DNA of 64,000 nt from an uncultured Dokdonia sp. (lineage in GTDB: Bacteria > Bacteroidota > Bacteroidia > Flavobacteriales > Flavobacteriaceae), in the NCBI RefSeq assembly GCF_937910895.1, contig NZ_CALEMI010000161.1, positions 1-64,000 on the forward strand. Direction: 5' to 3'. Under the pieces are notes generated by a model, which was given only the letters and a program-made list of their open reading frames with translations, was not told the DNA's origin and made no database searches. Within the stretch, counting starts at the first letter, position 1, and every line of letters starts with the position of its first letter. Below, in pieces: positions 1 to 64,000 of the stretch. A program made the position numbers and the translations under genes.

Positions 1-858
1 TATTTTAGAAAATTTGACAAACTTCTTTTAGAACCTAGAGTCAGCTTTAGTCAAGAATTTCTTACCGATTTTAAGTTAGAAATTTTAGGAGAATTAAAAA
101 GTCAGACGACTTCACAAATTATAGATCGGCAAAATGATTTCATTGGTGTTGAGAGTCGGCGTTGGGTACTTGCAAATGACAGCACGATTCCTATTATTAA
201 AAGTAAGCAAGCATCTATAGGTGTACAGTATACTAAAAACAAACTATTAGTTACCGCAGAAGGCTATCTTAAAAAGGTAGATGGAATCACAGCTAGAAGT
301 CAAGGATTTCAAAACCAATTTCAGTTTGTGAATGACACTGGAGGATATGAAGTAAAAGGTATTGATTTTCTTATCAACAAACGATTTAGAAACTTAAGCA
401 CTTGGTTAAGCTATTCTTTTAGTGAAAACTATTATGAATTTGACACCTTAAACGATAGAAATTCTTTCCGCAATAATGCAGATATTACACACGCATTAAC
501 TTTTGCAGGAGCCTATACTATAGGTAATCATTTAAAATTTGCTCTTGGTGTTAATTGGCGTTCTGGTAATGTCACTACTTTACCTGATGGAGAAAGTCCT
601 TTTGCTAGAGAAATCGTATATAGATCTCCTAATAGCGAGCGGGTTAATGACTACGTTCGAACCGATTTTTCGTCAACATATTCTTTTCATCTAAAAGGAA
701 AAGCAAAAGGGAAAGTTGGAATCTCTTTATGGAATATATTAAATAGAGAAAACATACTCAACACTTACTTTATTGTAAATGATGACAGTAGCATCTCTAG
801 GATCGAGAACAAATCTCTTGGATTAACTCCTAATTTCAGTTTTAGAGTTTCTTTTTAA
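1..858 (+). CDS. TonB-dependent receptor, C-terminal part (5' end outside window)
   Basis: The frame is open from the first base, giving about 285 residues before the TAA. The sequence alternates short polar turns and amphipathic strands and ends in an aromatic residue (FSFRVSF), as outer-membrane beta-barrels do. The stretch GYEVKGIDF, the strand pairs around residues 115-200 and the final NILNRENIL segment are typical of TonB-dependent receptor barrels. It would sit in the outer membrane and import a bulky substrate, which cannot be named without the plug and N-terminus. The next gene is convergent, 10 bases away. Confidence 0.85.
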   Translation, partial: YFRKFDKLLLEPRVSFSQEFLTDFKLEILGELKSQTTSQIIDRQNDFIGVESRRWVLANDSTIPIIKSKQASIGVQYTKNKLLVTAEGYLKKVDGITARSQGFQNQFQFVNDTGGYEVKGIDFLINKRFRNLSTWLSYSFSENYYEFDTLNDRNSFRNNADITHALTFAGAYTIGNHLKFALGVNWRSGNVTTLPDGESPFAREIVYRSPNSERVNDYVRTDFSSTYSFHLKGKAKGKVGISLWNILNRENILNTYFIVNDDSSISRIENKSLGLTPNFSFRVSF

Positions 859-868
859 AAAGAAGAAA

Positions 869-1822
869 CTATTCTGTATATCTATCTTTTAAATTATCAA
901 GCATCGTTTTTGTAATCTCCTCTAGACCAAAGCTATGTGACCACCCCCAATCACGTCTTGCCTCACTATCATCTATGCTTTGGGGCCAACTATCGGCAAT
1001 AGCTTGTCTAAAGTCTGGCTCGTAACTTATTTCAAAATCTGGAATATGCTTTTGAATACTAGCAGCTACATCTTCGGGAGCATAACTAACAGCTGCAAGA
1101 TTATAAGAAGATCGTATTTTTACATCTTCATCTGTTGCATCCATGATTGCTATCGTTGCCTTTATAGCATCCTCCATGTACATCATAGGAAGAACTGTTC
1201 CTTCTTTTAAAAAACAGCGGTATTGACTATGCTTTAAAGCTCTGTGATAAATATCTACCGCATAATCTGTAGTCCCACCACCAGGCTCTGTTGTATAACT
1301 GATCAATCCTGGATACCTGACACTACGTACATCCACTCCGTACTTTTTATGGTAATACTCACACCAACGCTCTCCCGTTTGTTTAGAAATTCCATACACC
1401 GTAGAAGGCTCCATTACCGTTGTTTGAGGAGTATTTTGAGCTGGGGTAGTTTCTCCAAAAACAGCAATACTAGAAGGCCAGAATACTTTTTTGATCTTTT
1501 TATCTTTTGCTAAATTCAAGACATGAAAGAGCGAATTCATATTCAAATCCCACGCCTTTGCAGGAAAACGCTCTGCAATCGCACTTAACATCGCCGCCAT
1601 CAAATACACAGTCTCTACTTTATATCTGAAAATAAGATCCTCAACAGCTTGCATATCTGTGGCATCTAGTAGCTCAAAGTGAGCACTTTTCATCATCTCT
1701 TCATTTCCCTCACGTATATCACTAGCCACGACTTTATCTTTCCCAAATCGCTTACTTAATGCCAACGTAAGTTCTGTCCCAATTTGCCCGCAAGCACCTA
1801 TAATTAATATTCTTGATTTCAT
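869..1822 (-). CDS. tdh: L-threonine 3-dehydrogenase, SDR type
   Basis: A 317-residue extended short-chain dehydrogenase. Residues 9-15 form the NAD-binding loop GACGQIG, and Y143 with K147 (YGISK) are the catalytic pair. PGLISY and TTDYAVDIY further on are hallmarks of the NAD-dependent SDR-type threonine dehydrogenases, which oxidise L-threonine to 2-amino-3-oxobutanoate in the cytosol. Length fits that family. It is transcribed away from the lipoprotein gene at 1945, with a shared 120-base promoter region that holds a copy of the dispersed palindrome. A generic UDP-sugar epimerase is the alternative, but the motifs favour threonine dehydrogenase. Confidence 0.85.
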   Translation of the reverse strand: MKSRILIIGACGQIGTELTLALSKRFGKDKVVASDIREGNEEMMKSAHFELLDATDMQAVEDLIFRYKVETVYLMAAMLSAIAERFPAKAWDLNMNSLFHVLNLAKDKKIKKVFWPSSIAVFGETTPAQNTPQTTVMEPSTVYGISKQTGERWCEYYHKKYGVDVRSVRYPGLISYTTEPGGGTTDYAVDIYHRALKHSQYRCFLKEGTVLPMMYMEDAIKATIAIMDATDEDVKIRSSYNLAAVSYAPEDVAASIQKHIPDFEISYEPDFRQAIADSWPQSIDDSEARRDWGWSHSFGLEEITKTMLDNLKDRYTE

Positions 1823-1844
1823 CTAAAATTGTTTTCACTAAAAG

Positions 1845-1864
1845 TACGCTTTCGCGAAAGCGTA
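1845..1864. repeat. dispersed palindrome, 20-bp perfect copy
   Basis: TACGCTTTCGCGAAAGCGTA lies between two divergent genes, 22 bases upstream of the tdh start. Its place between divergent starts argues against a simple terminator role. Confidence 0.9.
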
Positions 1865-1893
1865 TACAAAAGCAAACATAATCATAAATTTTT

Positions 1894-1922
1894 CTTGTAT
1901 ATTCCTATTTAGGCTACTTTTG
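1894..1922 (+). promoter_or_regulatory. candidate Bacteroidota-type promoter
   Basis: TACTTTTG at 1915-1922 matches the -7 consensus TAnnTTTG of the Bacteroidota primary sigma factor. CTTG at 1894-1897 is a partial -33 box 17 bases upstream. The lipoprotein start follows at 1945. Confidence 0.45.
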
Positions 1923-1944
1923 TCTATCAATTTTTTAAATCCTT

Positions 1945-2592
1945 ATGAAACTGCGTATACTCATATACCTATTAAGTACATTTTTCTTTCTCAATGCCTG
2001 TGAAAAGAAACAGGCACAAAACCAAGAGTCAGAGACAACAAATGTCGTTGCTACAGATACAATGACAATTCCTAAAAGTACACAAGGACTCAAACCTTCT
2101 TTACGCCTTACCCCAAAAGCGCAAGAGGCTGTTAAGAATTGGTCATTATACCAAAACCTTTCCAAGCGATTAGATAGCTTACAAGGAGTATCCTTAGGAA
2201 CAGCAAAAAATCAATTATCTATTTTGATTTCGACGTTTGACGGTCAGGGAGAAGCAGAAGCAGAAGAAGAGGTGGTAGATCTCACACCAGATAACTTAGA
2301 GACACCTGCTGTAAAAGCTAGACTGTTATCAGTAGAGACAAAACTAAAAATAGCAAATAATTATGTGCAAAAAAGCGATCCTAACCCTGAAGAAATCGCA
2401 AAAGCTGTTGTTGAACTTAAAAATGCATTTCAGAATCTAAATCTTCAGATCAATGAAGGCTTTGCTTTAACGATAGAGGAAATGCTCAAACAGCTCGATC
2501 AAGAAGTCACTGCTCCTGTAGATACTACACAATTAGAAAAACCTACTCCCAGAGGAAAACCACCTGTAAAAATCTTTAAACCAAACCAATGA
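1945..2592 (+). CDS. hypothetical lipoprotein
   Basis: A 215-residue protein with a lipoprotein signal: a hydrophobic stretch followed by LNAC, with the acylated cysteine at residue 19. The mature part is polar and mostly helical, with an EAEAEEE acidic patch near residue 100 and a proline/lysine-rich C-terminus. No known family was recognised. Its stop overlaps the start of the next gene as ATGA, so the two are translationally coupled and probably work together at the cell envelope. Confidence 0.8.
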   Translation: MKLRILIYLLSTFFFLNACEKKQAQNQESETTNVVATDTMTIPKSTQGLKPSLRLTPKAQEAVKNWSLYQNLSKRLDSLQGVSLGTAKNQLSILISTFDGQGEAEAEEEVVDLTPDNLETPAVKARLLSVETKLKIANNYVQKSDPNPEEIAKAVVELKNAFQNLNLQINEGFALTIEEMLKQLDQEVTAPVDTTQLEKPTPRGKPPVKIFKPNQ

Positions 2593-3089
2593 TACGTACC
2601 CTTTTATTTATCCTTATAAGCTTTTTTACCACCATAGGAATCGCTCAAAATGCATCAGAAAAAGAAACGATTGACACCATGCTCGTCTCTTGGCATAAAG
2701 CGGCTGCAGATGCAGATTTTGATGCTTATTTTGGTATGATGACCAATGATGCTGTTTTTATAGGAACTGATGCCACTGAAAATTGGCAAAATACCGAATT
2801 CAGATCTTTTTCAAAACCGTATTTTGATAAAGGAAAAGCGTGGACATTTACAACCTTAGAACGTAATATCTATCTAGACACCAACGAAGACACCGCTTGG
2901 TTTGACGAGCATCTTAAAACACAAATGGGTATTTGCAGAGGTTCTGGTGTTGTAAAAAAAGAAAATGGTGTCTGGAAAGTAAAACATTATGTGTTGTCTA
3001 TAGCTATCCCTAATGAAAACGTAACGAAGGTCACAGAGATGAAAAAAGAATGGGATCGTATTCAGATGGAAAAAATGAGCAAACAATAA
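2589..3089 (+). CDS. secreted NTF2/SnoaL-like protein
   Basis: A 166-residue protein with a Sec signal peptide ending near IGIAQ (about residue 20). The rest, with the pattern SWHKAAADADFDAYF, a middle TEFRSF segment and a C-terminal WKVKHYVLS strand, looks like the NTF2-like cone fold (SnoaL or DUF4440 type). Such proteins are small enzymes or ligand-binding modules; no substrate can be assigned. It begins inside the stop codon of the upstream lipoprotein gene, forming a two-gene operon. Confidence 0.75.
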   Translation: MIRTLLFILISFFTTIGIAQNASEKETIDTMLVSWHKAAADADFDAYFGMMTNDAVFIGTDATENWQNTEFRSFSKPYFDKGKAWTFTTLERNIYLDTNEDTAWFDEHLKTQMGICRGSGVVKKENGVWKVKHYVLSIAIPNENVTKVTEMKKEWDRIQMEKMSKQ

Positions 3090-3208
3090 TCTATATGTAT
3101 TGTTTATCAAATCATTACATAATATAAGTAGGCTTTTGCCCCTTCCTTGTAACAAAATATAGAAATCTACGTCTTATTCACCATAATTAAAGAAACCTAA
3201 AAACAGAT

Positions 3209-5275
3209 ATGAAACTAATAAAAACAGTCGCTATTCTAGCTTTTTGTACTATTGCTTTGACAAGTTGTAAACAAGAGACAGCACAAAAAGATACAGCGGT
3301 TACTACAGAAAAAATACCTGGTATTGTTCTAGAAAATATGGACACATCAGTAAGTCCTAAAAATGATTTTTACAACTACGTAAATGGTAGTTGGATGAAA
3401 AATACTGAAATCCCTGCAGATAGAACGAGCTGGGGAGGTTTTAGTGTATTACGCAAATCTACGGATGCTGATGTATTAAAAATACTTGCCGAAGCAAAGG
3501 CAAGCGGTACATATACCCCTGAAACTGATCAAGCAAAAGCATTAGCTATTTTTGACACAAAACTAGATACTGTTGCTCGTAATAAAGCAGGAGTTACACC
3601 ACTTAAACCTGCTTTAGAAGAAATAGAAAGCATTAAAAATCTTACTGATCTACAAACAGTACTTGCAAAAAATCCATCGGTAAGCTCTCCATTTATAGGT
3701 ATAGGTGTACAAGGAGACCTAAATAATAGTGCAATGAATGCTGTATATTTAGGAGCAAATGGTCTTGGACTACCAGATCGTGATTACTACCTGGAGCAAG
3801 ATCAAAAATCAAAAGAGATTCGTGAAGAGTATAAAAAGCATATCGCTCGTATGCTCCAAATGATAGGCGATAGTGAGGCAGATGCTCAAGAAGCTGCTAA
3901 AAAAATTCTTGCCATGGAGACACAACTTGCAGAACCTCGTCTTGATAAAGTACAGAGTCGTGATGCACGTAATTATAATAACCCTCGCTCTATAAAAGAA
4001 GTAGACGCTATGCTTTCTTCTTTAGACATCAACAAAATGATTTCTGATATAGGAATCACTAAAAAGTTTGACACGCTTATCGTAACTCAATTACGTTATA
4101 CAGAAGCACTAGACACCTTCCTTAAAGAAACACCTATTGAAGATCTTAAGACATTGGTAAAATGGGATACATTCAACAGTGCTGCAGGATTATTATCTAC
4201 AGATATAGAAACTGCAAACTGGGAATTTTATAGCAAGTATTTAAGTGGTGCAGAAAAGCAACGCCCTGCAGACGAGCGTGCACTTGCTACTGTAAATAAT
4301 ACCGTGGGAGAAGCCCTAGGACAATTATATGTAGATGCTAAGTTTCCACCAGAAGCTAAGGAAAGTGCAGAAACTATGATCAAAAATGTGATTGAGGCGT
4401 ATAAATCACGCATCCAAAAATTAGATTGGATGGGTGAGGAAACAAAAACAAAAGCGATCGAAAAACTAGATAAGTTTACTGTAAAAATTGCATATCCAGA
4501 CAAATGGGAGGATTATAGCGCCATGGAAGTATCTGCAGATAAAACGTATTTTGAAAATATGATTGCTGTAGGTAAATGGGGACAAGATAAAAACTATGCA
4601 GAAATAGGAGAACCTGTAGACAAGTCTAAATGGGGAATGTCTCCTCAAACCGTAAACGCATATTTCAATCCGCTTAATAACGAGATTGTGTTCCCGGCAG
4701 CTATTTTACAACCTCCTTTCTATAACTATACAGCAGATGAAGCTGTGAACTATGGAGGAATTGGAGCTGTTATTGGACATGAGATCTCTCATGCATTTGA
4801 TGATAGTGGTGCGCGTTTTGACGGTGATGGAAACCTTAAAAACTGGTGGACAGAAGATGATCTTAAAGCCTTTACAGAAAGAGGAAATGCACTCGCAGAG
4901 CAGTATAGCAATCTTGAAGTATTAGATAGTGTATATGTAAACGGTAAGTTTACCTTAGGAGAAAATATTGGAGATTTAGGAGGTGTTCTTGGTGCTTATG
5001 ATGGTCTTCAAAAATTCTATAAAGAAAATGGACGTCCAGATGATATTGATGGCTTTACACCAGAGCAACGTTTCTTTATGTCTTGGGCAACGGTATGGAG
5101 AACTAAGAGTCGTGATGAAGCATTACGTACACAAGTAAAAACAGATCCTCATTCTCCAGGAAAAGTACGTGCTACACAACCGCTTCTAAATGTAGATGCT
5201 TTTTATGAAGCATTTGATATTAAAGAAGGAGACTCAATGTATTTAGCGCCAGAAAAACGTGTTCGTATCTGGTAA
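3209..5275 (+). CDS. M13 family metallopeptidase (neprilysin-like), lipoprotein
   Basis: A 688-residue zinc peptidase. It begins with a lipoprotein signal (LTSC, cysteine 20). The zinc site is H524-E-I-S-H528, followed by the third ligand in E585-N-I-G-D589, the defining M13 pair of motifs. The NAYFNPLNNEIVFPA segment before the zinc site is the conserved substrate-binding strand. Length matches M13 enzymes. It should sit lipid-anchored at the envelope and cut oligopeptides. It appears monocistronic and is followed by a composite palindrome and a strong terminator. Confidence 0.95.
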   Translation: MKLIKTVAILAFCTIALTSCKQETAQKDTAVTTEKIPGIVLENMDTSVSPKNDFYNYVNGSWMKNTEIPADRTSWGGFSVLRKSTDADVLKILAEAKASGTYTPETDQAKALAIFDTKLDTVARNKAGVTPLKPALEEIESIKNLTDLQTVLAKNPSVSSPFIGIGVQGDLNNSAMNAVYLGANGLGLPDRDYYLEQDQKSKEIREEYKKHIARMLQMIGDSEADAQEAAKKILAMETQLAEPRLDKVQSRDARNYNNPRSIKEVDAMLSSLDINKMISDIGITKKFDTLIVTQLRYTEALDTFLKETPIEDLKTLVKWDTFNSAAGLLSTDIETANWEFYSKYLSGAEKQRPADERALATVNNTVGEALGQLYVDAKFPPEAKESAETMIKNVIEAYKSRIQKLDWMGEETKTKAIEKLDKFTVKIAYPDKWEDYSAMEVSADKTYFENMIAVGKWGQDKNYAEIGEPVDKSKWGMSPQTVNAYFNPLNNEIVFPAAILQPPFYNYTADEAVNYGGIGAVIGHEISHAFDDSGARFDGDGNLKNWWTEDDLKAFTERGNALAEQYSNLEVLDSVYVNGKFTLGENIGDLGGVLGAYDGLQKFYKENGRPDDIDGFTPEQRFFMSWATVWRTKSRDEALRTQVKTDPHSPGKVRATQPLLNVDAFYEAFDIKEGDSMYLAPEKRVRIW

Positions 5276-5300
5276 AACAAAACATAAGTAAGCTAAAGTG

Positions 5301-5340
5301 TACGCTTTCGCGAACCTGCCTACCGTTAGGTAGGAGCATA
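5301..5340. repeat. composite palindrome with inserted GC-rich palindrome
   Basis: TACGCTTTCGCGAA (5301-5314) is the left arm and centre of the dispersed palindrome. A 20-base inverted repeat, CCTGCCTACCGTTAGGTAGG (5315-5334), follows, and then AGCATA resumes the right arm. Confidence 0.8.
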
Positions 5341-5370
5341 AAAAACCACCTCAAGCACGAGGTGGTTTTT
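5341..5370. terminator. bidirectional intrinsic terminator
   Basis: The arms AAAACCACCTC and GAGGTGGTTTT pair around a 6-base loop, with A-runs before and T-runs after. It lies between the convergent M13 peptidase and SDR genes and can stop transcription from both sides. Confidence 0.85.
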
Positions 5371-5411
5371 CTTTGGAATAAAGTGTATCTCACTCTGAAA
5401 TACGGTGCTAT

Positions 5412-6215
5412 TTACAACGCTACTTTGAAGGTATATCCTAAAACCTCAGCTACAGAGGTGCTATCTACTTTTTTAAATATCGTATCTCCTTCTTTATCAT
5501 ATTCAGGTGGTGTTAAATCTAATTTTTCTGCCTGCGCAGTATAATAATCCCGTTTTGTAGGATGCTGAGGAGAGACTGCATTAAAGATATGCCCAAAAGC
5601 ATTTTTCTGAATAATAGAGATCAAGATACCGATACAATCCTCCCGATGGATCATATTGACAGGAGCATCTCCATTACTTAATCCCGTTCTTCCTGCTAGA
5701 AATTTTACAGGATTACGGCTTCCACCAAACAATCCTCCAAAACGAACAATCGTGGTTTCAAATGCAGGCGTATTAAAAAACAGTTGCTCTACATCATATA
5801 GCTGTTTTCCAGCATTACTTTTTGGTTTAGGAATATCCTTTTCTGTGACGTGTCCTTGATCATCATCATACACAGACGTACTGCTTACTAAAATAACTTT
5901 ACGAATAGACGTTTTTTCTATTTCGTGTAAAAAATGTGCCATTTTAAGCGCATAATTAGCTCCTGAGTTTCTTCTCAAACCAGGCGGAATCATAATAACC
6001 AATACATCGGTATCTGACAATAAGGTGTCTATTTTACCCGTCACTCCTCCTTCGGTGATGACTATAGGATGTGCCGTAATTCCTTTTTCTGAAAGCTCTT
6101 TTGCTTTATTGGTATCGGTGACACTTCCTTTTACAGTGTATCCTACATTAATAAGCGTAGCTGCAAACGCTTTTCCTAACCATCCTAATCCCGCAATTGT
6201 GATTCTTTTATTCAA
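5412..6215 (-). CDS. NAD(P)-binding SDR/epimerase-like protein (YeeZ type)
   Basis: A 267-residue Rossmann protein starting MNKRITIAGLGWLGKAFA, with the dinucleotide loop GLGWLG at residues 9-14. SSTSVYDDDQG in the middle and RFGGLFGGSRNP later match the YeeZ-like branch of the NAD-dependent epimerase/dehydratase superfamily. The extended-SDR YxxxK is weak, so the enzyme may bind a cofactor without being a classical dehydrogenase. The substrate is unknown. It is separated from the M28 peptidase upstream by repeat-rich DNA. Confidence 0.75.
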   Translation of the reverse strand: MNKRITIAGLGWLGKAFAATLINVGYTVKGSVTDTNKAKELSEKGITAHPIVITEGGVTGKIDTLLSDTDVLVIMIPPGLRRNSGANYALKMAHFLHEIEKTSIRKVILVSSTSVYDDDQGHVTEKDIPKPKSNAGKQLYDVEQLFFNTPAFETTIVRFGGLFGGSRNPVKFLAGRTGLSNGDAPVNMIHREDCIGILISIIQKNAFGHIFNAVSPQHPTKRDYYTAQAEKLDLTPPEYDKEGDTIFKKVDSTSVAEVLGYTFKVAL

Positions 6216-6225
6216 TCCTTTTTCT

Positions 6226-6255
6226 TTTCATTCCCGCGAAGGCGGGAATCTCATT
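6226..6255. repeat. 30-base repeat with ATTCCCGC/GCGGGAAT hairpin
   Basis: ATTCCCGCGAAGGCGGGAAT (6230-6249) is an inverted repeat flanked by TTTC and CTCATT. The same 30-base unit recurs in reverse orientation at 52091-52120 with two changes, and a shorter copy lies at 31702-31721. Confidence 0.8.
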
Positions 6256-6296
6256 ATTGTTTTTTACTAAACTTTTAATTCTATTTTTTGCCGTTA

Positions 6297-6338
6297 CAAG
6301 CTCCTGTCTGCCGTCAGGCAGGTTCGCGAAAGCGAGTA
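6297..6338. repeat. composite palindrome with inserted GC-rich palindrome
   Basis: Read on the minus strand this is CTCGCTTTCGCGAA, then the insert CCTGCCTGACGGCAGACAGG (plus-strand 6303-6322), then AGCTTG. The insertion point is the same as at 5314/5315. Confidence 0.8.
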
Positions 6339-6354
6339 CATCCATATTCTATTT

Positions 6355-8727
6355 TTAATTCAAATCAACAACAATCGTATCGTTTTTTACTTCTGGACTC
6401 TTTCTAAGCACTTCTGAAACATCAATCTTACGCTCTACAATCACAGCGTCATTGGTCACAAATGGTGTTGGTTTTGTTGTTTTAGGTCGCGCCGATATCG
6501 TAAAACTAGGATTATCTAATAAGTCATAAGAAAACTCTTTAAGAGTGAATGTAGGCGTTACCTCTTTAGGCACTGCATACGTAAACTCCAAAGAATCTCC
6601 TAGTGTCATATAGTAACTTAAAATTCCATTACTTCCTCGCTTTTTATATAAGGTCTCGGTACTGTCTGGTTTAAATACTTTTCCGTTGTATGACAGGTAT
6701 CGGAATGGTGTATCTATATCTGTATATAATCGTATTTGGTGTATCGTTCGTTGTGGTACAATGGTCATCGTTGTATACGCCAAATCTCCTATCACTGTGT
6801 CCTGAGATACACGAATCTTACTTTCTGGTAGCTTGATTACCGAGGTTTCTTTTGCATACGAATATGGCGTATTGTATTTGCTCCCTGCAGCATTTCCAAT
6901 ATACGCCGTCGCCTTTTCTGGAGTATCTCCTAAATATCCTCGTGTCCAATCGTCTATTTCAGTATTATAAGTTGCCCAATAGGCTTTATTGGTCTCTACA
7001 TGGTGATAATATAATAAGCTATTAGGTTGTTGTCTTTCTGGAGAAGGGCTTGATTTAGCATGTGCAACTCCTAAGAAAACAACAGCAACTAATAAACTCA
7101 AAATCCCTACTGCTTTTTTATTTCTAAAAAATCCAAAAACAGGCAGTAATAATCCAAAGAGTAACACTACAAAAATAACCGATGCATATAGCATATCAGG
7201 TCCTAAGCCTACAGGAAAGAATTGTATCAAAGGTGCAAACAGGAAAATGGCGGGCGCTGACAATAACACCATAAGGGTTACACTAGGATTGATTTGTCGT
7301 ATCAATAAGAACAGCGCTAATAACCCAAAATAAACTGGGATAATAAAGAAAGCGGCTCCTTGAAGTTTGAGTGCTAATGCTATATTAATAAGCAACCAAA
7401 TGGTAAGGGGTGCTATCAACGAACTTGCGGTATGTTCTGCTTTTACCATTTTGTGATAGATCCCAAAACACAAACTCAGCCCTAAAAGAACAAAAGCAAT
7501 CGTATACCAATGACCGTTATATATAAATACAGGAAGGATCTCATTGTAAGATGGATATAGTATTTTAATCAGTCCCCAAAATAAATACATCAAACCTCCT
7601 CCTAGTATAAGACTCAACATAAAAGCGCCAAACCCTTTTCCGATTTCCTTTTTATAAAGTCTTTTCTTTCTCAGTCCATGAATTAAGAGAACAACAAAAA
7701 GAACTATCGCCAAAATAAGCATCGGCCAAATCCATGAAAAAGGATAGGCAACAAAGGTAGCAACAGCGGTATCAAAGTACACGTAATCTTCATTTGATTT
7801 TATATTGGACAGATCTGCATTTGCATAATAATGTAGTAATGGCATTAAATAACTTCCTTGATGTTCTAAGCTATTTCTATCTAGATTTTCAGTCGTATCA
7901 TTAATGGTATGATAATCATAATGATCATCTATAAATGCAAAGAAAAACCCGTCTATATCTCCATCTTCTCTTAAAACAGTAGAATCCGTATCATTAGGAA
8001 GCATTTTATAAATACTATACATCAGTGAGGTAGCCACAGGATATTCCACATCTGCTTCCATAAATCCTTTGATAAGATTGGCATTTCCTCCATTGGTTTC
8101 TACAATCATATTGGAAGGCCCACCACTACCACGAGCTTCAAAATTAAGCGCAAGTCCTACATCTTTTGCCCAAGGGTGTTCATTTACAAAAAGTGCAGCA
8201 CCATCAAGTCCGAGTTCTTCTGCATCTGTAATACAAATAATAATATCGTTTTTGGGTTTAGCTCCGCTTGCAAGATAAGCTCGTACACTTTCTAAAATAG
8301 TCACAACCCCAGAACCTGCATCACTAGCTCCGTGAGATGAACTATGTGGCGCACTATCATAATGAGACATAAGCAGAAGCGCCTTCCCATCTCCCGTTCC
8401 TTTAATACGAGCCAGAATATTTTGAGGCTTTACCAAACTGCCATACCCTCTCCATTCACTAAACGTAAAACCTTCTTGTACTTGGGTCTCTAATCCTAAT
8501 TTTTTAAGTTCTTGTACAATATATTCTCGTACGTCTGCATGTGCTTTAGTTCCTACAAAATGAGGTTCTTTTGCTATAACCTCTAAGTGTTGTAATGCAC
8601 GTGCCGTAGAAAATTCGGTGGCTGGTGTTTCAAGACCGCTTATATCTTTTGGCATTAAGGAGTTGAAGGCTACAGAAACTAATGCTATAATAAGAACAAT
8701 AGAAAAAATGTGAATAATACGTTTCAT
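6355..8727 (-). CDS. membrane-bound M28 family aminopeptidase
   Basis: A 790-residue protein. An N-terminal membrane anchor (residues 4-21) leads into an M28 zinc peptidase domain: H122 and D136 in SHYDSAPHSSSHGASDAG, E170-E171 in TDAEELG, and a late histidine in DYHTIND. From about residue 325 to 555 there are several hydrophobic segments, so the C-terminal half crosses the inner membrane repeatedly, followed by a soluble beta-rich tail. This matches the ER-aminopeptidase/Fxna-like M28 architecture. It probably releases N-terminal amino acids in the periplasm. Confidence 0.9.
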   Translation of the reverse strand: MKRIIHIFSIVLIIALVSVAFNSLMPKDISGLETPATEFSTARALQHLEVIAKEPHFVGTKAHADVREYIVQELKKLGLETQVQEGFTFSEWRGYGSLVKPQNILARIKGTGDGKALLLMSHYDSAPHSSSHGASDAGSGVVTILESVRAYLASGAKPKNDIIICITDAEELGLDGAALFVNEHPWAKDVGLALNFEARGSGGPSNMIVETNGGNANLIKGFMEADVEYPVATSLMYSIYKMLPNDTDSTVLREDGDIDGFFFAFIDDHYDYHTINDTTENLDRNSLEHQGSYLMPLLHYYANADLSNIKSNEDYVYFDTAVATFVAYPFSWIWPMLILAIVLFVVLLIHGLRKKRLYKKEIGKGFGAFMLSLILGGGLMYLFWGLIKILYPSYNEILPVFIYNGHWYTIAFVLLGLSLCFGIYHKMVKAEHTASSLIAPLTIWLLINIALALKLQGAAFFIIPVYFGLLALFLLIRQINPSVTLMVLLSAPAIFLFAPLIQFFPVGLGPDMLYASVIFVVLLFGLLLPVFGFFRNKKAVGILSLLVAVVFLGVAHAKSSPSPERQQPNSLLYYHHVETNKAYWATYNTEIDDWTRGYLGDTPEKATAYIGNAAGSKYNTPYSYAKETSVIKLPESKIRVSQDTVIGDLAYTTMTIVPQRTIHQIRLYTDIDTPFRYLSYNGKVFKPDSTETLYKKRGSNGILSYYMTLGDSLEFTYAVPKEVTPTFTLKEFSYDLLDNPSFTISARPKTTKPTPFVTNDAVIVERKIDVSEVLRKSPEVKNDTIVVDLN

Positions 8728-8776
8728 ATAAGGTTGGTTTAGTTATCCTAAAAATACAATTTTTGAAGATGTTTCC

Positions 8777-8790
8777 GCTTTCGCGAAAGC
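8777..8790. repeat. dispersed palindrome, 14-bp core copy
   Basis: GCTTTCGCGAAAGC lies between the divergent M28 peptidase and CBS genes, 50 bases from the peptidase start. Confidence 0.85.
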
Positions 8791-8859
8791 ATAAACCACA
8801 TAATCTCCTTTTAATTCATTAACTTTAAGAGGAATTACTCACACACAAAACAGCTAGTT

Positions 8860-9324
8860 ATGGGAATCAAAAGTTTTACGGGACGTCGTGCCAAACCTAC
8901 AAAAGGGAACCCTACAGATATAAAAGTAAGTGATTATATGACTAGAAAATTAATCACGTTCAGGTCAGATCAATCTGTCCTAGAAGTCATGAATTTACTA
9001 ATTAAAAATAAAATTTCAGGAGGTCCTGTTGTGAATGAAAACAACGAACTCATGGGGATCATCTCTGAAGGGGATTGTATGAAGCAAATCTCAGAAAGTC
9101 GCTATTACAATATGCCTATGGAAGACATGATTGTAGAAAAATACATGGTAAAAGAAGTCGAAACCATTGACGGAAACATGAATGTTTTTGATGCTGCCAA
9201 TAAATTTGTTAACTCCAAACGTCGTCGTTTTCCTATCGTAGAAAACGGAAAACTCGTAGGGCAAATCAGTCAAAAAGATGTGCTCAAAGCTGCCTTAACC
9301 TTAAATGGGCAAACCTGGAAATAA
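8860..9324 (+). CDS. CBS domain-containing protein
   Basis: A 154-residue cytosolic protein made of two CBS repeats. The first runs from about residue 20 (VSDYMTRKLITF) to 80 and holds the GIISEGDCM turn. The second runs from about 90 (VEKYMVKEVETI) to 148 and ends in GQISQKDVLKA. A paired CBS module usually binds adenine nucleotides and regulates a partner. There is no fused effector domain. The secreted hydrolase starts 12 bases downstream, but a functional link is not evident. Confidence 0.9.
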   Translation: MGIKSFTGRRAKPTKGNPTDIKVSDYMTRKLITFRSDQSVLEVMNLLIKNKISGGPVVNENNELMGIISEGDCMKQISESRYYNMPMEDMIVEKYMVKEVETIDGNMNVFDAANKFVNSKRRRFPIVENGKLVGQISQKDVLKAALTLNGQTWK

Positions 9325-9336
9325 GGACATTTATAA

Positions 9337-10833
9337 ATGTTTAAAAAAGGAAGTTTGATTATAAGTTTACTTATCTCCTTGATAAGTACGTCTCAAAATA
9401 TTCAAAGTCAATTAGAAACTGTTTTTGATGCCTATCAACTTATGGGGATGTCGGTATGGGTTTCAACCAACGATACTTCAGAACAATTTCATTTTGGGTT
9501 GCGGGATTTTGATAGAGACCTCCCTATAAATGCAGATACCAAATATCGTATTGCTTCTGTATCAAAATCGGTGACGGCTTTAGGGCTTATCAAATTATAT
9601 AGTGATGGACTCTTTGATCTGGATGATGATGTCTCGGAGTATTTGGGATACACATTACGTAGTCCGCAATATCCTGATACACCGATTACCTTTAGAATGG
9701 TCTTGTCACATACCAGTAGCTTGCAAGATGGAACAGGATATAACCCTTTTCTACAAGCGACATTTAACCAACTTCCCGTGCCTAACATCACAGAAGTACT
9801 CCTCTCTGATGGAGATTACTATACGACTAATATGTGGCGAACTGAAACGCCTGGAACTTTCTTTGCGTATAGCAATATCAATTTTGGACTTATAGGAACA
9901 CTCATTGAAAAAATAAGTGACGAGCGGTTTGATATCTATATGAAAAATGCGATTCTCAATCCGTTAGGAATTGATGCCAGCTATAATGTTAGAGATCTTA
10001 CAGATATTAATGATGTGGCAGTACTGTATCGTAACAACGGAGGATGGCAACCACAAGCAGATAATTATCAAGGTGTGATTCCTGACCCGTTAAATATTGG
10101 AGAGTATGTGCCTGGAACCAATGGTGTTTATTTTGGTCCACAAGGTAGCTTACGTATCTCAGCAGAAGGTACAGGTACTTTTTTAAATTACCTAGAAACA
10201 GACGGAATAGACACCGCCCTTACTATAAACCCAGAGGCACTTCAAGAAATGAAAACCATTGCTTGGGATTATGATGGCGCCAATGGAGATAACTATTTTG
10301 GTCTCTTTAATCGATGGGGATTAGGACTGCATCATGCCAATGTAAACACAGGAGATCAAATCTGTAACCTTGGAGAATATGACTCTTTTATTGGTCATCC
10401 GGGAGAAGCATTTGGATTGGTAAGCGACGCCTATTTTAACACCCAACAAAACATATCATTTACATTACTCATTAATGGTATTTGGAACGGATACGAGCTT
10501 GGTGAAAACTCCTCTTATTATACGGTAGAAGAAGATGTTTTTCAAGTTTTGTGTACTTACTTTGAGAATACACTTACCGTTTCAAATGTAGATGGCAATC
10601 GTGAGATAATGATTTCTCCAAACCCAGCAAAAACAGCAACCCATATATTCTTACCTACACATCAGCAAGCCAGTTCTTACCATATTTATGATACAAGAGG
10701 ACGCTTACATAGCAAAGCCATAATCTCTAGTATAGATACGATTATAGATGTTTCTAATTTATCAAAAGGCTTGTACTTTATAAAAGTCCAAAATGGCACT
10801 ACAATTACAACTAAAAAATTATTGATCAAATAG
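9337..10833 (+). CDS. secreted serine hydrolase (class C beta-lactamase fold) with T9SS tail
   Basis: A 498-residue protein with a Sec signal peptide (about residues 1-20). The serine hydrolase motifs are S74-V-S-K77, Y178-S-N180 and a late H-P-G in FIGHPGEAFG. This is the DD-peptidase/esterase/class C beta-lactamase family (S12). The last 75 residues begin MISPNPAKT and end GLYFIKVQN...KKLLIK, a T9SS type A sorting domain, so the enzyme should be exported across the outer membrane. The substrate is unknown. It ends 5 bases from a convergent acetyltransferase gene. Confidence 0.9.
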   Translation: MFKKGSLIISLLISLISTSQNIQSQLETVFDAYQLMGMSVWVSTNDTSEQFHFGLRDFDRDLPINADTKYRIASVSKSVTALGLIKLYSDGLFDLDDDVSEYLGYTLRSPQYPDTPITFRMVLSHTSSLQDGTGYNPFLQATFNQLPVPNITEVLLSDGDYYTTNMWRTETPGTFFAYSNINFGLIGTLIEKISDERFDIYMKNAILNPLGIDASYNVRDLTDINDVAVLYRNNGGWQPQADNYQGVIPDPLNIGEYVPGTNGVYFGPQGSLRISAEGTGTFLNYLETDGIDTALTINPEALQEMKTIAWDYDGANGDNYFGLFNRWGLGLHHANVNTGDQICNLGEYDSFIGHPGEAFGLVSDAYFNTQQNISFTLLINGIWNGYELGENSSYYTVEEDVFQVLCTYFENTLTVSNVDGNREIMISPNPAKTATHIFLPTHQQASSYHIYDTRGRLHSKAIISSIDTIIDVSNLSKGLYFIKVQNGTTITTKKLLIK

Positions 10834-10838
10834 TCATT

Positions 10839-11366
10839 CTATTTTTCCAATTCAAACCAAGCTAACTTCAAGTTTTCAGGTTCATAAAAAAAATCTGCTT
10901 TGCGCTCTAGTCCTATTTTTTCTAGCACACGGCAGGAAGCGCCGTTTCCTAATTCGGCTATCCCACATAGTTTTTGATTTGGGAAATGCTCAAAGAAGTA
11001 ATCTCTCGTTGCGATAGCCGATTCGGTAGCGTAGCCTTTTCCCCAATATTGAGGCATCAATCGGTAGCCTATATCATAAAAGTTGGTATGACCATTCAGT
11101 GTCCACTCCGTGTTCATCTTGAGCCCTGTCCATCCGATCCAATCACCACTTGATTTCTCAATAGCCGCCCAACGTCCTATGCCGTATTTTTCATATTGCA
11201 TCCGGATATAATCTATATAATATCGTGCCTTCCCTATACATGAAATGGGTTTATTTCCTAGATATGTATGCACTAAAGGGTTACTATCGAGATCATACAT
11301 GAAACCCGCGTCCTCTATGACAATTTCTCGAAGAATCAGATGTTTGGTCTCTGCAAATACGTTCAT
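10839..11366 (-). CDS. GNAT family N-acetyltransferase (RimJ/RimL-like)
   Basis: A 175-residue protein with the layout of Acetyltransf_3 enzymes: N-terminal TKHLILREI strand, IGRWAAIEK and DWIGWTGL strands in the middle, then YRLMPQYWGKGYATESA, which holds the acetyl-CoA-binding Q/R-x-x-G-x-G/A loop. ASCRVLEKIGLERK near residue 145 is the usual C-terminal helix-strand unit. It would transfer an acetyl group to an amine, such as a protein N-terminus or a small molecule. The acceptor cannot be deduced. Confidence 0.9.
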   Translation of the reverse strand: MNVFAETKHLILREIVIEDAGFMYDLDSNPLVHTYLGNKPISCIGKARYYIDYIRMQYEKYGIGRWAAIEKSSGDWIGWTGLKMNTEWTLNGHTNFYDIGYRLMPQYWGKGYATESAIATRDYFFEHFPNQKLCGIAELGNGASCRVLEKIGLERKADFFYEPENLKLAWFELEK

Positions 11367-11497
11367 GAATCCGTTACTTTTTAATCTAAATTAAGAGATG
11401 AATTTAAGTAATTAAAATTAAGAATACTATAAGATATAAACGCTCGTAAATAAATTACTTTTAAATTCATTTTTATTCATGCGATAATATATCCTAT

Positions 11498-12637
11498 ATG
11501 CAACACCAGAAACACCTCTTTTCGCTTCCTGAAGATAGTACCTATATCAACGGTGCTTATATGTCCCCACAATTAAAAAGTGTTGCCGAAATAGGAGTAG
11601 AAAGTGTTTTAAAAAAGAACAATCCGACCACTATTTCTCAGTCAGATTTCTTTACCAATCGTACCCTAGTCAAGCAGCGTTTTGCTACCCTTATTGATGC
11701 AGCAGATGAGCAGAACTGTGCGATTATTCCTTCGGTGTCGTATGGGATTGCGACGGTGGCAAAAAATATAGATCTACAACAAGGAGATGAAATTCTCTTG
11801 ATAGATGAGCAATTTCCTAGTAATGTGTACGCTTGGCGCGAAAAAGCAAACGCAACGGGTGCCATCATAAAGGTAGTAGCACCTCCAAATACGTTTGAAA
11901 ACCGAGGGAAGTTATGGAATCAATCCATTCTTGAAGCGATTAATCTGAATACAAAAGTAGTCGCCATGGGTCATATTCATTGGGCAGACGGCACTTTATT
12001 TGATCTGGTAGAAATACGTAAAAAAGCACACGAAGTCGGCGCTAAATTAATCATTGACGGTACCCAAAGTGTGGGTGCGCTTCCTTTTTCTGTGAAGGAG
12101 ATTCAGCCTGACGCTTTGATCGTAGGTGGTTACAAATGGTTATTGGGTCCGTATGCTATTGGCATGGCATATTATGCCGATTCGTTTAATGACGGACAAC
12201 CGCTCGAATACAATTGGATCAATAGAAAAAACAGCGAAGATTTTAGTCAGCTAATTAACTATCAAGACGAGTACAAGCCTAAAGCCGATCGGTTTTCTGT
12301 AGGAGAATCGAGTAATTTTATACTTCTCCCTATGCAAATTAGAGCCATTGAACAATTATTGGAATGGGGCGTTCAAAACATTCAAACGTATTGTGATTCA
12401 ATTTCTGCAAAAGCCGTCCAACAATTACGAGACAAAGGCTGTTTTATAGAGCACGCCAACTATCGGTCAAAACATCTCTTTGGTGTGTACCTCCCTGATC
12501 ATATCACAATGGATGCTGTTAAAGACCGCTTTCGCGAAAGCGGTATATCTGTGGGGATCCGTGGGAAAGCCATTAGAGTCGCTCCACACGTGTATAATAC
12601 CGTAGAAGATTTTGAAAAATTTGTCGCTTGTTTTTAA
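11498..12637 (+). CDS. class V aminotransferase-fold PLP enzyme
   Basis: A 379-residue PLP-dependent enzyme. D187-G-T-Q-S in KLIIDGTQSVG binds the pyridine nitrogen, and K213 in GGYKWLLGPYA is the likely Schiff-base lysine. The fold is that of cysteine desulfurases, isopenicillin N epimerases and kynureninases. No loop cysteine typical of a desulfurase is evident, so the reaction is left open. Bases 12525-12544 carry the dispersed palindrome, read in frame as RFRES near the C-terminus. Its stop overlaps the stop of the convergent next gene. Confidence 0.85.
   Translation: MQHQKHLFSLPEDSTYINGAYMSPQLKSVAEIGVESVLKKNNPTTISQSDFFTNRTLVKQRFATLIDAADEQNCAIIPSVSYGIATVAKNIDLQQGDEILLIDEQFPSNVYAWREKANATGAIIKVVAPPNTFENRGKLWNQSILEAINLNTKVVAMGHIHWADGTLFDLVEIRKKAHEVGAKLIIDGTQSVGALPFSVKEIQPDALIVGGYKWLLGPYAIGMAYYADSFNDGQPLEYNWINRKNSEDFSQLINYQDEYKPKADRFSVGESSNFILLPMQIRAIEQLLEWGVQNIQTYCDSISAKAVQQLRDKGCFIEHANYRSKHLFGVYLPDHITMDAVKDRFRESGISVGIRGKAIRVAPHVYNTVEDFEKFVACF
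12525..12544. repeat. dispersed palindrome inside a CDS (RFRES frame)
   Basis: ACCGCTTTCGCGAAAGCGGT is a perfect 20-base palindrome read as DRFRESG in the class V aminotransferase-fold gene. Confidence 0.9.
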
Positions 12638-13986
12638 ACCATAGATAAGGTATCACTTCCAAAACTTGGATACGTGAAAATCGTTTCTCTAAAAGCAGTC
12701 CGTGTCATTTTATGGTGGATAGCGAGTGAAAAAATATCAATCATTTCACTTGCTTCTGGTGCCAATATAGAAGTTCCTAAAATGGTATCTGTATCTGAAT
12801 CTATGATGGTTTTATAATAATACGCTTGTGCATTCATACGTTTGGTACTAAACCATTCAGGCACAAACCCTTCTTTTACGGTATAAGAAATTCCTTTTTC
12901 TTTTGCCTGTTTTTCAGAGATTCCAACGCTTGCCACTTGAGGATATGTAAAAACCGCTGTTGGGATCACAGAAAATGTATATTTCTTGTGCGTGTTTTTC
13001 AGAATCTGCTCAGCGACGTGTTTTCCTTCTAGCCCAGAAAGAGGTGTTAGTGGTAATGCACCGCTATCAGCTACATCACCGCACGCATATACGTTTTTAT
13101 TGGTAGTGCTTTGTAAATATTCATTAACCGTTACCCCTTTTTCGGAAAAGGCAATAGTTCCTTTGTCAAGATTCAGAGCTTTAGTTGCTGGTACACGACC
13201 TGTCGTATTAAAAATTACACGTGCTTTTACTGATTTTTCTTCGCCGTTTTGGGTATAGTGAAGACGTTTGTTTTTACGTAATTCTTCAATTTGGCTAGTC
13301 GTAGCATCAAATATAAAGTTGATCCCGATGCACTTGGAAACTTCCAACAAATGGTCTGTTAATGTTGAATCCATGATGCTAAGAATTCGATCTCCTTGTT
13401 CTACAATGGTCACATCTACGCCACATCTGGCTGCGATGTGCGCAAACTCCAACGCAATATATCCAGCACCTATAAAAATCATACTCTTAGGCAAACTAGG
13501 CAAATCCAGAAAATCATCAGAAACAGAAAGTAAATAAGATCCTTTAAAGTCTAGTGGTCTGGGAATACGTCCTGTGGCAATCACAATTTTATCGAAAGTG
13601 ATCTTCTTTCCCTCTACAGTAAGCATATTTTCAGAAAGAAATTCAGGAGATTGATGATACATAGTAATTCCCAATTTCTTAAAATCTTCTTCTGTTCTTA
13701 TAGGTACTGCGGAGACAAACTTCTTTTTAAAGGTCTGAAGTGCTTCCCAATTTATTTGAACTGTATCTGTAATGCCTACTGCAGCCATATCTGATGTACG
13801 TCCAATCAACTCACTAGCATTTACAAGTACTTTTTTAGGATCACAACCTCTATTGGGACACGTGCCACCATATTCTCTAGCATCTGCAACGGCTACGTTC
13901 ATTCCTTCTTTTGCACAGGCTTCTGCTACTTGTTGTCCTGCACTTCCTGTACCTATAACAAAAACATCATAATGTGTATATCCCAT
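12634..13986 (-). CDS. FAD/NAD(P)-dependent disulfide-reductase-like flavoprotein
   Basis: A 450-residue member of the glutathione reductase/lipoamide dehydrogenase superfamily. FAD loop GTGSAG at residues 12-17, redox pair C43 and C48 in GGTCPNRGC, NAD(P) loop GAGYIALEFA in the middle, and YACGDVAD for FAD. The dimerisation domain follows, but where family members carry the catalytic His-Pro of the HPT motif this protein has Y439-P440 (TIFTYPSFGSD), and the C-terminus is short. It may therefore use a different proton donor or substrate from glutathione or dihydrolipoamide. Confidence 0.85.
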   Translation of the reverse strand: MGYTHYDVFVIGTGSAGQQVAEACAKEGMNVAVADAREYGGTCPNRGCDPKKVLVNASELIGRTSDMAAVGITDTVQINWEALQTFKKKFVSAVPIRTEEDFKKLGITMYHQSPEFLSENMLTVEGKKITFDKIVIATGRIPRPLDFKGSYLLSVSDDFLDLPSLPKSMIFIGAGYIALEFAHIAARCGVDVTIVEQGDRILSIMDSTLTDHLLEVSKCIGINFIFDATTSQIEELRKNKRLHYTQNGEEKSVKARVIFNTTGRVPATKALNLDKGTIAFSEKGVTVNEYLQSTTNKNVYACGDVADSGALPLTPLSGLEGKHVAEQILKNTHKKYTFSVIPTAVFTYPQVASVGISEKQAKEKGISYTVKEGFVPEWFSTKRMNAQAYYYKTIIDSDTDTILGTSILAPEASEMIDIFSLAIHHKMTRTAFRETIFTYPSFGSDTLSMV

Positions 13987-13997
13987 TTCTTTTTTTT

Positions 13998-14005
13998 CAA
14001 AATTA
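13998..14005 (-). promoter_or_regulatory. candidate -7 box for the flavoprotein gene
   Basis: On the minus strand this reads TAATTTTG, a match to TAnnTTTG, 12 bases upstream of the flavoprotein start codon. No clear -33 box was seen. Confidence 0.35.
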
Positions 14006-14128
14006 AATGTTTGTGATCAATTCTACAGTTCTATTAGATAAAAATGATAACGCTATAAAGATACTATCGATTTAAATTCTTTAAAGAAAACAAGGTTCTA
14101 AAAAATTTTAATGGTCTGAGCAATAGCC

Positions 14129-14136
14129 TACCTTTG
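14129..14136 (+). promoter_or_regulatory. candidate -7 box for the decarboxylase gene
   Basis: TACCTTTG matches TAnnTTTG and lies 22 bases before the decarboxylase ATG. The -33 region is not recognisable. Confidence 0.4.
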
Positions 14137-14158
14137 CCGTCTATTTAAATTTTCTGAA

Positions 14159-15571
14159 ATGAACAAAGACACTTTAGAACTTTCTAAAGAAGAAATGACA
14201 GCCTATGGATATAGCGTTGTTGATGCTGTAGTGGCTCATTATGATACCCTTCAGGATAAAAGTCCTATCGCTACGGGAAGCCGTAAGGAGATGGATAACC
14301 TATTCTTGGAAGAAGCGCCAGAAAAGCCTTCAGATCCAAAAGAAGTGTTGGATTTTGTCATTGAAAAAGTAATGGAAAAAGGAGCGATTGCTACACATCC
14401 TAAATTCTTTTCGTTTGTACCTGGTCCTAGTAATTACATCAGTGCGATGGCAGATACATTGGCGACAGGATACAATGTATTCTCAGGCGGATGGTCACAA
14501 TCACCACCTGCAGCCGAGCTAGAAATTGTGACGATAAGTTGGTTGCTTAAAATCTTTGGGCTTCCTCTTAAAAAAGGAGGAGGTATTTTTACCAGCGGTG
14601 GCTCTATGGCAAATCTAACGGCGATTGTCACAGCACGAGGTGTAATGTGTGGTGATGATTTTTCAAAAGGGATTATTTATTTGTCTGATCAAGCACATTC
14701 TAGTAATATAAAAGCCATCAGAACTATTGGATTTAGAAAAGAACAAATCCGTTTGATCCCAACAGACTCCGAATTCAAATTTTCTACGATAAAACTTAAA
14801 AATGCGATTGCCAGAGATCGCCTGGAAGGACTACAGCCTTTTTGCGTGATTGCAACTGCGGGAACTACCAATACAGGAACTGTAGATCCGCTTACAGAGA
14901 TTGCGACTATTTGTAAAGAAGAAAAACTCTGGTTTCATATTGACGGTGCGTATGGAGGTGCTGCCATTTTAGACAAAAAAGGAAAAGAACTCCTCAAAGG
15001 AATTTCAAAAGCAGATTCGATCACGGTAGATCCACACAAATGGTTTTTCCAACCCTATGAAATGGGTTGTCTTTTAATCCGTAATCACAAATACCTGAAA
15101 AGTACCTTTGTAGAAAAACCAGAATACCTGAGAGATATTGAGGGCAACGAATCTGAGATTAATTTTTATGATCACGGCGTTCAACTCACACGGCGTTTTA
15201 GAGCGTTGAAGTTTTATATGTCTCTTAAAACCTTCGGATTAGAAGCGTTTAGAAATGCGATTTCATATAACATAAAACTTGCCGAAAAAACGGAGAAACT
15301 CCTTCGTAAAAGTTCAAAATGGGAAATCGTTTCTCCAGCAACGTTGGCGATTATTAATTTTAGATATAACCCTATTGGCAACAAACTTTCTGAAAAAGAA
15401 CTAGATGCCTTAAATCAAAAAATCTCTGAAAGTGTCCTTGCCTCCAAAGAAGCCTTTCTTGTGACTACGGTGTTAAATGGGCAAGTAGTTCTGAGGATGT
15501 GCTTAATTAATCCGCGTACGAGTTTTCAAGATGTAAAAGAGACGATAGCACTTTGCGAAAAATTTGCATAA
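14159..15571 (+). CDS. PLP-dependent group II amino acid decarboxylase
   Basis: A 470-residue enzyme of the aromatic-L-amino-acid/glutamate decarboxylase family. GPSNYISAMADTLATGYNVF and SPPAAELEIVTISWL form the substrate side. FTSGGSMANLTAI holds the phosphate-binding loop, D262 (HIDGAYGG) pairs with the PLP ring, and K294 in VDPHKWFF is the Schiff-base lysine. It should release CO2 from an amino acid to give an amine. Aromatic amino acids are the commonest substrates for this branch, but specificity is not readable here. It appears to be transcribed alone. Confidence 0.9.
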   Translation: MNKDTLELSKEEMTAYGYSVVDAVVAHYDTLQDKSPIATGSRKEMDNLFLEEAPEKPSDPKEVLDFVIEKVMEKGAIATHPKFFSFVPGPSNYISAMADTLATGYNVFSGGWSQSPPAAELEIVTISWLLKIFGLPLKKGGGIFTSGGSMANLTAIVTARGVMCGDDFSKGIIYLSDQAHSSNIKAIRTIGFRKEQIRLIPTDSEFKFSTIKLKNAIARDRLEGLQPFCVIATAGTTNTGTVDPLTEIATICKEEKLWFHIDGAYGGAAILDKKGKELLKGISKADSITVDPHKWFFQPYEMGCLLIRNHKYLKSTFVEKPEYLRDIEGNESEINFYDHGVQLTRRFRALKFYMSLKTFGLEAFRNAISYNIKLAEKTEKLLRKSSKWEIVSPATLAIINFRYNPIGNKLSEKELDALNQKISESVLASKEAFLVTTVLNGQVVLRMCLINPRTSFQDVKETIALCEKFA

Positions 15572-15621
15572 ATTGTTGTTTTAGGATTCAGGACGTATAT
15601 TAGATTCCTATACTTTTTGAT

Positions 15622-15657
15622 TACGATCCTGCCGGCAGGCAGGTTCGCGAAAGTGAA
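15622..15657. repeat. composite palindrome with a shorter GC-rich insert
   Basis: On the minus strand this reads TTCACTTTCGCGAA, then CCTGCCTGCCGGCAGG (16 bases, plus-strand 15628-15643), then ATCGTA. The insert sits at the same point as in the other composites but is 4 bases shorter. Confidence 0.75.
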
Positions 15658-15721
15658 GCTTATCCTGAGTTAGCCGAAATACGAAAGCGAACTTCCCTTT
15701 ATAAAAATTAAATTAAGAACT

Positions 15722-16519
15722 ATGAAAAAGACACTTGCCATTGTAAACCTATTTTCTGTCATTCTCGTTCTCTTAGTAAACGGTTTGTCTCAATCACAAC
15801 GGTGGAATGATACGACCATAGGCGAGATGAGTGATCAATATGAAAACCTGTTCACCCCTGCTGGATACGCCTTTGCTATTTGGGGTCTTATCTTTTTGAT
15901 GCTTGTCGGCTATGCCTTGTTTCAAATACGGAGAGCGTTTTTTAGTAAAAAAGAATCTCCATTTATCGAACAAACAGGTTGGTGGTTTACTATCGCAAAT
16001 GTTTGTAACGCTAGTTGGGTCGTAGCATTTACCTACGGATACGTAGGACTATCTGTCGTCATTATGCTCGGAATTTTAATCAGTCTCTTACAAGTTATAC
16101 GAAAAACAAATATGGAACGCTGGGATGCACCCATAGAAGTCATTGCATTTGTCTGGTGGCCTATTTGTATTTATGCCGGTTGGATTGCCGTGGCTACCAT
16201 CGCCAACTTCAGTGCCTTTTTTGCAAGTATTGAGTTTACGGGTGATGCGTTTACACAAATTATCTGGACCATGGTGATGATTACCATTGCTGTATTGATT
16301 AATGCATTTATGGTCTGGTTACGTAATATGCGTGAGTTTGCGCTTGTTGCCGTTTGGGCGCTTGTTGCTATTTATATCCGCCATAAAGATAATATAGAAA
16401 GCATTGCGTATTATGCACTTTGCGGTGCTATAGTCTTACTAATTATAATCTCTTTACACGCTTTTAATAACAGAAATACTGCCCCACATATTAAGTTACA
16501 AGAGCGATTGCATAAGTAA
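15722..16519 (+). CDS. multi-pass membrane protein, distantly TspO/MBR-like
   Basis: A 265-residue inner-membrane protein with about eight hydrophobic segments. The motif FTPAGYAFAIWGLIF near residue 45 and the many tryptophans in membrane stretches (VVAFVWWPICIYAGW type) recall the tryptophan-rich sensory protein (TspO) family, but the protein is longer than the usual five-helix TspO. Function is unknown; tetrapyrrole or carotenoid-related roles known for TspO are only a family-level hint. Confidence 0.6.
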   Translation: MKKTLAIVNLFSVILVLLVNGLSQSQRWNDTTIGEMSDQYENLFTPAGYAFAIWGLIFLMLVGYALFQIRRAFFSKKESPFIEQTGWWFTIANVCNASWVVAFTYGYVGLSVVIMLGILISLLQVIRKTNMERWDAPIEVIAFVWWPICIYAGWIAVATIANFSAFFASIEFTGDAFTQIIWTMVMITIAVLINAFMVWLRNMREFALVAVWALVAIYIRHKDNIESIAYYALCGAIVLLIIISLHAFNNRNTAPHIKLQERLHK

Positions 16520-16761
16520 ACTTACCTACGAGATGCTTTTATTAAAAATAGAGTAACACTCTAATTTAGAGTAGTACGCTATTTTTAAGTATCAAAGTTC
16601 TTTAAATTTTGATGGAGCTTCTCTCCCTTCCGTCTGTAGTTCGTGCCTCAATACAGCCACCTTCCCTCGCTTAGGGCAAGAGCTCGTTATTGGTTATTAG
16701 TATATATAAGGTAAACTAAAATAGTGCCCCCTTCGGGGATTGGGATTTTAATTCAACTCAT

Positions 16762-16799
16762 AAAACACACCCCTAACCCTCTTACTAAAAAGGAAGGAT
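16762..16799. repeat. ACCCCTAACCCTCTTACTAA-type intergenic repeat
   Basis: A second copy lies at 49508-49545 with the same order of segments (AAACACA, CCCTAACCC, CTCTTACTAAA, GAAG) and a few changes. Both are intergenic. Confidence 0.65.
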
Positions 16800-16824
16800 T
16801 CAAAAACGATCATTTATTTTCCAT

Positions 16825-16846
16825 TTCCGCTTTCGCGAAAGCGGAA
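16825..16846. repeat. dispersed palindrome, 22-bp perfect copy
   Basis: The core TTTCGCGAAA is flanked by TTCCGC and GCGGAA. It lies just upstream of the mfd -7 box. Confidence 0.9.
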
Positions 16847-16854
16847 TTAGCCCG

Positions 16855-16862
16855 TATCTTTG
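16855..16862 (+). promoter_or_regulatory. candidate -7 box for mfd
   Basis: TATCTTTG matches TAnnTTTG and lies 18 bases before the TTG start of mfd. The dispersed palindrome ends 9 bases upstream, where it would overlap the -33 spacing region. Confidence 0.4.
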
Positions 16863-16880
16863 TCATAAATTAAATCACAC

Positions 16881-19800
16881 TTGAGTACGACTACACTCTC
16901 GCAACACCTTGCACAATCTCAGCAACTCCTGAAATTGCAGGATGCTATTGCCCAAAATCATCAAAACATACACGCCAAAGGTCTGATAGGCTCTTCCTTA
17001 TCTTATATCATTAGTGCTGTGTATGAACACATTGAACGCCCCATTCTTCTCATTCTCAATGATAAAGAAGAAGCAGCCTATTACTTAAATGATTTGGAGC
17101 AATTACGTAAAGAAGCCAACGTCTTATTCTATCCAGGCAGTTATAGAAGACCGTATCAAATTGAAGAAACCGATAATGCCAATATCCTATTAAGAGCAGA
17201 GGTTTTAAATCGGATCAATAGTAAGAAGAAGTCGGCGTTGATTGTGACGTACCCAGATGCGCTATTTGAACAAGTAGTGACGCGTAGAGAATTAGACCGG
17301 CAGACCTTGAAAGTAAGCGTAGGCGATAAGTTGTCTATAGATTTTATCAACGAGATGCTTTTTGAGTACCATTTTAAACGCGTCGATTTTGTCTCAGAGC
17401 CTGGCGAATTTTCAGTGCGTGGAGGGATTGTAGATGTGTTTTCTTTTAGTCACGACGAGCCGTACCGAATTGAGTTTTTTGGCGATGAAGTGGATAGCAT
17501 CCGTACGTTTGATGTGGAGACACAACTTTCTTCAGATCAAGTAAAGAAAATGGCAGTGATGCCTAATGTAGAAAACAAGGCATTAGAAGAAAAACGAGAT
17601 ACGTTTCTTAAATACATTGCAAATAATACGCTCGTCTTTATCAAAAACCGATCGCTATTTTATGATCAGATTGATAAAAATTTCGCGAAAGCGGAAGAAG
17701 CCTTTACCAAACTTACTTCTGAAGTAAAACGCAGTACACCTAGTGAATTATTTTGCGAAGGATCGCTTTTACAATCACAACTTGAAAGTTTCCAAACTGT
17801 AGATATCAGCACTACGGTACCTGATGTTTCTGTACATACTTTAGTCGCATTTAATCAGCAACCACAGCCGTCATTTAATAAACAGTTTGATTTGCTGATT
17901 CAGAATCTAAACGATAATCACGAGGCGGGCTATAAAAATTACATTTCATGTGTAAGCGAGCAACAAGCCAAACGTTTTAAGGATATTTTTGCCGATGCGC
18001 AAAGTAATGTGACTCAATATGAAACCGTGATTATTTCTTTATATCAAGGATTTATAGATGACGATCTGAAAATCGCACTTTATACCGATCATCAGATTTT
18101 TGAACGCTACCATAAGTTTAATCTCAAAAATGGGTACGCTAAGAAGCAAGCCATTACTCTTAAGGAACTCACCAATCTTAAAGTGGGTGATTATGTCACG
18201 CATATTGATCATGGGATTGGGAAATTTGGCGGTCTTCAAAAAATAGACGTAGAAGGCAAAAAGCAAGAAGCGATTAAGTTGATGTATGGAGAGCGAGACA
18301 TCCTGTACCTGAGTATTCACTCCCTTCATAAAATCACCAAGTTTACTGGTAAAGACGGGAAGGCTCCTCAGATTTATAAATTAGGAAGTCAGGCGTGGAA
18401 AAAACTAAAAGCCAAAACAAAATCTCGTGTCAAGCATATTGCGTTTAATCTGATTAAATTATATGCAAAACGCAGATTACAAAAAGGATATGCTTTTGGT
18501 CCTGATACACACATGCAACATGAACTCGAAGCGAGTTTTATTTACGAAGATACGCCCGATCAAAGTAGCGCGACAGAAGATGTAAAGAGAGATATGGAAA
18601 GTGATCGCCCTATGGACAGGCTCGTTTGTGGTGATGTAGGATTTGGAAAAACAGAAGTCGCCATACGTGCGGCTTTTAAAGCGGTAGATAATGGAAAACA
18701 GGTAGCTGTACTGGTTCCTACAACCATTCTTGCATTTCAGCATGCGAAGACTTTTAGAGAACGACTTAAAGATTTTCCTGTTCGTATCGAATATCTGAAT
18801 CGTTTCCGATCGGCAAAACAAAAACGAGATGTTCTAGAAGGACTTACGAGTGGTGCTGTAGATATTGTGATAGGCACCCACCAACTCACGAGTAAAAACG
18901 TGGTCTTTAAAGACCTAGGACTACTCGTTATTGATGAAGAACAAAAATTTGGGGTTGCCGTAAAAGACAAACTCAAAACCATTAGTGAAAACGTAGACAC
19001 ACTCACGCTAACCGCAACGCCTATTCCAAGAACGTTACAGTTTAGTCTCATGGCAGCGCGTGATTTAAGTACCATTACCACCGCACCGCCTAACCGATAT
19101 CCGATAGAAAGTAGTGTGATTCGTTTTTCTGAAGAAACCATAAGAGATGCCATTAGTTATGAGATTCAACGCGGCGGACAGGTATTTTTTATTCATAATC
19201 GGATTCAGAATATCAAAGAAGTCGCGGGGTTGATACAACGTCTCGTGCCTGATGCCAAAGTGGCCATAGGACATGGTCAGATGGAAGGGAAGAAACTTGA
19301 AGGACTGATGCTTTCTTTTATGGACGGAGAGTTTGATGTGCTCGTCTCTACCACGATTGTAGAAAGTGGACTTGATGTACCCAATGCAAACACGATTTTT
19401 ATCAATAATGCCAATAATTTTGGACTGTCTGACCTCCACCAAATGCGAGGGCGTGTCGGGCGAAGTAATAAAAAAGCATTCTGTTATTTTATCACGCCGC
19501 CTTATAGCGTGATGACAGAAGATGCGCGCAAACGAATCTCGGCACTCGAACAGTTTTCTGTGCTTGGAAGTGGATTTAACATTGCGATGAAGGATCTTGA
19601 GATTCGCGGAGCGGGAGATTTGTTAGGCGGTGAACAAAGCGGCTTTATTAACGAAATAGGGTTTGACACCTACCAAAAAATCTTAAACGAAGCCATCGAA
19701 GAACTCAAAGAAAACGAGTTTGCTGACTTATATGAGGAAGAGAACGCTTTCGCGAAAGCAAATAAAGACTATGTAAAAGATACGGTCATTGATACTGATT

Positions 19801-20255
19801 TTAGTTTGCTTTTCCCAGACGACTACATCAATAATATTTCAGAACGTCTGAATCTGTACACGCAACTGAATGAGACCAAAAATGAAGATGAATTGGCCGT
19901 TTTTGAAGCCAAACTCATCGACCGTTTTGGACCATTGCCTGACGAAGCAAAAGACCTTTTAAACTCCGTTCGCATCAAATGGATTGCGACCAAAATAGGA
20001 CTTGAAAAAGTGGTCATGAAAAATGATAAATTTATTGGTTTCTTTATCTCAGATCAAACCTCTCCCTTTTATCAAAGTGATGCTTTTACAAAAGTCTTGC
20101 AATTTGTGCAAGAATATGCGTATCGTGTCAAACTGGAAGAAAAGAAAACGCGAACGGGATCCCGATTATTACTTAAATTTGGGAATGCGACGTCTATCCT
20201 AAAAGTATTTGAAATACTACAACCGCTCATGCCTAAAGCCAAAGAAGCAATCTAA
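16881..20255 (+). CDS. mfd: transcription-repair coupling factor Mfd
   Basis: An 1124-residue DNA translocase, starting at TTG. Order: UvrB-like N-terminal region (FYPGSYRRPYQIEETD, FSVRGGIVDVF), RNA-polymerase-interaction domain (LKVGDYVTHIDHGIGKFGG, about residue 433), then the RecG-like motor with Walker A GDVGFGKTE, Walker B IDEEQ, TATPIPRTL and the QMRGRVGRS motif, then the C-terminal TRCF domain. It removes stalled RNA polymerase and recruits UvrA to the lesion. Length is normal. Two in-frame copies of the dispersed palindrome (17681 and 19746) read NFAKAEE and NAFAKAN. A -7 box stands upstream. Confidence 0.97.
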   Translation: MSTTTLSQHLAQSQQLLKLQDAIAQNHQNIHAKGLIGSSLSYIISAVYEHIERPILLILNDKEEAAYYLNDLEQLRKEANVLFYPGSYRRPYQIEETDNANILLRAEVLNRINSKKKSALIVTYPDALFEQVVTRRELDRQTLKVSVGDKLSIDFINEMLFEYHFKRVDFVSEPGEFSVRGGIVDVFSFSHDEPYRIEFFGDEVDSIRTFDVETQLSSDQVKKMAVMPNVENKALEEKRDTFLKYIANNTLVFIKNRSLFYDQIDKNFAKAEEAFTKLTSEVKRSTPSELFCEGSLLQSQLESFQTVDISTTVPDVSVHTLVAFNQQPQPSFNKQFDLLIQNLNDNHEAGYKNYISCVSEQQAKRFKDIFADAQSNVTQYETVIISLYQGFIDDDLKIALYTDHQIFERYHKFNLKNGYAKKQAITLKELTNLKVGDYVTHIDHGIGKFGGLQKIDVEGKKQEAIKLMYGERDILYLSIHSLHKITKFTGKDGKAPQIYKLGSQAWKKLKAKTKSRVKHIAFNLIKLYAKRRLQKGYAFGPDTHMQHELEASFIYEDTPDQSSATEDVKRDMESDRPMDRLVCGDVGFGKTEVAIRAAFKAVDNGKQVAVLVPTTILAFQHAKTFRERLKDFPVRIEYLNRFRSAKQKRDVLEGLTSGAVDIVIGTHQLTSKNVVFKDLGLLVIDEEQKFGVAVKDKLKTISENVDTLTLTATPIPRTLQFSLMAARDLSTITTAPPNRYPIESSVIRFSEETIRDAISYEIQRGGQVFFIHNRIQNIKEVAGLIQRLVPDAKVAIGHGQMEGKKLEGLMLSFMDGEFDVLVSTTIVESGLDVPNANTIFINNANNFGLSDLHQMRGRVGRSNKKAFCYFITPPYSVMTEDARKRISALEQFSVLGSGFNIAMKDLEIRGAGDLLGGEQSGFINEIGFDTYQKILNEAIEELKENEFADLYEEENAFAKANKDYVKDTVIDTDFSLLFPDDYINNISERLNLYTQLNETKNEDELAVFEAKLIDRFGPLPDEAKDLLNSVRIKWIATKIGLEKVVMKNDKFIGFFISDQTSPFYQSDAFTKVLQFVQEYAYRVKLEEKKTRTGSRLLLKFGNATSILKVFEILQPLMPKAKEAI
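17681..17694. repeat. dispersed palindrome inside mfd (AFAKA frame)
   Basis: TTTCGCGAAAGCGG is read FAKAE; the left arm outside the core is not conserved here. Confidence 0.8.
19746..19759. repeat. dispersed palindrome inside mfd, second copy
   Basis: GCTTTCGCGAAAGC is read AFAKA in the linker before the C-terminal TRCF domain. Confidence 0.85.
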
Positions 20256-20265
20256 ATATACGTTC

Positions 20266-20853
20266 ATGAAAGTATTCATTCTCTATTTCTGTCTCTGTAT
20301 ATCATTGGGAAGCTATGCGCAAAAAAAATATGAACGCGAGTATAGAATAAACGCCTCTGAAGTTCCGCAACAGGCACTTGACTTTATAGCTGCTTTTAAT
20401 ATTGATAAAAGAATAAAGTGGTATCAAGAACAAGGGCTTAATGTCACGTCTGTAGAAGCAAAATTTAAGTTGAAAGGCGAGAAGTATAGTATTGAGTTTT
20501 CTGATGACGGGGCACTTGAAGATATTGAACAAAACGTTTCTTTCAATTCGTTAGAAGAAACTATTCAAGAAAAAATAAAATCTTATCTCAAAGAACATTA
20601 TGATGCTTTTAATATTGAGAAAGTACAACGTCAATACACGGGAGATCCTGATGTATTAATCGCATGGAGACAGACCGCTGACTTCCCCACTCTTGATACG
20701 GAACATAAAAATATCACACAAATTTACGAGTTAATCGTTCGTACTAGAACAGAAAGTAAAGTGTTATTGTTTGAATTTCAATTTGATAAAAACGGTCAAA
20801 AAATAGAAAAAAAGGAAATCATCACGCGCGATACTGATATTCTTAGATTTTGA
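20266..20853 (+). CDS. hypothetical secreted protein
   Basis: A 195-residue protein. The ATG at 20266 is chosen because it gives a clean signal peptide (MKVFILYFCLCISLGSYAQ); an in-frame ATG at 20209 lies inside mfd and would add 19 polar residues in front. The mature part has two similar-looking halves of strand-strand-helix type (KFKLKGEKYSIEFSDDG and a later LLFEFQFDKNGQK), which recalls PepSY-like folds but is not conclusive. Its TGA overlaps the TTG start of the DUF2490 gene, so the two are coupled, and it lies 10 bases after mfd. Confidence 0.75.
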   Translation: MKVFILYFCLCISLGSYAQKKYEREYRINASEVPQQALDFIAAFNIDKRIKWYQEQGLNVTSVEAKFKLKGEKYSIEFSDDGALEDIEQNVSFNSLEETIQEKIKSYLKEHYDAFNIEKVQRQYTGDPDVLIAWRQTADFPTLDTEHKNITQIYELIVRTRTESKVLLFEFQFDKNGQKIEKKEIITRDTDILRF

Positions 20854-21536
20854 AAAAGGTACACTACATCCTCGTCTTTTGCCTACTTGCTTCTTTTGGT
20901 GTGCAGTCACAGAGTGTTACAAACATAGGTGTTATCCCAAAACTGAATATTAAAAAGAAGTTTGAAAACCTCTGGTCAGTCAATCTAGAGATTGCTCCCC
21001 GTATTGAACTTGCAGAAGGGAGTTCTACGTTTCAAGTAGAAAATTCGACATTTTATACCCTAACGGATGTCACTACCATCGTTTCTCGTACGGTGGGCGT
21101 AAGTAATAGTATCGGAGCTGGATACCTCACCCGAATAGAAGAAGATCAAAACACATCGCATCGATTGATACAACAATATGTTCTGATCGATTATCATGAG
21201 ACCTATCGTGTGGCACATCGTTTTCGAACCGATCAAACTTTTAGAGAAGGACGCGCTCCTACATTTAGAGCACGTTATCGCATTTCTTCAGATATTGCTT
21301 TAGAAGGTCAATCAGTAGATCCAAGCGAATTCTATTTTAAAATTAGCAATGAGTATTTAGGGATTTTGAGAGATCAGGCAAATGATATCGAAATACGCCT
21401 CACACCCACATTAGGTTATAATCTCAAAAACAAGAACAAAATTGAAGTAGGTGTTGATTACAGAATAGATTCCTTTATCAATAGCGCCCCCGATCATAGG
21501 TATTGGATACAGGTAGCGTATTACTTTGGGTTGTGA
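20850..21536 (+). CDS. DUF2490 outer-membrane beta-barrel protein
   Basis: A 228-residue protein that starts at TTG within the TTGA overlap with the previous stop; no other start would keep the signal peptide (KKVHYILVFCLLASFGVQSQ). Repeated amphipathic strands (NIGVIPKLNIKKKF, RFRTDQTF, FRARYRISSD, YFKISNEYL, VGVDYRI) and the terminal VAYYFGL fit DUF2490, a small barrel family of unknown function. It forms an operon with the upstream secreted protein. Confidence 0.8.
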   Translation: MKKVHYILVFCLLASFGVQSQSVTNIGVIPKLNIKKKFENLWSVNLEIAPRIELAEGSSTFQVENSTFYTLTDVTTIVSRTVGVSNSIGAGYLTRIEEDQNTSHRLIQQYVLIDYHETYRVAHRFRTDQTFREGRAPTFRARYRISSDIALEGQSVDPSEFYFKISNEYLGILRDQANDIEIRLTPTLGYNLKNKNKIEVGVDYRIDSFINSAPDHRYWIQVAYYFGL

Positions 21537-21545
21537 TGTATATTT

Positions 21546-21561
21546 CGCTTTCGCGAAAGCG
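21546..21561. repeat. dispersed palindrome between convergent genes
   Basis: CGCTTTCGCGAAAGCG sits 9 bases after the DUF2490 stop and 8 before the TonB receptor stop. It has no T-run, so it is a weak terminator at best. Confidence 0.85.
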
Positions 21562-21569
21562 TACCATCC

Positions 21570-23804
21570 CTAAAACGTTACTGCAATTTTCCCTCTTAGG
21601 TAAAAAGGGGTTCCTGGTGTAAAATGGATTTCTTCTACTGGAGCTGATTCATTAAATAATCTGCTTTCTGTAGCAAATTGCGTTTCATTCCATTGGGTGT
21701 CAAAAAGGTTTTCTACAATAAGACTGTACGTCCAGTTTTTACGGGTATAATTGAGGTTCACATCGGTGACAAAATAGCCATCAGCTACGATAGAGTTATC
21801 TTCGTTTGCTGCACGATCATCTATAAAACGATAAGAAAGCGATCCAGAAAAAGGACCTACATTATCAACGGTAATACCACCCACAGCCGTTAAGTCTGGT
21901 GCAAGTGGAATCAAATCGGCACCATCTGGCTCGTCGGTACTTCTTGCATACGTATAGTTGATATCTGAATAGGTATACAACCAATCTGTTACTTGATACC
22001 GTGCGCCTAGTTCAACCCCAAGCCTACGCGATTTTCCACTAGGTTCTACAATGCCAGCATCTCCTACATACACAAATTCTTGGTCCAAAAATAAACTCCA
22101 TACAGCGGCATTGACAACAAAGCGATCAAAAGGTTTTATAATCGTTCCTAAATCTACTCCATAAGCAGCGGGTAAAATATCTTCTCCTTGATTTGCAATG
22201 ACTACTCTTGCATCATTAGAATGAAAACCTATGCCTGATTTAAAAAATAACTGCACGTCTTGATTTGCCGAGTATACCACATTAAATTTTGGACTGACCG
22301 CTACTTTGCTTTGGCTTTGTCTATCATATTGTTCGCTCAGTTTATTTTCATAATCAAACTTAAAATAGTCGAGTCGAAGGGACGGATTAAATTTCCACTT
22401 ACCCATTTCAAATTCGGTATTTAAAAAACCGTAGGTATTTACTTCATCTACATCTCCAAAAGAAATTCTGTTTAAGGTAATTTGTCTATTGAGTGTTTCA
22501 GAAAGCTCTACATCATTCACATCGTCATACCGAAACCCGATGCCTGCTTGATATTCAAACTCAATTGTTTCAGATAGCGAAATATTTTTTTGCTCATACG
22601 TTGTATTAGCCCCAAAAAGAATTCTATCTTCCTTTTGCCGAATCTGATCGCCATTTTCTGGATCTTCTAAAAAGAAGGTAAAATTAGAGTATAATTCAAA
22701 ATCATACTGACTTACATAGGCGTTGGTTTTTAGCATACTGTTATCTGTCATAAATTTTGTGTGATTCAATGCAAGATTGGTACGACTTGTATTCCCCCCT
22801 TCTGTATCATCTATCGCTCCAAATCTAGAAATCAATCCTTGCTCAACCGCTCGTATAGGAATCTGTCCAGAAGCATCCCATTTACTTTGAAAATGAGAAG
22901 CTGTAAGTTCGACTATTTGATTTCCAAAATCTGTATACTGGTATTTTCCTATAAGGTTGATTCGGTTAAAATTCTGTGGAGACTCTACAGGACCGTCTGT
23001 AAGGTATAATTCTGACCCTATGTAAGCCGTACTCTTTTGAGTGTTCAACACAGGGAAAAGTCCGACAAATCGGGAGGTATCAAATTGTCCAGCTTCGGCA
23101 GCGATATAAGTGTTTTCTACGGCATCTAGCAGTTTTAAATTCACAAAACCTGCGGTATTAAAATTTCCTTTATCAGCATAATACGGTCCTTTCCCAAAGC
23201 CGACATTTTTTATCGTTTCTGGAATCACAAAATGCAAATCGGCATAACCTTGTCCATGTGCGTGAGAAGGCATATTAACAGGCATACCATCTACACTTAT
23301 GGCGACATCAGTCCCATGATCAACATCAAAACCTCGCAAGAAAATCTGTTCTGCTTTTCCGCCTCCGGCATGCTGTCCTATAATAAGCCCTGGTACCTTT
23401 GTCAAGATTTCTTGAGAAGATTTTACGGGATTGTTCTGTACATCTATATCTGTAATACGACTTAATATATCAATCTCTGAGGTAAGTTCTATTTGATCTA
23501 ATGAGATACTTGAAGCCTCCATATAAATGGTAATAGGCGTTGTAACATCTTTTTGAGAAATTACTGTAACTACGGTGGTGTACCCTAGTCTAGAAAAATA
23601 AATAGAATCTCCTACTGTTGTTTTTGGGAGTATGAAACTTCCGTCGCTATTGCTGTGACTATGTTGTCCTGTATTTTTATTAAAGATTCCCACATAATCT
23701 ATAGGGGTTTGTTTTCCTTCTTGGTTAAGTACAATTCCTTGTAAACGTTGTCCGTATAGTGCTGTGGTTAAGCATAAGCATACCAAACTCATAAAAATTT
23801 TCAT
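21570..23804 (-). CDS. TonB-dependent receptor with carboxypeptidase-like N-terminal domain
   Basis: A 744-residue outer-membrane receptor. The ATG at 23804 is preferred because it begins a signal peptide (MKIFMSLVCLCLTTALYGQ); an upstream in-frame start would put 22 unrelated residues before it. A carboxypeptidase-regulatory-like domain (about residues 20-100) is followed by the plug (VDIDVQNNPVKSSQEILTK, FLRGFDVDHGTD, SVDGMPVNMPSHAHGQGY) and a 22-strand-type barrel ending FYLRGKIAVTF. It imports a substrate with energy from TonB-ExbBD. The substrate is unknown. Confidence 0.93.
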   Translation of the reverse strand: MKIFMSLVCLCLTTALYGQRLQGIVLNQEGKQTPIDYVGIFNKNTGQHSHSNSDGSFILPKTTVGDSIYFSRLGYTTVVTVISQKDVTTPITIYMEASSISLDQIELTSEIDILSRITDIDVQNNPVKSSQEILTKVPGLIIGQHAGGGKAEQIFLRGFDVDHGTDVAISVDGMPVNMPSHAHGQGYADLHFVIPETIKNVGFGKGPYYADKGNFNTAGFVNLKLLDAVENTYIAAEAGQFDTSRFVGLFPVLNTQKSTAYIGSELYLTDGPVESPQNFNRINLIGKYQYTDFGNQIVELTASHFQSKWDASGQIPIRAVEQGLISRFGAIDDTEGGNTSRTNLALNHTKFMTDNSMLKTNAYVSQYDFELYSNFTFFLEDPENGDQIRQKEDRILFGANTTYEQKNISLSETIEFEYQAGIGFRYDDVNDVELSETLNRQITLNRISFGDVDEVNTYGFLNTEFEMGKWKFNPSLRLDYFKFDYENKLSEQYDRQSQSKVAVSPKFNVVYSANQDVQLFFKSGIGFHSNDARVVIANQGEDILPAAYGVDLGTIIKPFDRFVVNAAVWSLFLDQEFVYVGDAGIVEPSGKSRRLGVELGARYQVTDWLYTYSDINYTYARSTDEPDGADLIPLAPDLTAVGGITVDNVGPFSGSLSYRFIDDRAANEDNSIVADGYFVTDVNLNYTRKNWTYSLIVENLFDTQWNETQFATESRLFNESAPVEEIHFTPGTPFYLRGKIAVTF

Positions 23805-23936
23805 AGATTTCTTCTGATTTATTTCGGAAAAACATACGAGTAAAATTGCGCCTCGGTTTTGTAAAATCAATTTTTTTGAGAAGAAATAGTTCTAGGGTAA
23901 GATGATCTTGGATATTTTTTGATGTTTGAACGTATA

Positions 23937-23977
23937 TATGCTTTCGCGAAGCTGCTTGCGGCAGGCAGGCGCGTATA
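23937..23977. repeat. composite palindrome with inserted GC-rich palindrome
   Basis: TATGCTTTCGCGAA (23937-23950), then the insert GCTGCTTGCGGCAGGCAGGC (23951-23970), then GCGTATA. This insert is less symmetrical than the others. Confidence 0.75.
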
Positions 23978-24113
23978 AAATAGATTTTCAGCACTTAATA
24001 GTGAGATTTAAGAATGATTTTAAAAATTTTATGCATTTTTTCACGTTAACATTCATCGTTATAAACTAAATTTATAGTTCTAATATGATTTAATCATCAA
24101 ATATTTTCGCTAA

Positions 24114-26948
24114 ATGAAAAAACATCTTACACTATTTCTTAGTCTGTTAGTTACTACGAGTTTTGTCTTTGCACAAAAATCAGGAGATTTACAAACCTCA
24201 ACCACTATTCCTATAGCAGAAATTCCTACAGATCCTAATGTAAAAGTGGGTACACTTTCTAACGGTCTTACTTATTATATACGTAATAATGGAAAGCCAG
24301 AAGATAAGGTAGAGCTTCGTCTTGCGGTAAATGCTGGGTCTATTATGGAGACAGAGCGTCAGTTAGGACTTGCACATTTTATGGAGCACATGAATTTTAA
24401 CGGCACAAAGAATTTTCAGAAAAATGATTTGGTAGACTACTTACAAAGCATTGGTGTAAAATTTGGCGCAGATCTTAATGCTTATACAAGTTTTGACGAG
24501 ACTGTATATATTCTTCCTATTCCTAGTGATGATCCCGAAAAGTTGGAAAAAGGATTTCAAATCATAGAAGATTGGGCACATAACACTACCCTTTCTGAAG
24601 AAGCTATCGATGGAGAACGTGGCGTTGTCCTTGAAGAGTTGCGATTACGTCTAGGTGCAGAAGAACGTATGATGCGTGAGACCTTACCAAAAATGATGTA
24701 TGGGTCAAAATACGCAGATCGCCTACCAATAGGCACTAAAGAAAATCTTGAAAACTTTACGTATGACGATGTACGCAATTATTATAAAACATGGTATCGT
24801 CCAGAATTAATGGCTGTTGTGGCTGTAGGAGATCTTGACGTAGAAACGATGGAACAAAAGATCAAAGATCATTTTGGAAAAATACCAGCTACCGTTAACG
24901 GACAAGAACGTGAAAGCTACCAACTTCCTAACCATGAAGAAACACTTATTGCTATCGCTTCTGATCCAGAGGCAGCTTTTAGTCGTGTTAATATCATGTA
25001 CAAGGATCGTAAAAATGCACAGCCTACCGTCACCATTGATGATTATAGAGAAGGCTTAGTTCGTAATCTTTTTTCGCAGCTTATTAATAATAGACTTGCA
25101 GAGCTTCGTAATAGTCCCAATCCACCATTTATTTTTGGATTCTCATACTACGGCGGGACGTATGCAAGAACAAAAAATGCGTACCAGTCTATCGCGCAAA
25201 CAAGTGCCGAAGGACAATTAGATGGTCTTAAGGCATTGCTTATGGAGAACGAGCGTGTAAAGCGTTATGGTTTCCAACAAGGAGAATTAGATCGCGCTAA
25301 AAAAAGTATTCTAGCTAGCCTAGAAAAAGCTTATAATGATCGTGATAAAATAGAGAGCGGTCGTATTGTAGGAGAGTATGTAAATAATTACCTAGAGCAA
25401 GAACCTATCCCTGGTATTGAATGGGAATATGCAACCACACAGCGCTTGTTAAACACGATTACCATTGAAGAAATAAGTGATCTGATTAATGTCTTTATAC
25501 ATAATGACAACCGTGTGATCACACTTACAGGTCCTGAGAAAGAAGGACTTCCTAAAGCAACCGAAGATCAGGTGCTGGCTCTTATCAAAGAAGTAGAGAA
25601 TTCAGATATCAAACCGTATGAAGATGAAGCAGTACGTGCTTCTTTAATTGAAGAATTACCTCCAGCGGGTACGATAGTTTCTACCACAAAAAATGAAGAA
25701 TTAGGAACCACTACCATGACACTTTCTAATGGTGCAAAAGTGACTATCAAAAAGACCGATTTCAAAAATGATGAAGTACTTTTTCAGGCATTTAGTTTTG
25801 GAGGAACAAGCTTATACTCTGATGAGGAGTTACTCGCTACGAGTCTTGCCAATGGAGGAATCACACAAGCAGGAATAGGCGGTCTCTCTCTTACGGATAT
25901 GTCAAAATTTATGAGTGGAAAGATTGCCAATGTGTCTCCTTTTTTATCAAATTCTTCAGAGAATTTTAGAGGATCGGCGGCACCTAAAGATTTGGAAATC
26001 CTATTCCAAATGGTACACTTGTATTTTACAGACATCAATAAGGATGAAGAAGCCTACCAATCTTTTGTTTCAAAACAAAAAAGCTTTTTAGGAAACTTAA
26101 TGGCAAATCCTAATTTTTACTTTCAAGACAAATTAGGTAATAAGAGAAATGAAGGAAACCCGCGATATACTGGTTTTCCAACACCAGAAAAATATGATGC
26201 TGCCGATTATGATTTAGCCTACGCAAAATTTAAAGAACGGTATGCAGATGCTGGAGATTTTCATTTTTACCTTGTAGGTAATGTAGATGAGGAGAAGGTG
26301 GCCGCTTTCGCGAAAGCGTATATAGCCTCTTTACCTGGATTGAATAGTAATGAAAAATACATCCCTACCAAGTTTAGAGAAAAAGATACGTATGAAAAGT
26401 TTGTCGTTAATAAAGGAACCGATCCTAAAAGTAATGTGACGATCCTCTGGAGAGAAGAAACAAAATATGATAGAAAAACAGAACTTGCCGCGATGGCGCT
26501 TGGCGAAGTACTTACGATCAAGCTTGTAGAAAAACTTCGTGAAGAAGAAGGCGGTGTATATGGAGTTAGTGCACGAGGAAGTCTTAGTAAAATCACATTT
26601 ACCGATTTTGATTTTTCAATCTCTTTTCCTTGTGGACCAGAAAATGTAGATAAACTTGTGGCTGCAGCGCTTGGCGAAGTGGAAAAGATCAAAAAAAATG
26701 GCGTCACCCAAGAAGATCTTGCCAAAGTAAAAGAGACCTATCTCGTCGCGCGTAAAGAGCAAATAAAAACCAATAGTTTCTGGATCAATAGCCTTGTATC
26801 TTTAGATCAAGAGGATCGTGATGACACTTATGTTACAGACTATGAAAAAAGAGTGAATGATCTTACAGCAAAAGATGTTCAGAAAGTGGCTCAAAAGTTT
26901 CTTGATGACAATTACTTCTTAGCGATCCTGATGCCAGAAGAAAAATAA
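24114..26948 (+). CDS. M16 family zinc peptidase (pitrilysin/PqqL-like)
   Basis: A 944-residue two-half M16 peptidase with a Sec signal peptide (to FVFAQ, residue 21). The inverted zinc motif is H88-F-M-E-H92, and the third ligand lies in the GERGVVLEE stretch (E168/E175). The second half (from about residue 530) repeats the fold without a metal site, as in PqqL and other Bacteroidota periplasmic M16 enzymes. It should degrade peptides in the periplasm. Bases 26303-26318 carry the dispersed palindrome, read AAFAKAY, at a place where relatives have an ordinary helix. A strong terminator follows. Confidence 0.95.
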   Translation: MKKHLTLFLSLLVTTSFVFAQKSGDLQTSTTIPIAEIPTDPNVKVGTLSNGLTYYIRNNGKPEDKVELRLAVNAGSIMETERQLGLAHFMEHMNFNGTKNFQKNDLVDYLQSIGVKFGADLNAYTSFDETVYILPIPSDDPEKLEKGFQIIEDWAHNTTLSEEAIDGERGVVLEELRLRLGAEERMMRETLPKMMYGSKYADRLPIGTKENLENFTYDDVRNYYKTWYRPELMAVVAVGDLDVETMEQKIKDHFGKIPATVNGQERESYQLPNHEETLIAIASDPEAAFSRVNIMYKDRKNAQPTVTIDDYREGLVRNLFSQLINNRLAELRNSPNPPFIFGFSYYGGTYARTKNAYQSIAQTSAEGQLDGLKALLMENERVKRYGFQQGELDRAKKSILASLEKAYNDRDKIESGRIVGEYVNNYLEQEPIPGIEWEYATTQRLLNTITIEEISDLINVFIHNDNRVITLTGPEKEGLPKATEDQVLALIKEVENSDIKPYEDEAVRASLIEELPPAGTIVSTTKNEELGTTTMTLSNGAKVTIKKTDFKNDEVLFQAFSFGGTSLYSDEELLATSLANGGITQAGIGGLSLTDMSKFMSGKIANVSPFLSNSSENFRGSAAPKDLEILFQMVHLYFTDINKDEEAYQSFVSKQKSFLGNLMANPNFYFQDKLGNKRNEGNPRYTGFPTPEKYDAADYDLAYAKFKERYADAGDFHFYLVGNVDEEKVAAFAKAYIASLPGLNSNEKYIPTKFREKDTYEKFVVNKGTDPKSNVTILWREETKYDRKTELAAMALGEVLTIKLVEKLREEEGGVYGVSARGSLSKITFTDFDFSISFPCGPENVDKLVAAALGEVEKIKKNGVTQEDLAKVKETYLVARKEQIKTNSFWINSLVSLDQEDRDDTYVTDYEKRVNDLTAKDVQKVAQKFLDDNYFLAILMPEEK
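26303..26318. repeat. dispersed palindrome inside the M16 peptidase gene
   Basis: CGCTTTCGCGAAAGCG is read in the AFAKA frame, in the helix preceding ASLPGL. Confidence 0.85.
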
Positions 26949-26971
26949 TAGATCGTATGATCTTATATTAG

Positions 26972-27002
26972 AAAAAGGCTTTCCGTTACGGAGAGCCTTT
27001 TT
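26972..27002 (+). terminator. intrinsic terminator after the M16 peptidase gene
   Basis: AAAAAGGCTTTCCG pairs with CGGAGAGCCTTTTT around TTA with one mismatch, followed by TTTTTC. The stem starts about 24 bases after the stop. Confidence 0.85.
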
Positions 27003-27178
27003 CTTGAATACTAAACCATGTTTCGAATATCCTGTGATAGGCTATTATCACTACAATGACGGGTAAATGACGGGTTAAATTCGAGATAAAAAGTGAAACA
27101 ATTATCAAAGCCTGTGTACTATTGTAGTATGAAACTTCTTGTATATTGAGGCATGCATCGTACAAGGCAAAAATAATT

Positions 27179-28006
27179 ATGATGAAACAACCAGAATTAG
27201 GACGTAAAATAGTAGAATTGCGTCAACAAAAAGGATTTACACAAGAAGAACTTGTAGAACAATGTAATATCTCTGTACGTACTATACAGCGTATAGAGGC
27301 AGGAGAAGTCTCTCCTAGAATTTATACCATCAAAACCATACTTGCTGCACTTGATAGAGATTTAGATGATTTGCAACAAAACTCGGTATTTGAAACCAAA
27401 GTTAAAGAGGCGATGCTTCTTGAAATAGATCCTTCCAAAGACGTCTCGTTCTTATTTAAACAATTAAACGTAGGATGGATTACAGGGATTATAAGTATGA
27501 TCTGTTTTGTCTTTCAGTTTATTGAAGACAGTTATTATATTTCAGAAGGAGATTATTATTTTGGAGGGATCTTTTATATCACCTTAGGAATTGTCTCTAT
27601 TGTAATGTTTGCATTACACATGAGAGCCTTTGTCCTTATAGGAGAACTTTTTAAAAGTTACTTTCTAAAAGTAGTATCCATACTTTTTATAGCGGTAAAT
27701 ACATTGATGATCCTTTATTCGATTATGGATATGTATTTTAAGTATGTACCAGAAGCTGCGTATGCGATTATCTTTTGCGTTTTTTATGGCCTGATGTATC
27801 TCTTTTTTGGATATGCCTTACTTAAGTTAAAAGGCTTAGGGCAGCTCCCAAAAGCGACAGGATTAATGCAAATCGTTATAGGTGGGATGTTTTTGACAAT
27901 CATCTTTTCTATCGTTGCGAGTCCTGCGAGTATTCTAGTTCAAGGATTAAATGTCGCTATTATTTTAAAAGTGATAGAGACCATCAAAGCACAAGTAGAT
28001 AGTTAG
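27179..28006 (+). CDS. XRE-family transcriptional regulator with membrane domain
   Basis: A 275-residue protein. The ATG at 27179 (MMKQPELGRKI) is chosen over an upstream in-frame start because the HTH domain begins directly after it. Residues 5-65 are an XRE helix-turn-helix (LRQQKGFTQEELVEQCNISV, RTIQRIEAGEV). From about residue 95 to the end there are some five hydrophobic helices. A membrane-tethered XRE regulator of this layout is common in flavobacteria; the signal and targets are unknown. Confidence 0.85.
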   Translation: MMKQPELGRKIVELRQQKGFTQEELVEQCNISVRTIQRIEAGEVSPRIYTIKTILAALDRDLDDLQQNSVFETKVKEAMLLEIDPSKDVSFLFKQLNVGWITGIISMICFVFQFIEDSYYISEGDYYFGGIFYITLGIVSIVMFALHMRAFVLIGELFKSYFLKVVSILFIAVNTLMILYSIMDMYFKYVPEAAYAIIFCVFYGLMYLFFGYALLKLKGLGQLPKATGLMQIVIGGMFLTIIFSIVASPASILVQGLNVAIILKVIETIKAQVDS

Positions 28007-28041
28007 TCATAATACGAGCACTATGGAGTAGAGACGGTTGT

Positions 28042-28075
28042 AAAAAAAAGCCAAGGGAAAATTAATTCCCTTGGC
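28042..28075 (-). terminator. intrinsic terminator for a minus-strand transcript
   Basis: GCCAAGGGAA (28050-28059) pairs with TTCCCTTGGC (28066-28075). The A-run at 28042-28049 becomes a U-tract on the minus strand. The only minus-strand gene upstream ends 600 bases away. Confidence 0.75.
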
Positions 28076-28319
28076 CAGATAATCATCAGTCTTCTCTCAC
28101 TTAATTTTATCTCACTAAAACAAATATGATATTACTAGATGATTTTAGGTGTGGTGCCAACAATTCTTATTTGAAGGACCCTCACTATTTTAAAAAAATC
28201 ACTATAGCATCATCTTCACTTTTTGGTTTTCAGTAAACAATTATCGGAACAAATCCTCGAGGCATTCAACGGAATATTTTTTTAATTTTCCAAAACAAAC
28301 TTCAAGGTATTAGACCTTA

Positions 28320-28342
28320 AATCCCGCTGAAAAAGCGGGATT
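28320..28342. other. stem-loop in the non-coding region
   Basis: AATCCCGCT pairs with AGCGGGATT around GAAAA. There is no strong T-run on either side. Confidence 0.55.
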
Positions 28343-28626
28343 AGTTTAACTAGGTATTTTAAATATATTGCTTTTGCATATCTTTAAAACAGCGTTTCAC
28401 TAATGAATTTACTCATGTCTAAAAGACACGTAATAGGTTATTTGGAGCAAATATATAACTTTGATAGCATATATTCTACAAACAAACGTGTATCTGCAAA
28501 CATTAGCATTTCCTTAATAAAAAATCTATTTATTTTGTTAAAATATCTATGTGAAATTACTGCAAGAACATATAATCAATCATCTTATTATTTAATCGCT
28601 TTTCTAGTCACTACGGTTTCTCCAGC

Positions 28627-28760
28627 TTAAATTTTAATGAGATAGACTTTTTACTCCACGCACTGGTATGTAATGTTGCTTCTAAAAAAACCTGCTTGGA
28701 TAGTACCTTCGGTCGTTTTTGCCAATTGTCCAGAAGATACATATATACGTATGTATGGTT
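28627..28760 (-). pseudogene. decayed T9SS sorting tail of the propeller gene
   Basis: Between about 28760 and 28627 on the minus strand, a frame different from the main ORF encodes PYIRIYVSSGQLAKTTEG, a usual core of T9SS type A tails. An in-frame TAA at 28651-28653 and then KVYLIKI with a TAA at 28627-28629 complete it. One frameshift and one stop are needed to explain it. Confidence 0.65.
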
Positions 28761-29707
28761 TCAGCTTTTATTAATTCACCTTTAATCGTGATGGGATCAC
28801 TTTGTGGATTAGAAAATAGGTGTATGGTGGTTTCCGCTTTCGCGAAAGCGTCCACATTCAAACTCACATTTTCGATAATACGAAGATTAGATGTTCCTAC
28901 TTCTGAGATATAGATACGATCATTGGTGTCACCTCCTAAAATACCATTCGAAAAATTAAACGTTGCCGTATCTAGATTGCCATCTTCATTACCAAGTGAA
29001 CTTCCTGCAAATAAGATAACTTCTCCTGTCTCAGGATTAATTTGATAGATGCGATGTTCTCCTATTTGAGTTCCATATAAAAAATCTCCTTTTGAAGTAA
29101 AAAATCCTAATACATTGCTTTGAGCAGCACTTGCAGGTAATTGTGCGATTTCTGTGAGCGTATCATTGTCTTCTAATCTAAAAATTTTACGATCATTATA
29201 ATTAGAAATATACGTTTGATCTCCTATAAAAGCAATTCCAGAAGGGCCATTAAGAGGAGCGCCTTGAATGAGGATTTCAGTTTCATTGGTGTCAGGATCT
29301 AAGCTATTCAGGCTACTCTGATTGTACGAAACCCATAGCAGTTGATCCTCTTGGGCATCGTATTTTATCCCAATTGGATTAGTAAGACCTGTGATTGTAT
29401 CTAATACATCCCCATTAGTGTTGTAAATATGAATGGTGCCACCGCCAGCTTCACAGATATAAATCCGATCATCGTCGATAACTCCGATTCCGTTGGGATT
29501 TGTAAAACCCGTAGCAAAGGTGGTGACATTGCTAGTGGCAAGCGCATAGATAAATACATCATTTTCTTGAAAATTGGAGACATAAATATCTCCGTTTGAA
29601 GTAATACCCATCCCATCACAAAAGGAGCCTTCGGTCACCGTTGTGACCGTTTGTGTATGCATTAGTATAGAGAATAATAGCATATAAAGCGTCGTAATTG
29701 TTTTCAT
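28682..29707 (-). CDS. secreted NHL/SMP-30-type beta-propeller protein with a frameshifted C-terminus
   Basis: A 341-residue protein with a signal peptide (LLFSILMHTQ). Repeated blades such as SNGDIYVSNF, DDRIYICEAGGGTIHIYN, IAFIGDQTYISNYN and NDRIYISEVG fit an NHL/SMP-30-like propeller, about residues 20-280. A typical T9SS tail begins (TIHLFSNPQSDPITIKGEL), then the frame runs into unrelated residues. In another frame the tail continues as IRIYVSSGQLAKTTEG, then, past an internal TAA, KVYLIKI up to about 28627. The sorting signal is thus broken. An in-frame dispersed palindrome (28835-28850) reads AFAKA just before the tail. Confidence 0.8.
   Translation of the reverse strand: MKTITTLYMLLFSILMHTQTVTTVTEGSFCDGMGITSNGDIYVSNFQENDVFIYALATSNVTTFATGFTNPNGIGVIDDDRIYICEAGGGTIHIYNTNGDVLDTITGLTNPIGIKYDAQEDQLLWVSYNQSSLNSLDPDTNETEILIQGAPLNGPSGIAFIGDQTYISNYNDRKIFRLEDNDTLTEIAQLPASAAQSNVLGFFTSKGDFLYGTQIGEHRIYQINPETGEVILFAGSSLGNEDGNLDTATFNFSNGILGGDTNDRIYISEVGTSNLRIIENVSLNVDAFAKAETTIHLFSNPQSDPITIKGELIKAETIHTYICIFWTIGKNDRRYYPSRFF
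28835..28850. repeat. dispersed palindrome inside the propeller gene
   Basis: CGCTTTCGCGAAAGCG is read AFAKA on the minus strand, at the junction between the propeller and its sorting tail. Confidence 0.85.
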
Positions 29708-29789
29708 AAACTGTTCGGTTTTTAAATCCAGATTACGTGATAGAACTTCACGATGAGGCTTAAAGAAGTGATAAAATATGATGCTTTCT

Positions 29790-29822
29790 GAGTTTTAGCA
29801 TAGCACTGCTATGGTTAAACTC
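29790..29822 (-). terminator. hairpin downstream of the AraC-type regulator gene
   Basis: GAGTTTTAGCATAGCA and TGCTATGGTTAAACTC form a 16-base imperfect stem around one base. It lies 150 bases after the regulator stop on the same strand. The flanks have short A-runs, so it may terminate transcription, but it could also be a small intergenic repeat. Confidence 0.45.
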
Positions 29823-29975
29823 AAAAACGTACTATAATGGTATATTTTGAAGCATCTTCAAGACGGAATAGATTTTCTAATGCGTGATCTGGGTTATATT
29901 GATGAAGTCCAAATTAAAAACCAATCATTTTATCCTACGACAGTATGGGTGCACGAGTACAAGTCTAACCCTATA

Positions 29976-31115
29976 TTATGCTACTTTTCGGCTTTTTATA
30001 TATTCACTAGGGGTCTGTGAAGTCACATTTTTAAAGGCTTTATTAAAGGTTGACTTTGAGTTAAAGCCAGCGTCAAAAGCAATGGCTAATAAGGTCTGTT
30101 TGAGATGTAATTCCCGATCAATACTTTCTAATACATCCTGTACACGATGCGTATTGATGTAATCATAAAAGGATTTTTGATAAATCTGATTCAATAACCA
30201 AGATAGATTATTGGGAGACGTGTTTAATTTTTCGGCCAGTGTTTTAAGAGAAAGATCGGATGTTTTATAAATCGCTTCCTCTTGAATAAAGAATTTTAAT
30301 CGTTTTTGTAGTTGTTGTATTTCGTCTGGTTTCAAACGTGCTTTTTCATCTTTGTTTTTAGGTTGTAGCAGCATTCTAAAAATTTCTGGCTGACGTAAAC
30401 TATAATAACCAACAATATAAATAAACAACGGAATAGAGACCCACATCACCGCATAATTGAGGACTGTGCTTATACTTGATAGTTTAAAAACCATCCCTAG
30501 GAAACTAGCTAACCACAATACCGTAAACAAAGCTACGGCTCCTAGTACCCATCCAACATAACGTCGTATCACAAGCACATAAGACACTTGATGCTCCATC
30601 ACTTTTTTGTGTTTCTTAAAGAGTTGAAAAGAAGCGATTGTATAACAGAGAAAACTTAGAAGGCCTCCCATTTCTGCAAAGAACCAAAAATAGGATACGA
30701 AGCGTATTTCCTTAAGAAAAGCCATTATTTCTTCTGACGCTACGTATATCCCTAACGTAATAATGATGTGTATAATAGCTGGTAAGTAGTGCCAAAAAGA
30801 AAGCTTGAATGTTGGTTTTTCCTTAAAAATAAGACGTCGTATATAGCAATAGATCAAAGGACCAAAAAGAAAAATAGTCACGTCTACCAGACCCGCTACA
30901 TAATACACCCAAGGTGCTTGTATCCTAAAAGCCACGACACGTCCAAAAAGCATGATCACCGCAATACTTATAGCTATAGATAATACATCATTGGCTGCTT
31001 TATTGCGATTGTCTATAAAGCGTAAAGTGATGGCCAGAAAAATTCCCTGACTCACCCCTAAAAATAAAACAACATCTAGCAGTGTAAATGACATGTTTAC
31101 GTAAGTTTCATTCAT
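29976..31115 (-). CDS. AraC-type transcriptional regulator with N-terminal membrane domain
   Basis: A protein of about 379 residues. The ATG at 31115 (MNETYVNMSF) is chosen over an in-frame TTG at 31151. Six or seven hydrophobic helices fill roughly the first 240 residues (FLGVSQGIFLAITL, YVAGLVDVTIFLFGPLIY and others). The C-terminal 110 residues hold two HTH units: TLAEKLNTSPNNLSWLLNQ and LLAIAFDAGFNSKSTFNKAF, ending TPSEYIKSRK. It likely senses a signal at the membrane and activates transcription; the target is not indicated. Confidence 0.88.
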   Translation of the reverse strand: MNETYVNMSFTLLDVVLFLGVSQGIFLAITLRFIDNRNKAANDVLSIAISIAVIMLFGRVVAFRIQAPWVYYVAGLVDVTIFLFGPLIYCYIRRLIFKEKPTFKLSFWHYLPAIIHIIITLGIYVASEEIMAFLKEIRFVSYFWFFAEMGGLLSFLCYTIASFQLFKKHKKVMEHQVSYVLVIRRYVGWVLGAVALFTVLWLASFLGMVFKLSSISTVLNYAVMWVSIPLFIYIVGYYSLRQPEIFRMLLQPKNKDEKARLKPDEIQQLQKRLKFFIQEEAIYKTSDLSLKTLAEKLNTSPNNLSWLLNQIYQKSFYDYINTHRVQDVLESIDRELHLKQTLLAIAFDAGFNSKSTFNKAFKNVTSQTPSEYIKSRKVA

Positions 31116-31293
31116 ATATTTTCTGGAATTGGAAAGTAATCCCTTTGACAATATCTAGCTTAAATCACTAATAGTAAAGCACTTTAGCATTTAAATTTAG
31201 AAATATAAGAAATCAAAGTTTGCGGGTCTTTATTTGGGACAACTTATGAGTCTATGTGGGTACGATGATACGATATATCCCTGTGTATTCTTA

Positions 31294-31315
31294 ATACGCT
31301 TTCGCGAAAGCGTAT
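31294..31315. repeat. dispersed palindrome, 22-bp perfect copy
   Basis: ATACGC and GCGTAT flank TTTCGCGAAA. It is intergenic, 11 bases beyond the YraN stop. Confidence 0.9.
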
Positions 31316-31326
31316 ATGTAAAAAAT

Positions 31327-31686
31327 CTAAAAATGATAAAAAGCATCTTCAAAATGAGTGAGTTCCTCTTGTTTCTCATTTTTAAGAATGGCAATAATAT
31401 CAAAGCGAACCTCAACGTCAAGATCATTGGAGACCACATATTCATCGGTTACTTTTACAATGTTTTTAATTTTAGCAGGAGTTACGAATGTTTGAGGGTC
31501 TCCAAAAAACTCGGAGTTTCTCGTTTTCACCTCCACCACCACAAGCGTTCCTTTTTCTTTTTGACAAACAATATCGATCTCTGCTTTATTGTAAAACCAG
31601 TTACGATCCAAAATGGTATACCCTTGTTTGATTAAATACAAGGTGGCGTATTCTTCACCCCATTCTCCTAGTTCGTTGTGTGTCAT
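31327..31686 (-). CDS. YraN family protein (UPF0102), predicted endonuclease fold
   Basis: A 119-residue protein with the family pattern: LGEWGEEYATLYLIKQGY at the start, NWFYNKAEIDIV holding the catalytic-type E-x-D pair, LVVVEVKTRN with the E-x-K, and VRFDIIAI later. Together these form the PD-(D/E)xK nuclease-like core. The cellular role of YraN is not firmly settled; DNA repair or Holliday-junction processing has been suggested from structure. It lies downstream of the S66 peptidase and lipoprotein genes on the same strand, with about 100 bases between. Confidence 0.92.
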   Translation of the reverse strand: MTHNELGEWGEEYATLYLIKQGYTILDRNWFYNKAEIDIVCQKEKGTLVVVEVKTRNSEFFGDPQTFVTPAKIKNIVKVTDEYVVSNDLDVEVRFDIIAILKNEKQEELTHFEDAFYHF

Positions 31687-31701
31687 TTGAACTTCATTTT
31701 C

Positions 31702-31721
31702 ATTTCCGCGAAGGCGGGAAT
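31702..31721. repeat. short copy of the ATTCCCGC/GCGGGAAT repeat
   Basis: ATTTCCGCGAAGGCGGGAAT differs by one base from the copy at 6230-6249. It lies just upstream of the YraN start codon. Confidence 0.75.
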
Positions 31722-31791
31722 CTTATAGTTATTATTCCTTTTCTATCTCGGGTTGATCTTTCACCTTAAACATAAAATATCGGGTCTTTCA

Positions 31792-32679
31792 TTAGTATTG
31801 AGTATTGTAATACGCTCTTCGCAAAGAATCTACTTTCTTTTTTAGTTTCCATGGAGGTAATCCTACAGAAATTCGTCTCTCGTCTAAATTTTTAAAATTT
31901 TTAATGCGACTACTATCTACATTGTCATAAATACCATAGTCAAAAACACCCCTTGGTCGTTGCTGACTATCGAGCATTGTTCCTAAAATGTCTGCGGGAG
32001 CTTCTCCATTACGTATCATGGCATGAAGAATAGGTTTAAAATAGGTCGTATCATCAAAATGAAAAAATAATGTTCTTAATCCAACTCGCTCTCCCATTTG
32101 TATATTGTCTTTCCCTAAAATCTTAGTAGAGGGATATCCATACGCTTTAAAAATCTCTTTGATACGAAGTTGATGAATGCTATCTATTCTTTTCATTTCG
32201 ACATAATCCACAGGCTTTTGTCGCACTACTTGATCTAAGTTGTTCATGGCAATCACTTCTTCTCGTAGTTCTTTATCAATCCCTTCTTTAAATTCAGTAG
32301 CAAATCGAGCTGCATTTCTTTCTAGGTATCGCCATTCTTCATACTCGTGAAGAATGTTAAACACATCATTATTTACAAAGGAGTTAAAAGACATTCCTTC
32401 TTTCAGCATACGTTCTATATATGGAAATGCTGCTTGTGGCTTCCCTACTTTAATACTTAGTTTAGCCATCATTTCGGGTTCTCGAGTGATAGACTGATTT
32501 AAAAGTCCGCAGCGAGATTCGACTTCTTTTAATAGATCGTAGGCTTTCTGATAGTCTTTTTCCCAATAAGCAAGTTCAGCTTTATATACATCTTGATAAT
32601 AGGATTCTATATAGTCACAAGGTTCTTTTTCTTGACAAGAGACGCAAAATAATAAACAAAGTAGCAAAATTCTATACAT
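31792..32679 (-). CDS. hypothetical lipoprotein
   Basis: A 295-residue lipoprotein: hydrophobic start then CVSC with the acylated cysteine at residue 15. The first half is helical with a TPR-like look (AYWEKDYQKAYDLLKEVES), and the second half contains conserved-looking polar segments (GERVGLRTLFFHF, RPRGVFDYGIYDNVDS). No named family was recognised. Its start overlaps the end of the S66 peptidase gene by 8 bases, which suggests a shared role in the envelope or peptidoglycan recycling. Confidence 0.8.
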   Translation of the reverse strand: MYRILLLCLLFCVSCQEKEPCDYIESYYQDVYKAELAYWEKDYQKAYDLLKEVESRCGLLNQSITREPEMMAKLSIKVGKPQAAFPYIERMLKEGMSFNSFVNNDVFNILHEYEEWRYLERNAARFATEFKEGIDKELREEVIAMNNLDQVVRQKPVDYVEMKRIDSIHQLRIKEIFKAYGYPSTKILGKDNIQMGERVGLRTLFFHFDDTTYFKPILHAMIRNGEAPADILGTMLDSQQRPRGVFDYGIYDNVDSSRIKNFKNLDERRISVGLPPWKLKKKVDSLRRAYYNTQY

Positions 32680-33571
32680 AGGTAAGGATTGTTTGTTTAT
32701 TTGTCACTTCTAGCGTTACTTCTGCTCCCATAATCATCGCACGATTATCATCTACGTGACCCGCTGGAAAATCAAAAGCAACGGGATAGGTACATTCGCC
32801 TATCGCATCCATTACAATTTCTTGTGCGGTCTTCCCAAAAGGAATCCGATTGTCATGCATTTTGGTCATCCCCCCTACGATAAGTCCAGCAAGGTGATCT
32901 AGCATTTTATTGCGTTTCAGGTTCATAACCATTCGGTCTATATGATAAAGGTATTCATCTAGATCTTCTATAAAAAGTACTTTCCCTTCGGTATCTAGTT
33001 CAGAATTGCTTCCGCACATAGAATAGAGCATGGATAGATTCCCACCTACAAGCTGACCTTTGGCTGTGCCTAGTCTATTTAGAGGGTGAGAAGTCTCGTA
33101 GGTAATATCAGGTTGTTCGCCAAAAAGGGATTTTTTTAAGGACGCTTTCGCGAAAGCGGTATTCTCCTTCACACTCACAGGCATCGTTCCATGAATGGTT
33201 TTGAAACCAATCTTATGCAAATGGTTGTGAAACACGGTCACATCCGAATAGCCAACAATCCACTTCGGGTATTTTACAAATTTGTAAAAGTCGATTTGGT
33301 CAATAATACGCACTGAACCATAACCGCCTCGGGCACACCATATCGCTTTAATCTCAGGATTATCTAGCATTTCTTGAAAATCACGAGCGCGCTCAATATC
33401 TGTCCCTGCATATTGGTTGTCTGAAGCACCAATGGTTTTTCCAATCACAGGAACGAGTCCCCAACTTTTAATAAGTTGAATCCCATCTTCAAGTTCTTCT
33501 AACGAAATTTGACGAGCCGTTGCAACAAGCGCTACACGGTCTCCTTTTTTAAGAAATGGTGGTGTTATCAA
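32672..33571 (-). CDS. S66 family LD-carboxypeptidase
   Basis: A 299-residue enzyme of the LdcA/MccF family. The nucleophile is S109 in the VGYSDVT elbow, and the glutamate (FIEDLDEYLYHIDRM) and histidine (PAGHVDDNRAMIMG) of the Ser-Glu-His triad follow. IWCARGGYGSVRI before the elbow is conserved. Such enzymes cut the L,D bond of muropeptide tetrapeptides during recycling. The dispersed palindrome at 33143-33158 reads AFAKA in the linker between the two domains. Confidence 0.92.
   Translation of the reverse strand: MITPPFLKKGDRVALVATARQISLEELEDGIQLIKSWGLVPVIGKTIGASDNQYAGTDIERARDFQEMLDNPEIKAIWCARGGYGSVRIIDQIDFYKFVKYPKWIVGYSDVTVFHNHLHKIGFKTIHGTMPVSVKENTAFAKASLKKSLFGEQPDITYETSHPLNRLGTAKGQLVGGNLSMLYSMCGSNSELDTEGKVLFIEDLDEYLYHIDRMVMNLKRNKMLDHLAGLIVGGMTKMHDNRIPFGKTAQEIVMDAIGECTYPVAFDFPAGHVDDNRAMIMGAEVTLEVTNKQTILTYV
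33143..33158. repeat. dispersed palindrome inside the S66 peptidase gene
   Basis: CGCTTTCGCGAAAGCG encodes TAFAKAS on the minus strand, in the inter-domain linker helix. Confidence 0.85.
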
Positions 33572-33624
33572 TGGAAGTATCGTTTAGACGTACAAGTTAC
33601 TATATTTCTCAGAATCAAAATAAC

Positions 33625-33664
33625 CAAAAATCGTTAGTACTCATAGATGAGTACCAACGATTTG
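33625..33664 (-). terminator. intrinsic terminator after the secreted-protein pair
   Basis: On the minus strand AAATCGTTGGTACTCA pairs with TGAGTACTAACGATTT around TCTA, with one mismatch, followed by TTTGG. It lies about 47 bases after the 183-residue protein's stop. Confidence 0.8.
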
Positions 33665-33710
33665 GAAAAGGGACAACACATTGACCTACTAATTTCTTGC
33701 CGTTACTTTT

Positions 33711-34262
33711 TTAAATCCAAATAATAACTTGAGCTTTCTCAATAGTACCTGCGGCACCTACTGGATTTGCTTGTAATACTACAGTATACTTTCCTTTTTC
33801 TAACTTTCCTGGATATTCTTTTTTAAGCGGATTGCCTTGTGCATAGGTCAATAGATGAATGATATCAAAGGCTTCGACAGGTTCTAACATTTCTCCTGGA
33901 AAGAAAGGCATCGGTGCTCTTTTGATAGTTCCTATAAGCTTGCCTTCTTTATAGAGTTGTGTTTCAAATTCAAAAAGTACGACTCCTCTTCCTTGATCAT
34001 CTTTGCGTAAATCTTTCCCGTCAAAAGAAAAGATGATAGGAAAATTACCTGTTTTGAACTTTTTAAATAATTCTACAACATTTCCTGCTTCCAACTCTGT
34101 TGTGATAGTACTTTTTCCGTCTATCTGAATTTTACCTTCCACCTGTGACGCTTCGATTGTGTTTAAAACAGCCGTAGTCATTATTGTTTTGGATGGTGTT
34201 GCAGCCATCCATGTTATAAAGATGATGGATGCCATGATTCCTGTTGTTATGTATGTTTTCAT
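33711..34262 (-). CDS. hypothetical secreted protein
   Basis: A 183-residue protein with an N-terminal signal (IMASIIFITWMAATPS). The mature part is beta-rich, with a central MPFFPGEMLEPVEAFD segment and a final KGKYTVVLQANPVGAAGTIEKA stretch, as in extracellular beta-sandwich proteins. No family was recognised. It lies 16 bases downstream of the next secreted-protein gene and shares its terminator, so the two form an operon. Confidence 0.75.
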   Translation of the reverse strand: MKTYITTGIMASIIFITWMAATPSKTIMTTAVLNTIEASQVEGKIQIDGKSTITTELEAGNVVELFKKFKTGNFPIIFSFDGKDLRKDDQGRGVVLFEFETQLYKEGKLIGTIKRAPMPFFPGEMLEPVEAFDIIHLLTYAQGNPLKKEYPGKLEKGKYTVVLQANPVGAAGTIEKAQVIIWI

Positions 34263-34278
34263 GATATATATATTAATA

Positions 34279-35415
34279 TTAAAGTGGTTTTAGAGCTACT
34301 GTATAGAAGTATCCCCATTTTTGTTTTTCATTAAAGTTTACAAATCCATAACCACGCACATTTCTAGAATTATTGCTAGGGTATTCTTTAAGCCAAAACG
34401 TATGTGTAGAGTTTGCTAAACGTTTACGCCCGTCGGGACCATTTGCATAACTTGAAAGTGGCTTATCGCCTGTAAGAAATCGAGTAATTTCTTGTAAATC
34501 AACAGTGTCTGCTTGATAGGTGTCTAAGGCATTATTCACCCTTCGATATTCATTATATTGAAATTGTAGACTAAGATCTTCTGCTTCTACAAGTTTATTC
34601 TTATAAATGAGTACAGGGAATTCAATTTCTGTATTTGCATAGTCTTTAGATTGTCCTTCACTCAATACAATATTTTGTGTACTGTGTAATAAATAAGTAT
34701 CTATCTTATTGATAGGACTGTCAAAGATTTTAGCAAAAATGTTTACTTTGCCTTTTTCTGCACCTCCTACACCATTAGATTTATATAGTTTTAAGGTTTG
34801 TAGTTTGACCACAATCTTAGCGTACCTAGATTTTTTAGAGCCATTCCAACTACCCCAATCTCTTTCTTCAAATTTTCCTGTAAAGGAATATCCATTGAAT
34901 TTCATTTGAAACGGTTTGAAGTTTCCGTTACCTTCATTAGAATAGGTGCCTCTTAAAATTTTTGTGGTAGGATTGTATTTCCCATAAATAAATCCATTTG
35001 CACCATAAGTTCCTGCCATCATGTTATGCTTATTTTGTATAAATTGTATATTTCCATAAGTGGTTTCCCATATACCTTCATACTTTTCAAAAGAAGTAGT
35101 TCTTACGGCTTCTCCAGACCAATTCTCAATTAACGGATCTCCTTTCCAAGCCCACTTACCCGTAATTTTACTTCCGTTTTTTGTCCACTTAAAATCTCCT
35201 AATTTATTGTTATTAAAAAAAATCCCTTCCACTGTATTCCCAGTAATAGTATGAACTAATACATGTCCCTTATCTGCATAGGTTCCTACAATTAAATTTC
35301 CTTTTTGAACAAGCTTAACCTCTCCAAAGTTTGTGTTATAAGTACCTCCCCATTCTGTCGCATTTGCTGTCGCGAAAAGGAATAAAAAAGTGAGTATTTT
35401 GAATAGTGCCTTCAT
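34279..35415 (-). CDS. hypothetical secreted protein with two internal repeats
   Basis: A 378-residue protein with a signal peptide (FLFLFATANA). Its first half has two similar units: GTYNTNFGEVKLVQKGNLI with GTYADKGHV (about residues 24-100), and GIWETTYGNIQFIQ with GTYGANGFIYG (about residues 112-195). Both look like the GxW/GxY-rich beta-barrel repeats of lipocalin-type or agglutinin-type proteins. The second half is different and may bind a ligand. The gene is divergent from DUF1800. Confidence 0.75.
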   Translation of the reverse strand: MKALFKILTFLFLFATANATEWGGTYNTNFGEVKLVQKGNLIVGTYADKGHVLVHTITGNTVEGIFFNNNKLGDFKWTKNGSKITGKWAWKGDPLIENWSGEAVRTTSFEKYEGIWETTYGNIQFIQNKHNMMAGTYGANGFIYGKYNPTTKILRGTYSNEGNGNFKPFQMKFNGYSFTGKFEERDWGSWNGSKKSRYAKIVVKLQTLKLYKSNGVGGAEKGKVNIFAKIFDSPINKIDTYLLHSTQNIVLSEGQSKDYANTEIEFPVLIYKNKLVEAEDLSLQFQYNEYRRVNNALDTYQADTVDLQEITRFLTGDKPLSSYANGPDGRKRLANSTHTFWLKEYPSNNSRNVRGYGFVNFNEKQKWGYFYTVALKPL

Positions 35416-35723
35416 TGTTATTTATTTTTAAAATTATTCTTATTTGAATCCACTCTTAATGAGAAATTTTTAAAAAGGTTAACACGAGATGTAAAAAACA
35501 ATATTAGAAGTCTTGATTCTTTATGAGAAAAATTGATGGGTACTAAAAATCCAAAAAGGAACTCTATACCGTATATTAATGAAGTAGGTGTAACCATAGT
35601 ATGGTTTTATGCGTCCTAGTATACGAAACAATTAAACTTTTTCGTTTTTGAACTGTCAAAGGTTAATAAATTGTTTGTTTATAATGATTTACCTACTTTT
35701 AATGTAACCAAACCCTACTGCCT
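35416..35723. other. 308-base divergent intergenic region
   Basis: No gene or repeat was found. A near-consensus pair TTTG (35674-35677) and TACTTTTA (35694-35701) could be the promoter of the DUF1800 gene. Confidence 0.5.
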
Positions 35724-37187
35724 ATGGAAATTCTTACTTCTTGTAACCTCGCTTCCATTTCTCCTTACGTCCCAGATACTGATAATCCTTGGGATATTCC
35801 TAAAGTGAAACACGTCTATAGACGTTTACATTATGGAGCGACAGATGCCACATTAAATATTGGGATTTTAGGAAGTCCAAGCGAACTCATTGACACGCTC
35901 ATTCAAGAAGCAATCACTACGCCTACGCCTCCACAACCCGAATGGGGATTTTGGAATATTAATAACTATACGGATTATAATGAGCAAAATAATGCTCAGA
36001 TTAATGAATGGTACAGTCAAACCTCACTTGAGTTTATTAATGGGAATCTAAAAAATCGACTAGCATTTTTCTGGTTTAATCATTTTGTCACACAAATAGA
36101 AACCTATTTTTATGCTCCCTATTTATATCAATATTGGGATTTAATGCATACATACGCATTAGGGAATTTTAAAGATTTTGTGAGTGCTGTAGGCACCTCA
36201 TCTGCTATGTTACTCTTTTTAAATGGGTTTGAAAACACCAATAATAGTCCTAACGAAAACTATGCTCGCGAACTCTATGAGCTTTTTACATTAGGTCTTA
36301 ATAACGGATATACCCAAACCGATATCGAAGAAACTTCCAGAGCATTAACAGGTTATAATCATTTTGGTGACGGTGTTACTGGAAACCCTATCACTTTTGA
36401 TGATTCCACCTTTGACAATTCTAATAAAATTATTTTTGAGCAAGAAGGTCCTTGGGGGTATGATGATGTGATTAACATTCTTTTTGAGCAAAAAGCTGAT
36501 GTAATTGCGCCTTTTATATGTGAAAAGCTATACAATTATTTTGTAAGCCCCGATACCAATCAAGAGATTGTCAATGCAATGGCAGCTACCTTTCTTGCTA
36601 ATGATTTTGAAATAGCACCTGTACTAGAGCAGTTATTTAAAAGCGAACACTTTTTTGATCTTGATGCCTCTGGACTTATCATCAAAAGTCCGTATGATCT
36701 TACGACAACCTTTATAAGAGAAACGGGTTTTGAATATGATAATACAGACAATCAGTTTACTAATTTTATCATTTATCTCAATGAGATTACAGGACAAAAT
36801 ATTTTTCAACCCGTGGATGTCGCGGGATGGCAACGCAATCGGGACTGGATCAATAGTAGCACATTGGCTGGACGATGGGAAGGCGTAAAGATTCTTCTGT
36901 ACAATCATTGGAATTTTAGTGAGGAACAATTTCGAAATTTTGCTATTAACCTCTCTGGTGATAGTAATGATCCTGCATTTATTACCCGATCCATTATTGA
37001 CTTTTTAATGTCTAGGCCTTTGCATACAGAAACAGATTATGATATTGCCACTTCAGTCTTTAGATGGGAGATCCCTGATAATTATTATGATGACGGCCTT
37101 TGGAATCTTGGGTGGGAATCTGCCCCATACCAGGTACTTCTGCTCTTATTCCATATCCTTAGAATGCCTGAATTTCAACTTAAATAG
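35724..37187 (+). CDS. DUF1800 domain-containing protein
   Basis: A 487-residue protein. HVYRRLHYGATDATLN near residue 30 is the signature of the start of DUF1800, and FWFNHFVT, ENYARELYELFTLG, SRALTGYN and PVDVAGWQRNRDWINS follow in family order. Function is unknown; the family usually occurs next to DUF1501 proteins, as here (8 bases apart), in Bacteroidota and Planctomycetota. No clear signal peptide was seen at this start. Confidence 0.92.
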   Translation: MEILTSCNLASISPYVPDTDNPWDIPKVKHVYRRLHYGATDATLNIGILGSPSELIDTLIQEAITTPTPPQPEWGFWNINNYTDYNEQNNAQINEWYSQTSLEFINGNLKNRLAFFWFNHFVTQIETYFYAPYLYQYWDLMHTYALGNFKDFVSAVGTSSAMLLFLNGFENTNNSPNENYARELYELFTLGLNNGYTQTDIEETSRALTGYNHFGDGVTGNPITFDDSTFDNSNKIIFEQEGPWGYDDVINILFEQKADVIAPFICEKLYNYFVSPDTNQEIVNAMAATFLANDFEIAPVLEQLFKSEHFFDLDASGLIIKSPYDLTTTFIRETGFEYDNTDNQFTNFIIYLNEITGQNIFQPVDVAGWQRNRDWINSSTLAGRWEGVKILLYNHWNFSEEQFRNFAINLSGDSNDPAFITRSIIDFLMSRPLHTETDYDIATSVFRWEIPDNYYDDGLWNLGWESAPYQVLLLLFHILRMPEFQLK

Positions 37188-37195
37188 CCTGTATT

Positions 37196-38845
37196 ATGTG
37201 TAATCACGATCACAACTCAAAAGAAAAAGCACAAAAAGGGCAAAAGTTATTTGAAGGCCCTTCTGCAAAAATTACCGATCAACATCACGATCAAGAACAT
37301 ACTACGTGGAGTAGACGTTCCTTTATGCAAGCCCTGGGTCTTGTAGGAACAGGATCTATTATGGTAGGAGGCACCAACCTCTCTGCAGCGTCACCCTCTC
37401 GACTAACAACCGCTCTTGCAAATGCAGATAGTGACCGTATCCTCGTGTTAATCCGATTAAAAGGAGGAAATGATGGTCTTAACACCATTGTGCCTATTTA
37501 CGATTATGACTTCTATGCACAAAGTAGACCTACGATACGCTATCAAGAAAATGATCTCTATAATCTCTCTCCAGATTTTGGCATTCCTCCTTCGATGGAT
37601 CCATTACAATCCTTATGGGGAAATGGTCAGATGAAGGTGGTACACGGTGTAGGCTACCCAGATCAAAGTCTCTCGCATTTTAGAGGATCTGATATTTGGG
37701 CATCAGCGCAACCTGATGAGATAGATGATACCGGTGTTTTGGGTCGCTATTTTGAAGATTTATATCCTGACTTTTTAATCAATCCACCCGATATACCACC
37801 AGCCATTCAGATTGGAAGTAGCGGAAATTTAATTTTTGATGGAGATGAAGCAGGCTATGCGTTTTCTGTTGCGAATCCACAACAATTAGAAGATATTGCA
37901 GAAAATGGCGTACTGCACGACGTGACCAATATCCCTGATTGTACGTTTGGAGATCAATTAGGATTTATGCGGAGTGTAATTAACACCTCATTTACCTATG
38001 CAAGCACGATCAATGAAGCTTATGAGAGTGCAAGTAATGCGGTAGAATATGGCGCTGGACAACTCGCTCGGCAACTTGCCATTGTCGCAAGAATGATCAA
38101 AGGAGGGCTCGGAACGCAAGTATATCTGGTAACGCTGGGGAGTTTTGACACCCATGCCAACCAACTAGAGAATCACGGCGAACTCCTAAGTGACCTGTCT
38201 GCCTCCGTAAAGAATTTTTACGACGACCTGAATAGCACAGGGATGGGAGAAAATGTACTCTCTATGACCTTTTCTGAGTTTGGCCGTCGTATTGAAGAAA
38301 ATGGCTCCAATGGTACCGATCACGGAACCGCTTCTCCTATCTTAATGTTTGGCGACGGTCTCAACGACCAAGGTTTTGTAGGGACACATCCCGATATTCA
38401 AGACCCTGATCAAACCGGAAATCCTGCCTTCACCACCGATTTCAGACAAGTATATGCCACGGTTTTAAAACAGTGGTTATGCATCGATGAAAGTCTTGTT
38501 GATCAGATTCTATTTGGACAGACTTATGAGCCACTAGACTTAGGATTTAGCTGCACGGCTTTAGGGGTTACTGATTTTGCTACCACTGGCTTCCAACACC
38601 TAGCCACCTATCAAGGTGATCAAACCTTTATTGAATTTACCATGCCCACTACCGCTAGAGTCACAGTCTCCTTATTCAATTTATTAGGACAGGAAGTAGG
38701 GAAATTGAAAGACGAGTTTAGTCTGGAAGGTCCGCAACGTTTGAATGTGAAGCAATCTGTGCGTACCCGTTTACGAACAGGACAATATATCTATCGTATT
38801 TCTTTTAATGGGAAAAGTTATAGTAAGTCTATTCTGGTGAAATAG
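37196..38845 (+). CDS. DUF1501 domain-containing protein with twin-arginine-like start and T9SS tail
   Basis: A 549-residue protein. Residues about 38-60 hold a twin-arginine-like motif (SRRSFMQALGLVG) and a hydrophobic stretch. The DUF1501 domain covers about residues 80-460 (LVLIRLKGGNDGLNT, SHFRGSDIWASA, FSEFGRRIEENGSNGTDHG), a fold related to alkaline phosphatases and sulfatases. The final 85 residues (VSLFNLLGQEVGKL, GQYIYRISFNGKSYSKSILV) are a T9SS type A sorting domain. It forms an operon with the DUF1800 gene. Confidence 0.92.
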   Translation: MCNHDHNSKEKAQKGQKLFEGPSAKITDQHHDQEHTTWSRRSFMQALGLVGTGSIMVGGTNLSAASPSRLTTALANADSDRILVLIRLKGGNDGLNTIVPIYDYDFYAQSRPTIRYQENDLYNLSPDFGIPPSMDPLQSLWGNGQMKVVHGVGYPDQSLSHFRGSDIWASAQPDEIDDTGVLGRYFEDLYPDFLINPPDIPPAIQIGSSGNLIFDGDEAGYAFSVANPQQLEDIAENGVLHDVTNIPDCTFGDQLGFMRSVINTSFTYASTINEAYESASNAVEYGAGQLARQLAIVARMIKGGLGTQVYLVTLGSFDTHANQLENHGELLSDLSASVKNFYDDLNSTGMGENVLSMTFSEFGRRIEENGSNGTDHGTASPILMFGDGLNDQGFVGTHPDIQDPDQTGNPAFTTDFRQVYATVLKQWLCIDESLVDQILFGQTYEPLDLGFSCTALGVTDFATTGFQHLATYQGDQTFIEFTMPTTARVTVSLFNLLGQEVGKLKDEFSLEGPQRLNVKQSVRTRLRTGQYIYRISFNGKSYSKSILVK

Positions 38846-38925
38846 GTCTAGTCACTAGTTTTCAGTTACAGTACGCAGTAAAAATATAAAGTGATCACAC
38901 TCTTTTTTGGAGTTAATTCTTTATC

Positions 38926-38941
38926 CGCTTTCACGAAAGTG
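38926..38941. repeat. dispersed palindrome, degenerate intergenic copy
   Basis: CGCTTTCACGAAAGTG differs from the full palindrome by two changes, one in the centre and one in the right arm. Confidence 0.6.
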
Positions 38942-39016
38942 AACCCAAAATCCATTAAACTAGTGTAGACACAATTCATTTGTCCCTCGGGATGCTCCCT
39001 TAGCCGTTTGTTTTCT

Positions 39017-39024
39017 TATTTTTG
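39017..39024 (+). promoter_or_regulatory. candidate -7 box for metG
   Basis: TATTTTTG matches TAnnTTTG and lies 19 bases before the metG ATG. No well-spaced -33 box was seen. Confidence 0.4.
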
Positions 39025-39043
39025 TGCCTTTAAATCATAGTTA

Positions 39044-41143
39044 ATGTCTCAAAGATATACCATTACCGCTGCTTTACCGTATACCAACGGTCCCATACAT
39101 ATAGGTCATCTCGCAGGCGTGTACGTTCCTGCCGATATTTATGCACGCTATCTCCGTATGCAAGGTGCCGATGTTGCTTTTGTGTGTGGAAGTGATGAGC
39201 ATGGTGTTCCTATTACCATCAAAGCAAAAAAAGAAGGCATTACTCCTCAAGATGTCGTTGATAAGTACCATGCGATTATCAAGCAATCCTTTCTTGATTT
39301 TGGGATTACGTTTGATAATTACTCGCGTACCACGGCGAAGATTCATCATGAGACTGCATCCGACTTTTTTAAGACGATGTATGATCAAGGAAAATTCCTA
39401 GAAGAAACGAATGCGCAATTATACGACGTCGAAGCAGAACAATTTTTAGCCGATCGGTTTGTGACAGGTACCTGTCCTAAATGTGGCTTTGAAGAAGCGT
39501 ATGGCGATCAGTGTGAAAACTGTGGAACTTCCCATAATGCCACCGATTTGATCAATCCTAAAAGTGCGATTTCTGGAGCGGTACCTTCGCTTAAAGAAAC
39601 CAAACATTGGTTTTTACCCTTAGATCAATATGACGAATTCTTTAGAGAATGGATTTTAAAAGGCCATAAAAAAGATTGGAAAACCAATGTCTACGGACAA
39701 TGCAAATCATGGATCGATGATGGTTTACGCCCTCGTGCCGTAACCCGTGATCTCGATTGGGGAATCCCTGTGCCAGTCGAAGGTGCCGAAGGAAAAGTAC
39801 TCTACGTTTGGTTTGATGCCCCTATCGGTTATATCTCTGCCACCAAAGAATGGGCGGCCCGTGAAGGAAAAGACTGGGAACCATATTGGAAAGATAAAAA
39901 CACCAAACTCATTCACTTTATTGGGAAGGATAATATTGTGTTTCACTGCATTATTTTCCCTGCGATGCTTAAAGGACATGGCGATTATATCTTACCTGAT
40001 AATGTACCTGCCAATGAGTTTTTAAATCTAGAAGGGCGTAAACTGTCTACTTCCAAAAATTGGGCGGTTTGGCTACACGAGTACCTTGAAGATTTTCCTG
40101 AGAAACAGGATGTATTGCGTTATGTACTCACAGCAAATGCACCTGAAGGAAAAGACAATGATTTTACGTGGAAGGACTTTCAACAACGTAATAATAACGA
40201 ACTTGTAGCTACTTTTGGAAACTTCATTAACCGTGTAGCGGTGTTGACACAAAAATATTATGACGGTGTCGTGCCTACGCCGGATACTTTTAATGAAGTA
40301 GATTTACAAACCTTGGAAGAAATACGTGCCTATCCAGCTGTGATAGGAAGTAGTTTGGAAAAATACCGCTTTCGCGAAAGCCAAAACAGCCTCATCAACC
40401 TAGCGCGATTAGGAAACAAATACCTCGCCGATGAAGAGCCTTGGAAAACCATCAAAACCGACGAAGAGCGTACCAAAACCGTGATGTATGTCGCCCTTCA
40501 AATCGCTACCGCATTAGCTGTGCTCAGCGAACCGTTTTTGCCTTTTACTTCTAAAAAGTTAAAAGTGATTCTGAACACCCAATCACTTCCAGCCTTGAGT
40601 TGGAACGATATATATGGCTTCTCCCCCTACCAGGGGGAGATGTCTGCCGATGAGGCAGACAGAGGGGGTCTGTTGCCTGCAGGACACACCTGCGGAACAT
40701 CTGAACTCCTCTTCTCAAAAATAGAAGATGCTGATATCCAAAAACAATTAGAAAAATTGGAAGCTAGTAAAAAAGCAAACGAAGCTGAGAATGCCGTTGC
40801 CGAGCCTCAAAAAGAGACCATAGGTTTTGAAGATTTTTCAAAAATCGATATGCGTGTGGGCACCATTATAGAAGCTGAAAAAATGCCGAAAACCAAAAAG
40901 CTTTTAAAACTTACAGTAGATACAGGTATTGACGTACGTACCATTGTTTCTGGAATCGCAGAAAGCTTCACTGCCGAAGAGGTTATTGGAAAAAAAGTAA
41001 CGGTATTGGTCAACTTAGCGCCACGTGCGTTACGCGGTGTCGAAAGCCAAGGCATGATCCTTATGACTGAAGATGCCAATGGGAAATTGGTGTTTTTAAA
41101 TCCTGATACAGATGGAGTGAAGAATGGGGAGACGATTAGTTAA
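39044..41143 (+). CDS. metG: methionyl-tRNA synthetase with an in-frame repeat insertion
   Basis: A 699-residue enzyme that charges tRNA-Met. HIGH signature PIHIGHLAG near residue 16, zinc knuckle [23 protein letters not shown]-like KLSTSK, an anticodon-binding helical domain ([11 protein letters not shown]), and a C-terminal tRNA-binding domain from about residue 600 ([11 protein letters not shown]). Residues about 526-542 ([17 protein letters not shown]) are encoded by a double hairpin and look like an insertion between the catalytic and C-terminal parts. The dispersed palindrome at 40368-40381 reads RFRES in a region where the helix naturally has RFRE. A strong hairpin follows the stop. 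Confidence 0.97.
40368..40381. repeat. dispersed palindrome inside metG (RFRES frame)
   Basis: GCTTTCGCGAAAGC is read YRFRESQ in the anticodon-binding helical domain. Confidence 0.85.
40619..40672. repeat. double-hairpin repeat element inserted in frame in metG
   Basis: TCTCCCCC/GGGGGAGA and TGTCTGCC/GGCAGACA are two adjacent inverted repeats with 5-base loops. Together with AGAGGGGG they form a block of about 54 bases, a multiple of three. It encodes [16 protein letters not shown]. Confidence 0.8.
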
Positions 41144-41185
41144 TAATATAAAGGTGTAGTAATTACTACACCTTTATATTATTTT
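41142..41185. terminator. strong bidirectional terminator after metG
   Basis: A perfect 19-base stem with a 4-base AATT loop; the arms include AAAGGTGTAGT and ACTACACCTTT. T-runs follow in both directions. It separates metG from the convergent serine hydrolase gene. Confidence 0.9.
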
Positions 41186-41189
41186 ACCC

Positions 41190-42290
41190 TTATAATACCT
41201 CCTTAATCCGAGAAATAAACACATCGTTACTCGTCCAAGACTTTCCAAGACGTACAATAATGAGGTCTTCACTGGGAGAGACATATACTTGTTGACCTAA
41301 AATCCCTAAGGCATAAAAATCTTCCTCGCAATTTTTACTATACCATTGGTATTGATAACAATCATTTTCTTTATTGGGTGTTACTAGCTTTTCTACCCAT
41401 GCTTTTGAGACAATTTGCTTGCCATTATACTCGCCTTTATAGATCATGAGACGGGCAATTTTAGCCAAATCAATCGCCGTCGTATTCAGACAGCAAAAGG
41501 CTTTGGTATTTTTATTCTTCTCATCGTCATAACTCCATGTAGCAGGATTTTCCATTTCCAAGGGAATCCACAATTTGGTTTCTAGGTATTTCCCAAGTTG
41601 CATTCCCGTGACACGCTCTACCGCAATACCAAGCAAGGTCGTGCATACACTTTGATACTCGTGATGTGTCCCTGGTTGATAATTAAATTTCATCTTGGAA
41701 ATTTGCTTGAGCTGTTTCTTCCCATAATACAATCGGCTTACTTCATCAAACGGACTGCTATAACTTTCGTCAAATTCTAATCCTGCACGCATGTCTAACA
41801 AATGCGCTAACGTCAGTTTCTTAAATAAAGGATCGGCGTCGTTGAGCTCTGGAATGTATTTGGTAATCGGGTCGTGTACACTTTCTATTTTTCCTTCATC
41901 GATAGCTATACCCACCAACAACGAGGTTACCGATTTTGATACGGAGAAAATATTAGAAATAGAATCTCTTTTATAGCCTTCATAATAATTCTCAAACACA
42001 ATCGCATCATCCTTTATGACTAAAAATGCTGTCGTTTCTGAATGGATATCCAGCACTTTATCCATCGCATATCGTTTTCCATCTACAGAAAAGGAAAGCG
42101 TATCTAATTTTTTTGCTTCGTCTGTTGTACTTCCGTCTTTAAAATAAAACGTATTCTCTCCAGTATTTACCTCTGTATATGGGAAAATTTTATGATCATC
42201 TATATCGGCTTTATAATACCGAATCATACGTCCATAATGACACGATTGTAAACATAAAATAAGAAGTAAAAGAATTGCTTTTTTCATCAT
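41190..42290 (-). CDS. serine hydrolase lipoprotein (class C beta-lactamase fold)
   Basis: A 366-residue protein with lipobox LQSC (cysteine 17). Motif 1 is S116-V-S-K119 in FSVSKSVTSL. The tyrosine motif is HHEYQSV, with YQS instead of the usual YSN. The family (S12) covers DD-peptidases, esterases and beta-lactamases; here it should sit on the envelope. It is not closely similar to the T9SS serine hydrolase at 9337. The LytTR gene lies 90 bases upstream on the same strand. Confidence 0.88.
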   Translation of the reverse strand: MMKKAILLLLILCLQSCHYGRMIRYYKADIDDHKIFPYTEVNTGENTFYFKDGSTTDEAKKLDTLSFSVDGKRYAMDKVLDIHSETTAFLVIKDDAIVFENYYEGYKRDSISNIFSVSKSVTSLLVGIAIDEGKIESVHDPITKYIPELNDADPLFKKLTLAHLLDMRAGLEFDESYSSPFDEVSRLYYGKKQLKQISKMKFNYQPGTHHEYQSVCTTLLGIAVERVTGMQLGKYLETKLWIPLEMENPATWSYDDEKNKNTKAFCCLNTTAIDLAKIARLMIYKGEYNGKQIVSKAWVEKLVTPNKENDCYQYQWYSKNCEEDFYALGILGQQVYVSPSEDLIIVRLGKSWTSNDVFISRIKEVL

Positions 42291-42380
42291 CAGTTGTTAA
42301 TTTTATAATTGATTACTGACGACAAAACTATATTCTATTACACGTGTAAACCTATAATACAGTGGGATTGTGGCGAAATG

Positions 42381-43178
42381 TTACTTATTTGTGGCGAGTT
42401 GTAATTTACTTTTCACATCACCTTGTAATCCTCTAGAAACAGGAATATGTGTTGTATACCCTATATCAACAAATAGCTTTTTATTCTCTATATGGTATTG
42501 TTTAAAATGTATTGGGTTAATCAAAAAAGATCGGTGTGTTTTAATCAACTCTGGAAACGATTTTTCTATTTCAGAAATAGCGCTTCTTACCAACTTTTTT
42601 TCAATTGTTTCTCCTTTAAAAAAATAAACCTCTACATAATTATCTGAAGATTGCACAAATAAAAGTTCATGAAAATCAAGCTGTATAAAATCATATTGGC
42701 CTTGTCCTTTGATAGTAATTTGATCTTCTAACTGTATGCGTTCTGAAAACTTACCAATGATGAAACGAGTGATTATAACAAAAGGAAGTATGATCGTAAG
42801 ACCTGGTAAATATACTAGTTTTGTATATTCAAAATAGGAATACACTCCTTCTTCACCTAGAACTACGGCATATTTATAAAACAAATAATTAATTAATGTT
42901 CCTATACAGACGACTAAAACCAAATAGATTCCTTCGTTTTTAAAATACCAGAATTTCTGTCTTTTTGTAATACGATATTGATATACCAAGGGAACTACAT
43001 AACAAAGCCCTTCTATCAATCCATAAATAGGCAATAATGTTAATTTTTCGCTAGCCGAAAATCTATATATATCAAAAGGTTCAGAAAAGTATAAAAAAAC
43101 AAATACCCATATACTGAGCCCTAAAGCTATCCAGAAATGATTTTGAATATTCTTATGAAATGGATATTGTTTTTTCAT
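42381..43178 (-). CDS. LytTR-family DNA-binding regulator with membrane domain
   Basis: A 265-residue protein. Four hydrophobic helices (ALGLSIWVFVFLYF, LLPIYGLIEGLCYVVPLVY, YLVLVVCIGTLINYLF, LPGLTIILPFVIITRFI) cover residues 12-145. The LytTR domain follows (IQLDFHELLFVQSSDNYVEV, KLVRSAISEIEKSF, KTHRSFLINP, IPVSRGLQ). Lacking a receiver domain, it probably responds to a membrane signal directly. It may control the neighbouring serine hydrolase gene, but no site was seen. Confidence 0.9.
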   Translation of the reverse strand: MKKQYPFHKNIQNHFWIALGLSIWVFVFLYFSEPFDIYRFSASEKLTLLPIYGLIEGLCYVVPLVYQYRITKRQKFWYFKNEGIYLVLVVCIGTLINYLFYKYAVVLGEEGVYSYFEYTKLVYLPGLTIILPFVIITRFIIGKFSERIQLEDQITIKGQGQYDFIQLDFHELLFVQSSDNYVEVYFFKGETIEKKLVRSAISEIEKSFPELIKTHRSFLINPIHFKQYHIENKKLFVDIGYTTHIPVSRGLQGDVKSKLQLATNK

Positions 43179-43237
43179 TCAAAAATTAAAAATACTAAAG
43201 TCCAATATAAATAAAAGGATAAACATTAATTTTTAGT

Positions 43238-43245
43238 TACTTTTG
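43238..43245 (+). promoter_or_regulatory. candidate -7 box for tex
   Basis: TACTTTTG matches TAnnTTTG, 26 bases before the TTG start of tex. Confidence 0.4.
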
Positions 43246-43271
43246 AATGAATACCCATAAAAAAAGAGTCC

Positions 43272-45395
43272 TTGCTACAGTACATCCAGAAACACACCCA
43301 ACTTCCAGAATCCGGTATCAAAAACACCCTAAAACTCCTCGCCGAAGATTGTACCTTACCTTTTATTGCTCGCTACCGGAAAGAAGCTACGGGGAATCTG
43401 GATGAAGTGGAGATTGGTCAGATTATCACGTTTAAAGAGCAATTTGAAACACTGGAAAAGCGTAAAGCAACCATCTTAAAAGCGCTGGAAGAACAAAATG
43501 TATTAACAGACGAATTACGATCTAAAGTAAACACGGCACAAGATCTAACTACCCTAGAAGACCTCTACCTTCCTTATAAGAAGAAACGCAAGACCAAAGC
43601 AGAGACCGCTCGTAAAAACGGATTAGAACCCTTGGCTAAAATGATCATGAGCCAGAATGCAAATGATCTCGACGGACTTGCACAGCGCTATACGAACAGT
43701 GAAGTCCCTTCTGCTGAAGACGCTCTAGAAGGTGCCCGCCATATTATTTCTGAGTGGATTAATGAACGTGCCGATATACGTACAGGAATTCGCCAACAAT
43801 TAGAGTGTTTTGCACTCATAGAAACCAAAGTCATCAAGACCAAAGAAACGGATGAGAAAGCGCAAAAATTTAGAGATTACTTCAATTGGTCTGAGTCTTT
43901 AAACCGATGTCCTTCACATCGCTTACTCGCTATTTTGCGTGCTGAAAATGAAGGCTATATTCGTGTAAAAATAACAATTGATGACGATCGTGCGCTAGAA
44001 AAAATAGAACGCAAACTCATCCGATCTCATAACGAATGTGCCACACACATCGAACTCGCCATCAAAGATGCGTATAAGCGCTTATTGCTTCCTTCTTTAT
44101 CCAATGAAGCGCTCTCGGAAGCCAAAAAGAAAGCTGATGAAACCGCGATTCAAGTATTTGCTAAAAACCTCAAACAACTCCTACTCGGTTCGCCATTGGG
44201 AGAAAAACGCATTCTCGCCATTGACCCAGGCTTTAGAACGGGTTGTAAAGTGGTTTGTCTAGACGCACAGGGCGGTTTGTTACACAATGAGACCATCTAT
44301 CCACATGCACCCAAAAACGACGACAAAGGAGCGATTAAGAAACTGAGTTCGCTGACAGACGCCTATAAAATAGAAGCGATTGCCATCGGAAATGGAACTG
44401 CGTCTCGTGAGACCGAACGCCTTGTCAAACGCATTCATTTTAAAAATGAGATGCAAGTGTTTGTGGTAAGCGAAGCGGGTGCTTCGATTTACTCGGCTTC
44501 CAAAATTGCGAGAGATGAGTTTCCTAATTACGACGTGACGGTACGTGGTGCGGTTTCGATTGGAAGACGCCTCGCTGATCCGCTGGCGGAATTGGTGAAG
44601 ATAGATGCTAAATCCATTGGTGTGGGTCAATATCAGCACGATGTAGACCAAACGGCACTTAAAAATAGCTTGGATCGCGTGGTCGAAATGTGTGTGAATA
44701 GCGTTGGGGTCAATGTCAATACCGCAAGTGCACCACTGCTAAGTTATGTGTCAGGGATTGGACCTAAATTGGCAGAAGGAGTGGTACGCTTTCGCGAAAG
44801 CGAGGGACCCTTTACCTCCAGAGTTGCCATCAAAAAAGTACCACGTCTCGGTGGAAAAGCCTTTGAGCAAGCAGCAGGTTTCCTCAGAATTAAAGATGCT
44901 AAAAATCCGCTGGATGACTCCTCAGTACATCCAGAACGCTACAAACTTGTAGAAAAAATAGCTAAAGATCAGAAGATTTCTGTTGCTGAAATGATTGGAA
45001 ATAATAAACGTTTACAGGCCATTGATCTCCAAAAATATGTTACTGAAGATGTGGGATTGCCTACACTGACTGATATTATCACAGAACTAGAAAAACCAGG
45101 GCTTGACATCAGAGAAAAAGCCAAAGTGTTTACGTTTAACCAAAATATTAGAACGATTGAAGATTTACAACCTGGACAATTACTTCCTGGCATTGTGAAT
45201 AATGTGACTAATTTTGGATGCTTTGTCGATATTGGAATCAAAGAAAGTGGACTGATTCATATTTCAAACCTCGCCGATGGTTTTGTGTCGGATGTTTCGG
45301 CGCATGTAAGTCTGCAACAACAAATTATTGTCAAAGTATTGGAGGTTGACATTTCGCGAAAGCGGATTCAATTAAAATTACATACATCATCCTAA
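43272..45395 (+). CDS. tex: Tex family S1 RNA-binding protein
   Basis: A 707-residue protein, starting at TTG; the nearest upstream ATG is out of frame. N-terminal Tex domain (LPFIARYRKEATGNLDE), YqgF-like RNase H fold (ILAIDPGFRTGCKVV, about residue 315), helix-hairpin-helix (SYVSGIGPKLAEGVV, SRVAIKKVPRLGGKAFEQAAG), and a C-terminal S1 domain (LLPGIVNNVTNFGCFVDIG, ESGLIHISNLAD). Tex is a nucleic-acid-binding protein related to eukaryotic Spt6. Two copies of the dispersed palindrome are in frame: RFRES in the HhH region and SRKR at the very C-terminus. Confidence 0.96.
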   Translation: MLQYIQKHTQLPESGIKNTLKLLAEDCTLPFIARYRKEATGNLDEVEIGQIITFKEQFETLEKRKATILKALEEQNVLTDELRSKVNTAQDLTTLEDLYLPYKKKRKTKAETARKNGLEPLAKMIMSQNANDLDGLAQRYTNSEVPSAEDALEGARHIISEWINERADIRTGIRQQLECFALIETKVIKTKETDEKAQKFRDYFNWSESLNRCPSHRLLAILRAENEGYIRVKITIDDDRALEKIERKLIRSHNECATHIELAIKDAYKRLLLPSLSNEALSEAKKKADETAIQVFAKNLKQLLLGSPLGEKRILAIDPGFRTGCKVVCLDAQGGLLHNETIYPHAPKNDDKGAIKKLSSLTDAYKIEAIAIGNGTASRETERLVKRIHFKNEMQVFVVSEAGASIYSASKIARDEFPNYDVTVRGAVSIGRRLADPLAELVKIDAKSIGVGQYQHDVDQTALKNSLDRVVEMCVNSVGVNVNTASAPLLSYVSGIGPKLAEGVVRFRESEGPFTSRVAIKKVPRLGGKAFEQAAGFLRIKDAKNPLDDSSVHPERYKLVEKIAKDQKISVAEMIGNNKRLQAIDLQKYVTEDVGLPTLTDIITELEKPGLDIREKAKVFTFNQNIRTIEDLQPGQLLPGIVNNVTNFGCFVDIGIKESGLIHISNLADGFVSDVSAHVSLQQQIIVKVLEVDISRKRIQLKLHTSS
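44787..44802. repeat. dispersed palindrome inside tex (RFRES frame)
   Basis: CGCTTTCGCGAAAGCG is read VRFRESEG, where related proteins have a YRxxNG-type helix end of the same length. Confidence 0.85.
45352..45365. repeat. dispersed palindrome at the 3' end of tex (third frame)
   Basis: TTTCGCGAAAGCGG is read ISRKRI in the last strand of the S1 domain. This is the only copy in the window using this frame. Confidence 0.8.
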
Positions 45396-45417
45396 AATCA
45401 TATTATCTACTATACTT

Positions 45418-46857
45418 ATGAGAGGTCTTATCTTTCTTTTTTTGTTTTTTTTATCCCAACTAGTGATCGCTCAAGAGCCTTTTCTAAGTTTTGATCATAA
45501 CGTAAACACACTCGGCAAAAAACCAACCCAGCTTTTTTCGGCTGTATTTCCAGAAAATGATACTTTTTTAATTTTTATAGAAGACTCAAAGCAATTGTCT
45601 GTCTATCAGTTTGATGAAAATGGGAAAGAAACGGCAGAAGGATTTTCATTTCCTAATTTTGCAAAAAAATATCCAAATATAGGAGGATACATCCAAGAGA
45701 ATGGTACCTATACATTATTTCTGTCTAGTACAAACAAAAAGAAATGGGCGATTGTTACATTAGATTTTACATATAAATCATTTAATCTTCAAGAAGCCAA
45801 ACTCGATATAAAAGGAGATCGCATATTGGAATCGTTAACCTACAATGGCAAACACTATTTATTTACGGTACAACGAGATACATCTACGTTTGAAGTATAT
45901 GTGATGGACTCAGAAGGAACCATAACTACACAAACATTCTCTTTTGAAGATGTTGATTTTGGAGGAGGAAGACGTACCATTCCTAATCTAGATCGTTTGC
46001 TACAGGGTTCTTTTTCGAGAGAAGTCGCTATTATAGATAGTGAATCACCTATTGCCTTAGAATCTTCAAAGTCGAACGTTAAATTCTATCAAGAGGAAGC
46101 ACTTGTGACCCTTACGATAGATTCTTCAAAGAATACTACCTTTTATTTACAATTTGATTTAGAAAATAACACGTCTAGTACTCAAACCATTTCTAAAGCT
46201 TCTTTTGATAAGGATATTATCAGCGCTAGATCTAACTCCTTTATTTTTGAAGACAAGCTTTTTACGTTAAAAGTCTCTTCTGATGAGATGGATTTTTCTA
46301 TTTATAACCTAGATTCAATGGAAAATCTAGCTTCCTTTTCGGCTCGAAAAGGAACTCCTATTACCTTTAAAAACACGCCTATTATACAGGAAGGAGGTCA
46401 ATTAGATTCTTATCGCGAACTCGAAAAAACGTCTAAGTTTTTACGTAAAGTAGCCACATCCAATCCTGCTATTACGGTTTTTAAAGAAAATGATCACTAT
46501 ATTATTACTTTGGGGGCTACCCAAGAAATAAGTAACGGAGGTCCTGGTTTTTTTGTCGTTGGAGGAGGACTTGCAGGAGCTCTTGTAAGTGGTGTTATTA
46601 CTGGAATTGCAAATGCAACTTATTATCAATACAATGCATATACGTATACTAAAAGTGCTCGTTTTCAAATGGTACTTGATCGTGATTTACAGTTTGTTCC
46701 TGATGCAGAAATACCGCTCAATGTTTTTGATGAGATCGGTGAGTTTACACAAGAAACATCTCCAAAAGTCATACAAACCGTGTTTAAACTTAAAGACTCT
46801 TATATTTGGGGCGCGCTTAACGCGAAAACAAACACCCTCAATTTCTTTACATTTTAG
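45418..46857 (+). CDS. hypothetical secreted protein, copy 1 of a paralogous pair
   Basis: A 479-residue protein with a signal peptide (FLFLFFLSQLVIAQ). It is beta-rich, possibly propeller-like, and ends FKLKDSYIWGALNAKTNTLNF. Near residue 375 it has a glycine-rich hydrophobic patch (GGPGFFVVGGGLAGALVSG) missing in its paralogue at 47130. Start, end and middle (YIQENGTYTLFL versus KAYINNTYTLYFL) show the two came from a duplication. It has no known family and lies 22 bases after tex. Confidence 0.78.
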   Translation: MRGLIFLFLFFLSQLVIAQEPFLSFDHNVNTLGKKPTQLFSAVFPENDTFLIFIEDSKQLSVYQFDENGKETAEGFSFPNFAKKYPNIGGYIQENGTYTLFLSSTNKKKWAIVTLDFTYKSFNLQEAKLDIKGDRILESLTYNGKHYLFTVQRDTSTFEVYVMDSEGTITTQTFSFEDVDFGGGRRTIPNLDRLLQGSFSREVAIIDSESPIALESSKSNVKFYQEEALVTLTIDSSKNTTFYLQFDLENNTSSTQTISKASFDKDIISARSNSFIFEDKLFTLKVSSDEMDFSIYNLDSMENLASFSARKGTPITFKNTPIIQEGGQLDSYRELEKTSKFLRKVATSNPAITVFKENDHYIITLGATQEISNGGPGFFVVGGGLAGALVSGVITGIANATYYQYNAYTYTKSARFQMVLDRDLQFVPDAEIPLNVFDEIGEFTQETSPKVIQTVFKLKDSYIWGALNAKTNTLNFFTF

Positions 46858-46860
46858 AAC

Positions 46861-46923
46861 GTGCTCAAAATCGCTTACCATTCTATTAATAAACACTCAT
46901 TAACAGATAGCGTCGGTTTCTGA
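46861..46923 (+). pseudogene. remnant of a histone-deacetylase-like gene start
   Basis: This reads GTG CTC AAA ATC GCT and so on, giving VLKIAYHSINKHSLTDSVGF and then a TGA. The intact gene at 48609 starts MLKIAFHPIYKHHLPDGHRF. Twelve of 20 positions agree, without gaps, and the remnant follows the paralogue of the gene that precedes the intact copy. Confidence 0.7.
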
Positions 46924-46946
46924 TAGCGAGATAGTCGAGGTTAATA

Positions 46947-46981
46947 TTTCGTGAACCTGCCTGTCGGCAGACAGTAGCGTA
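46947..46981. repeat. composite palindrome with inserted GC-rich palindrome
   Basis: TTTCGTGAA (46947-46955), the insert CCTGCCTGTCGGCAGACAGT (46956-46975), then AGCGTA. The core has a C-to-T change. Confidence 0.7.
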
Positions 46982-47129
46982 TAAAGTATATAGGTAAGGA
47001 TGCGTGCTATTTTAAAATCCTATTTATGAGTGGATTCGATTTACTATCTTTATTTTAGTATATTGTTTTCTAGTAACATATCCATCTAAAACGATACTAA
47101 CAACACATAATCCTATTTAACTAAAATCT

Positions 47130-48605
47130 ATGAGAGTATTTGTCTTCCTGTTTTTAATTCTTAGTTCCTTTTTGAGTGCAGCTCAAGAGCCTACATTAAC
47201 ATTGCCAGAAAATGAAGATTTTGTAAAAAGTGATGCCTTTTTTGCGATTCCAAATGATCAAGAACAGGAATTTGCTTCTGTAATTATAAAAAACAATACA
47301 ATTACTGCTCTTCAAGTAGATGCAACATATCAAGTGAAAAATCAACTAACTATTGATTATAATGCTAATTCAGGTAGGGAACTGGTAGAAAAAGCATATA
47401 TAAACAATACGTATACACTCTATTTTTTACATGAGGAAGATAAAATGTTAGATATATTAACCTTTGATTTTGATAACAATACATCAAACACTACATACAT
47501 TGAAATACCTATTGCAAAAAAAACCTTTATACAAAGTCTGAGGGTTAGTGGTGGTACTTCAAATGATTCATACGAAAGAAACCTCTCAAGGAACAACGAA
47601 TACTTTCTCCAAGCTTTTACCTACACTACTAATTTTTATTTGATCAATATCCTACTAAAATCATCTACCCTAGTGATATATCAAATAGATGCCGAAAATA
47701 ATGTGTCTAGAAAAGAAGTAGTTCTCCCTGATTATTTTAGGGATGAAAAGAGAAGAGAATCTAACTTGTATAGCAACATGTTGTTTACAAATGATTTTCA
47801 TTTCTCAATCCCTAAAATAACAAATGTATTTCCAACCCCTTCTTCTGCTAGTGGTCATTTCTCAAAAATATACCTTAATGATTCAGTACTTACTCTTACG
47901 ACAGACGGAAATCCACTTTTTACATACATCGTTACGGTAGATCTCAACACTTTTGAAGGCGATGTGACAGCTTTTGCAAAAAGAGCATTAGGTAATTCCT
48001 CATTAGTCACAAGAACAAATTCATTTTTAGATGGAGATACGATATATATGCTATCTACTAATGCAAATGAATTATATATTGATTTATGGAATGTGAGAGA
48101 GCGAAAGAAAATTAAAGAAATATCATTTAACAAAAAAGAAGATTTGTTTTTTGAGAATCCAACGATAGATACTACGCTCACGAAAGAAGATCAGTATGCA
48201 TTACTAAAAACTAAAAAAACACTGAAAAATAATACAAGAGGAACAAAAGGAATTTCTGTTAAAGAAATTGATGATACATTTTTAATAGTTATTGGAGCTA
48301 CCAGAGCCCTAGCATCTGAGTCAGGTCTCTTGTCACCTGTCGAGTTCAATGGAGCTGGAATACTTCTTCCTCCTCTCATGTCTTATACAGACCTTGCAAC
48401 TCGAAACGAAATTCACGCCTACTTTGATAAGGATTTTAATTTTATTTCAAAACCTTTAGAACCTTCCATTTTTGCTAGTCTTGGGGCTATTTCTCAAAAG
48501 GCTGATTTTAAAAAGATAAATGCGTTTTTTAAAGTCAAAGACGAGTACGTATATGGATATTTAAACATAAAGACTGGGGAAATCTCTTTTTACAGCGGAA
48601 GATAA
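47130..48605 (+). CDS. hypothetical secreted protein, copy 2 of a paralogous pair
   Basis: A 491-residue protein with a signal peptide (FLFLILSSFLSAAQ) and the same overall plan as its neighbour at 45418: an early TLPENEDFVKS segment, a middle part of many short strands, and the end FKVKDEYVYGYLNIKTGEISF. The function is unknown. Near residue 275 TAFAKRAL looks like a drifted copy of the AFAKA palindrome. Only 3 bases separate it from the histone-deacetylase-like gene, so the two are probably one operon. Confidence 0.78.
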   Translation: MRVFVFLFLILSSFLSAAQEPTLTLPENEDFVKSDAFFAIPNDQEQEFASVIIKNNTITALQVDATYQVKNQLTIDYNANSGRELVEKAYINNTYTLYFLHEEDKMLDILTFDFDNNTSNTTYIEIPIAKKTFIQSLRVSGGTSNDSYERNLSRNNEYFLQAFTYTTNFYLINILLKSSTLVIYQIDAENNVSRKEVVLPDYFRDEKRRESNLYSNMLFTNDFHFSIPKITNVFPTPSSASGHFSKIYLNDSVLTLTTDGNPLFTYIVTVDLNTFEGDVTAFAKRALGNSSLVTRTNSFLDGDTIYMLSTNANELYIDLWNVRERKKIKEISFNKKEDLFFENPTIDTTLTKEDQYALLKTKKTLKNNTRGTKGISVKEIDDTFLIVIGATRALASESGLLSPVEFNGAGILLPPLMSYTDLATRNEIHAYFDKDFNFISKPLEPSIFASLGAISQKADFKKINAFFKVKDEYVYGYLNIKTGEISFYSGR

Positions 48606-48608
48606 TAA

Positions 48609-49511
48609 ATGCTCAAAATCGCCTTTCACCCCATTTATAAACATCACTTACCCGACGGACATCGATTTCCTATGGCAAAATATGATTTGCTGCCACGTCA
48701 ACTTCTACATGAAGGGACTTGCACCCAAGACAATTTTTTTGAACCTACAGTCATAGACGATGTGCATGTTTTGCGTTGTCATACCCAAGACTATCTTACC
48801 AACTTGAAAGCATTAACCATTGAGCGTCGAGAAGCTCGGAAGATAGGGTTTCCTCTTTCTGAAGAGCTGGTACAACGCGAACTCATCATTGCGCAGGGTA
48901 CCATCTTGGGATGTGAATATGCACTAGAGCACGGCATCGCGATGAATATTGCGGGAGGCACCCACCATGCCTACACAGATCACGGAGAAGCTTTTTGCAT
49001 GCTCAATGATCAGGCGATTGGGGCTCGGTATTTACAAGCACAAGGACTTGCCAAAAAAATACTCATTGTCGATCTAGATGTACATCAAGGCAATGGTACC
49101 GCAGAAATTTTTCAGGATGATCCTACCGTGTTTACATTTTCTATGCACGGTCAAGCAAATTATCCGTTTAAAAAAGAAACCTCTGATCTTGATATTGCTT
49201 TAGACACCAATACTGATGATGCAACCTATCTCAAAATTTTAAAAGACACCCTTCCACAACTTATCTCACAAGAGCAACCTGATTTTATCTTTTACCTCTG
49301 TGGTGTTGATATTCTTGCGAGTGACAAACTAGGAAAATTAGGGTGCACGCTTCAAGGTTGTCTGGAAAGAGATCGGTATGTGTTACAAACCTGTCATGAT
49401 CTTCAAATCCCTGTGCAGTGTAGTATGGGGGGTGGCTATTCTCCGGACATCAAAATCATTATAGACGCTCACTCCAACACGTTTAGACAGGCGCAGGATA
49501 TTTATTTTTAA
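48609..49511 (+). CDS. histone deacetylase family protein
   Basis: A 300-residue enzyme of the arginase-deacetylase fold. GGTHHAYTDHGEAFCMLND holds the active-site histidine pair, IVDLDVHQGNGTAE holds the zinc ligands Asp and His, and a later CGVDI-type aspartate and the GGGYS tyrosine complete the site. Bacterial members deacetylate small molecules (acetylpolyamine or acetoin-utilisation type) or lysines. The substrate is unknown. Confidence 0.92.
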   Translation: MLKIAFHPIYKHHLPDGHRFPMAKYDLLPRQLLHEGTCTQDNFFEPTVIDDVHVLRCHTQDYLTNLKALTIERREARKIGFPLSEELVQRELIIAQGTILGCEYALEHGIAMNIAGGTHHAYTDHGEAFCMLNDQAIGARYLQAQGLAKKILIVDLDVHQGNGTAEIFQDDPTVFTFSMHGQANYPFKKETSDLDIALDTNTDDATYLKILKDTLPQLISQEQPDFIFYLCGVDILASDKLGKLGCTLQGCLERDRYVLQTCHDLQIPVQCSMGGGYSPDIKIIIDAHSNTFRQAQDIYF

Positions 49512-49545
49512 AACACAACCCTAACCCCTCTTACTAAAGTAGAAG
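49508..49545. repeat. second copy of the CCTAACCCCTCTTACTAA-type repeat
   Basis: Related to 16762-16799. It starts inside the last codons of the deacetylase-like gene. Confidence 0.6.
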
Positions 49546-49675
49546 ACTCAGCTCCTAAATTTTAGCAATAATGACCTTTGAGACTTATAGATTGTTTCTG
49601 TATTATTCAAAAAAAGTCCCTGCTCCCTTTAGGAAAAGCAATACAGAGATAAGAGAAAATACGTAACTTCGTGCT

Positions 49676-50824
49676 GTGCAAACTCACTATGATTATATCA
49701 TTATTGGTGGTGGTCTTTCTGGGCTGACTTTAGCTTATCGGATGGCTCAAGATGCATTTTTTGATACCACTTCTATTCTTATTATAGATCAGTCTGCAAA
49801 AAAAGAAAACGACCGTACCTGGTGTTTTTGGGAATCTCAACCTGATATTTTTGAAGAGATTGTTTCTCATCGCTGGTCCACCATACGTTTTAAAAGTCCT
49901 GTATTTTCAGATGATATTGCGATAAAACCCTATCAGTATAAAAAAATTGAAGGAGATGATTTTTACGCTTTCGCGAAAGCGTACGTAGCCACAAAACCAC
50001 ATATTTCCTTTTTACAGGAAACCGTCCTGTCTGTTGAAAATCAGTCAGACCAAGTGGTGATCATTACAGATAAAAAAAGGCTTTCGGGCGGGAAAGTATT
50101 TAATAGTATTCTGAATTCAGAAGTGCTTTCTAACCAGACACAGCATCAATATCTTAAACAGCATTTTATTGGGTGGTTTATCAAAACAAAGACTCCTACT
50201 TTTGATCCTGATGCAGCCACCTTTATGGATTTTACCGTGCCACAAAAGGGAAATTGTAGATTTATGTATGTGCTCCCCACCTCAACAACGCAAGCCTTAT
50301 TTGAGTACACGTTGTTTTCTAAAGACCTTCTCGAAGACACCGAATATGAAACCGCTATTGAAACATACTTAAAAGAAAAAGGGATATTGCAATATCACAT
50401 TGAACGTAAAGAGCGAGGGAATATTCCTATGTCTTCGTATCGTTTTGATACGCAAGCTTCTAAAAATATTCTACACATCGGGAGCGCCGGTGGGTGGACC
50501 AAAGCAAGTACAGGATTTACCTTTAAACACACGTTAAAAAAGACAGCCGCGCTTGTTGAATTTTTAAAAACAGAAAAAGATTTACGTTTGTTCTCTAAGC
50601 GGACACGTTTCTGGTGGTATGATTTACTGCTTGTAGATGTGTTGTATCGTAAAAATCATTTAGGAGGGCCTATTTTTGCAGAGATGTTTAAAAACAATTC
50701 AACCGATCGGATTTTTAGGTTTCTGGATGATGAAACGACATTTAAAGAAGAATTACAGATTATCTGGAGCTTACCTAAAAAGGAGTTTGTGAAGGCAGTG
50801 TTTAGTCGGTTGTTCCGATTATGA
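49676..50824 (+). CDS. crtY: lycopene beta-cyclase, CrtY type
   Basis: A 382-residue flavoprotein starting at GTG. The FAD-binding loop IIIGGGLSGLTLAYRMA opens the protein. NDRTWCFWE near residue 45, FMDFTVPQKG, FLYVLP-like FMYVLPTST, and GNIPMSSYRF with HIGSAGGWTKASTGF are hallmarks of CrtY-type cyclases, which close both ends of lycopene to beta-carotene at the membrane. Other carotenoid genes are not in the window. The dispersed palindrome at 49964-49983 reads YAFAKAY. Confidence 0.93.
   Translation: MQTHYDYIIIGGGLSGLTLAYRMAQDAFFDTTSILIIDQSAKKENDRTWCFWESQPDIFEEIVSHRWSTIRFKSPVFSDDIAIKPYQYKKIEGDDFYAFAKAYVATKPHISFLQETVLSVENQSDQVVIITDKKRLSGGKVFNSILNSEVLSNQTQHQYLKQHFIGWFIKTKTPTFDPDAATFMDFTVPQKGNCRFMYVLPTSTTQALFEYTLFSKDLLEDTEYETAIETYLKEKGILQYHIERKERGNIPMSSYRFDTQASKNILHIGSAGGWTKASTGFTFKHTLKKTAALVEFLKTEKDLRLFSKRTRFWWYDLLLVDVLYRKNHLGGPIFAEMFKNNSTDRIFRFLDDETTFKEELQIIWSLPKKEFVKAVFSRLFRL
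49964..49983. repeat. dispersed palindrome inside crtY
   Basis: TACGCTTTCGCGAAAGCGTA, a perfect 20-base copy, is read YAFAKAY after GDDF, where other cyclases have a helix of the same length. Confidence 0.9.
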
Positions 50825-50961
50825 ATATCCCCTTTTTTTTTAAAATTATTTCCAACTCCTTTAGAATACCGCTAAAAACACTGATAGTAGCCAGATTGAT
50901 AATCTCTAAACATATTATAGGAAGTATAATATTACTGTACAAAATGCTCAAATCCAACTAA
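50821..50961 (+). CDS. possible 46-residue hydrophobic, basic peptide coupled to crtY
   Basis: An ATG overlaps the crtY TGA as ATGA. The frame runs 46 codons (MNIPFFFKIISNSFRIPL at the start, LLYKMLKSN at the end). It is hydrophobic with scattered basic residues and no family match. It could be a real coupled small protein or chance in AT-rich DNA. Confidence 0.25.
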   Translation: MNIPFFFKIISNSFRIPLKTLIVARLIISKHIIGSIILLYKMLKSN

Positions 50962-51071
50962 TAAGATTTAATTATTATTTGATAGTGTGATGTCCAATAA
51001 AAAGTGCATTTTTATTTACAGCATTTCTTTTGTGCAAAAACTAAAATACTATAAATTGGACAATAATGATC

Positions 51072-51254
51072 CTACTTAAATTTGTTAAGTAGCTCACATA
51101 TTTTTGAAGTAGTGTTAGGATTACACGCTAATGAAGAATCTGTTATTACTGTTGAGTCATCATTACCTCCAATAATAATCTTGCTATTTTCTTTGCCTAT
51201 AGAAGCTACTTTAAACTTTTTAAAACCTAACATATTTTGTTTTTGTTTTTTCAT
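51072..51254 (-). CDS. RiPP-like precursor peptide (GG leader, Ser/Thr/Cys-rich core)
   Basis: A 60-residue peptide when started at the ATG at 51254; an in-frame upstream start would add 15 hydrophobic residues that do not suit a leader. The leader MKKQKQNMLGFKKFKVASIG ends in KIIIGG, as in flavobacterial class I lanthipeptide or radical-SAM-modified peptides. The core NDDSTVITDSSLACNPNTT plus SKICELLNKFK has many Ser/Thr and two Cys. No modification enzyme or transporter gene lies nearby in the window. It could also be a plain GG-leader bacteriocin. Confidence 0.6.
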   Translation of the reverse strand: MKKQKQNMLGFKKFKVASIGKENSKIIIGGNDDSTVITDSSLACNPNTTSKICELLNKFK

Positions 51255-51353
51255 TTGATGATTTTTAATGATTAAAACTAAAAATATACATTTTACCAAA
51301 GAGAATTATCAATTTAACAAATTAATTTTTAATGGGTGTAAAGATAGTCGTTT

Positions 51354-51390
51354 TTAAAAGCCCTCTTCCTTAAGTGAGGCTTTAGGTTAG
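51354..51390 (-). terminator. probable terminator after the DUF6933-like gene
   Basis: On the minus strand AAAGCCTC and GAGGGCTTT pair around a 10-base loop, followed by TAAAAA. It lies 54 bases after the stop at 51444. Confidence 0.55.
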
Positions 51391-51443
51391 GAAACGAATT
51401 GAGGCTCTTTATATAAATTTTCTCTACAAATCTATTGTGTTTT

Positions 51444-51971
51444 TTACTTTGCTAACCGCTTTTTCATTTCTGCAATCGCATCTGTATAATCCTCCATCCT
51501 TCGGCTTTTTCCAATGTGAATGATACCACTATTCATTCGACTTGTGAGTTCTTTTATAGGCATCGTATCTAAGCTTCCGAACTGATCCTTCCATAAGTCA
51601 AGTTCATAAAGCCTTTGATTCTGAAATCCTGTCATCCTTCTATCATTATCAGTTTTCATAAAATCAAGCTTGCCAACGATTGCGTCCAAATATTCAAACT
51701 CAATGACGATACCATCGTAAATAAGTTGGGTATAGAATGTGTTTTTAAAAATCTCTTCAATAGCACCTAAATCTGAGGCTTTGATGTTTGTCAGGATGAC
51801 ATTATATACGGTCAATCCATTTGTGAAAAGCCAACATTTTTTCCGATCTACATAAAAAATGGTGGCATTCCATTTTCCTAATAGTCCGCAATCCGCATTT
51901 TGGTCATTTACAATGAGTTTCTTAACGACCTTTTCTAATTTTTTGGTTGTATGTATTTTAGTTCTTTTCAA
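51444..51971 (-). CDS. DUF6933-like hypothetical protein
   Basis: A 175-residue soluble protein. GLLGKWNATIFYVDRKKCWLFTNGLT in the first third is the pattern of DUF6933, where conserved W-x-A-x-x-x-x-x-x-R and TN residues occur. The rest is helical and ends in a charged helix (EDYTDAIAEMKKRLAK). Function is unknown. Confidence 0.75.
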   Translation of the reverse strand: MKRTKIHTTKKLEKVVKKLIVNDQNADCGLLGKWNATIFYVDRKKCWLFTNGLTVYNVILTNIKASDLGAIEEIFKNTFYTQLIYDGIVIEFEYLDAIVGKLDFMKTDNDRRMTGFQNQRLYELDLWKDQFGSLDTMPIKELTSRMNSGIIHIGKSRRMEDYTDAIAEMKKRLAK

Positions 51972-52014
51972 AATAGATTATGTGATCTCAAATTTTGAAT
52001 TAATCTAAGAAAAA

Positions 52015-52028
52015 TTTCGCGAAAGCGG
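52015..52028. repeat. dispersed palindrome, half-extended intergenic copy
   Basis: TTTCGCGAAAGCGG upstream of the DUF6933-like gene; the left arm is lost (AAAAA instead of CCGC). Confidence 0.75.
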
Positions 52029-52090
52029 ACAGTATTAGAAATAACTTGTATAAAATAGAGTGTTACTCTATTTTTTTATCGTAAACAAAA

Positions 52091-52120
52091 AATGAGATTC
52101 CCACCTTCGTGGGAATGAAA
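52091..52120. repeat. 30-base repeat, reverse copy of 6226-6255
   Basis: AATGAGATTCCCACCTTCGT and GGGAATGAAA match the reverse complement of the first copy with two compensatory changes that keep the hairpin. A TTCTCTC/GGAGAGG hairpin and TTTAGGGGTGAGGG follow. Confidence 0.75.
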
Positions 52121-52173
52121 AGTCCCTTCTCTCTTTGGGAGAGGGGATTTAGGGGTGAGGGCTTGTGAGGGCT

Positions 52174-52926
52174 CTACATCCCACGTTCCTTCTGGATCGT
52201 TTCGTAAGCTTCTTGTACTTTTCTAAATTTCTCTTCAGCACCTTCACGATAGGCTTCATCCATATCCATTAACTTATCAGGATGGTATTTTTTTGCCATG
52301 GTACGAAAGGCTTTTTTCACCTCGTCATTGGTAGCGTCTTTTTGTATTTCTAAGATTTTGTAAGCACTATCGGCATTTTTAAAGAACATGGCTTTGATAC
52401 TTTCAAAATCCTGATGGTTGATTCTAAAAAAGCCTGCAATTTCAGACATTACCTTTACTTCTGGTTCGCTCACATTCCCATCGGCTTGTGCAATTCCAAA
52501 TAAAAAGTGTAAAATCTGTAAGCGTACTTCATAGCGTGTACGCATATTTAGGTACTGACAGATGCGCGCTGCAGATACATCTCGATTTTTAATGACTTCG
52601 TTAAAGGTTCTAAAGGTGGCATTGGCACGTTCTTTTCCGTAGGCTCTTACAAAGTACTGACGGGCATAGTCTAGTTCTGTCTGGCTTACGGTACCATCTG
52701 CCTTGATGACAATAGAGGCGAGTGAAAGTAAGTTTAATTCAAAATCTCCTGGGGAAACGTTTTGCTGTGTCGCTTGCTCAAAAATATCTTTAAAACCTCT
52801 TCTTGCTTGACCGTCTTTATTTGGTGATAGTAACTTATCAATGAGGCTTCCTATTAAATAGCCCGCTAAAGCACCAAATACGCCACGTACGAAAAATCCA
52901 ATAACTGCGCCTATATATTTAACCAT
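52174..52926 (-). CDS. DjlA-like protein: TerB domain and J domain
   Basis: A 250-residue protein. A glycine-rich hydrophobic N-terminus (YIGAVIGFFVRGVFGALAGYLIGSLID) probably anchors it in the membrane. A TerB-like helical domain (about residues 60-175, with ADGTVSQTELDYA and ADGNVSEPEVKVM) is followed by a C-terminal J domain with the HPD motif (KKYHPDKLMDMDE). It should recruit DnaK at the inner membrane, as DjlA does. A -7 box lies upstream. Confidence 0.93.
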   Translation of the reverse strand: MVKYIGAVIGFFVRGVFGALAGYLIGSLIDKLLSPNKDGQARRGFKDIFEQATQQNVSPGDFELNLLSLASIVIKADGTVSQTELDYARQYFVRAYGKERANATFRTFNEVIKNRDVSAARICQYLNMRTRYEVRLQILHFLFGIAQADGNVSEPEVKVMSEIAGFFRINHQDFESIKAMFFKNADSAYKILEIQKDATNDEVKKAFRTMAKKYHPDKLMDMDEAYREGAEEKFRKVQEAYETIQKERGM

Positions 52927-52956
52927 GTATAATTTTACCTAATGTATAAAGAACCA

Positions 52957-52964
52957 CAAAAATA
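52957..52964 (-). promoter_or_regulatory. candidate -7 box for the DjlA-like gene
   Basis: On the minus strand this reads TATTTTTG, matching TAnnTTTG, about 30 bases before the start codon. Confidence 0.35.
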
Positions 52965-53082
52965 AGGGTTCTAGTATATATGACGTAAGATTCCTGTGGT
53001 TGTTACGAAAAATAACTGTCAGCTATAAAAATTTTGATGATTTAAAAGAAGCAACATCATTCTGTGGCTTTTTTGATAAAAA

Positions 53083-53110
53083 ATGGGTGTACCTTCAAAA
53101 AGGTACACCC
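53083..53110 (-). terminator. intrinsic terminator after the Cys-rich peptide gene
   Basis: GGGTGTACCT (53085-53094) pairs with AGGTACACCC (53101-53110). On the minus strand the stem is followed by ATTTTTTATC. It lies 24 bases after the stop. Confidence 0.85.
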
Positions 53111-53133
53111 GTAATAAAATAAATATTCTATTC

Positions 53134-53346
53134 TTAGCATTGCATCCCTACATTCTCTGGGCAAATATCGCCGCCACCGCCACCACCATTCGGAATGCAT
53201 TCGTCTCCATAAACATTACAAGCATAACCACTTGGGCATGAATATGGACTGCAATCTCCTTCATGAGTGAGTACATTGCGACCTGCTGTAATTTCTTTTA
53301 ACTCTGTCGTACTTAAACTTCTTCCAATTTTCAATAAATTTTTCAT
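53134..53346 (-). CDS. Cys-rich secreted peptide with bacteriocin-like leader
   Basis: A 70-residue peptide. MKNLLKIGRSLSTTELKEI followed by TAG resembles the leaders of Bacteroidota bacteriocin-like or RiPP precursors (MKNLLK-LGK-L-EQK-I-GG type), with AG instead of GG. The core has six cysteines (C-x4-C-x5-C-x6-C, a Gly6 linker, then C-x7-C), a pattern that suggests disulfides. A clear terminator follows. No enzyme or ABC transporter is adjacent. The leader type is known; the core is not one I recognise. Confidence 0.75.
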   Translation of the reverse strand: MKNLLKIGRSLSTTELKEITAGRNVLTHEGDCSPYSCPSGYACNVYGDECIPNGGGGGGDICPENVGMQC

Positions 53347-53579
53347 AATTAATAGATTTTTTAGTTTCTTTAAAATAATAAATATTGATTATGAGCAAGA
53401 CTAAACAAAAGTTAATTAACTATATATTAATACTTTAAATTTATTTTCTTATTATGATAAGGTTCTTTGTAAAAGAAAGATAGACTTGTTAAAAATAAGA
53501 ATGAGAATTTGCTAGCATTGCATAGTCTATACAAATTGCCTGACATAATTACACTATAAATAGTAAGGAACACTTTTTG

Positions 53580-53587
53580 TACCTTTG
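53580..53587 (+). promoter_or_regulatory. candidate -7 box for the bacilliredoxin gene
   Basis: TACCTTTG matches TAnnTTTG and lies 19 bases before the start at 53607. The -33 box is not clear. Confidence 0.45.
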
Positions 53588-53606
53588 TACTCAAAATAAA
53601 TTGATT

Positions 53607-54017
53607 ATGTATCCAGCAGATTTAGTAAAACCAATGCGTGAAGACCTTACCAAAAATGGCTTCACAGAATTACATACAACAGACGACGTACACGCAGCGA
53701 TGAAAAAAGAAGGAACAACCCTTATGGTTGTAAATTCTGTTTGTGGTTGTGCTGCTCGTAATGCACGTCCAGCAGCCGTTCATGCTATACAAAACGGAAA
53801 AAAACCAGATAATATCTATACCGTATTTGCAGGTGTAGATGGTGAAGCAACAGATCTTGCTCGTAGTTTTATGGTTCCGTTCCCTCCTTCTAGCCCTTCT
53901 ATGGCTTTATTTAAAGACGGAGAGCTTGTACACATGCTAGAACGTCATCACATTGAAGGTCGTCCTGCAGAGATGATCGCAGAAAATCTTATCGAAGCTT
54001 TTGACGAGCATTGCTAG
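53607..54017 (+). CDS. bacilliredoxin, BrxA/BrxB family
   Basis: A 136-residue thioredoxin-fold protein. The ATG at 53607 (MYPADLVKPMRE) is chosen because family members begin MYP-x-x-LV; an upstream in-frame start would fall inside the promoter. C46-G-C48 in VVNSVCGCAARNARPA is the CxC motif of the YphP/YqiW family, and VPFPPSSPSMALFKDG and RHHIEGR follow in order. In Bacillus these remove bacillithiol from proteins. A strong terminator follows. Confidence 0.93.
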   Translation: MYPADLVKPMREDLTKNGFTELHTTDDVHAAMKKEGTTLMVVNSVCGCAARNARPAAVHAIQNGKKPDNIYTVFAGVDGEATDLARSFMVPFPPSSPSMALFKDGELVHMLERHHIEGRPAEMIAENLIEAFDEHC

Positions 54018-54037
54018 TCAATCTTTGAGAAATGATA

Positions 54038-54068
54038 AAGACCGCTCTTTTATAGAGCGGTTTTTTTA
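54038..54068 (+). terminator. intrinsic terminator after the bacilliredoxin gene
   Basis: ACCGCTCT and AGAGCGGT pair around TTTAT, followed by eight T bases. Confidence 0.9.
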
Positions 54069-54157
54069 TGGAATTACATTTCTGTAGCAATCATCATAGA
54101 ATCTTTAATAAGATATAATTTGTATCTTATTCCTCTTTACTCTAAATCTATATAAAT

Positions 54158-55729
54158 ATGCGTTCATTAGTAGTCGCTGTTTTTTACTTCGTATGTAGTA
54201 CTATTTATAGCCAAAATCAAGATTATATCTACATCAAGTTTGATCCAAATATTAATCTTCAAAACACAGAAAATTTTTCTGATATCTCAGGTTTTGACGC
54301 ATTGCAATCTCAATATAGCTTTACTATAAAAAAAGGGCTTGCTTTGTCCAATGAAAAAATAGAAGATTTATCAAAAAATGGACACTCTCTAAAGAATATT
54401 TTTAAAATTGAATCTGTAAATCCAAATCAGGATATAGATGCATTGGTTAAAGGTTTGAAAGCGCTTCCTTATGTAGTCTATTGTTATAAGAGCATTTCTA
54501 CACCTATGCTTCCTCCTAGTGATATTCCTCCAGTAACACCAAATTTTGAGTTAGAACAAGGATATATAGAAAGCGATCCTGGTGTAGATATGAGGTATGC
54601 TTGGAGTCTCGGAATTATTGGGTCAGGTATTCATATTAAAGATATTGAGTACGGACTCAATATGAATCATGAAGATTTGAATGATCAAAATGTAACGATT
54701 GAAGAGGGATTTACCGTTCATCCAGATGTCCCTGAGCTTTTTCAAAACCACGGAACATCTGTGGCTGGGATTATAATATCTGATAGAGGATTTTATGGCG
54801 CAAGTGGACTTGGGTATGGTGCAGAAGAATTTATATTATATCCTGAATGGACGCAAGAAGAAAATATAGATAGAGTACGCGCCATTTCAAGTGCTATAGA
54901 AGATGCCACTATAGGAGACATTATTGTTTTTGAAATCCAAACAATTGATTTTGAACCTGGAGAATATGAACAAGTCGTGTGGGATCTAACCAAAGCAGCA
55001 ACCGATGCTGGAATTATTATTGTAGCAGCGGCAGGAAATGGATCCCTGAATCTTGACGATCCATTTTATCAGGAATATATAGATCGTGGAGATAGTGGCG
55101 CTATTATAATAGGAGCTGGTACTCCAGATACTAATCATGAGGCATTATCTTTTAGTAATTTTGGAAGTAGAGTAGATGTGCAAGGTTGGGGCTTTGAGGT
55201 CTTTACAACTGGAATAGGTGATATTGAAATAGGGAATGATATAAATCAAACCTATAGATATGGATTTGCAGGAACCAGTTCTGCCACAGCTATTGTCTCT
55301 GGTTGTGTAGCTGTTTTACAAGGGTATTATCATGATCTTACTGCTGAATTCCTTTCTAGTGTTCAATTAAGGGATTTATTAGTAGAAACGGGAATCCCTC
55401 AAGGAGAAGGCGTGCATATAGGACCTCTGCCTAATATGGAAAATGCAATTAATGCTATACAAGAAATACTTAGTGTTGAAGACCCAAACACATTACTGTC
55501 ATTTATAAGTCCTAACCCTTCTAGCGATTACTTAAACATAAGCCTTCAAAATATCAGTTCTTCTCAAGTAATCATTCGTCTTTATAATACGTTAGGAGAA
55601 CAATTACTTTCAAAAAACACACAAGAAAAAAATAGTATCATTGATGTACAATCCTATGCTACTGGTATTTATTTTTTGGAGGTCGTATCAGGAAATGATC
55701 GTCATATAAAAAAAGTCATTATTAACTAA
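54158..55729 (+). CDS. secreted S8 family serine peptidase with T9SS tail
   Basis: A 523-residue subtilisin-like peptidase. Signal peptide (VVAVFYFVCSTIYS), a pro-region to about residue 140, then the catalytic Asp D162 (IKDIEYGLNMNHED), His H198 (NHGTSVAG), oxyanion Asn in AAAGNG, and Ser S374 in GTSSATA. The last 80 residues (FISPNPSSDYLNISLQ, ATGIYFLEVVSG) form a T9SS type A sorting domain, so it should act outside the cell on proteins. It appears to be transcribed alone. Confidence 0.93.
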   Translation: MRSLVVAVFYFVCSTIYSQNQDYIYIKFDPNINLQNTENFSDISGFDALQSQYSFTIKKGLALSNEKIEDLSKNGHSLKNIFKIESVNPNQDIDALVKGLKALPYVVYCYKSISTPMLPPSDIPPVTPNFELEQGYIESDPGVDMRYAWSLGIIGSGIHIKDIEYGLNMNHEDLNDQNVTIEEGFTVHPDVPELFQNHGTSVAGIIISDRGFYGASGLGYGAEEFILYPEWTQEENIDRVRAISSAIEDATIGDIIVFEIQTIDFEPGEYEQVVWDLTKAATDAGIIIVAAAGNGSLNLDDPFYQEYIDRGDSGAIIIGAGTPDTNHEALSFSNFGSRVDVQGWGFEVFTTGIGDIEIGNDINQTYRYGFAGTSSATAIVSGCVAVLQGYYHDLTAEFLSSVQLRDLLVETGIPQGEGVHIGPLPNMENAINAIQEILSVEDPNTLLSFISPNPSSDYLNISLQNISSSQVIIRLYNTLGEQLLSKNTQEKNSIIDVQSYATGIYFLEVVSGNDRHIKKVIIN

Positions 55730-55795
55730 GTTTCCTTTTACAAAAGGTTTCTATATTTTTATGCTTTCGCAAAAAAAATACGCTTAGTAGCAAAC

Positions 55796-56449
55796 ATGAC
55801 AGATCAACAACTTATAGATACTACCATTTCTTTTGTAAAGAGAACACTTGCCACTGCCGAAGGAGGTCACGATTGGTTTCATATAGAACGGGTGTATAAA
55901 AATGCGATTCATATCGCTCAGAGCGAAAATGTAAACTCCCTTATTGTTGCTCTAGGTGCTTTATTACATGATATTGCAGATTCAAAGTTCTTTGATGGAG
56001 ACGAAACCATCGCTCCGAAAATGGCAAGTGAGTTTTTACTAAGCCAAAACACCGATAGTGCCGTAATAGAACATGTCGTACAGATTATAAAAAATATCTC
56101 TTTTAAAGGAGGAAATACACAGCAAACATTTACCTCTCCAGAACTAGATGTGGTACAAGATGCAGATCGATTAGATGCACTAGGAGCTATCGGAATTGCC
56201 AGAACATTTAATTATGGTGGGTTTAAAAATAGAAAGATGTATGATCCGTCTATTGCGCCTGATCTTGAGATGACTCCTGAGCAATACAAAGCATCAACAG
56301 CGCCTACCATTAATCATTTTTATGAGAAATTATTACTTCTTAAAGATAAAATGAACACAAAGACAGGATGTGCTATAGCAGAAAAACGCCACCAATATAT
56401 GGAGGCGTTTCTACAACAGTTTTATGCGGAGTGGGAAGGGAAGTTATAA
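55796..56449 (+). CDS. HD domain phosphohydrolase (YedJ-like)
   Basis: A 217-residue cytosolic enzyme. The metal site is GGHDWFHIERVYKN, LLHDIADSKFFDGDE (the H-D pair) and VVQDADRLDALGAIG (final Asp), all in HD-family order. These hydrolases remove phosphates from nucleotides or related compounds; the substrate is not known. Its 3' end faces the first tandem paralogue and is separated from it by a 24-base perfect copy of the dispersed palindrome. Confidence 0.92.
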   Translation: MTDQQLIDTTISFVKRTLATAEGGHDWFHIERVYKNAIHIAQSENVNSLIVALGALLHDIADSKFFDGDETIAPKMASEFLLSQNTDSAVIEHVVQIIKNISFKGGNTQQTFTSPELDVVQDADRLDALGAIGIARTFNYGGFKNRKMYDPSIAPDLEMTPEQYKASTAPTINHFYEKLLLLKDKMNTKTGCAIAEKRHQYMEAFLQQFYAEWEGKL

Positions 56450-56478
56450 GTATACATTCCAAAATTTGATAGGTTCTG

Positions 56479-56502
56479 TTTACGCTTTCGCGAAAGCGTA
56501 AA
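56479..56502. repeat. dispersed palindrome, longest perfect copy (24 bp)
   Basis: TTTACGC and GCGTAAA extend the core on both sides. It lies between convergent stops at 56449 and 56506 and could form a terminator hairpin, but has only weak T-runs. Confidence 0.9.
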
Positions 56503-56505
56503 AAA

Positions 56506-59500
56506 TCATAAAACCACTTTCCCTAGCGTTACTTTATCAGATTGTTTAAAGAGTTTCACTACCTTGATTTCTTTGGTCTCCTGTGGGGTACCGTAATTTT
56601 TGTATACTGTATATTTTAAGAAGGGAGGCAATACATAATCACCTTCGTCTCCTAAATATTGGATGTTAATCAGCCACTCTCCAGGAGGTGCGTCATCTAT
56701 AATAAACGCTTCCGATTGATATCCCTGTGCCTGCTCTTCTTCCAGACGTTCTCTACTCTCCTGTAACGTATGTGTCCACTTAAAAAACTTCTTCTCAGGG
56801 TTCACAAACTGAAACTCAAAAGGCACCGTACGATCTGACCAATCAATCACCATACGGATATCTATATCAAAATCGGTACGTAACCACTCATTAGGAAAAC
56901 GCTCATAATCCACCTGATCCTTATGTAAGGCTAACAAATGGCTCAGCTCACTTTTTAATGACTTTTCTAATCCCTTAAAGTTAACTCCCTTGATCTGCTC
57001 TCCGAGCATATTGTAGTATAACTCCAAAGCCTCATTGTACTTGCCAATCTCTTGATACACCAATGCTAAATCTCTATACGACTGCGCTTCTGATGGGGCT
57101 ACCTTTAAAATACGCTCATACACCAAAGCCGCTTTTTCATAATCACCAGCCGCTTCATAGATGTAACACAGCGTACGCAGTGCTTTTGTATTATTCCTTG
57201 AAATATACGCAAGATCGGCTCTCACCTTATCTGCCATCTTCTTGTTGATACCATCAAAATAATTTGCCACATCTACATAAAATTCTAAGGGAGATTCTTG
57301 GGTTCTAGACATACGCTGATACAACTCAAACTGCTCTTGTAGATTCGGAATCGCTCGTAATCGAAGAATGTATTCTGGCAAGCTAGACGTATCTAAGGTT
57401 CGGGTAGAGGACTCGGTATATTCATTACCACTGACCAAAGCAGACTTCTCAGCCTTCTTTGCCTTGTCTTGAAAACTAACCTCTTTGGTCTTGATTAAAA
57501 AGGCACCACCTGCAGCTAGACTACCATAACGAGAAGTCGCCATCGATGATTTTAATACCGAAATACTCGCGATCTGTTGCACATCTAAAAAGTTAGGTGG
57601 ATCTTGATAAGGCGTACCATTCACAATCCAGATAGGAGGAATCTGATTGGTAATTGATTGATTCCCGCCACGAATCTTATACACCACTTGACTCCCGCTA
57701 TATAATCCTCCTTCTACAGAGACACCTGATACTTTTCCTGTGATTAGTTGTTGAAGGTTGGTCGCCCCTGCACTAAAATCGTTTTCTGTAAGTTCATTAA
57801 CTGCATAGCCTAGTTGATCTTTATTTACGCGACGTCCGTCACTGCTCTCTATCGTATTATCTACACGCTTATCTCCAGACAATACCACTTCATCTAGTTG
57901 ATCGTTTTTTGGGATGAGTGTTATCGTGCCCATCTCCTGAGACTCAATCAAAACTTCTTTGGCAAACATCCCTACTTTGCTCACCACGACAACATCCCCG
58001 AGAGAAGCACGGATTTCAAAACGCCCTTGGGCATCTGTATACACCTCGTCAAAACTCCCCTTGCGCGTGATGGTTGCATCGGCTAAAGCACCATTCGCAT
58101 CTTTTACACTACCCGTGATAGAGATCTTAGAAGAACTATTGAGCGCAGGCTCTGACAAGGACTTAACTTCCTCTTCATAATCATTGCCCTCTACTAAGGG
58201 AGAAGGGATGTCTTGAGCCCTTCCTGTTGCAGAATTACTAGTTGTAATTTCGACAACGCCATTTTTTCCTAAAGTCCCATAACGTACAGATCCTGCTAAA
58301 CCTTTAATGATAGAAATACTCTCTACGCGATCTGGACTGATAAAAGGTTTTATAATGTTTGGCTCATATGCTTGACCATCTATAACAATTAACATATTTC
58401 CTCTATCTGGCTGTGATTCTGCTCTACCATTAATGACTACTAATCCTTCTAAAGGATTTTCAAAAGCTTTGATTCCAGCAAATTTTCCATTTAATACTGT
58501 TACTAAATCTGGAGCTCCTAAAGAGATATCTTCTCTTCGTAAGACTTTTATATCATAGCCTATTTTATCTTTATTTTCTTTACCCCAAGCCGTTTGTATT
58601 TTTTCTTCTTCTTTGGTTTCACCCTTAAGAACTACCTCGTCTAATACATCATTTTTAGGAATCAAATCAATCGTATAGGCTGTTTTGTCATCTACAATAA
58701 ACCCTTTAGGGTACATACCCAAATAATAAACGACCAATTCATCTCCCTCTTTGGCAGCAAATACAAAGGATCCATCTGCTTTTGAAGTAGCTTCTTCAAA
58801 AGTGCCCTGCTTTGTAACCGTAGCTCCTTGAATAGGTTTTCCAAGGCTTGTGATGTTGCCTGATATTTGACGAGTGTTAGAGACAATACCATCTGATATT
58901 GACTCTACTTCTTCTGTGTACTCATTGCCCTTTACCAGAGCAGAATTAACTCTTTTTTTCTTAGATAAATCAACAGATTTTGTCGTTACAATAACTGCCA
59001 ATCCAGGAATAATAGGACCATAACGACTTGTCGTCGTCGGAGAATCTTTTATAACAATAGACTCTATGTCTGTATCTACAATAGCCAACGCTTCGTCAAT
59101 ATTAAAAACTTTTCTACCATTAATATAAAAAGCTGGAGATACATCTTTTATAAATAATTGCACTCCTTGAGAAGTATATGAAATACGTACTCTTTTAAAA
59201 TTATCTCTAATAACATATTCTAATGTTTTAGCATTGGGTGTAATATCATCTGCCGTTATATACCGATCAAGGGCTCCCGTAACGCCACCAGGAATATCTG
59301 GTGATAGTCTTCTTCCTCTTATTTCCTTATCTCCTACAATGATTCTCTCAATTTTCTTCTCAATAACGACTTCATCCAATACATTGTTCTCTGGTAATAA
59401 TTCAATATCAATGCTTTTTTCGTTAGACACTAGCACATCTTTAGGAAACATCCCTAAATAACGAAGCTGTAAAATATCGCCTTCTGTTGCAGGCAATTCA

Positions 59501-60450
59501 AAACTTCCATCTGCTTTGGTAAGATATTCTGTCAGATCTCCCTTTTTTATGATAGACACTTCTTGTAAAGGCTTCCCAAGACTTGTGATAGTGCCTTGTA
59601 CCGTAGCTTCTTGATTCCTTTTTGTTTTTTCAACCGTGGCTGTTCCTTGAGAAGGAATTTCATTAGAAATACCTTTATAAGTTTGTAATGGTGTGTAGGC
59701 TCCTTGTGTATACTGAGCAAGTGATTGCATATACTCTTTGTTAACTGCTACATCTTCACTTGCAATAGCATATACCGGAATCTCTTGAGAAACATCAAAC
59801 GTTCCATAATTAGGATTTCCGTTAGAACTTAGGATCACAGCATCTGCGCCTGTGAGATCTAAAACATCATAATTAGACGGACCATTGTAAATAAGTCCTT
59901 TTACGCTTTCGCGAAAGCGTGACATATCTCCATCCCGTATCGCTATACGTTCTTCACTACGAATCTGATAGTCAAAAATAACGAGGCGCACCATAAGACC
60001 TTTATACATAGAGACGTAATCTTGTACATACGCAATAGCTGCTTCTACATCTCTACCTTGCATATCTTCTGAAACATCCCAGAAAACAGTCAAATTTTTT
60101 ACATCCTTGCTTTCTTGGTTTTTGGAAGAAGGCTCTAGCTCAATTTTACTAGACCGATTAAAAAGCGTACGTACTTTTTTGGCATCTAATCGTACCGTTT
60201 CATAGCCAGTCGCTCCTACCACAAGTTCGCTTTCCGAATTTAAAATCTCGTTGTATTTTCTGTAATTAAAAAAGCCTTTGGCATTGGTGATTTCACCTAC
60301 GCCTTGATTGTTGATTCCTACGCGTGCTTGTGCAATAGGTTGCTTGGTCACAGCGTCTATTACCGTTCCTCTAAACACGGTTTGTGCTTGGGTTGTTAGA
60401 CTTAGTAACAAAGTGAAAAGTATCGTATATATGGTGTACTGTTTCTTCAT
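56506..60450 (-). CDS. large secreted protein with three carboxypeptidase-like/TonB-plug modules, VWA-like and TPR domains
   Basis: A 1314-residue protein with a signal peptide (to TTQAQ). Order: carboxypeptidase-regulatory-like domain (25-95), VWA-like domain (about 118-265, LTVFWDVSEDMQG), then three modules of about 246 residues starting near 281, 527 and 773. Each module has a carboxypeptidase-like beta domain (TSLGKPLQEVSIIKKG type) and a plug-like part that ends SRYG followed by ALVKGNEY, or a variant. Then come TPRs (about 1070-1190) and a C-terminal beta domain (PFEFQFVNPEKKFFKW). There is no barrel. It lies 7 bases after the next paralogue, in one operon. Confidence 0.85.
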   Translation of the reverse strand: MKKQYTIYTILFTLLLSLTTQAQTVFRGTVIDAVTKQPIAQARVGINNQGVGEITNAKGFFNYRKYNEILNSESELVVGATGYETVRLDAKKVRTLFNRSSKIELEPSSKNQESKDVKNLTVFWDVSEDMQGRDVEAAIAYVQDYVSMYKGLMVRLVIFDYQIRSEERIAIRDGDMSRFRESVKGLIYNGPSNYDVLDLTGADAVILSSNGNPNYGTFDVSQEIPVYAIASEDVAVNKEYMQSLAQYTQGAYTPLQTYKGISNEIPSQGTATVEKTKRNQEATVQGTITSLGKPLQEVSIIKKGDLTEYLTKADGSFELPATEGDILQLRYLGMFPKDVLVSNEKSIDIELLPENNVLDEVVIEKKIERIIVGDKEIRGRRLSPDIPGGVTGALDRYITADDITPNAKTLEYVIRDNFKRVRISYTSQGVQLFIKDVSPAFYINGRKVFNIDEALAIVDTDIESIVIKDSPTTTSRYGPIIPGLAVIVTTKSVDLSKKKRVNSALVKGNEYTEEVESISDGIVSNTRQISGNITSLGKPIQGATVTKQGTFEEATSKADGSFVFAAKEGDELVVYYLGMYPKGFIVDDKTAYTIDLIPKNDVLDEVVLKGETKEEEKIQTAWGKENKDKIGYDIKVLRREDISLGAPDLVTVLNGKFAGIKAFENPLEGLVVINGRAESQPDRGNMLIVIDGQAYEPNIIKPFISPDRVESISIIKGLAGSVRYGTLGKNGVVEITTSNSATGRAQDIPSPLVEGNDYEEEVKSLSEPALNSSSKISITGSVKDANGALADATITRKGSFDEVYTDAQGRFEIRASLGDVVVVSKVGMFAKEVLIESQEMGTITLIPKNDQLDEVVLSGDKRVDNTIESSDGRRVNKDQLGYAVNELTENDFSAGATNLQQLITGKVSGVSVEGGLYSGSQVVYKIRGGNQSITNQIPPIWIVNGTPYQDPPNFLDVQQIASISVLKSSMATSRYGSLAAGGAFLIKTKEVSFQDKAKKAEKSALVSGNEYTESSTRTLDTSSLPEYILRLRAIPNLQEQFELYQRMSRTQESPLEFYVDVANYFDGINKKMADKVRADLAYISRNNTKALRTLCYIYEAAGDYEKAALVYERILKVAPSEAQSYRDLALVYQEIGKYNEALELYYNMLGEQIKGVNFKGLEKSLKSELSHLLALHKDQVDYERFPNEWLRTDFDIDIRMVIDWSDRTVPFEFQFVNPEKKFFKWTHTLQESRERLEEEQAQGYQSEAFIIDDAPPGEWLINIQYLGDEGDYVLPPFLKYTVYKNYGTPQETKEIKVVKLFKQSDKVTLGKVVL
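59903..59920. repeat. dispersed palindrome inside the 1314-residue protein gene
   Basis: ACGCTTTCGCGAAAGCGT is read SRFRESV on the minus strand in the VWA-like domain. The paralogue has a same-length stretch without the motif. Confidence 0.85.
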
Positions 60451-60457
60451 AGTATAG

Positions 60458-63400
60458 CTATCTGAGTGTTAATGTCCCTATGGTTGTTTTGTCTTTTTGC
60501 TGGAAAAGCTTAATGAGTTTTACCTCTTTGGTTTCTTGAGGTGTAGCATAGTTAAGGTATAAGGTGTATTTGAGATATGACGGGGGTTGTATCTTACCAT
60601 CTCCTAGATATCGTACATTGATAATCCATTCTCCGGGAGGAGCATCATCAAGTGCAAACTCTTCGATGCTATAGCCTTTTGAGACTTCCTCTTTTAAACG
60701 TTCTTGATTTACAAAAACAGAGTGCTCCCAGGTAAAATATTTTCCAGTTGGGTTTACAAATTGAATCTCAAAATCTGCTTGAGCATTGGTCCATTCAAAA
60801 ACAAGACGGCGATCTTTTTTAAATCCTACAGTTAGTAATTCATTAGAAACATCTTTAAAACTTACTTTTGATTTATGGAAGGTTAGGAGTCGCATCATCT
60901 CATATTCTGCCGTTTTTTTGAGAGGTAAAAAATCAAGCGCTACGGTTTCATTGGCTAGTATTTGTTTATATAACTCAAAGGCTTCTTGATACTTCCCTAC
61001 TTGTTGATGAGAAATGGCAAGATCTCTATACGACTGTATCCGATCTGGAGCGAGCTCTAATATTTTGTTGTATAAAGTATTAGCAAGTTGGTCTTCATTA
61101 AAAGATTCTAGATAGTATGCCATCAACTTTAAGGCTTCTATATTTCCTGATAGTACCTCTGGGAGATTAGAAAGAATCCGTAATGCTATTTTTTTATCCC
61201 ATTTTTGAAAATAGGTAGCAACATCTATATAAAATACAGCAGGGTCTTCTAGGCGTGTACTTTTATAGTTTTCATATATCTTTCTAGCTTCTTCAAGGGT
61301 AATTGCACTTTCTAATTGAATCAAATAGGCAGGTTTGTTTAAGGTATTATTTAAAACAACTACGCCTTCTGCTACATAGTCATTTCCTTCTACCAAAGCA
61401 GATGGGATTTCCTCTCTTTTATTTTTTTGTGCGTAATAGTCTGGATTTCCAGATTTTGTCTCCACAAGAATAGCGCCTCCTCTACCTAATGTTCCATATA
61501 ATGCATTGGCATGAAGTGATGTGATTACTTGAACAGAAAGAATATCTTGAGGGTTTATGGGAGGCACAGCGCCGCCTGATTGTTGGTAAACAATTCCGTT
61601 TAAAACAACAATTGGTAACACTTGTTGCGAGATACTAATCGCTCTTGGGTTTACATAAACTTCTTCTCTTGTTAATGGATCTTGCTCTACTCTAATGCTT
61701 GAAAACCTTTTTAAAACGTCTCCGAGTGTCAAAAATGCAGGACTTATATCTTCTTCTCCAATGATATTTGTTTTAAAGCCTACAGCATCTTTATTTTTTT
61801 TCACTAAAGCAGTTGCTATACGTTTTTCTTCTTCTTTCTTTTTTCCTTCTAATACTACTTCGTTTAGCCATTCTCCATCTGTTTCTAACACAATGTTCAT
61901 TTTTTCAGTCCCTTTCACTACTACTTTTTGGGTTTTCATCCCTGGAAATCTAATTTCCAATTGATCTCCTTTTTGTACTTCTATTTCAAAAGTACCCGAA
62001 GCATCTGAAACTACTTCGCTAAAAGTTCCATGAACTGCTATTCTAGCTCCATCAAGAGATCCAATCTCAGAGGTAATATTCCCTATTATTTTAAAACTAT
62101 TTATAGGGGTGCTTCTATGATCTATAGAAAGATCTTTAAGTAGATACTCTAAAGCTTCTTTAGGTGTATGTCTATTCAAATCTATGTATAAACCGTCTGT
62201 ATATAATACGGCTTCTTCAAGAACTTCCTTGTTTGCTTTTTTAGAGGTGCTTACGGTAAATGTGGTGTTATTAAATGTAGGTTGTAAATCAGAAAACAGC
62301 GTATTTCCATCAGTAAAAATAAGAGTATACTGTCGCTTTTCGGAATTTACTTCTGTCAATGCCCTATAATCTGATGTCCCTTCATAGCTTGTATTTTGTA
62401 AAAAATTGATAATGGCTTCAGAGGTTCCTCTTTTTACAGTAAAATCTTTGGTTTCTTTATATCCAAAAGCAAATTTATGAATCGTAACGTCTACATTTTT
62501 TAAAGATGTAATGTATCGTTCTAATAGTTCTAATTCTGTATCTAAATTTCGATCGTTCGCTTTCGCGGAAGCGTCCCAAAAAATAGTGATCGCTTCGGGC
62601 AATGGTCTGTTTATTGTTTCTTTTGTTCCCTTTTTTAAAGGATAGGATACATCCATCGTAAAACCCATTGCTTCTTTCTTATGAACCTCCCAAGAATCCT
62701 GACTAATAGAGCGTGTAAAAGACATGTTTTTATTGCTACTTCCTGCAATGGCAAATCCTAAACGTTTTCCATAAATTTCTATTAACTCGATGCTGACAAT
62801 AACATCGGTATCTGTAAAGATTTTATACTTGGATAACGGGATACGTTCTACTCCATTTCTTCTGGAGATGGTATGGTAAATAGCTGTGTTTAGAATATTA
62901 TGTTGAGGCAATCTAGAAATAGGATCGATATCATATACATTGACACGTACGCGTATGCTATCAGACAAATTTTCTAGTACTGTAAAATGTAAACTTTTAA
63001 GTTGTGTTCCTTCTTTTTTGACTTTAATTTTAGTGGCTATTTCCCCTCCAAGACCTAATTCATTTTTCCAATAGCCAAATTTCTCTGAATCTATCTTTAG
63101 ATTTCCTATGGTTGTATTTTGAAGCTTTGTATTTCCTAATACGACTTCTTCCAAACTATAACGCTCTGGGATAAGGGTAATCGTATTTTTTTTAGAAAGT
63201 AGCGAAGAGATGAATCTTATAGGTATTTGTTTTGTCTTGAAACCAATCATTGAAAATTGAATAACATCAGATCCTTCCATTTTATCTGTAAGATATGTGA
63301 GTTCAAAATATCCTTGTGCATCGGTAACAGATCCTATGCCTTTTCCTATAAAACCTACATTTACAAAAGGAATGGGTGTTTGGGTATTTTGATCAAGAAT

Positions 63401-63511
63401 CGTTGCCTTTAAGGTGGTGTAAGAACCTTTAGATAAATATTGTGCTTGTACATCTGCTATATAAAAAAGGGCTACAAAAAAGCATAATAAAAAGATTGTA
63501 TTTTTTTTCAT
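60458..63511 (-). CDS. large secreted protein with single plug module, VWA-like and TPR domains (paralogue)
   Basis: A 1017-residue protein with a signal peptide (FFVALFYIADVQAQ). Order: carboxypeptidase-like domain (30-115), a beta-sandwich region (125-290, SLHFTVLENLSDSIRVRVN), a VWA-like domain (305-460, ITIFWDASAKAND), one carboxypeptidase-like plus plug module (470-740, NALYGTLGRGGAILVE at its end), TPRs (790-890) and the shared C-terminal domain. Compared with its neighbour it has one module instead of three. The end of a third copy lies 150 bases upstream. Confidence 0.85.
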   Translation of the reverse strand: MKKNTIFLLCFFVALFYIADVQAQYLSKGSYTTLKATILDQNTQTPIPFVNVGFIGKGIGSVTDAQGYFELTYLTDKMEGSDVIQFSMIGFKTKQIPIRFISSLLSKKNTITLIPERYSLEEVVLGNTKLQNTTIGNLKIDSEKFGYWKNELGLGGEIATKIKVKKEGTQLKSLHFTVLENLSDSIRVRVNVYDIDPISRLPQHNILNTAIYHTISRRNGVERIPLSKYKIFTDTDVIVSIELIEIYGKRLGFAIAGSSNKNMSFTRSISQDSWEVHKKEAMGFTMDVSYPLKKGTKETINRPLPEAITIFWDASAKANDRNLDTELELLERYITSLKNVDVTIHKFAFGYKETKDFTVKRGTSEAIINFLQNTSYEGTSDYRALTEVNSEKRQYTLIFTDGNTLFSDLQPTFNNTTFTVSTSKKANKEVLEEAVLYTDGLYIDLNRHTPKEALEYLLKDLSIDHRSTPINSFKIIGNITSEIGSLDGARIAVHGTFSEVVSDASGTFEIEVQKGDQLEIRFPGMKTQKVVVKGTEKMNIVLETDGEWLNEVVLEGKKKEEEKRIATALVKKNKDAVGFKTNIIGEEDISPAFLTLGDVLKRFSSIRVEQDPLTREEVYVNPRAISISQQVLPIVVLNGIVYQQSGGAVPPINPQDILSVQVITSLHANALYGTLGRGGAILVETKSGNPDYYAQKNKREEIPSALVEGNDYVAEGVVVLNNTLNKPAYLIQLESAITLEEARKIYENYKSTRLEDPAVFYIDVATYFQKWDKKIALRILSNLPEVLSGNIEALKLMAYYLESFNEDQLANTLYNKILELAPDRIQSYRDLAISHQQVGKYQEAFELYKQILANETVALDFLPLKKTAEYEMMRLLTFHKSKVSFKDVSNELLTVGFKKDRRLVFEWTNAQADFEIQFVNPTGKYFTWEHSVFVNQERLKEEVSKGYSIEEFALDDAPPGEWIINVRYLGDGKIQPPSYLKYTLYLNYATPQETKEVKLIKLFQQKDKTTIGTLTLR
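62558..62573. repeat. dispersed palindrome, one-mismatch copy inside the 1017-residue protein gene
   Basis: CGCTTTCGCGGAAGCG is read DASAKAN on the minus strand. The matching place in the paralogue reads DVSEDMQ with the same length. Confidence 0.7.
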
Positions 63512-63663
63512 AAGCGACGGTTATTGCTATATATCAGATGACTATATTGCTGATCACTTACTAAGATAAATCATAAAATATTAAATCTAGTATATACCGA
63601 TAAATACTTACTTAGAATATATTCTTGTACGTACGAACTTTAAACACCTATAAAATGATCTCG

Positions 63664-64000
63664 TTATAATAAAAATTCGTCAAGCTGTGCCTTCCCAATT
63701 TCTGAAGTGAGTTTGATGACTTTTACATCTTTACGTTCACTTGGCGTACCATAGTCTCTATAAATAGTATACTTAAGATAGGGCGGAATGGTGGTGAAAG
63801 TTTCTTCCCCTAGATACTCAATATTGACTCTCCACAGTCCATGTGGGGCTTCATCAATGACAAACTCTTCTGTCTGAAAACCAGATTTTACTTCGGCTTC
63901 TAGACGTTCTTTGTTGTCAAACAATGTATGATTCCATTTAAAAAATTTATCTTCAGGATTTACAAATTGAAATTCAAAAGGAGCTTCACGATCAGACCAT
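63664..64000 (-). CDS. C-terminal part of a third paralogue (5' end outside window)
   Basis: The frame stays open to the window edge, about 112 residues. WSDREAPFEFQFVNPEDKFF, then the helix KERLEAEVKSGF and the strand WRVNIEYLGE match the C-terminal domain of the two genes downstream. A start codon inside this part would be only a shadow start. Upstream domains are not visible. Confidence 0.85.
   Translation of the reverse strand, partial: WSDREAPFEFQFVNPEDKFFKWNHTLFDNKERLEAEVKSGFQTEEFVIDEAPHGLWRVNIEYLGEETFTTIPPYLKYTIYRDYGTPSERKDVKVIKLTSEIGKAQLDEFLL

What the first reader, a model, noticed from the sequence alone, without database searches (positions are those of the whole stretch)
1845..62573. 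A palindrome, GCTTTCGCGAAAGC, is scattered through the whole window
I count about 25 copies of the core TTTCGCGAAA or close variants, 18 of them with the exact 10-base core. By base composition, fewer than one exact core would be expected in 64 kb (about 0.1, by hand). Roughly half lie in genes and half between genes, including copies between divergent starts (1845, 8777) and between convergent ends (21546, 56479). The copies differ in arm length from 14 to 24 bases, always around the same centre. This is the pattern of a DNA uptake sequence or of the HIP1-type highly iterated palindrome of cyanobacteria. I do not know of a described function in Flavobacteriaceae.
Basis: partly seen in the sequence, partly recalled or inferred. 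Interest (0 to 1): 0.85.

Follow-up and report, generated by a model that had tools for sequence, protein, structure and literature searches.

The report
Evenly spaced genome-wide palindrome in Dokdonia
A 14-20 letter DNA palindrome recurs roughly every 3,000 to 5,000 letters along the chromosomes of the marine bacterium Dokdonia and two other genera, and its DNA letters (not just the proteins they encode) are kept by evolution, which points to an unknown protein that reads it.

Summary
The window (a Dokdonia, by its nearest named relatives) holds 18 exact TTTCGCGAAA, 0.12 expected. Its genome holds 1092, reversed control 22; all 18 Dokdonia genomes hold 481-1195. Of 397 family genomes only 6, in 3 genera, exceed 34 copies. 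The consensus is TACGCTTTCGCGAAAGCGTA with flanks poor in C on the left and in G on the right. In three syntenic 400-kb blocks spacing is even: mean 3 kb, CV 0.53-0.58, 0 of 5000 random placements as even; the window's own genome is not significantly even. Selection acts on the DNA: 208 of 214 codons identical at unchanged residues, 155 expected; 89 of 103 sites kept in three species, random 10-mers 31%. Five of six examined copies fit birth by substitution, one by in-frame insertion. Two methyltransferase families and a pilus platform family are not common to the 14 motif genomes tested; ParB shows no extra copy. I read it as binding sites of a dimeric, probably chromosome-organising protein (0.4); a DNA-uptake signal is the main rival (0.3). 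Nine literature searches showed no description.

The parts
1850..1859 (.). exact core copy, between divergent ORFs
   Evidence: arm 10
5306..5315 (.). one-mismatch copy, half-site next to CCTGCCTACCG, between convergent ORFs
6322..6331 (.). one-mismatch copy, half-site fused to CAGGCAGG
8779..8788 (.). exact core copy, between divergent ORFs
12530..12539 (.). exact core copy inside aminotransferase class-V ORF 11498-12637
15643..15652 (.). one-mismatch copy, half-site fused to CAGGCAGG
16831..16840 (.). exact core copy just upstream of mfd; kept in the one relative that aligns there (L081)
17681..17690 (.). exact core copy in mfd (NFAKAEE), made by substitution
19748..19757 (.). exact core copy in mfd (AFAKA), an in-frame insertion in a length-variable loop (2-4 codons longer than in non-motif relatives), shared with genus g191
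21549..21558 (.). exact core copy between convergent ORFs
23942..23951 (.). one-mismatch copy between divergent ORFs
24105..24114 (.). one-mismatch match (TTTCGCTAAA), probably chance
26306..26315 (.). exact core copy in M16 peptidase ORF (AFAKA), no gap against a solved relative
28838..28847 (.). exact core copy in ORF 28682-29707(-)
31300..31309 (.). exact core copy, intergenic or in a short doubtful ORF
33146..33155 (.). exact core copy in ORF 32672-33571(-), shared with genus g191
35368..35377 (.). one-mismatch copy in ORF 34279-35415(-)
38929..38938 (.). one-mismatch match (TTTCACGAAA) between ORFs
40370..40379 (.). exact core copy in methionyl-tRNA synthetase (RFRES), kept in 15 of 16 aligned Dokdonia genomes
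44790..44799 (.). exact core copy in tex (VRFRESEG), kept in 12 of 13 aligned genomes
45352..45361 (.). exact core copy in tex, present in 3 of 13 aligned relatives, made by substitutions
49969..49978 (.). exact core copy in ORF 49676-50824(+), kept in 1 of 2 aligned relatives
52015..52024 (.). exact core copy between ORFs
55765..55774 (.). one-mismatch match (TTTCGCAAAA) between ORFs
56486..56495 (.). exact core copy between convergent ORFs, longest symmetric arms (12)
59907..59916 (.). exact core copy in ORF 56506-60450(-)
62561..62570 (.). one-mismatch copy (TTTCGCGGAA) in ORF 60458-63511(-)

Best explanation
The palindrome is the recognition site of a sequence-specific, two-fold-symmetric (dimeric) DNA-binding protein shared by Dokdonia and genera g191 and g11, spread along the whole chromosome (about one per 3 kb in the blocks studied) and kept by selection on the DNA sequence. 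Shown: genome-wide iteration, a palindromic 20-bp consensus, symmetric compositional flanks, even spacing in several genomes, DNA-level conservation, and examples of birth by point substitution and by small in-frame insertion. Inferred: that a dimeric protein reads it, and that its main job is intracellular and chromosome-scale (compaction, segregation, repair or recombination addressing) rather than regulation of single genes, because copies lie in genes and between genes alike and are evenly spread.
For: Palindromic 20-bp consensus with flanks poor in C (left) and in G (right) to about 20 bp beyond it. Among one-mismatch 16-mers the deviation is at the outermost base in 24 of 26, 5 of 9, 30 of 36 and 30 of 31 cases in samples of four genomes. 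Spacing CV 0.53, 0.58, 0.56, with 0 of 5000 random placements as even in each; also even in G190 (CV 0.587, 0 of 2000). Codon identity at unchanged residues 208 of 214 against 154.9 codon-matched expectation. 89 of 103 three-way aligned sites kept in all three species against 31% of random 10-mers. Sites per intergenic kb lowest between divergent genes (0.9-1.0) and higher elsewhere (1.5-2.5). Of 9 viral contigs whose pieces I counted together, 8 carry 3-7 copies, and two of these encode phage structural proteins.
Against: No binding protein was identified. I know of no chromosome-organising protein with about 1000 such evenly spaced sites (recalled). ParB has no extra paralogue restricted to the motif genomes, and canonical parS is present. 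The window's own genome is not significantly even (CV 0.80; 188 of 2000 simulations as low), and the first 100 copies of G397 give CV 0.83. In the three-species comparison single-branch 14-mer losses in G399 and G402 exceed gains, 14 to 0, with 4 further sites found only in G400 and 1 missing only there, which may be gains or losses, so the set may be slowly eroding there. Two isolated phages of a Persicivirga host carry no copy.
Confidence: 0.4

Rival explanations
1. It is a DNA uptake signal: competent cells preferentially import DNA that carries the palindrome, and sites accumulate by selection or molecular drive, as with the uptake sequences of Haemophilus and Neisseria.
For: Even spacing in three Dokdonia blocks and in G190; even spacing was reported for H. 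influenzae uptake sequences by Karlin et al., as cited in a passage of PMC1939737, which adds that Karlin et al. took it as a sign of a role in replication, repair or compaction. Copies in genes and between genes. ComEC in 28 of 28 genomes, motif and control. Riemerella columbina, described in PMC7965970 as a Flavobacteriaceae species, prefers its own DNA in transformation (section read). Strain-variable stretches carry sites at 0.22-0.33 per kb, near the 0.32-0.34 of aligned DNA. Core near-misses are not rare in two genomes (14-mer one-mismatch 15 against 44 exact in G206, 20 against 50 in G190).
Against: Known uptake sequences are not palindromes (PMC1939737 passage). The pilus platform family PF00482 is absent from 9 of 14 motif genomes, including single-contig ones, and among Dokdonia sites are not denser where it is present. 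In G400 and G000 core near-misses are few (8 against 108 and 6 against 82). Losses exceed gains. No kb-scale drop in divergence around sites, only a weak one within 200 bp (low power).
Confidence: 0.3
2. It is a HIP1-type highly iterated palindrome tied to a DNA methyltransferase that modifies TCGCGA or CGCG, kept by methylation-linked repair.
For: Same form as HIP1: a GC-centred palindrome repeated in and between genes; deviations concentrated at the outermost base (that HIP1 shows this is recalled). HIP1 goes with two orphan methyltransferases that read its inner sequences (start of the abstract of PMC4390886; passages).
Against: C5 methyltransferase PF00145 is absent from 7 of 14 motif genomes; N6_N4 methyltransferase PF01555 passes its cut-off in only 2 of 14. 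Other methyltransferase families were not searched. The consensus is longer than usual methyltransferase sites (general knowledge).
Confidence: 0.1
3. It is a dispersed mobile repeat (REP/MITE-like) that spreads by transposition.
For: Site 19748 is an insertion of 2-4 codons relative to 16 of 16 non-motif relatives shown. Half-sites fused to CAGGCAGG repeats exist.
Against: Sites 17681 and 45352 arose by substitution in place; sites in MetRS, Tex (44790) and the M16 peptidase align without gap to solved relatives. Even spacing is not expected of transposition. Rfam finds nothing in the window.
Confidence: 0.04
4. It is a transcription terminator or operator.
For: The palindrome could form a short hairpin (not folded here); copies are frequent between convergent genes (1.9-2.5 per kb).
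Against: 78-81 of 127-134 copies per block lie inside ORFs. In G400 the right flank is A-rich, the mirror of a T-rich left flank, so no T run follows the hairpin on either strand.
Confidence: 0.03

Closest known systems
HIP1, GCGATCGC, of cyanobacteria
   Same: Highly iterated palindrome, clade-wide; single-base deviations biased to the ends (for HIP1 recalled)
   Different: 8 bp against a 20-bp consensus; HIP1 goes with orphan methyltransferases, whereas neither of the two methyltransferase families tested is shared here; other phylum
Uptake signal sequences of Haemophilus influenzae and Neisseria
   Same: About 1000-2000 copies per genome, in and between genes, even spacing cited for H. influenzae (passages of PMC1939737)
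   Different: Uptake sequences are not palindromic; here no pilus platform family in 9 of 14 motif genomes
Noc/ParB binding sites (NBS, parS)
   Same: 16-bp palindromes with TTTC...GAAA half-sites read by a dimer (NBS and dimer recalled; parS found here)
   Different: TTTCGCGAAA has a 2-bp centre, not 4; about 1000 sites, not tens (recalled); no motif-specific ParB paralogue
Chi sites
   Same: About 1000 copies in E. coli (1008, table in PMC1939737)
   Different: Chi, GCTGGTGG, is not a palindrome

Membership tests
HIP (highly iterated palindrome) | Palindrome at far above expected genome frequency | tested here: met
   1092 copies against 22 for the reversed control; 481-1195 in 18 of 18 Dokdonia genomes
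HIP (highly iterated palindrome) | A methyltransferase specific for the inner sequence present in the motif genomes | tested here: inconclusive
   PF00145 in 7 of 14 and PF01555 over cut-off in 2 of 14 motif genomes, so neither is shared; other methyltransferase families not tested
HIP (highly iterated palindrome) | Single-base deviations biased to the outer bases (recalled for HIP1) | tested here: met
   24 of 26, 5 of 9, 30 of 36, 30 of 31 at the outermost base of the 16-mer
DNA uptake sequence (DUS/USS) | DNA with the motif is taken up preferentially | not testable with these tools
   needs a transformation assay
DNA uptake sequence (DUS/USS) | Even spacing along the chromosome (cited for H. 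influenzae) | tested here: met
   0 of 5000 placements as even in each of three blocks, 0 of 2000 in G190; not significant in the window's own genome, 188 of 2000
DNA uptake sequence (DUS/USS) | Non-palindromic motif | tested here: not met
   20-bp palindromic consensus
DNA uptake sequence (DUS/USS) | Type IV pilus-type uptake machine (PilC-like platform) | tested here: not met
   PF00482 in 5 of 14 motif genomes and 3 of 14 controls; whether flavobacterial uptake needs it is unknown
DNA uptake sequence (DUS/USS) | Inner-membrane channel ComEC | tested here: met
   28 of 28 genomes, motif and control alike
Noc/ParB site system | A ParB-family protein specific to the motif genomes | tested here: not met
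   One strong ParB match in each of 28 genomes; weak second matches in one motif and three control genomes
REP/RAYT or MITE repeat | Copies are insertions, mostly intergenic | tested here: not met
   78-81 of 127-134 copies in ORFs; 2 of 3 polarised cases by substitution
Intrinsic terminator | Hairpin followed by a T run | tested here: not met
   Right flank is A-rich by symmetry, from base frequencies of G400 copies

The most novel reading that the evidence does not exclude
A chromosome-wide molecular ruler: a previously undescribed dimeric DNA-binding protein of a few marine Bacteroidota genera reads about 1000 evenly spaced 20-bp palindromes (with about 20 bp of keto-rich flank on the 5' side of each strand) to organise or protect the whole chromosome, with some phages carrying the same marks. 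This would be a third kind of genome-wide signal beside Chi and uptake sequences.
Probability: 0.33. Interest if true: 0.9.

Novelty: new variant of a known kind. Interest (0 to 1): 0.74.

Why it matters
Evenly spaced, DNA-level-conserved marks at 3-kb intervals over long stretches of chromosome are rare, and the function of the best known palindromic case, HIP1, is still open (recalled). Here the motif is long enough to pull down its reader directly, and several genomes of the genus are single contigs, so the question what such marks are for becomes testable. It may also matter in practice: DNA for engineering these bacteria may need the mark.

Tried and rejected
Uptake machinery as a correlate: PF00482 and ComEC do not track the motif. 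Methyltransferases PF00145 and PF01555 do not track it. A Noc-like ParB paralogue, suggested by the TTTC...GAAA resemblance, was not found. Recombination centred on sites: third-position divergence within 200 bp is 0.218 against a shifted-site mean of 0.228, 0.223 against 0.245, 0.141 against 0.151 (fraction of 200 shifts as low 0.095, 0.005, 0.09), with no clear trend beyond; inconclusive. Loss of redundant sites: lost sites lie nearer a neighbour than kept ones in one pair (p 0.02), not clearly in the other (p 0.12). An mfd tree puts g191 beside Dokdonia and g11 apart on a long branch; the motif needs two changes on it and well-supported branches force two, but it is a quick method, one gene, midpoint-rooted, so one or two origins stay open. 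blastn of phage and plasmid records with a 40-base query found no record of a related host, but a 16-base match lies near the E-value limit, so this is weak. PDB search for ORF 49676-50824 found nothing; for ORF 11498-12637 the alignment shown stops before the site. Literature: (listings with abstract starts; beyond that only passages of PMC4390886 and PMC1939737, and passages plus sections 14, 16 and 19 of PMC7965970) showed no description of this motif; the ten papers that contain the letters were judged by title and abstract start only.
Full report
Observation. The window holds 18 exact copies of TTTCGCGAAA and 27 with at most one mismatch (shuffle mean 3.55 for the latter); a first-order expectation for the exact word is 0.12. 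The wider word CGCTTTCGCG occurs 17 times against 0.02 expected. Copies lie in ORFs (11 of 18) and between them (6, plus 1 ambiguous).

Reach. The window's genome (4.81 Mb, 169 contigs) holds 1092 copies against 22 for the word read backwards, and 878 of the 14-mer GCTTTCGCGAAAGC against 0. The closest named relatives by the mfd gene are Dokdonia records (93%, 83% and 82% identity), so I call the genus Dokdonia. All 18 genomes of the genus searched have 481-1195 copies, control 9-23. Of 397 family genomes in 237 genera, 6 in 3 genera have 559-1107 (g1 is Dokdonia; g11; g191); the next highest has 34. In a class-level draw of 395 genomes, which did not include other genomes of these genera, only the window's own has more than 4 copies of the 14-mer. 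The six enriched genomes carry 153-630 perfect 16-mers. g11 and g191 are unnamed in the data.

Anatomy. The consensus is TACGCTTTCGCGAAAGCGTA. Among one-mismatch relatives of the 16-mer CGCTTTCGCGAAAGCG, the mismatch is at the outermost base in 24 of 26 (G400), 5 of 9 (G206), 30 of 36 (G190) and 30 of 31 (G000). Exact against one-mismatch 14-mers are 108 to 8 and 82 to 6 in the G400 and G000 samples, so the core is strict there, but 44 to 15 and 50 to 20 in G206 and G190, where it is looser. Flanks to about 20 bp beyond the 20-mer are poor in C on the left and in G on the right (GC skew in the first 10 bp 0.72, 0.36 and 0.47 in G206, G190 and G000; 0.46, 0.14 and 0.34 in the next 10; 0.09 or less at 20-30 bp), in coding and intergenic copies of G400 alike. 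They show no clear extra dyad symmetry beyond composition.

Spacing. In three syntenic 400-kb blocks of Dokdonia species (G400, G399, G402) mean spacing is 3.0-3.1 kb with CV 0.53, 0.58 and 0.56; 0 of 5000 random placements are as even in each. Gaps under 1 kb make up 8-10% against 27-29%. In G190, pooled from 20 pieces, CV is 0.587 (0 of 2000). G206 has 0.567 over 200 kb (no simulation). Two results weaken this: in the window's own larger genome CV is 0.80 (188 of 2000 simulations as low), and the first 100 copies of G397 give 0.83 (no simulation; largest gap 16.8 kb). A few control 7-mers (4 of 219, 1 of 223, 1 of 219) and no 6-mers (0 of 981, 961, 954) are as even; I did not check whether those 7-mers are parts of the motif. 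Density differs little between aligned and strain-variable DNA (0.32-0.34 per kb against 0.22-0.33 in variable runs over 2 kb).

Selection on DNA. Between G400 and G399 (89.8% identical) 86 of 98 alignable 12-mer cores are identical. At residues that did not change, core codons are identical in 208 of 214 cases against 154.9 expected from the same codons elsewhere; the other four comparisons agree (191 of 191, 188 of 194, 171 of 171, 200 of 203). Intergenic cores are 99-100% identical while positions 11-20 on either side are 77-89%, below the intergenic background of each pair, 87-93%. Of 103 three-way aligned 10-mers, 89 are kept in all three species, against 31% of random 10-mers. For the 14-mer, 71 of 89 are kept in all three (random 21%); losses on the G399 and G402 branches number 7 and 7 and gains 0 and 0; 4 are found only in G400 and 1 is missing only there, which may be gains or losses.

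Age and birth. The copy in methionyl-tRNA synthetase is present in 15 of 16 aligned Dokdonia genomes, that at 44790 in tex in 12 of 13, that at 45352 in tex in 3 of 13 with point differences only in the rest. Copies 19748 and 33146 are shared with genus g191, 26306 is not. Copy 19748 lies in a loop that is 2-4 codons shorter in g11 and in all 16 non-motif relatives shown; copy 17681 is a substitution. Copies in MetRS, tex (44790) and the M16 peptidase align without gap to solved relatives. So of six copies examined five fit substitution in place and one a small in-frame insertion.

Travel. Genome G160, of a genus without the motif, has its 4 copies of the 14-mer within 16 kb. Efflux genes surround them: two RND pumps, a membrane-fusion protein and two P-type ATPases with metal-binding domains among the six proteins scanned. 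The stretch matches Dokdonia G399 in pieces of 67-87% DNA identity; of the 5 TTTCGCGAAA copies in the 40 kb read, 4 fall in aligned pieces and all 4 are matched there. I infer that motif-bearing DNA moved between genera. In IMG/VR (2.9 million contigs) 41 stretches hold the 16-mer (I made no chance estimate). Of the 9 contigs I grouped, 8 have 3-7 TTTCGCGAAA copies in the 12-28 kb held, and two of them encode phage portal, head, tape-measure or baseplate proteins. Two phage isolates of a Persicivirga host, 35.7 and 34.0 kb read, have none.

Factors. Over 14 motif and 14 control genomes: ComEC in 28 of 28; PilC-like PF00482 in 5 of 14 motif and 3 of 14 control; C5 methyltransferase in 7 of 14 motif and 9 of 14 control; N6_N4 methyltransferase over cut-off in 2 of 14 motif and 5 of 14 control; one strong ParB match in every genome, with canonical parS-like sites found in G400, G399, G402 and G190 stretches. 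None tracks the motif.

Interpretation. Two-fold symmetry over 14-20 bp plus symmetric flanks is what a dimeric DNA-binding protein would leave. Even spacing with copies in and between genes argues against gene-by-gene regulation and for a chromosome-scale role, inside the cell or in DNA exchange. I put the intracellular role first (0.4) because of palindromy, the missing pilus platform in most motif genomes tested and the lack of new gains. Uptake is second (0.3, raised from 0.28 on rechecking because core near-misses are not rare in G206 and G190): even spacing is cited for the H. influenzae signals, though there read by Karlin et al. as a sign of replication, repair or compaction (PMC1939737 passage), and self-preference in transformation exists in Riemerella (PMC7965970). 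The general claim, protein recognition sites under DNA-level selection, I hold at about 0.85.

Noticed in passing
window 5306, 6322, 15643, 23942: Half-copies of the palindrome beside CAGGCAGG-type repeats (e.g. GGCAGGCAGGTTCGCGAAAG); 3 fused copies in 436 kb of the own genome by a strict pattern, 3 in 200 kb of G206, none in the G400 or G190 samples. Perhaps a separate repeat that uses the half-site.
   Followed up: partly
window 6235 and 31707: Another dispersed hairpin, CCCGCGAAGGCGGGAAT-like, between genes.
   Followed up: no
L318-L319 (G160:C1:300001-340000): An efflux gene cluster (RND pumps, P-type ATPases with metal-binding domains) with similar stretches in Dokdonia G399/G402 and, in part, G190, carrying the motif into a genus that otherwise lacks it.
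   Followed up: yes
L271, L288, L291 (IMGVR_UViG_3300040781_000495) and L262, L281 (IMGVR_UViG_3300039191_000376): Phage-like contigs with several copies of the palindrome (7 in 27.9 kb and 4 in 18.5 kb held).
   Followed up: partly
G400/G399/G402 intergenic copies: Sequence 11-20 bp from the centre changes faster than the intergenic average while the core hardly changes; cause unknown.
   Followed up: no
Dokdonia genomes of 4.3-5.5 Mb against 2.6-3.6 Mb: The larger genomes have lower motif density than most of the smaller ones, about 0.15-0.23 against 0.17-0.32 per kb (computed).
   Followed up: no
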